Source: a virus. From it: 27,792 nt of DNA. The stretch spans positions 1 through 27,792 of IMG/VR virus record IMGVR_UViG_3300008267_001081, one strand, 5' to 3'. Position numbers and translations under genes: made by a program. Of the stretch, positions 1 to 27,792 are shown one piece after another. Numbering within the stretch: the first letter of the stretch is position 1; every line of letters begins with the position of its first letter. The notes beneath the pieces were generated by a model. The model made no database searches. It was not told the DNA's origin and saw nothing but the letters and a program-made list of their open reading frames with translations.

Positions 1-3000
1 TATAAAGAAACAAGAAAATTTTTCTCTTCATCATTGAAAAGAGTTTTTGCTCTCTCATCAAAAATTATAGCACCATTAAAGGATTTAATTTTATCCTTAA
101 ACTGTTGGTATTTTTCTTTAGGGAAAGCATCCTTAATTCTTTTAGTAATCTCATACTGAAGTCTTCTATCTTGTGTAGAAGTTTTAAGGTCAATAATATA
201 TACCTCACCATTTTCTGCAATACCAAGTAAATCAATAGTGCCAGCTATTTTCTGTCCATTAATTTCTCCCCAAAGAGTTGGGATATTAGATTTAAGAGTA
301 AGCTTTCTTCTATCAGCAATATTCTTTACTTCTTGAAAAGTTGTAAAGAGCTCATTTAAAAAATTAAGACTAAACTCATTAGCACTGTAATTACCAGCAA
401 TATCAGAGTACGCTTTAATTAAAGCTTCTCTAGTTAAAATCTTCCCCTCAATAAAATCTCTTAATAGAGAATCAATAATAGTTCCTCTATCAGCAGCTTC
501 TATACTCCCTTCAAAACTTCCTTTTAAAGTTGAGACTCTATCGTAGACATCTGAGGGGTCTTGAGTATTTTGATAAGTATTACCTACAGTTGCAAGTGTC
601 TTCTCATTTAAAGTTTTAAGTTTTTCTTCTACCTCAAGTACTTTAGAAAGTTTAGCTTCCTCAGCTTCTTGTTGAGCTTTATTAAGAATATCATCCTGAT
701 TAAACTCTAAAGGATGTTCTGCAAAAAACTTCTTAGCACTAAATTGATAGAATAAATCAAAGAGTTGAGGATCTGTATTTACTTGCAACTTCTCAAGATT
801 CTCAGGAGTAAATGCTTCTTGTCTTGTTTTAGCAGTACTTAAGTATGATCTTCTTAAAGCTTCCTCAATAGACATCTTACTTCTCCTAAGTTGTTTAATA
901 GGAGCATTATCTATAGTACCTTTAATAAATCTTTTTACATAAAGTTTACCTGCTTTAGTCAGTTCTCCTTTATCATTAGTACCCTCATATCTATCAAACT
1001 CATAGTGCACAGGATATGTTTCTCCATCTTCTCCTTGAATAGTTTCTCCTTCTGAGGAAATAAAGATGTCTTTATTTAAGATGTTAGCAATGTTCTGTGG
1101 TTCCTGAGCAATAAGATCCATATACTGAGATATTTCTTCCTCAGATAATTTTTTACCTTTTACACCTACAAAAGTATAAACACCTGGTTGTCCAGGTCTT
1201 TCTACCATAAGCACATATTGTGAACCTAAGTTATTTTTATTATATGGTTTCTCAAGTTCTTTATGAATTTTATCCTGCAATTCCTTAGGTAAACTAGTAT
1301 CAGCTTCATATCTACCATCTTTATAAAAAGCTAGAGCAATTTTACCATCTACCTGAAAACGAGGACTATTTAAGACCTCATTAAAAGGAGTAACTCCTCT
1401 TCTTATTCTTGAGTGGGGTCTCATGTAGTTAGTAATATTCAGACCCATTTTAGAAAGAAGAGAACGTATACCTTGAATTACTGGTATAAAAGAATCTTTT
1501 GTTCTCTTTCTATTAGTACCCTTAAGTTGAGTGAAGTAATCCTCCATAAACTTAAGGATAGTTTTTTGAGAGTATCCTGCAAGTTGTGTATTAATATTTG
1601 GAATATATCCAATCTTAACTTCTTTACCACTTTTATCTTTTACAGTAACAGCAGTACGTCCAGTTTTAGAATCTTGTGAGTAATTAAAATCTAAACTATT
1701 GAAATCAAGCTTCTTATCTAGGATAGCTTGTTTCATTGCTACAATCTCAGGAAGATTGGTTCTATCCTCAGATGATAGAGCAGTAGCCTTAGACTTATCA
1801 TCCCACATATCAAAGTTTGAGACACCAAAATCTGAAGCTTGCACAAACTCTTCACCATCTGTATAAGTATAGTTAGGGTCTTCAGTATTAATAGAAGGGT
1901 CTACAAAACTTACATCTTTCTTTTTAGTATCAGGATCAGAGTAGTCTGGAACCATATTAAGTTCATCTTCCTCATCTGCTGGTTCTGGAATAAAGATTTT
2001 TTCTTCATAACTTCCGTTAGGAAGATTGTCTAACTCTTCATGAGTAACTACTCCATTCTCATCTTTAATAGTAGCTACTCCCTCATTAATATTAGTAATA
2101 ACTCCTCTACCAGGAATCTTAGTACCTACAGTATTTTCCTTTCTTTCTTGCTTACTAACAATATCAGCAGGAGTTTGAGTAGGAGTATTATTACTAGGAG
2201 TTAATGCTGTATTAGCATCCTTATTATCTTCAGAAGTTTTTTCTTCTTGAGTGTTTTTAGAAGGAGCAGGTCTTGTCATCATTAAGATAGCAAGATCTCT
2301 AGAAAGTTCTTCTTTCTCAGCAAGAAGGTTTTGTAAATCCTCATCATGATAAATATCAAGCATACTCTTATCCTTGACACTCATCTCCTGAATTCTTCTA
2401 TCAATATTCTTAATTCTGTAAGCAGTATTTAAGATATTACTTTTATAAGGACTATTACCAAAGTTAATTTCTACATCAGATTGCATTCTATTTAACTCCT
2501 TCATATCACTAAGAAGTCCATCAAACATTTGATGTTTCTTACTTTCTGAAAGTCCGTGATTAGGAAAAATCTGGTCTAGAACATCTACAGGAGTATTCTT
2601 AAGCTGATTGATTTCCTCAACAGCATCCTCATATCTTCCCATCTCAATTTTTGTAGATGCCCAGTTAAAGAAGTCCTTAGCCTTAGCATCAAGGAAAAGT
2701 TTCTTATCATTAACTTCTGTAGCATTCTCAAGAACTTGTCCATTTCCCTCATCAAAACTTTTACCTGCTAAATCTACAAGAGGTTTAACAGTATCCTTAA
2801 GCATAAACTTATTAAGAGCATCAATGCCTGCTTTATTCTGAATATTCCTCTCAGCAGCACCTCTAAGTTCTCCTACACCTCTACCTCCTCCTCCAAGGAG
2901 AAAACCTGCAAGCATAGATTCCTGACCTTCCTTAGTTCCTAAGGTTTGTTCTAATCCCTTAAAACCGGCATTAACATAATCAGCAAAACTCTTAGCTTTA

Positions 3001-4073
3001 CTATTAGTACCTAAGTCTACAGAAGTTTTCTCAACAATAAACTGACCACCTTCTTGAGCACCTTCCTCTAATCCACCACTAAGAATTCTACCAGCTTTAT
3101 TTAAGATTTTTCTTCTTGCAGAAAGCTCTACATACTTGCCTGCAGCATCTCTAGCAGCCTCAATACTTCTCTTGGTAGTTTTATAACCATACATGGTTTT
3201 ACCTAAACCTAATCCTTCTATTTGCAGAAGTAGTAAGTTTAGACCCATAGTTACATTACCAAATGTATTAGTATCCTCATCCCATTGTTTCTTAAGCCAC
3301 TCAGGGGGTTCAGGAGCATTAGGATGTAAGTTAGCATACTCTTCAGTTTTCTTTCTAAGAATTTCTTCCTTAACACCTCTAGCTTCCATTCCAGCTTCAA
3401 ACATATTACCAGAAATTTTCTGTGCATAATATGAGGCTGCATTTCTAATTGTAGAGGCTTTTCCTGCCCTCTCAACCCATCCTGGGATGTTTCCTTGTTT
3501 AGCAGCATTAATAAGACCACTAGTAGCTTCTTCTCCTGTTACAAGTTTACCAAAACTTTTGGAAGCTCTGGATAATCCTTTAAGTGCCATGCTACCACCT
3601 TTAGCTAAACCTGCTCCACCAAGATATGCACCTGCAATAAAGGATATACCTTTACCTACAGTATTTCCCCAAAATCCTGCTGAGGTTAGATAATCAGTAG
3701 TAAAGAGTCCTGCTTTATCTTCTTTTTCAGAGTTATAAAATGGAGTCATCTCATCAAGTCCTTTTTGAACTTTATCTAAACCTTGAGCTAACTCATTATC
3801 CCATATATCTTTAAATTCTCCAGTACCAATAGCTTTACCAACACCATACAAACTTGCACCAAGTCCTGCAGTATTAATAGCTGTACTACCTACTACATTG
3901 GCTAAGAAGTTACCACTAGCATCCCAGAAACCCTGAGAAGCCGCTAATACATCTTGTGATTTCTCAAAAGGAGAAAGGTCTCTTTTATATTGAGACCCTT
4001 CCATTCCTGTATTAAAGGTTGCTGGTGAAAAATCTAAAACTCTTTTTGTTACTTTTGGATTATTATCTGCCAT
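1..4073 (-). CDS. Giant virion cargo-like protein with PD-(D/E)XK nuclease domain (C-terminus beyond window)
   Basis: The frame is open from an ATG at 4073-4071 to the left edge, giving 1357 complete codons; the true protein is longer. Residues about 38-83 and 128-165 are Gly/Ala-rich and hydrophobic (for example ISFIAGAYLGGAGLAKGG), and GGLEEGAQEGGQ lies at 333-344, a style I associate with giant polyvalent phage proteins. Around residues 620-720 is a disordered Thr/Asn/Glu-rich linker, then an SH3-like strand pattern (GRGVITNINEGVATI). Near the edge is a RecB/Cas4-type nuclease signature: RGTIIDSLL from R1196, GTID with D1281, IIDLKTS with D1295 and K1297, then RLQYEI. The gene starts 1 nt after the preceding stop, so it is translationally coupled to the cargo genes. 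I infer it is packaged and ejected to cut or process DNA early in infection. No DxDxD RNA-polymerase motif is visible in this portion. Confidence is high for the gene, good for the nuclease fold and low for the role. Confidence 0.88.
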   Translation of the reverse strand, partial: MADNNPKVTKRVLDFSPATFNTGMEGSQYKRDLSPFEKSQDVLAASQGFWDASGNFLANVVGSTAINTAGLGASLYGVGKAIGTGEFKDIWDNELAQGLDKVQKGLDEMTPFYNSEKEDKAGLFTTDYLTSAGFWGNTVGKGISFIAGAYLGGAGLAKGGSMALKGLSRASKSFGKLVTGEEATSGLINAAKQGNIPGWVERAGKASTIRNAASYYAQKISGNMFEAGMEARGVKEEILRKKTEEYANLHPNAPEPPEWLKKQWDEDTNTFGNVTMGLNLLLLQIEGLGLGKTMYGYKTTKRSIEAARDAAGKYVELSARRKILNKAGRILSGGLEEGAQEGGQFIVEKTSVDLGTNSKAKSFADYVNAGFKGLEQTLGTKEGQESMLAGFLLGGGGRGVGELRGAAERNIQNKAGIDALNKFMLKDTVKPLVDLAGKSFDEGNGQVLENATEVNDKKLFLDAKAKDFFNWASTKIEMGRYEDAVEEINQLKNTPVDVLDQIFPNHGLSESKKHQMFDGLLSDMKELNRMQSDVEINFGNSPYKSNILNTAYRIKNIDRRIQEMSVKDKSMLDIYHDEDLQNLLAEKEELSRDLAILMMTRPAPSKNTQEEKTSEDNKDANTALTPSNNTPTQTPADIVSKQERKENTVGTKIPGRGVITNINEGVATIKDENGVVTHEELDNLPNGSYEEKIFIPEPADEEDELNMVPDYSDPDTKKKDVSFVDPSINTEDPNYTYTDGEEFVQASDFGVSNFDMWDDKSKATALSSEDRTNLPEIVAMKQAILDKKLDFNSLDFNYSQDSKTGRTAVTVKDKSGKEVKIGYIPNINTQLAGYSQKTILKFMEDYFTQLKGTNRKRTKDSFIPVIQGIRSLLSKMGLNITNYMRPHSRIRRGVTPFNEVLNSPRFQVDGKIALAFYKDGRYEADTSLPKELQDKIHKELEKPYNKNNLGSQYVLMVERPGQPGVYTFVGVKGKKLSEEEISQYMDLIAQEPQNIANILNKDIFISSEGETIQGEDGETYPVHYEFDRYEGTNDKGELTKAGKLYVKRFIKGTIDNAPIKQLRRSKMSIEEALRRSYLSTAKTRQEAFTPENLEKLQVNTDPQLFDLFYQFSAKKFFAEHPLEFNQDDILNKAQQEAEEAKLSKVLEVEEKLKTLNEKTLATVGNTYQNTQDPSDVYDRVSTLKGSFEGSIEAADRGTIIDSLLRDFIEGKILTREALIKAYSDIAGNYSANEFSLNFLNELFTTFQEVKNIADRRKLTLKSNIPTLWGEINGQKIAGTIDLLGIAENGEVYIIDLKTSTQDRRLQYEITKRIKDAFPKEKYQQFKDKIKSFNGAIIFDERAKTLFNDEEKNFLVSL

Positions 4074-4074
4074 A

Positions 4075-5664
4075 TTATTTTTTCTCTGGAACTTCAGTAA
4101 TTACAAATTGTCCATTTTGATCAATATCTGTATAAATGGTGTGAGGACCAGCAGCAACCATTTTACCATTAACTTCTTTAATATAATTCTCAAATCTAAC
4201 TGGTTCTCTATTTTGTCCTGCTTTATATAACTCATGATTTTGTCTAGCAATAGGATCTAAATTTTGCATACCAATTTTATAAGTTTTACCATCATTGAAA
4301 GTAATATTATATCCTTCTGGGAACATTGAATTGGCCCCTAATTTATGAGAAACAAATGGCATTCCAAAGGCTTTGCTTTGATTTAATTTTGCATAAAGTT
4401 CATCTTTTTGTTCTCTATCTAAAAGTTCAGAATTCTCATTATATACACCATAGTTATTCCATGCTGCAATTATGTTATTCTCAATATTAGTTCTTGTTTT
4501 CTCATCAGCAATTCTTGTTCCTACAAGATTCATTGAGGAACCTCTACTTCTAATAGAGATTAATGCTTGTTTCTCAGCTTGTGCATCACTATAACCAAGA
4601 CCCTTATAATTTTGAATTACTTTATCTAAACCATATTTCTCATTTAAGATTCTTCTATTTTCTTGTACAGGATTGCTATCATCAAATGGGTTTATCATAG
4701 ATAATCCGGCACTTAAAAGAGATCTTGAGGCAGTAACTTTTCCATCTTCAGAAATTAAATCATTAACTTCTTCAGCATTATAATTAGGATTGCTATATGT
4801 GCCAAGAAGATCTTGTGAGCCTACACCCATAGCAGCTTTCTCAGCTTTCTCATCAGCTCTATTAACTAATCCTGCATTCCAATCTTGTACAACATCAGTA
4901 TCAGACATTGCATTATCTCTAGCAAGAGCACTAATGTATTTATTAAATTCTTTAGGATCTGTAATTCCTATATCATACATCATATCTTGTGCAGCCTCTC
5001 TGTCCATACTTAAAACTGTGTAAAGACTATTAGAAATTGCACCAGCACTTTTAGTTGCCACAGAAACTTTTCTTCTTTCACCAGTTTCCTTATCAGTAAC
5101 ATCTCTACTAGATTTTTGAGTAGGAACCTTATCAATAGTTTCTCTAGTTAGTTTTTGCCAATCTTTCTTTTCTCTATTACCAGCATAAACAAACTCTTTA
5201 AGTGTTCCATCAGGATTCATCCCCTCAAAAGTAAGATAAGGTATATCTGCAGCTTTAGAGTATTTGCCGTCAGACATTTGTTTAGTAACTGTTTTTAATC
5301 TTTCTGCCCAAGCAGCATTAGATTTATTTATCACATTTAAATTAGAATCAGAACCATAACCTTCTACCATTTCATTAAGTTTTCTCTCATATAAAGCAGA
5401 ACCTTTATCTGGCATACTATTATGTAAAGTTAAAGCATCTTTTAAATATTTAGCTTTAAAGTTTTCTAAGTAATCTGCATGAGCCTTAAATGGAGAATTT
5501 AATCCTGTAACATATTTTTTCTGTTCTCTCTCATACTCATCAATCTTATCATACATTTTTTGCTTTTCTTGCAAAACAGTATACATTTCCTCAAATGGAA
5601 GAGGTACATAAGTACTCTGTCTTTCTCTTACATTAAGATTGTTTGTATATGAATTAACTCCCAT
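4075..5664 (-). CDS. Putative cargo/tail-interior protein, 529 residues
   Basis: No enzymatic domain is recognised. The N-terminal 110 residues are strongly helical and charged (YVPLPFEEMYTVLQEKQK, then runs such as KIDEYEREQKKY), suggesting a coiled coil. The middle is polar and the last 100 residues look beta-rich (YNITFNDGKTYKIGMQNL). There is no signal peptide or transmembrane segment. It lies between the 665-residue muramidase-like protein and the giant nuclease-containing protein, with gaps of 5 nt and 1 nt, so all three are probably translated from one message. In crAss-like phages this position downstream of the muzzle is occupied by proteins stored in capsid and tail, which is the basis for the cargo label. 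It lacks the basic GSK-type motif seen in its neighbours. The gene call is secure; the function is inferred from context only. Confidence 0.85.
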   Translation of the reverse strand: MGVNSYTNNLNVRERQSTYVPLPFEEMYTVLQEKQKMYDKIDEYEREQKKYVTGLNSPFKAHADYLENFKAKYLKDALTLHNSMPDKGSALYERKLNEMVEGYGSDSNLNVINKSNAAWAERLKTVTKQMSDGKYSKAADIPYLTFEGMNPDGTLKEFVYAGNREKKDWQKLTRETIDKVPTQKSSRDVTDKETGERRKVSVATKSAGAISNSLYTVLSMDREAAQDMMYDIGITDPKEFNKYISALARDNAMSDTDVVQDWNAGLVNRADEKAEKAAMGVGSQDLLGTYSNPNYNAEEVNDLISEDGKVTASRSLLSAGLSMINPFDDSNPVQENRRILNEKYGLDKVIQNYKGLGYSDAQAEKQALISIRSRGSSMNLVGTRIADEKTRTNIENNIIAAWNNYGVYNENSELLDREQKDELYAKLNQSKAFGMPFVSHKLGANSMFPEGYNITFNDGKTYKIGMQNLDPIARQNHELYKAGQNREPVRFENYIKEVNGKMVAAGPHTIYTDIDQNGQFVITEVPEKK

Positions 5665-5669
5665 GTCTA

Positions 5670-7667
5670 TTATTTTCTTTTATAAGTTTTAACTTTCTTA
5701 ATTCCTTTTTTACCCATTCTTATATTTCCTTGAGGGTCCATATAATAATTTTTAGATTTAAGAAGATTCATTTTAATATCATCAGCATCTTTTTGTGCAG
5801 ACATTAATTTAGAAGCATCTGAAGCAGTATCAATACTTTGACCAAAAGCAACAAGTTGATCATTATACGCTCCCCTATTAGCTGCTCTTTGCATACCATA
5901 AGCATTCTTTAACTCTGTATTAGTTTGAGCTTCAGTATTACCTAGATCTACATTTCTATTTAAGATATCTTGTCTAGCAAGAGTATCCTGAATTACTGCA
6001 TCATTAGCTGCCTTCATTCTAGCAGAAGATAAATTTCCTGCTTGTGCAAGATATCTACCAGCATCCCCTGCTACAACATCTCTAGCACTCTCTCTACCTG
6101 CTTGCTCAGCAAGTTGAATTTCTTGAAGAGTCTTAGGAAGTTGAGAAGCATATTTATATCTACCTAATTTTAAGTAATTCTCAGGAACATTTTCTACACC
6201 TTGACTTAATACAGAACCTCTAGCAGAAACTTCTGCTAATGAGGGAACTATAAAATTTTTCCTTTGAGGAGGAATACTTCCTGGAGGCTGAGGTGGAGGA
6301 ATTATTTCAGTTTTCTTATCACCTTCTTCTACAGTATTTGTTTTACCTGGCTCATCTTTTGGTTTCTCTCCTTCAGTTTCTTTTAAAGCCTCTTGAACAG
6401 CTACATGGAAAGGTCCAACTTTTTGATCAGTAGAAAGTTTTTCAATTTTTTGTAATAATTGTTCATTATTAAGACCAGGAGTATTTACAATTCTTTGAAC
6501 ATCTTCATAATCTTGACCTTTATAGTTTTTAAGATAATTAACAATCTTTCCAGCTCTTTCTTTATCTTTTAAACCTCCAGCAACTGTTTGCATCCAAGCA
6601 GGATAGTTTTGTTCTGACCAAGTTTCATCATTAAATCTATCAGGTTGATAATCTAATCTTCCTTGAGTTTTAGCTTTATATGCATATGTTTTTCCTGTAC
6701 CAGTCCAAGTTTCTTTTGGAGCAGCTGGATTAGTAGTAACAGGAGCCATTTCTCCAGTAATAGGATTTCTAGTAAGAGTAGCATTAGATCCAGCAGGAAC
6801 TGCATTTGATTTAGGAGAACCCTCATTCCACATATCTATTCTTCCTTTTGAAGATTTTTCATATGCTTCTGGATTACCTTTTCTTGTCCATGTATCCTTT
6901 AAAATTTCATGTTTAGCAGAATCTATCTTTTTTATAAATTCAGGATTAGACATATTTTTAATAATCTCATCCTTTTTCTGATTAAATAAATTTAAATCAG
7001 TATTCTGTGTTTGTACATCATTTAAGTTTTTATCTCCACTAGCTAACAATAAAACATCTTCTACATTTCTTCCTGTATTATAAGCATAATCAACAAGTCT
7101 TTTTTGTACTTCTACAGGGTAATTTTTTACCATTGGAAGATATTCTTTTTTAATAAACTCAATAGCTTCTTTCTCATCTATTTTATTATCCTTCCACATT
7201 TTAGGATATTTAGAAGCATATTTTTCTTTTTGTATACCATAATTACTTAATCCAGTTCCGGCAGCACTTCCTGCAGTACTTTCATAATTTAAAATCTTCT
7301 TAATCCAAGAAAAATCGTCTTCATCTTCAGCATTAACATTTTTTGCACCTGGTTTAAATTTATATTTCTTATAAGTATTCTTAATACCATTCTTAGCTCT
7401 ATTGCTATCCTCAGGCATTTTATTTATAATCTTATTTAATCTTGGAAAATCTCCTTCTTCATATGCCTCAAGAGCTTGCATATTTTTACCACCATTAGCA
7501 GTAACAATAGCAGAACCTTCTGGAATAGTTAATGCTCCAGCACCATACTTGTATTTGCTCTTAGGATGTTTACAGCCACAGTTCTTCATACCTTTCTTAG
7601 CTTCAGGAAGATTCTCATCTCCTCTATATTGTTTTACGCTTTTAGCTCCTGATATAAGTTTATACAT
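5670..7667 (-). CDS. Virion-associated protein with muramidase-like (GH108-like) domain, 665 residues
   Basis: Residues 118-285 resemble the lysozyme-like family that includes TtsA (GH108). An ILNYESTAG segment carries a candidate catalytic Glu129. It is followed by SNYGIQ (141-146), matching the family's TNxGIT step, then a helix EVQKRLVDYAYNTGR (186-200), matching the fDxaVNxG region, and a closing GRIDMW near 275-280. The first 115 residues are basic and Gly/Lys-rich, with two copies of a recurring motif (LISGAKSV at 4-11, FKPGAKNV at 104-111) and a CGC at 30-32. Residues 290-500 are Pro/Thr-rich linker, and 500-650 are helical, Ala/Asn/Gln-rich. The basic C-terminus KKVKTYKRK resembles the end of the 417-residue protein. 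It probably opens peptidoglycan locally during DNA entry. Its start overlaps the preceding stop by 1 nt. The family match is by eye; a GH24-like fold is an alternative. Confidence 0.82.
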   Translation of the reverse strand: MYKLISGAKSVKQYRGDENLPEAKKGMKNCGCKHPKSKYKYGAGALTIPEGSAIVTANGGKNMQALEAYEEGDFPRLNKIINKMPEDSNRAKNGIKNTYKKYKFKPGAKNVNAEDEDDFSWIKKILNYESTAGSAAGTGLSNYGIQKEKYASKYPKMWKDNKIDEKEAIEFIKKEYLPMVKNYPVEVQKRLVDYAYNTGRNVEDVLLLASGDKNLNDVQTQNTDLNLFNQKKDEIIKNMSNPEFIKKIDSAKHEILKDTWTRKGNPEAYEKSSKGRIDMWNEGSPKSNAVPAGSNATLTRNPITGEMAPVTTNPAAPKETWTGTGKTYAYKAKTQGRLDYQPDRFNDETWSEQNYPAWMQTVAGGLKDKERAGKIVNYLKNYKGQDYEDVQRIVNTPGLNNEQLLQKIEKLSTDQKVGPFHVAVQEALKETEGEKPKDEPGKTNTVEEGDKKTEIIPPPQPPGSIPPQRKNFIVPSLAEVSARGSVLSQGVENVPENYLKLGRYKYASQLPKTLQEIQLAEQAGRESARDVVAGDAGRYLAQAGNLSSARMKAANDAVIQDTLARQDILNRNVDLGNTEAQTNTELKNAYGMQRAANRGAYNDQLVAFGQSIDTASDASKLMSAQKDADDIKMNLLKSKNYYMDPQGNIRMGKKGIKKVKTYKRK

Positions 7668-8071
7668 TACTTACCGGCTTTAATTTTCTTTTCTTGTTTA
7701 AGCATCTCAGGAGTAGGTTTCTTACCAGAACCTTTATTAGCTCTAATGTTATCCCAAAGACCTCTTTGAGAATAACTACCATCAGCTCTTTTAATCATCT
7801 CCTTCTTTTTAAAATTAATGCTTTTAGTTCCCTCAGCATATTTCATACCTTTAGAACCACACATCTTTTTATCTACATTCATAGACTTAGAACCATCCTC
7901 ATGTTTCCATTTAGCAGCATTCTGTGCAAAGATAGCTCTTTTCTTAGTAACAGGGTTTTTACTATGAGTAAGTTCTTCTGTAGTCTTACCAGTAGCTTTC
8001 TTAGTAGCTGTAAACTTGCCTCTATTTTCTGGTTTAATGTATATACCAGAACCACCCATCTTGAATTTCAT
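7667..8071 (-). CDS. Small basic conserved phage protein, 134 residues
   Basis: This is a very basic protein without hydrophobic segments. The first half carries IKPENRGKFTATKK and, further on, KKRAIFAQNAAKWKH, a pattern I recognise from small proteins of unknown function in crAss-like and other large phages. The second half contains GSK-type motifs (MCGSKGM at 70-76, YAEGTKSI at 78-85) and ends with a RGLWDNIRANKGSGKKPT segment, which also recalls short motifs common in large phages. The N-terminus MKFKMGGSG fits the motif family shared with neighbouring cargo proteins. It lies 16 nt after the 504-residue gene and overlaps the 665-residue gene by 1 nt. A minor virion or DNA-binding protein is plausible from charge alone; no function is known to me. 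Confidence 0.82.
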   Translation of the reverse strand: MKFKMGGSGIYIKPENRGKFTATKKATGKTTEELTHSKNPVTKKRAIFAQNAAKWKHEDGSKSMNVDKKMCGSKGMKYAEGTKSINFKKKEMIKRADGSYSQRGLWDNIRANKGSGKKPTPEMLKQEKKIKAGK

Positions 8072-8087
8072 AACTTTATTTTACGTT

Positions 8088-9602
8088 TTAACAGTTCCAT
8101 TTTCTAAGTGCTAAAGCTTTTCTTGTAGGTTTACCATTCTTTTCCATAGGTCCTTTAACACCAGACATTCTAGCACAGAAAGATTTTCTTCTATTAGCAT
8201 CTTTAGAACCTGCTTTAAGTTTAGATGGAGGAGTAGTAACAGCCATCTTAAGATTACCTCCAGTAGCTCTATTATACTTATCTACACCTTTTTGAGTAAG
8301 TCCACCTTTAGGATCTTTCTCTCCTCTACTAAAAGCTAAAGATACACCCTTACTTCCATCTTTATATTTAAGTACAGGTTTTACATCTTTAGATCCTTTC
8401 TTAAATGGAAAATATTTTCTATCTATACCAAGTATAGGTTTATTTAAAGGTTCAATAGCTTTTTTAAGATAAGGCAAAGTAAAATGTTCAAGCCCTGATC
8501 TTTTATAAGAATCACCATAATTTCCTTTTTCTAATTCTTGATATTCAGGTTGTGCAGAAGCTTTAACAGAAGGATTCTCATCAAATCTAATATTTTTTGC
8601 TTTAGCAGCATCTGCTTTAGAAAGTATTACTTCTCCAGGTTCTGAAAAATTACTAGTAGCAGTAGCTGTTGATTGTCCTGACATTCCTTTAGCAACATCA
8701 GGCATATTTTTTTCTAAATTTTCTGCGTTTAAAGTTGATGTTCTAAAAGTTTTTAAATTTCCAGGAGCAGACCTAGTACGACTATAAAAAGGAATAGCAT
8801 CTAAACGTCTAGTAAACCAAGAACCTGTTAATGCTTTCTGAGCATCTGTAAGTTCTTCTCCTGATTTTAATAAACCTTCTGGATAATAATCAGGTTGCCA
8901 TCTATACAAATTTTCATAAGTAGGTAACTTAAGTCTTCCACTTGCTTTACTAGCTTGATAAAAATCTTTACCATAGTTAGCAACAGGTTTTAATAATTTA
9001 TCATTTAACCCAGTATTCTTAATTCCAGACATTCCTAAAGCACCCATTCCTGCTTCTCCAAGAGCACTTCCATAATTTTCATTTTTAATATCTCTAACAA
9101 CTGCAGGAGCTCTATTAGCTATAGCATCATATGCACCATAAGCATTTAATCCTTGCCCAACAGTAAGTCCTGTTCCAGGAACTGTGGCACCTAATGCTGA
9201 AGTTGCTAAACGAGCAGTACTTCCTACTAATCCTGCTCCTGCTCCAACTGCAAGATCAACAGGGCTCATAGTCATATCTACTTGACCAGTAGCTTTTGCT
9301 TTTAAAGGATTCTTTTTTACATAATTTCTATATGCTTCATCTTTTTGTTTTTGTTTAGCAAATCTAACATTTGGACTATTTTCAGCCATCTTTCTATTTT
9401 GCTCACCATAAAAAGCTTGATTTGTAAAATTATCAATAGCAGGTGTATTAGAAAACTTTTTAGCTGCTGGAGCATTAAAGTTAAAAGTAGGTGTAGGAAA
9501 CAATTGAGTTCCTCCTTTAGAATTTAATTTCTTAGCATTTTGTATAGTGGGTCCTGCTTTAGCACCTTTAACACCATTATCTTTTTTAGTTATTATCTTC
9601 AT
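8088..9602 (-). CDS. Cargo-like protein with possible ART-like region and DUF6321-like C-terminus, 504 residues
   Basis: The start is a 4-nt ATGA overlap with the upstream stop, so translation is coupled. Residues 115-195 are Gly/Ala-rich and hydrophobic (LAVGAGAGLVG), resembling membrane-active segments. Residues 225-335 weakly resemble the ADP-ribosyltransferase fold: LYRW with Arg234, then GSWFT (260-264) followed by an Ala/Tyr/Ser segment, then EPGEVIL with Glu321/Glu324. The C-terminus carries three basic motifs (FKKGSKDV 400-407, YKDGSKGV 413-420, LKAGSKDA 462-469). The end, with RRKSFCARMSG and TRKALALRKWNC, matches from memory the consensus of small phage proteins annotated DUF6321, whose function is unknown. 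GPTIQNA at 17-23 is repeated in the 1139-residue protein. The gene is certain, the C-terminal family is likely, and the ART region is tentative. Confidence 0.84.
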   Translation of the reverse strand: MKIITKKDNGVKGAKAGPTIQNAKKLNSKGGTQLFPTPTFNFNAPAAKKFSNTPAIDNFTNQAFYGEQNRKMAENSPNVRFAKQKQKDEAYRNYVKKNPLKAKATGQVDMTMSPVDLAVGAGAGLVGSTARLATSALGATVPGTGLTVGQGLNAYGAYDAIANRAPAVVRDIKNENYGSALGEAGMGALGMSGIKNTGLNDKLLKPVANYGKDFYQASKASGRLKLPTYENLYRWQPDYYPEGLLKSGEELTDAQKALTGSWFTRRLDAIPFYSRTRSAPGNLKTFRTSTLNAENLEKNMPDVAKGMSGQSTATATSNFSEPGEVILSKADAAKAKNIRFDENPSVKASAQPEYQELEKGNYGDSYKRSGLEHFTLPYLKKAIEPLNKPILGIDRKYFPFKKGSKDVKPVLKYKDGSKGVSLAFSRGEKDPKGGLTQKGVDKYNRATGGNLKMAVTTPPSKLKAGSKDANRRKSFCARMSGVKGPMEKNGKPTRKALALRKWNC

Positions 9603-10852
9603 CTGTATACCTTAACTCTTTTAGAACCTTTATTAAAATCATTCTTAGTATTAAATGTACTTTTTGGTGGAGGTGGCTTCATTTCATAAAGCGTAGGAGG
9701 TTTTTCTGTTTTTACAGGACCTACAGCTTTTTTATGAGATCTAGGAGTATTTATTTTTTCTTGTCTTCTCTCCTCTTTAATTCGTCTTGCAACTTGATTA
9801 AGACCTACTGTTGGTTGTAGAAAATTATTAGCAGCATTAGCAGAAGGCATACCAGAAAGATTCTGAGATAGTGCAGCAGTATTTAAGTTATTAACCTTAA
9901 GTTGTTTAGATCCTACAGCCATCATACCTGTAGCTTTCTTATACCCTTCAGAAGATATATAATCTGCATATTGATTGGGAACCTTAATAGCTTCATTCTT
10001 AGAATTCATAATAGTGGGAAACATATAACTTTGCCCTCTATCATCTTCTCCATAAGCCATTTTATGAGTTGCTTTAGTATCAAAGTCATCCCATGTTTTA
10101 AACATATTAGTAGCTTGAGCTCTTTTAACAAAGTCTTTATCTTTGTTTCTATTCATTACTACTTTAGAAATAAGATCTCCTTCTAATTTATTAGTCCCCT
10201 CCTCATATTTCTTTTTAGGCATAACTACAGCCTTAACTCCCCCCTCCTCATGGGTAGGATCATTAGGATTATAGTAAAGAAGATCTCTGCTTCCATCAGC
10301 TTTCTTAGGAGAGAAGATAGGTTCTCTACCTTCAGTCTCAATAAGACGAGGTTGTTTACTCTTTACTTTATATTTACCTTTCTTAGCTAAGAAAGATTGA
10401 GCATCTGTAGAAGCACCTTGTTGAAACCCTTTATTAAAGTTTGAAGCTTCTACTAATCTTTCTTCTTCTTGAGCAGCAGCTTTAACTTTTTCATAATCTT
10501 TTTTACCTTTAATGCCCCCATAAACACCTCCAATAACACCTCCTGCTAATGCTCCCCAAGGGCCACCTAATTGCATACCTAATGCTGCACCAGAAGCTCC
10601 CATTTCTAAAGCACCTCCTGCAACAGAACCTGTTTTTTTATTTTTAGCTCTATTTCTAATTACATCTGCTGCTACACCACCTACTTGAGCAGCAGGAGCA
10701 AATGCTCCTGAAAACATTGATGCTGCTTGAGAAAGACCTTTATTTTTTGCAGCACCTTCAGTCTGTATTTCATAAGCTTTACTATAATCTGGTGTATCCA
10801 TTTCAATTTGTTGGATACCAGTAGTAAATTTATATTTCTTTTTATTTTTCAT
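9599..10852 (-). CDS. Glycine-zipper putative ejection/cargo protein, 417 residues
   Basis: The key feature is a long Gly/Ala-rich hydrophobic stretch at residues 76-116, including GALAGGVIGGVYGGIKG, a glycine-zipper pattern typical of peptides that insert into membranes and oligomerise. Before it is an Ala-rich segment (SQAASMFSGAFAPAAQVGG, 41-59). The rest is polar and basic, with a Pro/Lys-rich tail (380-400) ending in FNKGSKRV at 406-413 plus KVYR. The N-terminus KKKYKFTTG also resembles the shared basic motif. The start lies 2 nt after the muzzle stop and the end overlaps the next start by 4 nt, so it is the first gene of the coupled cargo operon. I infer a packaged protein that helps DNA or proteins cross the envelope, analogous in logic to podovirus ejection proteins. 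No homolog is named with confidence. Confidence 0.84.
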   Translation of the reverse strand: MKNKKKYKFTTGIQQIEMDTPDYSKAYEIQTEGAAKNKGLSQAASMFSGAFAPAAQVGGVAADVIRNRAKNKKTGSVAGGALEMGASGAALGMQLGGPWGALAGGVIGGVYGGIKGKKDYEKVKAAAQEEERLVEASNFNKGFQQGASTDAQSFLAKKGKYKVKSKQPRLIETEGREPIFSPKKADGSRDLLYYNPNDPTHEEGGVKAVVMPKKKYEEGTNKLEGDLISKVVMNRNKDKDFVKRAQATNMFKTWDDFDTKATHKMAYGEDDRGQSYMFPTIMNSKNEAIKVPNQYADYISSEGYKKATGMMAVGSKQLKVNNLNTAALSQNLSGMPSANAANNFLQPTVGLNQVARRIKEERRQEKINTPRSHKKAVGPVKTEKPPTLYEMKPPPPKSTFNTKNDFNKGSKRVKVYR

Positions 10853-10854
10853 GT

Positions 10855-13800
10855 TTATGCTACAGAAGGTTTGAAAAATGTCTTAATATAATTTAAGACT
10901 AAGGGCTTATCATCATTATACGATAGCTTAGTGTACAAGAACTTACCTTTTAAATGAGATTTAAATTCTGCATTAACATCAGTATTATTTACATCAAAAA
11001 TGTTTTTATATGGATCTATTACTGCATCAGGAGGAAGTTCTATATGAAAGGAACTTCTATAATAGTTAGCAGGAATTCTATCATTGTAATACTCAGACAT
11101 TAAATTATAATCATGAGAATAAAAAAGATCTAATTCTGTACTATTCTGTCTATCATTCCAACAATGAATAGTTGAAAAAGATTTATCATTAAAAATATAA
11201 TTATCTGGTTCTACAAATCCTGGAGAATATTTTTCTTGATCTCTACCAGACATAGTATTTATTTCCATCCTATCAAACCTCTTAAATGCATCAGGTTGAG
11301 TATTTTCTACAAAAGTTATATGAGAGTTTTTCTTTATTCCATTATCATTAGCAAGATTATAAAATGAATTATTATACCATGCATAAGAAGAACTATTAAT
11401 AGTTAAATAAGATGATGGTATAAAATCATGTAAGGATGTCCAAGTTTGAGTTTTAGGATAATAGGATATTACATAATTAAATGGAGTTCCTATTCCTAAT
11501 AAATTAATATCTTTTAATGGATATCCACTTAATTGTTTTATTTCTATATAATTTTCTCCACTGGTTAATTCTACTGTATACCTATTAAATAACCATGTTC
11601 TTTGCACTAATGGCGGAAGCCCTCCACCTATCGGAAAAAGAACATCTGTATAATCACTTATAGGTAAAGTTCTTGTCTCTATTAAATCAATTTGAAAATC
11701 ATCTATTTTTTTATAAATATTTAATGTGCAAGGACCTTGTAATCTTCCATCTAAAACTATTGTTTTATTATCATTTAAATTAAATTTAAAAAATATTGAA
11801 GATCCTAAATCTTCCCAGCTTCTTATTTTTATAGGAACATCTAAACTACCTAAATTTTTTGCTTTGCTTAATGAGTTGTGTGTACCATTATTTAAAACTT
11901 CTAATTGTCCATTATTAACAATACTATTTAAACTAGCTGAATAATTTTTGTCTGTAACAGATAAAAGTAATCTTTTATTTTTCCAATCATATCCAAAAGA
12001 ACATTTTTTATTTGGATTAATATTATCCCTGAAGAAGGAAAATAATCCTAAGTCAGATATTTCTACAGGAGAATCCCCAGCAAAAAGAAATACTTTTCTT
12101 TGAGAATGATCTATAAATACTCTACCAAAAGGAGTATTAACTCCACTCTTATCAAGAGTGCCCATATAACCTCCTTTAATATCAAGAATAAGTTTAGATG
12201 GTATTTTAAATATTCCAGCATTACCAAGTACTACATCTCCTTGAGATGTGCTTTGTATAGTATTAGGATTAAAGTAAGATAACCATAATCCATATTCTGT
12301 ATGGTGATAGAAGTTATTATTAAATACAAATGTATCTGTTATAGTACCTCTATCTTTAGGAATATCATGAAATTGTAAAGCAGGAAATATTCTATATTGA
12401 TCAGATAACTCACTCTCAAATGATTGTTTTGAGTAAATAGTTCTATTCTCAAAAACATTATTTTCTGAGAATAGAAGAGGTCTTGGAAAATTTAACTTAT
12501 TATTATTAAGTGCAGAATATTGTTTATTATATCCTAAACTTCTATAATACCAATAGTTTCCAAACATATCATGTGAACCACCAGTAAAAAAAGTTTTAGT
12601 TTGAGGATAATAAAGTCCTTCATTAGATGCTCTATGTCTAAGAGAAAAGTTATTTTGAGAATTTAACCATACTCCTGCAACAAAATCAAAATTAAATTGT
12701 CTTTCAATATTATCTATAGTTTGTTTATGAATACTTCTAATATTAAACCAATGTTTAAAAGTATAAGTATCTCCCTCTACCTCAACTTGAGTTTGAGAAG
12801 GATCCAATACTGTTTCAGCAACTAAATATTCTGCATTATAAATATTACCATATTGATTAGAAATTGGATTAGTAACTCTACCTATTGATAGATTTTGAGT
12901 TTCAACTTGACGAACAGAAACTATTCTTTTTGCTCTATCAACATTATTATCATCAGACCAATCTCTCCAATAGTGACTAATTATTGTAACATTTTGTTGA
13001 CCTATATAAGAATCCCAAATTTGACCTTGAGTTTCAATGTGTACATAATTAGTACCTCCTCCTACATATACTTTACCATCAACAATATTAGTTGTATTTC
13101 CAGGATAATCACCATTATTTGTTAACGATTTAACAATAGTTGTAGGAGCATACATTCCTTGTGTATGTTTATTTCCATCAAAAAACTGAGCATCATAAGT
13201 ATAATTATTATCCTTACTTCCTGCATGTTTTAATATAGAAGGTCTTGTAAAATATTTATTTGCTGCTGCAGCTATACCATTATAATAATAATGTTGTGCC
13301 TCTCTTTGAATATGAAATTTAAAACCTTCTTTTATTTCTAATCCTATTTGTGTACTAGGAGAGTAATACATTGCGTATGGGTGAGAAGGACCTATAGCTA
13401 TTCCAGCACTTGATTGACCAATGTCTCCTCTAAAAGAACACCTACCATTTAATACCCCATTATAATATTTTCCAGTTTGAGGCCAATAGTTATAAGGAAT
13501 TGCAACACCTTCATCAATTATACTAGTATTTATATCTTTATTTCTTTGTTGAAATCCAATGATATAACCTTGAATTTTATCTTTAATTGCTTGAGGAAAA
13601 ATAATATTAAAAAATCTTACTCTTAAAATATTTACTGATGCTGCTGGATCATAAACATTAGTTGTAGGATTTAAATCGCCACTTACAATAGTCATACTTG
13701 GCATTCTATGGTGCCTAATTTTGGTTCCTATTGGACCCATATTCATATAACTAGGATAATCAAGATCACTAACATATTTTTTAGTAGTTGTATAATTAGA

Positions 13801-15141
13801 GAACGCTGGATATTCTGTAAAATTATCTTTATTACAAGGTATATGATATGCAAAACCTATACTACCATCTTTATAAATTGGAGTAATGGAAAATGAGTAA
13901 ACTTCATTTGGTTGAAAACCTTTTTTAAGAGAAGAGTCTTTATAAAAATTTGTTCCATTATTATAATCATCTGTTACACTTTGATCAAACCACTGATCTA
14001 CAACATCAAAGCTGTTTGTTGAATCATCATCTACAGAACCAAAACCTATTCTATCAGTAGTTGTATCTGAAGCAACATCATAACCTCTTACATTAATTCT
14101 TCTTGTAATATCAATAGGTCTTTTTTCTATATAAGTAGTAACTACAATATTATTAGCAACTTGTTGAAAGTTATCATCAAATCTTTTTGTAGTAAGATTA
14201 GATAATAAAAGTATTCCATCTTTTTGTTCTATACACTTAGCCCCCTCATAATATACAGGAAGATCTTGTACTGAGTCAAGATTTATACTTTCTCCTAGTT
14301 GAGAATCTGAAGTAAGAGAAACTGTAATTTTAGTATCATTTCTATATAAACCAAGACTTTTAACTACTCTAACACTAGCAATACCTTCATATTTAATTAC
14401 ACCTATCTCAATAAGTGGGTAATTTAAATCAGAACCTTCTATACTTATTTGTATTTGTTTATCTGAAGTTTCATCTGGAGGAGCTCCTTGATCAGATTCT
14501 ACAGAAGAACCTGAAGGAATTACAGAAATCATTCTTGATGGAATATTCCATTGAGTTTTATTATTACTAGCATCAATATATCTTGTAATAAAAGAATATA
14601 CAGTAGTTTTTAAAGTTCCTCCTGTAGAAATTATAGTTGAAAGTTTAGGATATTTAACTGTAAGTTGTAAGTTAAAATCTTCATAACCATTATAAAGAGT
14701 TGGATCATTTAAGTATAAATCTAAATCAAATCTTCTAATAGGATTGCCATCTTCTACAAAATAAGTTACTCTACTACCAGAAGATACTATTCTAGCTACA
14801 CAATCTATTTCATTAGTAAAGTTTAGTTTATAAGTATGGTTTTTATCATTAAAGATTTCTGTATAAGTTCCTTCTGAGAAAGTTCCAATAACAGAATTCC
14901 AAATTTTATCAGTATCATTATAAGATTTAAGAAAACATATAAATTGGTTCTTAATTGGACAATGACCTAAGAGAACTGTATCCTCAGAAAATGTGTGTAC
15001 AATATTTTCTAAATCTTCGTTTATAAGTCTACCGCTATCATTTCTAATCCAGTTAAGGGCATCAATATAGCTACCCTCTGGTTGCATTTGGGGGCTATTA
15101 CTTCTATGTAATCCTTTATCAAAACTATTTGCTCCTTCCAT
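10855..15141 (-). CDS. Muzzle-like tail-tip protein, 1428 residues
   Basis: At 1428 residues this is the largest complete protein in the window. Its N-terminus (FDKGLHRSNSPQMQPEGSY, then IDALNWIRNDSG, residues 7-37) matches the pattern I know from crAss-like tail-tip proteins and related podovirus tail-tube proteins, roughly KGLxxxxSPxxQPEGxYxxALN. The remainder is beta-rich with many Asn, Tyr and Thr residues and lacks signal peptide, transmembrane or low-complexity regions, as expected for a structural protein. It follows the three ring/neck genes and precedes the cargo genes, the position occupied by the muzzle in Bacteroides phage crAss001, where this protein forms a roughly 1 MDa gatekeeper at the tail end. 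It starts 8 nt after the 269-residue gene. The identity rests on size, N-terminal motif and order. Confidence 0.87.
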   Translation of the reverse strand: MEGANSFDKGLHRSNSPQMQPEGSYIDALNWIRNDSGRLINEDLENIVHTFSEDTVLLGHCPIKNQFICFLKSYNDTDKIWNSVIGTFSEGTYTEIFNDKNHTYKLNFTNEIDCVARIVSSGSRVTYFVEDGNPIRRFDLDLYLNDPTLYNGYEDFNLQLTVKYPKLSTIISTGGTLKTTVYSFITRYIDASNNKTQWNIPSRMISVIPSGSSVESDQGAPPDETSDKQIQISIEGSDLNYPLIEIGVIKYEGIASVRVVKSLGLYRNDTKITVSLTSDSQLGESINLDSVQDLPVYYEGAKCIEQKDGILLLSNLTTKRFDDNFQQVANNIVVTTYIEKRPIDITRRINVRGYDVASDTTTDRIGFGSVDDDSTNSFDVVDQWFDQSVTDDYNNGTNFYKDSSLKKGFQPNEVYSFSITPIYKDGSIGFAYHIPCNKDNFTEYPAFSNYTTTKKYVSDLDYPSYMNMGPIGTKIRHHRMPSMTIVSGDLNPTTNVYDPAASVNILRVRFFNIIFPQAIKDKIQGYIIGFQQRNKDINTSIIDEGVAIPYNYWPQTGKYYNGVLNGRCSFRGDIGQSSAGIAIGPSHPYAMYYSPSTQIGLEIKEGFKFHIQREAQHYYYNGIAAAANKYFTRPSILKHAGSKDNNYTYDAQFFDGNKHTQGMYAPTTIVKSLTNNGDYPGNTTNIVDGKVYVGGGTNYVHIETQGQIWDSYIGQQNVTIISHYWRDWSDDNNVDRAKRIVSVRQVETQNLSIGRVTNPISNQYGNIYNAEYLVAETVLDPSQTQVEVEGDTYTFKHWFNIRSIHKQTIDNIERQFNFDFVAGVWLNSQNNFSLRHRASNEGLYYPQTKTFFTGGSHDMFGNYWYYRSLGYNKQYSALNNNKLNFPRPLLFSENNVFENRTIYSKQSFESELSDQYRIFPALQFHDIPKDRGTITDTFVFNNNFYHHTEYGLWLSYFNPNTIQSTSQGDVVLGNAGIFKIPSKLILDIKGGYMGTLDKSGVNTPFGRVFIDHSQRKVFLFAGDSPVEISDLGLFSFFRDNINPNKKCSFGYDWKNKRLLLSVTDKNYSASLNSIVNNGQLEVLNNGTHNSLSKAKNLGSLDVPIKIRSWEDLGSSIFFKFNLNDNKTIVLDGRLQGPCTLNIYKKIDDFQIDLIETRTLPISDYTDVLFPIGGGLPPLVQRTWLFNRYTVELTSGENYIEIKQLSGYPLKDINLLGIGTPFNYVISYYPKTQTWTSLHDFIPSSYLTINSSSYAWYNNSFYNLANDNGIKKNSHITFVENTQPDAFKRFDRMEINTMSGRDQEKYSPGFVEPDNYIFNDKSFSTIHCWNDRQNSTELDLFYSHDYNLMSEYYNDRIPANYYRSSFHIELPPDAVIDPYKNIFDVNNTDVNAEFKSHLKGKFLYTKLSYNDDKPLVLNYIKTFFKPSVA

Positions 15142-15149
15142 ATATTCTT

Positions 15150-15959
15150 TTATCTAAATCTTCCGTGTCTATTCTGTTGTTGCATAATACCCAGATACCT
15201 GAATGAGGTATAGTAGTGATTAGTAATTGGTAAGAGTCTCATATTCTCATTAGACATTCTCTGCATCATATGAATATCTGGCATTCTACCCTCAGTTCTA
15301 GCTTGCAGACAATACCTATTCCACTTTTGCTCAAAGAACATAGTTTTAAACTCAGGGTTCTTAAACTTGTATCCTTGATATGCAAGTTGTTTACAACAAT
15401 ACCACATACAAGCTTCAATAAAAGCTTCTAAATCTGGAATCATTGGTAACTCATTCTCATCTGTAGGAACTGCCCAATACTGTATAGTAATAGTTCCTTT
15501 CTCAAGATTAAAGAGAAAGTGATTATTCTCAATTCTATAATCAAGAACAGAGTTCCAAGTCAAATCATCTTCAGGAGTTAGCCAGTTGTTTACAGAGTGT
15601 CTAATAGAATTATTAAAGGGATTATACTGCTGTGTAGGGTCATAAAAATTTACTCTCCTATTAGCATAGATGTAGGAAGTTTCCAGATAGTTAGGAAGTC
15701 TAGTTTCCTCTACAAAAGTTTCAGTAGTACCATTAGGAGTTTCTACCTTTAGCAATCTTAAGAAGTTAACCATATCACAAGGAATCTCTGCTCTGTAATT
15801 ATCTATCTCAAGAGTTTTCTCCTTTAAGACTTGTGGATAATCTCCACCAATATGCTGCAAAGCAGCAGCTATCCATTCATAACAATCAGCTATTGGTAGT
15901 GGCTCCACTACCAGTTGTTCTAGCCTGTATATTACTGTATTTATGTTTGCTAACTTCAT
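15150..15959 (-). CDS. Tail ring/tubular protein (T7 gp11-like position), 269 residues
   Basis: I choose the ATG at 15959-15957, giving MKLANINTVIYRLEQLV, because this N-terminus matches the conserved start of crAss-like tail ring proteins; an in-frame ATG at 15977 would add six residues. Characteristic segments are IADCYEWIAAALQHIGGDYP, the central EIPCDMVNFLRLL, DLTWNSVLDYRI, IQYWAVPTDENELPMIPD and FIEACMWYCCKQLAYQGY. The last two are typical of neck/tail adaptor families, with a beta-rich middle and a helical end. The gene overlaps the upstream frame by 74 nt and ends 8 nt before the muzzle. It probably forms a ring between portal and muzzle. The exact ring number cannot be assigned from sequence alone. 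Confidence 0.8.
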   Translation of the reverse strand: MKLANINTVIYRLEQLVVEPLPIADCYEWIAAALQHIGGDYPQVLKEKTLEIDNYRAEIPCDMVNFLRLLKVETPNGTTETFVEETRLPNYLETSYIYANRRVNFYDPTQQYNPFNNSIRHSVNNWLTPEDDLTWNSVLDYRIENNHFLFNLEKGTITIQYWAVPTDENELPMIPDLEAFIEACMWYCCKQLAYQGYKFKNPEFKTMFFEQKWNRYCLQARTEGRMPDIHMMQRMSNENMRLLPITNHYYTSFRYLGIMQQQNRHGRFR

Positions 15960-16347
15960 AATATAATTTATACGCATCTATATTCTGAAGTATGTAAGCT
16001 GCTAGAGATCTAGCTAAGACCCTGACTGTCTTAAATTTATATCTATTAAAGATACCCTTAGGAGTAAAGTTTACCATACAAGCATAACCATTAGTATGTT
16101 CATTCAAGTGTCTAATAGTAAAACCTTCTTCTCTAGTAGCTTTAAAGTCTATAGGTTTTTTCTTAAACTCTCTAGTAGGTTTAAAACGCACTACCTCAAA
16201 AGTTCCTAAAGGAGTTTCTATTGTCTTACCCTTAAACAGGTGAGCATAGAATACCTTCTGGAATTCCTTTACTACCTTATCATAAGGTATATCTTTTAGT
16301 TTAGGGTTCTCAATAAGGAAATTTCCCTTATTGTTGACTTCCATCAT
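15886..16347 (-). CDS. Putative neck/tail ring component, 153 residues
   Basis: The frame is open from a TTG at 16398, but the likely start is the ATG pair at 16347/16344 (MMEVNNKGNFLIENPK). An AAGGA about 8 nt upstream is one of the few Shine-Dalgarno-like sites in the window, and a TTG start would overlap the preceding gene by 71 nt. With this start the overlap is 20 nt. The protein has a compact alpha/beta pattern (VKEFQKVFYAHLFKGKTI, TPLGTFEVVRFKPTREF) and a later helix VRVLARSLAAYILQNIDAY. The TPLGTF-V pattern is superficially like HU/IHF proteins, but the arrangement does not match that fold, so I do not call it one. The last 24 codons are shared in another frame with the next gene. Its role is inferred from position among the ring proteins. 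Confidence 0.72.
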   Translation of the reverse strand: MMEVNNKGNFLIENPKLKDIPYDKVVKEFQKVFYAHLFKGKTIETPLGTFEVVRFKPTREFKKKPIDFKATREEGFTIRHLNEHTNGYACMVNFTPKGIFNRYKFKTVRVLARSLAAYILQNIDAYKLYYEVSKHKYSNIQARTTGSGATTNS

Positions 16348-16984
16348 TTTCATGGTCCTTAGGAATAGCAAAGGTAAACTTAAACTCTGATTCCTCAAGC
16401 ATTCTAATGATGGTAGATAACATATTATTAGAGATTGGATAATCCCACTCTTGTCCCTGAAATGGAGCTATCTTACCAGCTAGTTTTGCTACTAACTCCG
16501 GTTCCTCAAATACTCCTCTAACTAATACTTTTTTAAGAGTACAAGTAGGAGGAAACTTTACATATATAAAACTTTCTCTGGCAAACCATCTAGGAAATCT
16601 ACCTGCGTGTCTAGTATAACTTACTGACTTTAGGGACTGTAAATCTAACTGTGTCCATCTATCCTCAAAGTCTGCTCTACCTACATAAGTTAGATAATCA
16701 TGCATATGACCCTCAATAGGTTTAGGAATCTCAATCTTAGTCCTTAAGATCTTATCATTAGTAGTAAAGCCAATACCCTTATCAGCTTTTTCTAAATCTA
16801 AAGTCAACTCCTGCATAACAAATGGAGATAAAGGTCTACCCTTTTCCATTTCTTGTCTAATAAGAAAAGATCTATAGTAATTCAAGATAAAGAGTACTTG
16901 TCTATCAGAGAGAGGGTTATCATCTGATTGAGAGAACTTACTCCTAACCTCTTGAATGGTATATATTATCTTAGATAGTAACAT
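16328..16984 (-). CDS. Putative neck/tail ring protein, 218 residues
   Basis: The N-terminal helical region (IIYTIQEVRSKFSQSDDN, LSDRQVLFILNYYRSFLIRQ) resembles structural proteins at the same locus in many Bacteroidota phages, which begin with an IIY-L-EVR helix followed by SDRQ and an NxYR helix. Beta-rich segments follow (FIYVKFPPTCTLKKVLVRGVF) and then helical and mixed segments (NMLSTIIRMLEESEFKF). It is the first gene after a clear terminator, with a CGTATAA box 6 nt before the start codon, so it may head a new transcription unit for tail assembly. I infer a ring or adaptor in the neck or tail. I cannot name a specific homolog. Confidence 0.78.
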   Translation of the reverse strand: MLLSKIIYTIQEVRSKFSQSDDNPLSDRQVLFILNYYRSFLIRQEMEKGRPLSPFVMQELTLDLEKADKGIGFTTNDKILRTKIEIPKPIEGHMHDYLTYVGRADFEDRWTQLDLQSLKSVSYTRHAGRFPRWFARESFIYVKFPPTCTLKKVLVRGVFEEPELVAKLAGKIAPFQGQEWDYPISNNMLSTIIRMLEESEFKFTFAIPKDHENDGSQQ

Positions 16985-16990
16985 ATATTT

Positions 16991-16997
16991 TTATACG
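16991..16997 (-). promoter_or_regulatory. CGTATAA box before the tail block
   Basis: CGTATAA directly follows the T-run of the terminator and lies 6 nt upstream of the ATG of the 218-residue gene. The same box occurs at 22130-22136 and 25911-25917, each in an intergenic gap before a gene. It resembles the -10 part of a promoter, but the distance to the start codon is very short here, so a translation-related or processing role cannot be excluded. Confidence 0.35.
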
Positions 16998-17010
16998 ATA
17001 TAAAAAGAAA

Positions 17011-17032
17011 GAGGGAAGATTTCTCTTCCCCC
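17011..17032 (-). terminator. Rho-independent terminator after the auxiliary capsid gene
   Basis: On the minus strand the RNA forms a 7-bp stem, GGGAAGA pairing with TCTTCCC (17013-17019 with 17024-17030), closed by a GAAA tetraloop and followed immediately by TTTCTTTTT. This is a textbook intrinsic terminator. It lies in the 74-nt gap between the stop of the 416-residue gene and the next start, separating the head and tail blocks. Confidence 0.85.
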
Positions 17033-17058
17033 TAACTGTGAGTCTCCGATTTTATATC

Positions 17059-18309
17059 TTATGGAGTCCAATCAGGTAAAGCGTCACCGGTTATAGTACC
17101 TGTAAACCAAGCATCAAATTTATTCAAGAATGCATTTGTAGTTGTTGAATCAAATTGATCAGCAGCTACACCAGTATTAGGTGAACATACAACAACTGTT
17201 TGAGGAAATTCTTTACTAGAAGATTGCATATAATTATATCCTGCAGGAAGATTATATGTAATTGTTAACATATTATAATCATCATTGGCAGAGTTTGCAT
17301 TAAGAGGGAATGTTTCAAATGGAAACTCTCTATAATTAATTAGAGGCATGCTATTAGTATGAGCCTTTTCTTCAAGATCTCTGATTTGACGATAAGTTCC
17401 AGAAGGATAAGCAGTTGGGGTAGTAACTACTGCAATAGAAGAAGCATTAGTCCAACCTTTAGGAGCAATTACATCAAATTCAACAAGTCTGAATTGATCA
17501 TATCTATTTTGTTGAGTTTGAGCAAGAGCTGTAAATACAAACTTAATAGCAGTTGGTTCAGCAGCAGTAAAATGTCCTGAAGTTCCAGCAGCTTGGTTGG
17601 TATTTGAACTTAAAGAAGTAGTAGTACCCTGATAAGCAGTATCAAGAGTTACAACAGTTGTAGAATCTACTTTTTCAATTTGATAGATAGCTCCATCTAA
17701 AGATACCCATTGTCCAACAGATCTTCCATGAGCAGAACCAAAAGTTACTTGTCTAGCACCAGGAGTAACTGTTGCAGCTAAACCAGTTACAGAACCAGTT
17801 CCAGTTCTTACAACTTTAACCAGTTGATAAGGAGAACCTTGAGAGGTAAGAGGATTAGCAGAAAATCCTTTAGCTAAAGTAGAAGATACTTCACCAATAG
17901 TAGAAGTAGCTGTAGGAGGAGTAGTATGAGAAGCAATAACTTCAGTGTTTTTGTTATAAGTACCCATCCTCAAATCTTCTTTAATCTGAATACCTAAGGA
18001 ATAGGTAGAAGAGGCGGAAGTAGAGCCATAAGCAGTTTCAGCTAAAGAAAAAGTTACTACTTTTGCAGTGTAAGAATCAGTCTCTTTATAGTTACAATAA
18101 ACTACATTTGCATTAGTAATTGGCGAAGAATAATAAACACCTTTGTCATTTTTACCAGCAATTACTACAGGGACATTTCCATTAGCACTTACCCAAGGGG
18201 TATAATCAGAAGCTTTAAGAAGGAGAAGATCTCCTTTTAACATGTTGGCAGTAGTTGCAGTTAATGAACTATTAGTACCATCACCTACGAAAACTTTTAA
18301 AAGTTCCAT
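17059..18309 (-). CDS. Candidate auxiliary capsid/head decoration protein, 416 residues
   Basis: This is a Thr/Ser/Ala-rich, beta-rich protein with few charged residues, typical of capsid surface proteins. Residues about 170-235 form a recognisable phage beta module (VTPGARQVTFGSAHGRSVGQ, then YQIEKVDSTTVVTLDTAY). The C-terminal part contains YNMLTITYNLPAGYNY and ends in a Trp/Pro tail. Its position, a few genes after the major capsid protein, matches the auxiliary capsid protein of crAss001. An A-rich leader very like that of the capsid gene and the strong terminator after its stop both suggest an abundant product made from a defined unit. A tail-tube-like or head-fibre role is the main alternative. 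Confidence 0.8.
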   Translation of the reverse strand: MELLKVFVGDGTNSSLTATTANMLKGDLLLLKASDYTPWVSANGNVPVVIAGKNDKGVYYSSPITNANVVYCNYKETDSYTAKVVTFSLAETAYGSTSASSTYSLGIQIKEDLRMGTYNKNTEVIASHTTPPTATSTIGEVSSTLAKGFSANPLTSQGSPYQLVKVVRTGTGSVTGLAATVTPGARQVTFGSAHGRSVGQWVSLDGAIYQIEKVDSTTVVTLDTAYQGTTTSLSSNTNQAAGTSGHFTAAEPTAIKFVFTALAQTQQNRYDQFRLVEFDVIAPKGWTNASSIAVVTTPTAYPSGTYRQIRDLEEKAHTNSMPLINYREFPFETFPLNANSANDDYNMLTITYNLPAGYNYMQSSSKEFPQTVVVCSPNTGVAADQFDSTTTNAFLNKFDAWFTGTITGDALPDWTP

Positions 18310-18331
18310 TTTTTTTAATTTGTTTTTTAGT
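18310..18331 (-). promoter_or_regulatory. A-rich translation leader of the auxiliary capsid gene
   Basis: The minus-strand sequence directly before the ATG is AAAAACAAATTAAAAAAA, almost the same as the leader of the major capsid gene (21088-21110, with AAAAACAAATAAAATAAA). No Shine-Dalgarno is present. Bacteroidota ribosomes favour A-rich, unstructured leaders, and the sharing of this element by two abundant head proteins suggests a matched strong initiation site. Confidence 0.45.
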
Positions 18332-18342
18332 TATAAATTTAT

Positions 18343-18978
18343 TTAAGTTACATCTTTAATTTGCACTTTAGCAGGAGTCCTTTCAGACCCATATGTCTCA
18401 AGTGCATATATAACAGCTAGGTTAATGATTTTCTCATGTAGATACTCATCAATATCAGAGCTGATATTCTGTTTATACGAGACTTGGATTGGATTCTTTA
18501 AATAAGTTATAGAGAAATTATTTAAAGTATAGCCTGGAGGTGTATATACATATATTCCACCATCTTTAAAGAAGATTGGAACTTCTGTATCATCAGCTCT
18601 CTCAAATGGATTACCAAGTACTTTATTCTCAGTATCAAGTAATTGTTTAACTGTTCTTACTACTCCTGTAATACTTCCTACAGCAAGTGTTGCATAGGAT
18701 TGTAAATGGTGATAGTAATTACTAGGAAGTGTTACTTTCCATTGATTAGGATAACCTGTAGCAGTTACTGTAAGATTATTATTAATTACAGTTTGAGAAG
18801 ATAATGCATCAGACATTTCTTGAGATTCTTCATATGCATCATAAATTTCCATCATTATCTTATTGATGGCTTTATTGAAGAATACATCAACTACCTCAGG
18901 TTGAAGACGTAGAGCACTCTGAGTATCTAGAGTGTCTAGTTGTACTTTGAATGCTCTATGCCAATCAACAATAGTCAT
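18343..18978 (-). CDS. Putative head-tail connector (adaptor) protein, 211 residues
   Basis: The protein starts with a helical segment (VVDVFFNKAINKIMMEIYDA), continues with beta strands (QWKVTLPSNYYHHL, GGIYVYTPPGYTL, FSITYLKNPIQVSY) and ends with a helix IDEYLHEKIINLAVIYALET. Helix bundle, beta hairpin with LPSNYYH, YLKNP, and a final LHEKI helix is a pattern I associate with phage neck adaptors that sit under the portal in Bacteroidota phages. It begins 1 nt after the preceding stop, so it is translationally coupled to the 287-residue gene. A ring protein of the neck is the best inference; no fold confirmation is possible here. Confidence 0.78.
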   Translation of the reverse strand: MTIVDWHRAFKVQLDTLDTQSALRLQPEVVDVFFNKAINKIMMEIYDAYEESQEMSDALSSQTVINNNLTVTATGYPNQWKVTLPSNYYHHLQSYATLAVGSITGVVRTVKQLLDTENKVLGNPFERADDTEVPIFFKDGGIYVYTPPGYTLNNFSITYLKNPIQVSYKQNISSDIDEYLHEKIINLAVIYALETYGSERTPAKVQIKDVT

Positions 18979-18979
18979 A

Positions 18980-19843
18980 TTATGCAGTTAATACCTTATC
19001 ATACGCTTTCTCAACAAGGTCTTTAAGCTCTTGATTTTTCTTATCTTTTAAGAACTTATAAATCTCATCAAAGGTAAAGCCCAATTGAATACCATTAAAC
19101 TTGTATCCATTATTATCCTTAATAATAGCTCCTGAGAGGAATAATTGGTTATACTTATATTTCTCATCTACAGAAGGATCATTCATTAGTGCTACAAGAG
19201 TATCTGCCTGTTTAGGAGATCCCTCAATATAATCTGTAAGTCTCTCATCAATAGCAGCATCTAAGAGATTATTAGCACTCTTACCAGTAATAACTGTAAA
19301 GTACTTTCTCTTATCTTCTGGAGTAAGTGTGAGATACTTAGCATAAGCTTCAGCTTTATGTCTTCTATTCTCAACTTTCTGCTTAGAAGCTTCTGCAAGA
19401 GAAGTCAATTCTAAGAGAGCTGATGAAGATGGATTAGGGTTATTATAAGCAATAGAGGGATTGGCAATCATAAACTTAACCTTTAGATTATTCCAAACCT
19501 CATCAATATCAGCTTCTCCTGTCTCAAGAGTAGTACCATTATCTTTACCCTCAGTATCTAAGTTAACCTCATAATCTACCCAGAAACCATTATGCATTTC
19601 ACCAAAGCACTCAATTGGACTATCATACCAAAAGTTGCTTCTAGGAGAGAAGTAGCCCATTGGCTTACCTAGTTTCTCCTCAAAATATTTCTCATCTTCT
19701 TTAGTAAGACCAGTAATAAAGTTATTAGACATATCCTTATATGCCACAATCCTATACTTAGTCTTATCAAATTGGGTAAACTTTTTACCCCCTTTAGTAA
19801 ATCCCCAAGAACTCTTAGGAATACTTCTTAATCTATACTTCAT
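18980..19843 (-). CDS. Conserved head-region protein downstream of MCP, 287 residues
   Basis: I place the start at the ATG at 19843-19841 (MKYRLRSIPKSSWGF) rather than the TTG at 19873 that extends the frame by ten residues, because ATG is preceded by a typical A-rich leader (AAATAAAATTAAAACAT) and the extra residues look untranslated. The protein is mixed alpha/beta with conserved-looking segments GYFSPRSNFWYDSPIE and HNGFWVDYEVNLD, an EADIDEVWNNLK helix and, in the C-terminal half, helices rich in Lys and Glu (EEKLGKP earlier; KFLKDKKNQELKDLVEKAYD at the end). It directly follows the capsid gene after a large hairpin and is coupled to the connector gene. I do not recognise its function; a head-completion or packaging accessory role fits the location. 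Confidence 0.8.
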   Translation of the reverse strand: MKYRLRSIPKSSWGFTKGGKKFTQFDKTKYRIVAYKDMSNNFITGLTKEDEKYFEEKLGKPMGYFSPRSNFWYDSPIECFGEMHNGFWVDYEVNLDTEGKDNGTTLETGEADIDEVWNNLKVKFMIANPSIAYNNPNPSSSALLELTSLAEASKQKVENRRHKAEAYAKYLTLTPEDKRKYFTVITGKSANNLLDAAIDERLTDYIEGSPKQADTLVALMNDPSVDEKYKYNQLFLSGAIIKDNNGYKFNGIQLGFTFDEIYKFLKDKKNQELKDLVEKAYDKVLTA

Positions 19844-19878
19844 ATGTTTTAATTTTATTTCTTGTTGTTGCAAATATA

Positions 19879-19930
19879 TGTTGAAATAGGATAGGAAGTC
19901 AGGAAAAATTCCTGCTCCTATCCTACAACA
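19879..19930 (-). terminator. Large hairpin after the major capsid gene (attenuator or mRNA-stabilising)
   Basis: In the 99-nt gap after the capsid stop, a perfect 9-bp stem AGGATAGGA/TCCTATCCT (19888-19924) encloses an inner CAGGAA/TTCCTG pairing. It is flanked by TGTTG/CAACA arms (19879-19883 and 19926-19930). No long T-run follows on the minus strand, so full intrinsic termination is doubtful. Partial termination or protection of the capsid mRNA 3' end would both raise capsid yield relative to downstream genes. Confidence 0.65.
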
Positions 19931-19942
19931 ACATGAGAAAAA

Positions 19943-20389
19943 TTAGACGAATTTACCAATCTTAGCAGGAATCAGTTCACCAGCTGAAAGAGGATCTTTC
20001 AGAAGGATACCAGACCTTCTAATCATGTGGATTTGAGCACCATCAAGGGCAGAACTAGAAGGAGCAAATCCTTGCTTGTAGTTACCATTGATGTCAGTCA
20101 TACCTTCAATCTGGATTGAACCCATCTGAGCACCTTTTAAGGTTACTTTAACAAGGTTAGCACCATTAGCATTGTTACCAATGTTGAAGATAGTGAAACG
20201 AGAGGATTCCAGAGGATATCCAGTAGCAGGGTCAAGTTGTCTGTTAAGAACAATATCATCATACAGAGGACAATGTACTACAGTTACCTCAAGACCATTA
20301 GGGAACATACAGGTTTTGAACTGAGAACCAAAGCTCATATTCATTCCAGAGCCAGATACAAACTGTCCACCTTCATAAACGCTTCCCAC
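19943..20389 (-). CDS. Major capsid protein, C-terminal part (frame-shifted from N-terminal part)
   Basis: This frame encodes the C-terminal third of a crAss-like HK97-fold capsid protein: GGQFVSGSGMNMSFGSQF, PNGLEVTVVHCPLYDD, NRQLDP then YPLESSRFTIFNIG, and the closing SGILLKDPLSAGELIPAKIG. The pattern of FxSGSGxNxxFGxQF, a P-L-Y-D segment, an SxR-T segment and a final LLKDPxxxGEL is characteristic of these proteins. Its only start is a GTG at 20389 immediately preceded by an in-frame TAA and internal to the other frame, so it is very unlikely to be an independent gene. It is the continuation of the capsid gene after a frame break. The central portion normally found before GGQF is absent. 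The GTG-started product would lack the A-domain core. Confidence 0.82.
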   Translation of the reverse strand: MGSVYEGGQFVSGSGMNMSFGSQFKTCMFPNGLEVTVVHCPLYDDIVLNRQLDPATGYPLESSRFTIFNIGNNANGANLVKVTLKGAQMGSIQIEGMTDINGNYKQGFAPSSSALDGAQIHMIRRSGILLKDPLSAGELIPAKIGKFV

Positions 20390-21087
20390 TTAGCCTTCTC
20401 AATCCAAGAGAAAGTTTTGCTTCCATCAGATTTAGTCAACTCAATAGCAATCTTTTGTTTCATAGCTTCAGCAGAGATAGCATGCTCAATTCTGTGAGTA
20501 GTGAAGTAGTTTTCAAACTTGGCAGGAGAGAAGAAATCTACCCAACCACCTCTGTCTGACATTTCAGATACTGGAGAGTAAGCACGGCTAAGTTTAGCAC
20601 CTACAGTTACATCATTAGAATCAAAATATTGAGCAGGATCAGAGAATTGGAAAGTATATAACCAACCATTACCAGTCTGAATAGGATCAGCAATGATGTT
20701 TACAAGAGCACCACTATCTGTTCTTACTTTATCAATACCAGAGAACCACTTTTCTTCCAAAGTCAATTGTACAGGAGCACAGTTAAGACCAAGGTTAGTA
20801 CCAGTAGCACCAGCAGTAATTTTGATAGTTCTATCATTCATATAGGCTACATCCCACTGATAGATATTGCTATCAATTTCTTTCTCTTCAATTCTACCAA
20901 GAGCCTCAGTAAGACACTGGAGAGAGTGACCATATTGCTTACCAAGAAGGTAAGACACTACCTGTCCAAATTGGAAAGGTTTGCGAAGCAGTAACTGATC
21001 AAGCTTGTTGCTATCAGTCAGTGCACCTGAGACCGCCCTGGCATCAATGAGCCTAGGGAGATTACTGGAATTTACATTAACATCCAT
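20341..21087 (-). CDS. Major capsid protein, N-terminal part (truncated by deletion/frameshift)
   Basis: The first 235 residues have the N-terminal pattern of crAss-like major capsid proteins: LPRLIDARAVSGAL, then RKPFQFGQVVSYLLG, YGHSLQCLTEALGRIEEKEI, EEKWFSG and GWLYTFQFSDPAQYF, followed by FENYFTTHRIEHAISAEAMK and FSWIEKAKWEAFMK. After FMK the frame reads nine or so unrelated residues and stops, while the next frame takes up the capsid C-terminus. Family members are roughly 490-510 residues; the two parts here add up to about 375 family-like residues, so around 115 residues are missing at about 20371. The start ATG follows an A-rich leader shared with the auxiliary capsid gene. As written, no full-length capsid protein could be made. 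Confidence 0.85.
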   Translation of the reverse strand: MDVNVNSSNLPRLIDARAVSGALTDSNKLDQLLLRKPFQFGQVVSYLLGKQYGHSLQCLTEALGRIEEKEIDSNIYQWDVAYMNDRTIKITAGATGTNLGLNCAPVQLTLEEKWFSGIDKVRTDSGALVNIIADPIQTGNGWLYTFQFSDPAQYFDSNDVTVGAKLSRAYSPVSEMSDRGGWVDFFSPAKFENYFTTHRIEHAISAEAMKQKIAIELTKSDGSKTFSWIEKAKWEAFMKVDSLYLALE

Positions 21088-21110
21088 TTTATTTTATTTG
21101 TTTTTTTAAG
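21088..21110 (-). promoter_or_regulatory. A-rich translation leader of the major capsid gene
   Basis: The minus-strand sequence before the ATG is AAAAACAAATAAAATAAA with no Shine-Dalgarno. Its close match to the leader of the auxiliary capsid gene (18310-18331), including the ATGGA start context, suggests a shared strong Bacteroidota-type initiation element. Confidence 0.45.
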
Positions 21111-21129
21111 GTTTTACAATTTTTAAATT

Positions 21130-22110
21130 TTAAATAATGATGTCATCAAAGTCATCTATATTACTATTTCTCTTACTACCAGAGGAACCTGAACGAATAT
21201 TATTATCCTTCTGGCTCTTCAAAGCTTTAGAGAGTCTATCAGAAACATTAGTAGTAGCTCTTCTTTGTAAATCATCACTATTAAAGTTAGTATAGTACAT
21301 AAAAGCCATCACTAATTGTTTCTCATAATCCTGAGCATCCATTTGAAGTTGAGTTAGTCCATTAGCATTTGGCCTTGTCATATATTGAAAGAAATCTTCT
21401 CTAGTTCTTCTATCAAGAGAAAACCCTTGAATTTCTTCAATACTATCAATAGTATTTTTAAGAACTGCCATTTGCTCTATTAGATATTCCTCTTCTTCAG
21501 CTTTTCTATTTTCTAAAGACTCAAGATATTCTTGAACTTGATATTGTTGACCTTGCACTAATGCTCTATATGCTTCATCAACTTCATTATAGAAAGTTCC
21601 ATCATCTTTAGAACTATTAATCAGACGAGCAATCTTATCCTCAGAAAGACCTTTAGCAGTATAGTAATCAATTACTACTTGTTCTTGAGTACCTGCATCA
21701 GTCATATCCAATTCACTGTAGTCTACTTCTTTATAAATTTCTAGCACATCTTGGATTGAACCTCCTCTTTGTACTACATCATAAAGTAATGCTAGGTCTT
21801 CATTTTCTTCAAATGTAGCTTCAATTCTAGCATTTACAGTATCCTCAAGGAGTTCTTCAACACCATTTTCATCAATGTCATACTCCTTTTGCTCATCTGC
21901 ATACAAAACTCCTCTTTCTACCAAATCCTCCATGAGAATCTGGTAAGGAGTTTTATCTTCATCATCAATCTCCCCCTCAATATCTTCAAAATCATCTTCA
22001 GAGTATTCATACTCTTCAAAATCATCTTCAAGATCCTCCTCTACTTCTGTCTCTCCAGAAGTAAGTTTTTCATTTTCTAATTCTTCATTTTCTACAAAAT
22101 CACCAAACAT
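21130..22110 (-). CDS. Putative scaffolding protein, 326 residues
   Basis: The N-terminal 55 residues are extremely acidic (EVEEDLEDDFEEYEYSEDD), and the remainder is almost entirely helical and charged (YQVQEYLESLENRKAEEEEY, LIEQMAVLKNTIDSIEEI). A short polar, basic stretch (SKALKSQKDNNIR, SGSSGSKRN) precedes a final acidic/hydrophobic tail DDFDDIII. Acidic, helical proteins encoded directly before the major capsid gene are typical scaffolding proteins in tailed phages. A 42-nt gap separates it from the capsid start. A candidate CGTATAA box lies 19 nt before its ATG. The scaffold label is from composition and position; no cleavage site or protease is identifiable. Confidence 0.8.
   Translation of the reverse strand: MFGDFVENEELENEKLTSGETEVEEDLEDDFEEYEYSEDDFEDIEGEIDDEDKTPYQILMEDLVERGVLYADEQKEYDIDENGVEELLEDTVNARIEATFEENEDLALLYDVVQRGGSIQDVLEIYKEVDYSELDMTDAGTQEQVVIDYYTAKGLSEDKIARLINSSKDDGTFYNEVDEAYRALVQGQQYQVQEYLESLENRKAEEEEYLIEQMAVLKNTIDSIEEIQGFSLDRRTREDFFQYMTRPNANGLTQLQMDAQDYEKQLVMAFMYYTNFNSDDLQRRATTNVSDRLSKALKSQKDNNIRSGSSGSKRNSNIDDFDDIII
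21983..22030 (-). repeat. 18-bp perfect direct repeat within the scaffold gene
   Basis: TCTTCAAAATCATCTTCA (plus-strand reading) occurs at 21983-22000 and again at 22013-22030, a 30-bp period. It encodes the EDDFED/EDDFEE acidic repeats, so the acidic tail probably grew by local duplication. Confidence 0.7.
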
Positions 22111-22129
22111 GTTGTTCTAATTTAAATTG

Positions 22130-22136
22130 TTATACG
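22130..22136 (-). promoter_or_regulatory. CGTATAA box before the scaffold gene
   Basis: CGTATAA on the minus strand lies in the 68-nt gap between the 1139-residue gene and the scaffold gene, 19 nt before the ATG. It follows an AT-rich hairpin. It is one of three intergenic copies of the box in this window and a candidate late-promoter element for the scaffold/capsid unit. Confidence 0.4.
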
Positions 22137-22152
22137 AGGTTTTATTATGTTC

Positions 22153-22171
22153 TCTAATATTTTTTATTAGA
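22153..22171 (-). terminator. Weak AT-rich hairpin after the 1139-residue gene
   Basis: TCTAATA pairs with TATTAGA around a five-base loop, just past the stop codon of the 1139-residue gene. The stem is A/T-rich and no T-run follows on the minus strand, so termination is doubtful; it could be an mRNA 3'-end structure or chance in AT-rich DNA. Confidence 0.3.
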
Positions 22172-22178
22172 ATTTTTA

Positions 22179-25100
22179 TTAACCACCAGTTTTCATTTGA
22201 GAAGCAGCATACATTCCTGCACCAACAGTACCAGCTGCTATTGCACTCTTTTTCTTATTATTTTTAACAAAGTTAATAGCCTTTTTACCAGTTTCTCTAG
22301 CTTTTCTTCCAGCTGTTCTAGTTACATTACCAACACTTTGTCTAAAATTAGCTTGTGCAGGACCTTGTACTGCACCTTGTGCAGGAGCAGCAGGAGTTGC
22401 AGTGTTTGCAGAACTATTTTTTGGGTATACTTTACTAGGTGTTGGGCTTCCTTTAGCAGGAGCTTTAGGACCAGTATAAGTACCTTTACCTTGTTTTGCA
22501 GGATTAACTGTAAACTTACCTCCATTACCTCTTGTTGTAGCAAATTTACCAGGTTTTAAAGTAATTTTTGCAGCTTGTGCAGTACCTTTACTAGCAGCTT
22601 GAGATGCAGCCTGACTAGCTCCTTGAGATGCAGCTTGTCCACCTGCTTGAGCAGTAGCTTTACTACCACCTCTACCTACTAATTTACCTGCAGCTCTACC
22701 TGTAGCACCAACAGCTCTACCTAGTGGTGAAGCAGCCATTTTAGCAGCTTCTTTGCCAGCAAATTTCATTACAGCACCACCAACAGGTTTAACAAGTCTT
22801 CCTCCGGCACCTCCTATAGCTCCAAAAGCAGCTTCACCAAGAGAGTATCCTTCTTGAGATTTATCATCTTCTTCTCTATAACCAAGTTTTTTATTTAACC
22901 AGTTACCAAAAGCTTTACCTGCTCTATCACCGACAATACCTCCAGCTACAGAACCTACTCCAAATGTAGAACCTCCTGCAAGTGCAGCTCCTCCAAGTGA
23001 GCCAATAGTTCTTGAACCAATATCAATTACTTCATCCATATAGGTATCATCACCTTTTCTTTTAGGAGCAGCTTTAGGTTTGTCCCAACTAAATTTTACT
23101 GTTTTATTATCACTGGTATATTTACCCATTTTGCCAGTTTTTTCATCAAAAACTCTACCATTAGTATAATAAGAACGTCCTGTTTTTTTATCTTTAAAGT
23201 TTTTAACAGCTACACCATTTTTAAATAAAGAAGATTCTGCAGGTGCAGAAGTTTTTTCACTTCCTCCACTTGATCCACTTCCTCCTTTTCTTTTTTGATT
23301 TTTTGAAGATGATTTTTTAACAACAGTACTTGCTGGTGTTTCAGTCTTAGTTTCTGTTTTAGCAGGAGGAGTTGTAGATTGTTGAATCATCTCATCAACT
23401 TTAGTTTTTGGAGTTTCTGGAGCTTTATACTTTTCTTCATATGGTCCATACTCACTATACTTAATTAAATCAGAATCTTGTTTACCAGTAATAGCACTAT
23501 ACTCACCTTTAAGACTATTAATTTTTTCTTTTAATCTTTCAGCTCTATTAGCTACTCTAAGTTCTTTTGATTCTTTTCTATTTAAACCTCCAGGAAGAAT
23601 ACCACCAAGTCTAGCATCTATTTTTTCATACATACTAGGTTTTTTACCTGCTTCTAAAGAAGGAGTACCTCCTGCAAATGTTTGTATTCTTCCATTGGCA
23701 GAAATTCTTTCTCCTTTACCAACAAGTTTATTTCTTAATTGAGATTCATTTTGAATTGCAGTAACATCAGTTCCTTGACCTTTATTACCAGCATTAAAAG
23801 AATATTTATTAGCTTCTGTATCAGAAGGAAGAGATTGTGAGTTTCTAGCAATCTCAGCTTGTCTAGCTTTTCTTTTAGCATCTGCAATGGCTTGAGTTTT
23901 AGCATCTTCTGCTCTCCATCTTCCTAAAGCTTCCATATTAGCTTGTCTTAAGACAGGACTATCAAATTGATTATATGTTTTTTTTGCAGGAGCAGTAACA
24001 GTAACTTGATCAAGTACAGTACCTTTAGCACCAAGAGCTCTAGCTTCTTTAAGGTTTTGAGCATTTTGAATAGTAGGACCTTGACCAGTATTTACAGTAC
24101 CTCTTCTAGATGTATCAATTGTTTTACCTTTAGTATAAGCATTATGAATTCTTTGAGTTTCTTTTCCCCAAATACCATCTACTTTAATATTGTAACCAGC
24201 ATCTTTTAATTTTTGTTGATAGGCTCTAACTTTATTATTACCTAATGATTTAGGACTAGATAATTTAGGAGTAGAAGTTTGACCATATGCCATAGTAGGA
24301 GTTAGTGTAGTACTTTCTCTTCTCATGTCTGAAGGAGGCTGATTTTCAATATTTTTTTGTAAAAAAGCTCTTTTTCTATCTTCAGCATTTGCTTTCATTG
24401 ATTGTGCTTCTGCATAATTAGCAGCTAATCCAGAAGATAAAGTAGCATCTTCAACTCCACCTTCATATTTAATAAGACTTTTTCTTTTTTTCATATTAGT
24501 ATTTAAATTTTTTGTTCCTGTTTTAAAATCGCCAGAAGCTCCACCACCACCAAATCTTCCACCTCCAAACCCTGCAAATTGAGAAGGTTTGCCATCATAC
24601 TTAACAAGAGTTTTAACTTTTTTTTCTTGTAAAGGTAATGTATTTTTTTGTGGAATTTCAGGAGCATCTACATCTTCTTCAATAGTAGTATTTTTAACTT
24701 GTGGTACTTTTTTTCTTTTTGATGCTGTCCAAGCTGCTTGAGTTTTTGGTCCCCAAATACCATCATCTTTAACACCAAGTTTTCTTTGAATTTTTTTTAT
24801 TCTTTCTTTTTCACTTTCAGCTTCTCCTTCCATTCTTCTTATTTGAAGAAGAGTTCTTTGTGCAGAAGGACTTTCAGGATTTTCTCTTGGACCAGAAGTA
24901 TTAAGTAAACTAATTTCTTCTTTTGGAGTTTCTACAGTTGGAGTTTGAATAGTTTGAGGAGTTTGTCTTTTTTTAACAACTTGCCTCATTACTCTATTTT
25001 CTTCTACAGGAGTTTTTTCAGCTTCTTTGGAAGAATATACATCTTTATAAGCTTCATTATATTCTTGATCAGCTTGCTCAATTCTAGACATTGCTTTTTT

Positions 25101-25598
25101 AGCAAAAGCTTTTTGAGCAAACTTTGGAAGTTTAGAGATAAGATAATCTTTATTACTTAAGAGATCTGCTTTTACAAGTTCTTCTGTATCTTTAAAAGAT
25201 AAGTTATTTAAATCTTTACCTCCATTTTTATATTTTACCATTTTGCTTCCTTTCTTATAAGGTTTAGCATTAGGATTAGGTTTTTTCATAAGTAATGGAG
25301 CTATTGATCCAGCAGCTGAAGCAATAGCACTTCCATAGTTACCCATAAAAGCGCCTGCTTTATCTTTAAAAGAAAGTTTGTTTTTAGAATTTATTAATTG
25401 ACTTATATCTCCACTAGCTGCTGATTCCCCATTGCGAATAGTACTAGAAGAAGTAGTTGTATATTGTTGAAGTGCAGCATTTCCAGGATTTACCATTTCA
25501 GAGTTTCCTCCAAAACCATAATTCCATCCTCCTGTAGTACTGTAAGTATTGCCAGTAAGGTTATTAACTCCAGGATAATATTTTTTTACTTTCTTCAT
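22179..25598 (-). CDS. Large capsid/cargo-like protein with two peptidoglycan-binding-like repeats, 1139 residues
   Basis: Two segments match the PG_binding_1 pattern (Q-L, then vDGiWGxxT, then a helix): IKKIQRKLGVKDDGIWG with PKTQAAW (267-290) and VRAYQQKLKDAGYN with VDGIWGKETQ (457-482). The rest is mostly disordered, basic and Gly/Pro/Thr/Gln-rich. Recurring basic motifs occur at YKKGSKMV (114-121), YKNGGKDL (123-130) and FKTGTKNL (358-365), plus LVKY/LIKY variants. Residues 864-900 and 920-975 are glycine-zipper-like (AALAGGSTFGVGSVAGGIVG), and the extreme C-terminus is hydrophobic (AIAAGTVGAGMYAA). GPTIQNA (507-513) is shared with the 504-residue protein. It lies between portal and scaffold, 3 nt after the small 96-residue gene. 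I infer a packaged protein that engages the cell wall and membrane; no catalytic domain is visible. Confidence 0.83.
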   Translation of the reverse strand: MKKVKKYYPGVNNLTGNTYSTTGGWNYGFGGNSEMVNPGNAALQQYTTTSSSTIRNGESAASGDISQLINSKNKLSFKDKAGAFMGNYGSAIASAAGSIAPLLMKKPNPNAKPYKKGSKMVKYKNGGKDLNNLSFKDTEELVKADLLSNKDYLISKLPKFAQKAFAKKAMSRIEQADQEYNEAYKDVYSSKEAEKTPVEENRVMRQVVKKRQTPQTIQTPTVETPKEEISLLNTSGPRENPESPSAQRTLLQIRRMEGEAESEKERIKKIQRKLGVKDDGIWGPKTQAAWTASKRKKVPQVKNTTIEEDVDAPEIPQKNTLPLQEKKVKTLVKYDGKPSQFAGFGGGRFGGGGASGDFKTGTKNLNTNMKKRKSLIKYEGGVEDATLSSGLAANYAEAQSMKANAEDRKRAFLQKNIENQPPSDMRRESTTLTPTMAYGQTSTPKLSSPKSLGNNKVRAYQQKLKDAGYNIKVDGIWGKETQRIHNAYTKGKTIDTSRRGTVNTGQGPTIQNAQNLKEARALGAKGTVLDQVTVTAPAKKTYNQFDSPVLRQANMEALGRWRAEDAKTQAIADAKRKARQAEIARNSQSLPSDTEANKYSFNAGNKGQGTDVTAIQNESQLRNKLVGKGERISANGRIQTFAGGTPSLEAGKKPSMYEKIDARLGGILPGGLNRKESKELRVANRAERLKEKINSLKGEYSAITGKQDSDLIKYSEYGPYEEKYKAPETPKTKVDEMIQQSTTPPAKTETKTETPASTVVKKSSSKNQKRKGGSGSSGGSEKTSAPAESSLFKNGVAVKNFKDKKTGRSYYTNGRVFDEKTGKMGKYTSDNKTVKFSWDKPKAAPKRKGDDTYMDEVIDIGSRTIGSLGGAALAGGSTFGVGSVAGGIVGDRAGKAFGNWLNKKLGYREEDDKSQEGYSLGEAAFGAIGGAGGRLVKPVGGAVMKFAGKEAAKMAASPLGRAVGATGRAAGKLVGRGGSKATAQAGGQAASQGASQAASQAASKGTAQAAKITLKPGKFATTRGNGGKFTVNPAKQGKGTYTGPKAPAKGSPTPSKVYPKNSSANTATPAAPAQGAVQGPAQANFRQSVGNVTRTAGRKARETGKKAINFVKNNKKKSAIAAGTVGAGMYAASQMKTGG

Positions 25599-25601
25599 TT
25601 A

Positions 25602-25892
25602 TTAAAGATTCTGCATAATCTTATACTGAGCATTGGAGAGAGATTTGTGAATTTCTGCAAATACAGGATTCAATTGTTCTCCATATAAGTTTCTAAAGAT
25701 AGTAGCAAGTTCTCCAAGTTTAGATACAATTTCTTCTTTATTAATAGCAGATTTAACTTCTACAACAGGAGCAATAAGAATTTCTTTTGTTTCTACAACA
25801 GGAGTAACTTCAGGAGTAGGAGTTTCTACACTTTCTACAATTGGAGTTTCTACTTTAGATTCTTCTTCTTTATTTTTAAATAATTTTGCCAT
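25602..25892 (-). CDS. Small Pro/Glu/Val/Thr-rich protein downstream of portal, 96 residues
   Basis: After a basic start (MAKLFKNKEEE), residues 13-45 are an acidic linker built of VETP-like units (VETPIVESVETPTPEVTPVV), and the last 45 residues form a predicted helical domain (KEEIVSKLGELATIFRNLYG then NAQYKIMQNL). There is no signal peptide or membrane segment. It starts 25 nt after the portal stop behind an A-rich leader and a CGTATAA box, and ends 3 nt before the 1139-residue gene. It is probably a small head protein or an assembly chaperone for a neighbour; I do not recognise a family. Confidence 0.75.
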   Translation of the reverse strand: MAKLFKNKEEESKVETPIVESVETPTPEVTPVVETKEILIAPVVEVKSAINKEEIVSKLGELATIFRNLYGEQLNPVFAEIHKSLSNAQYKIMQNL

Positions 25893-25910
25893 AATTATAT
25901 GTTTTTAATT

Positions 25911-25917
25911 TTATACG
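25911..25917 (-). promoter_or_regulatory. CGTATAA box after the portal gene
   Basis: CGTATAA begins immediately after the TAG stop of the portal gene and lies 18 nt before the ATG of the 96-residue gene. The spacing is nearly the same as for the copy before the scaffold gene (19 nt), which supports a positioned regulatory element. Confidence 0.4.
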
Positions 25918-27792
25918 CTATTTGCTTTTAGGTTTATACTTAAGTGCTTTTTTCTTAATAGCTATTTCTTCTTTCTTAAGGGCAAGTTTACTATTCTCAA
26001 GCTTCATTCTATCTGTATGCATTCTATTTTGTTGAGCATTTTCTCTAGATTGCATTTCTTGCTCAACTTGCATTTTAGTTTTTTCCATCTCAAGTTTTTG
26101 CTGTTTTTCTGCTTGATCAAACTGTTGTTTAGATTGTTGAAGTGAGAGTTTAGTTTGCTCCATAACATCAGGAATCATATTCTGATTAACATCAGGATTA
26201 CTCATACCAATATTTCCAAGAGCTCTAATCTCAGCTTCCCTAAGTCTTGATTCTCTATCAAGTTGTTTTTGAGTTTCTTCTCTATCCATTCTTTCTCTAG
26301 CAATCCTCTCATTACTCTCAATTTGTTGTTGTTGTATTTGAGATTGTTGTTCTTGCATTTTCTGTTTTTGTTCCTCAGATCTTCTAATGGAGTTCTCAAC
26401 TTCAGCAATAGAGTTGCTCTTAAGGAGAGTAACAAAGTTAGAGAACTGTAAAGTTCCAGAAGATATACCTTCTTTAGCAAGTCCCTTAAGTTGTTCTAGA
26501 ATAGCATTATCTTTAATACTATCAGAAACATATAATCCAAAGTCAGTATTAATGAGAGATTTAGTATCTAATACTGTTCTACTAAACTCATCAAAAACAA
26601 GTTTACCTTGTTCATTAGTAGCATATGCAATCTTAGCTATCTCAAGAAGATGTTCTAAGACCTTCTCTTTAACCATAGAATGTTCATGGAAATATATCTC
26701 AGTTAGTGCATTACTCTGCACTACAGACCTTTCTACACCCCCTACAGTTTCAGAGCTATTAATTTGTCCTTTTCTTTGTCTAGAGATACCAGTAATATTT
26801 TCTACTGCTTCCTCAATCTTAGATAACATTGAGAAGTAACCTTGAATAGAGTTACTTAATGTCATATCTATCCCAGTAAACTGGTTAAATTTGGATACAG
26901 AAGATGGATCTCCTTCTCTACCTTCCTCAGCTGAGTTTACAAATGCAATACCCAGAGTATCAAAGTAATACATCCATTGCTCTACTGTCCATCCCTTACT
27001 TTTTGGGATTTGAGCAATATCCATTACAAACTTCTTACCCTTTGCCTTAGCAAATTCTAACTCTAGTCTGTACCAGATGATGTTGTAGAGGTACTGATAG
27101 GGCTTAATGAGATCAACAAGTGAGGTCGGCTTACTGTTGATGTTGTTGAAGATTCTACCAATAAATGGAAGTTTACACTTGTATGGGTTATCCACTGTGT
27201 TGAATTGATAGGGACTCTCGTAAGCAAAGAAGATTGTTGGCCCAATTTGCACCCCAATCCATGTTCTTGGAATCCAGTTCCATTCAACTTTGATTTCTCC
27301 TTTAAGTTCTGCAGGAATTTTGAAATCTTCATCAACAACTTTCTTTTGTTCCTGACCATTTTGGTCAAGGTATGTAGCAGTCCCAATCTTTTTCTCACTT
27401 TTCCATGTGGTAAGTTGCATGAGAATTTTGGTACCTGTGTAGTTGTAATGTGGGTATGTTGTTGTGATGACTTCTGGGGATTGTCCATATGATGCTGTTG
27501 CATTAAATATTTCTGCGCTTCTTAAGTTTTCTTTATCTTTATCTGTTAGACGATCTCCAAACCAATCTAGTATTTGACCTCTATCTAACCACATTCTACC
27601 TACTGCCCAATCACAATCCTCAATAAAGAGTGAGTCCTGGTTCTTATCACACTCAAAGTGTATTGGGTTCCAAGGGATTAAGACAGGTTCATTATTAAAG
27701 ATACCTGCATAATATACTTCCTCTGCACAAGTAAGTGCATTTTGAAAACCTCTAATAAAGTGATTCTTAAGTTTAAGAGATTTCTCAAGATG
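25918..27792 (-). CDS. Portal protein, C-terminal 624 residues (N-terminus beyond window)
   Basis: The frame is open through the right edge; the first in-window Met (27594) is internal, because 66 further codons upstream read sensibly (for example HFIRGFQNALTCAEEVYYAG and PWNPIHFECDKN). The protein carries crAss-like portal features: YQYLYNIIWYRLELEFAKAKG helices, an MDIAQIPKS segment, NITGISRQRKGQINSSETVGG with ERSVVQSNALTE near 26750-26690, and an FHEHSMVKEKVLEHLLEIAK helix. These form the stem, wing and clip of the dodecameric DNA-packaging ring in the family. The last 160 residues are a Gln/Glu/Lys-rich coiled coil (QEQQSQIQQQQIE) ending in a basic tail KYKPKSK. The stop is TAG, followed directly by a CGTATAA box. 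The terminase large subunit would be expected further upstream outside the window. Confidence 0.9.
   Translation of the reverse strand, partial: HLEKSLKLKNHFIRGFQNALTCAEEVYYAGIFNNEPVLIPWNPIHFECDKNQDSLFIEDCDWAVGRMWLDRGQILDWFGDRLTDKDKENLRSAEIFNATASYGQSPEVITTTYPHYNYTGTKILMQLTTWKSEKKIGTATYLDQNGQEQKKVVDEDFKIPAELKGEIKVEWNWIPRTWIGVQIGPTIFFAYESPYQFNTVDNPYKCKLPFIGRIFNNINSKPTSLVDLIKPYQYLYNIIWYRLELEFAKAKGKKFVMDIAQIPKSKGWTVEQWMYYFDTLGIAFVNSAEEGREGDPSSVSKFNQFTGIDMTLSNSIQGYFSMLSKIEEAVENITGISRQRKGQINSSETVGGVERSVVQSNALTEIYFHEHSMVKEKVLEHLLEIAKIAYATNEQGKLVFDEFSRTVLDTKSLINTDFGLYVSDSIKDNAILEQLKGLAKEGISSGTLQFSNFVTLLKSNSIAEVENSIRRSEEQKQKMQEQQSQIQQQQIESNERIARERMDREETQKQLDRESRLREAEIRALGNIGMSNPDVNQNMIPDVMEQTKLSLQQSKQQFDQAEKQQKLEMEKTKMQVEQEMQSRENAQQNRMHTDRMKLENSKLALKKEEIAIKKKALKYKPKSK

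Follow-up and report, generated by a model that had tools for sequence, protein, structure and literature searches.

A recurring aromatic-glycine peptide in C1-type cargo proteins of crAss-like phages, probably a connector between modules

The C1 cargo slot in crAss-like phages and in the window

No viruses are commoner in the human gut than the crAss-like phages, which also have aquatic cousins. In Crassvirales, the slot after the muzzle gene encodes cargo protein C1 (gp45 of phiCrAss001), which has been proposed as the first protein to leave the crassvirus particle and most of whose chain is invisible in cryo-EM maps. Mass spectrometry and cryo-EM found gp45 in the virion, where it spans tail and capsid with a part in each; its ordered segments comprise residues 214 to 245 and 425 to 552, and gp46, gp47, gp49, and gp50 are packaged alongside it (PMC10172136).

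We analyzed a viral DNA of 27,792 nucleotides (IMG/VR record IMGVR_UViG_3300008267_001081), the whole of which is referred to here as the window (Table 1). Searches with its muzzle protein as bait gave no match in viral contigs, and a near-identity search gave none among named phages. Genes for proteins of 417, 504, 134, and 665 amino acids (aa) sit between the muzzle gene and a 529-aa gene that was assigned as C2 by position only, and this muzzle-C1-C2 order is that of phiCrAss001 and of diverse crAss-like relatives. Homology to gp45 was direct for the 134-aa protein, whose KFTA module (residues 6 to 57) matched gp45 residues 372 to 425 in a search of the whole PDB (E = 2.3e-5). It was only indirect for the 417- and 665-aa proteins, whose homology to gp45 itself is weak: the 417-aa profile matched the N terminus of Suoliviridae C1 (hhalign, 90%) and L152 (E = 1.1e-10), and the C-terminal profile of the 665-aa protein matched the C terminus of L116 (E = 7.2e-5). 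The 504-aa protein had no sequence match to gp45. The 417- and 504-aa modules are fused into one open reading frame (ORF) in relatives G006 (449 aa) and G002 (366 aa). By profile comparison, two C1 groups from one slot failed to detect each other.

Given the gene slot and the match of the 134-aa protein to gp45, the four ORFs look like a fragmented C1. An earlier note on this DNA had described five otherwise unrelated cargoes with a common tag; four of the five look, on these sequence comparisons, like pieces of a single ancestral cargo protein. The claimed unrelatedness thus holds only in part. The fifth, a 1139-aa protein encoded beside the portal gene, has a similar build.

AlphaFold predictions on six-sequence alignments had mean pLDDT values of 39 (417-aa protein) and 52 (665-aa protein), too poor to judge the conformation of the motif, and Foldseek with the 665-aa model found no match at E ≤ 0.001. 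In the PDB, phmmer matched the 665-aa protein only weakly and only to T4 lysozyme (E ≥ 0.04), along a helical stretch, and this was taken as chance.

Table 1. Positions in the window of the cargo-type proteins, motif copies, and flanking landmarks
Feature	Position	Strand	Evidence or remark
529-aa protein in C2 (gp46) position, flanking landmark	4075..5664	-	without motif
665-aa protein	5670..7667	-	head constant, middle variable, C-terminal part helical
FKPGAKNV (665-aa residues 104-111)	7335..7358	-	motif scan
LISGAKSV (665-aa residues 4-11)	7635..7658	-	motif scan; kept in relatives
134-aa protein	7667..8071	-	KFTA module (residues 6-57), RADG module (92-132)
YAEGTKSI (134-aa residues 78-85)	7817..7840	-	motif scan; kept in relatives
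504-aa protein	8088..9602	-	N-terminal part variable, motif pair, DUF6321 at C terminus
DUF6321 domain, includes LKAGSKDA	8097..8321	-	PF19846, E = 4.3e-24
YKDGSKGV (504-aa residues 413-420)	8343..8366	-	directly N-terminal of DUF6321
FKKGSKDV (504-aa residues 400-407)	8382..8405	-	motif scan
417-aa protein, first gene after muzzle	9599..10852	-	Gly-zipper membrane-like segment, as in C1 N-terminal part
FNKGSKRV (417-aa residues 406-413)	9614..9637	-	417/504 junction
YEEGTNKL, degenerate (417-aa residues 216-223)	10184..10207	-	insertion point in relatives
Muzzle-position protein (1428 aa), flanking landmark	10855..15141	-	motif at chance level
1139-aa protein, adjoins portal gene	22179..25598	-	PF01471 at residues 455-482, E = 1.1e-7
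FKTGTKNL (1139-aa residues 358-365)	24504..24527	-	motif scan
YKNGGKDL (1139-aa residues 123-130)	25209..25232	-	KYxxG in most homologues
YKKGSKMV (1139-aa residues 114-121)	25236..25259	-	shuffle test; family alignment

Enrichment, spacing, and conservation of the motif

The pattern [FY]KxG[STAG]Kx[VLI] occurs six times in the window, in three proteins (once in the 665-aa, twice in the 504-aa, and three times in the 1139-aa protein), against about 0.01 or less expected overall from composition-preserving shuffles. Across eleven related contigs, the broader form [FY]xxG[STG][KN]x[VLIM] was observed 38 times in the five families, where 0.7 copies were expected, and twice in the other ORFs (142,000 residues), where 4.9 were expected. 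Controls comprised whole-protein shuffles, 25-residue local shuffles, a mirror pattern, and a spacing test. In C1-slot proteins of Crassvirales and further relatives, the punctuation takes the form [FY]xxGG, and a gap of two residues between the aromatic residue and GG gave 96 copies while other spacings gave 10 to 30. [FY]xxGG was not above chance in the other cargo, capsid, ring, and muzzle proteins of these phages.

Three copies, YAEGTKSI, FNKGSKRV, and LISGAKSV, fit only a relaxed form, and window statistics alone are weak for them (per-protein shuffle P of ~0.06 for YAEGTKSI and ~0.19 for FNKGSKRV). They nevertheless hold identical positions in relatives: SGAK[SA]VKQYRGDEN is present in 6/6 homologues of the 665-aa protein, KYA[ED]GTK[SK]I is kept across the 134-aa family, and F[NK][KN]G[SG]K[RKY][VI]KVY closes the 417-aa module. 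In the 1139-aa family, P, Y, K, and G of PYKxG at the YKKGSKMV site are invariant in all 22 sequences. The earlier note overlooked degenerate copies, among them YEEGTNKL (417-aa protein) and KHEDGSKSM (134-aa protein). Codon sharing among the copies of one genome is about what codon usage predicts (ratio of ~1.1 in the larger sets); the conservation acts at the peptide level.

All strings listed in the earlier note occur in the proteins it names, and the motif proved to be enriched, conserved in relatives, and confined to cargo-type proteins, with non-virion proteins lacking it. Some individual assignments need correction. Since LKAGSKDA lies inside DUF6321 (504-aa residues 428 to 502; 85.4 bits against a Pfam cutoff of 28.5), it is part of that domain and not a motif copy, and MCGSKGM is a partial match that lacks the aromatic residue. 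Capsid, portal, and ring proteins are free of the motif, as claimed, but the muzzle protein contains a single match to the relaxed form, YYEGAKCI at residue 297, which, like FTKGGKKF in a 297-aa protein, is within chance. Relatives also have YLIGAKSV in a protein of 392 aa that, from its sequence, reads like an SF2-type helicase; this occurrence is a coincidence. A literature search of open-license full texts found no published description of the motif.

The motif at module joints

The motif is real: it is enriched, exactly spaced, restricted to C1-type proteins, conserved, and positioned at module joints. In the 134-aa protein, GSK/GTK copies connect the KFTA and RADG modules, and elsewhere these two modules stand in reversed order around the motif. 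The 1139-aa protein consists of a conserved N-terminal KKYxxG leader, a hydrophobic helix-like stretch, the double motif, and a variable part containing peptidoglycan-binding modules; among the 22 sequences of its family the head is constant and the remainder variable, and conservation stops just past the YKNGGKDL copy. Inserts in relatives are flanked by the motif on both sides. In three sets, 23% versus 8%, 15% versus 6%, and 25% versus 8% of local-alignment ends fell within 8 aa of a motif, although the motif's own conservation could partly attract such ends; in control proteins, 0 of 27 ends did so. The gp45 protein has motif-like sites at residues 207, 260, 425, and 559, and its ordered segments fall between them; at two of the sites (AYGG and AFGG) the aromatic residue adjoins GG, which makes these variants of the pattern.

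We favor, with a probability of roughly 0.6, the reading that the motif is an inter-module connector, a "punctuation mark," of the C1-type ejection proteins of crAss-like phages. The lineage of the window would have split C1 into the four ORFs. A turn-like short peptide, of the form [K][FY]-x-x-G-[ST]-[KN]-x-[VLI] here and [FY]-x-x-G-G-x-[IL] in other crAss-like phages, would join modules that include the Gly-zipper segment, KFTA, RADG, DUF6321, and peptidoglycan-binding domains, among others. The peptide may act as a hinge or short β-turn, so that modules can separately dock, unfold, and be threaded through portal and tail, and it may tolerate the insertion of new modules.

If so, conserved punctuation would predict module borders from sequence alone, would help to identify C1 genes, split ones included, in highly divergent phages, and would single out residues for mutagenesis of a cultured crassvirus. 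It also suggests how these phages pass a changing set of modules, wall-binding ones among them, through one injected protein.

Alternative readings and comparison with known systems

Why a mere flexible linker should keep an aromatic and an aliphatic residue conserved is not obvious, and this hints at binding. Each copy could dock onto a repeated surface in the virion interior (rings, portal wing, or muzzle interior) and so anchor the C1 chain at spaced points in tail and capsid, the K-rich form suiting the partner in the window's lineage. The aromatic, Gly, and aliphatic positions are conserved over lineages; many C1 proteins and the 1139-aa family carry a K/R-rich [FY]xxG leader at the N terminus; order in gp45 begins at or just past motif-like sites; and a distant relative has, in the portal-side slot, an unrelated protein with GYKKGSKYVSGLKKRYC at its C terminus. 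The cryo-EM study, however, assigns the resolved contacts to a helical segment and a compact domain, not to the motif (PMC10172136), and we consider docking possible but doubtful. An order-wide docking and delivery code, in which copies anchor C1 to repeated sites of the tail-barrel/portal lining and the constant leader and double motif of the 1139-aa family form a delivery head for interchangeable passengers that are ejected into the host, seems rather unlikely.

The Gly-small-residue core and module-border location would also suit cleavage sites that free modules from a polyprotein, and the window's lineage already has modules as separate ORFs. The cryo-EM study mentions no cleavage and treats the two parts of gp45 as a single chain (PMC10172136), and no protease was found in this analysis, so that cleavage is quite improbable. 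A general cargo-loading tag, as the earlier note proposed, would accord with the confinement of the motif to cargo-type proteins and with the retention of at least one copy by every C1 piece of the window. Motif-bearing proteins do occur in virions, both gp45 and the C1-slot proteins g070 and g069 of Cellulophaga phage phi14:2 (virion proteins by MS/MS according to the record annotation). But [FY]xxGG is at chance in the copackaged gp46, gp47, gp49, and gp50 and in their positional counterparts (C2 and gp47-like/giant proteins), and the copies are internal, several per protein, and at module joints. Because the packaged C2 and RNA-polymerase proteins lack the motif, a universal tag is disfavored and very unlikely. 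A DNA-level recombination site or repeat relic would explain duplicate motifs flanking inserts but is hardly credible with codon sharing near the codon-usage expectation. Chance in Lys/Gly-rich sequence, with which single relaxed copies are individually compatible, is refuted by both kinds of shuffle, the mirror pattern, spacing, and conservation and is the least credible reading.

Encapsulin-type loading peptides occur once per protein, at a terminus. The motif resembles them in being short and conserved and in lying where cargo is disordered or of low confidence but differs in being multicopy, internal, placed at joints, and absent from other packaged cargo. Like C1, the podovirus ejection proteins (P22 gp7/gp16/gp20 and T7 gp14/15/16) are stored in the virion and ejected ahead of the DNA; we know of no repeated junction motif in them. 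DUF6321, to which the C-terminal domain of the 504-aa protein clearly belongs, is a widespread phage domain (cyanophages and pelagiphages); the motif lies just before it, outside the domain. Closest is phiCrAss001 gp45 (gene 49 family; PDB 7qog and 8ckb), which shares with the window proteins the post-muzzle slot, the Gly-zipper, the KFTA module, and the repeated aromatic-x-x-Gly-[Gly/Ser/Thr] punctuation. It differs in being a single 842-aa chain with [FY]xxGG, where the window has four ORFs with [FY]KxG[ST]K, and in lacking the DUF6321 and RADG modules that the window proteins possess.

Gene order and occurrence of the motif

On the minus strand, the 27.8-kb virus record carries in series the genes for portal, a 96-aa, a 1139-aa and a 326-aa protein, the major capsid protein (MCP), ring/adaptor-type proteins and a 1428-aa muzzle-position protein, followed by genes for 417-, 504-, 134-, 665- and 529-aa proteins and by the first part of a giant protein gene. 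PHROGs and tblastn linked portal, MCP and muzzle to Flavobacterium phage (Fipvunavirus) and Crassvirales families. A portal relative is encoded at 40 IMG/VR loci, from which 10 contigs (one lacking 31 bases) were sampled as relatives and their ORFs called.

The strings listed in the earlier note were found in the proteins, and the strict motif [FY]KxG[STAG]Kx[VLI] occurs six times in the window, versus ~0.01 expected. Eleven contigs together carry 38 copies of [FY]xxG[STG][KN]x[VLIM] in the five families, where 0.7 would be expected, and two copies outside them, against an expectation of 4.9; these counts include orthologous, non-independent copies, and the excess in the window alone still stands. 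In relatives, copies recur in these gene families at corresponding sites. The earlier note had named lack of enrichment, equal frequency in non-virion proteins and lack of conservation as refuting the motif; it therefore withstands these three points and is real. In the 1139-aa family, all 22 sequences keep the P, Y, K and G of PYKxG unchanged, mean identity across residues 1-74 is 0.28, and conservation declines past the second motif copy. Codon identity among copies is close to expectation, so conservation applies to the peptide rather than to a DNA repeat. No description of the motif was found in open-licence papers.

Module joints and the C1 slot

In the 134-aa alignment, inserts of the related contig G003 are located at HEDGSKSM and KYAEGTKSI, each with the motif on both flanks. 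The 665-aa family is comparable (KYKYQPGGKDI, an insert, then YKYGTGAL), and the 417-aa family offers similar motif-flanked cases. Among homologue pairs, local alignments ended within 8 residues of the motif 2.4 to 3 times as often as random positions, with 0 of 27 ends near it in control proteins, a test possibly biased by the motif's own conservation. The two 134-aa modules (KFTA and RADG) occur in opposite order in other phages, there too with the motif between them.

The 417-, 504-, 134- and 665-aa genes occupy the slot of gene 45 (cargo protein C1, gp45) in phiCrAss001. Against all PDB chains, the 134-aa protein matched gp45 372-425 (E 2.3e-5; 51% identity across 53 residues). In a 39-sequence database, the 417-aa profile matched L152, a C1-slot protein encoded as a single chain, over its Gly-zipper part (E 1.1e-10); for the 665-aa C-terminal profile, the match was to the C-terminus of a second such protein, L116 (E 7.2e-5). 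In two relatives, G006 and G002, a single ORF spans the 417- and 504-aa modules. From the shared slot, these matches and the fusion, we read the four genes as a fragmented C1. Sequence similarity argues strongly that the 134-aa protein is a piece of it and moderately that the 417- and 665-aa proteins are; the 504-aa protein would belong by position and fusion only.

Nineteen C1-slot proteins, drawn from 16 phages, contain 37 copies of [FY]xxGG (8.4 expected); the pattern is not significantly above chance at C2, gp47-like/giant, gp49/50, muzzle, MCP/portal or ring/adaptor positions, or in phiCrAss001 non-virion proteins. A scan with the 134-aa alignment matched 160 viral contigs, and 80 of them were retained. 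At nine of these loci, ORFs between the muzzle- and C2-position genes (positions set by gene order and size, PHROGs confirming only the L115 muzzle) hold 86 copies versus 9.4 expected, and their neighbours 10 versus 12.7. The two-residue spacing from aromatic to GG gave 96 copies, against 10-30 for other spacings, 21 for the mirror pattern and 13.2 after shuffling inside 25-residue windows. Given this enrichment and specific spacing across crAss-like phages, the window's K-rich form is one lineage's variant of a more widespread feature.

Modules and other features

The KFTA module is strongly conserved and mobile, and occurs in large C1-slot proteins as well as in phage proteins that are small or have no other relation to these. 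Neither Pfam nor PHROGs gave a match for the 134-aa protein. L077 lies in a distant relative (portal 36% identical). HExxH-type strings suggest enzyme modules in C1-slot proteins, with no Pfam confirmation in L067; the EF-hand-like insert had no Pfam match in the one homologue scanned. The two MCP ORFs correspond to residues 1-240 and 342-486 in orthologues of 484-486 aa, with ~100 residues absent and a frame change, which points to either a misassembly or a defective gene.

Coordinates of features in the window and in related loci
Location	Strand	Feature
Window 3-4073	minus	Giant protein; weak PD-(D/E)XK nuclease-like stretch, ~residues 1189-1304
Window 7667-8071	minus	134-aa protein; KFTA module, ~50 residues (IHIKPENRGKFTATKKATGKSTEELTHSKNPLTRKRAIFAQNAKKWKH), also in 160 viral contigs (L109-L187)
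Window 19943-21087	minus	MCP gene as two ORFs (248 + 148 aa)
L077 (G008) 12518-14026	minus	502-aa protein, portal-side slot, otherwise unrelated; C-terminal end GYKKGSKYVSGLKKRYC
L067:3608-5944; L090:24104-25885		Metallopeptidase-like strings (HEFLH, HEFTH, HEFIH) in variable parts of C1-slot proteins
L054:9134-9652; L063:10923-11858; L074:12762-13232		134-aa homologues; motif-bounded EF-hand-like insert FPDLNKDGxITxADxLxGxGV

A proposed connector between modules

We take the motif to act as a connector between modules. As a short hinge that forms a turn, it would keep modules apart, allow each to dock and unfold independently, and admit new ones. The motif's enrichment, confinement, conservation and position are observed, whereas hinge behaviour is our inference. 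Structure predictions were of poor quality. The main rival is that the motif itself could dock, which is compatible with a connector role. The general loading tag proposed earlier is disfavoured, since the motif is missing from other packaged proteins. As for a putative cleavage site, nothing beyond the motif's position speaks for it.

For the connector, the known system to compare is phiCrAss001 gp45. Two parts of it are ordered, residues 214-245 on the wall of the tail barrel and residues 425-552 on the portal, and the authors proposed N-to-C ejection with partial unfolding (PMC10172136). Motif-like sites lie at 207, 260, 425 and 559 of gp45, which places each ordered part between two of them.
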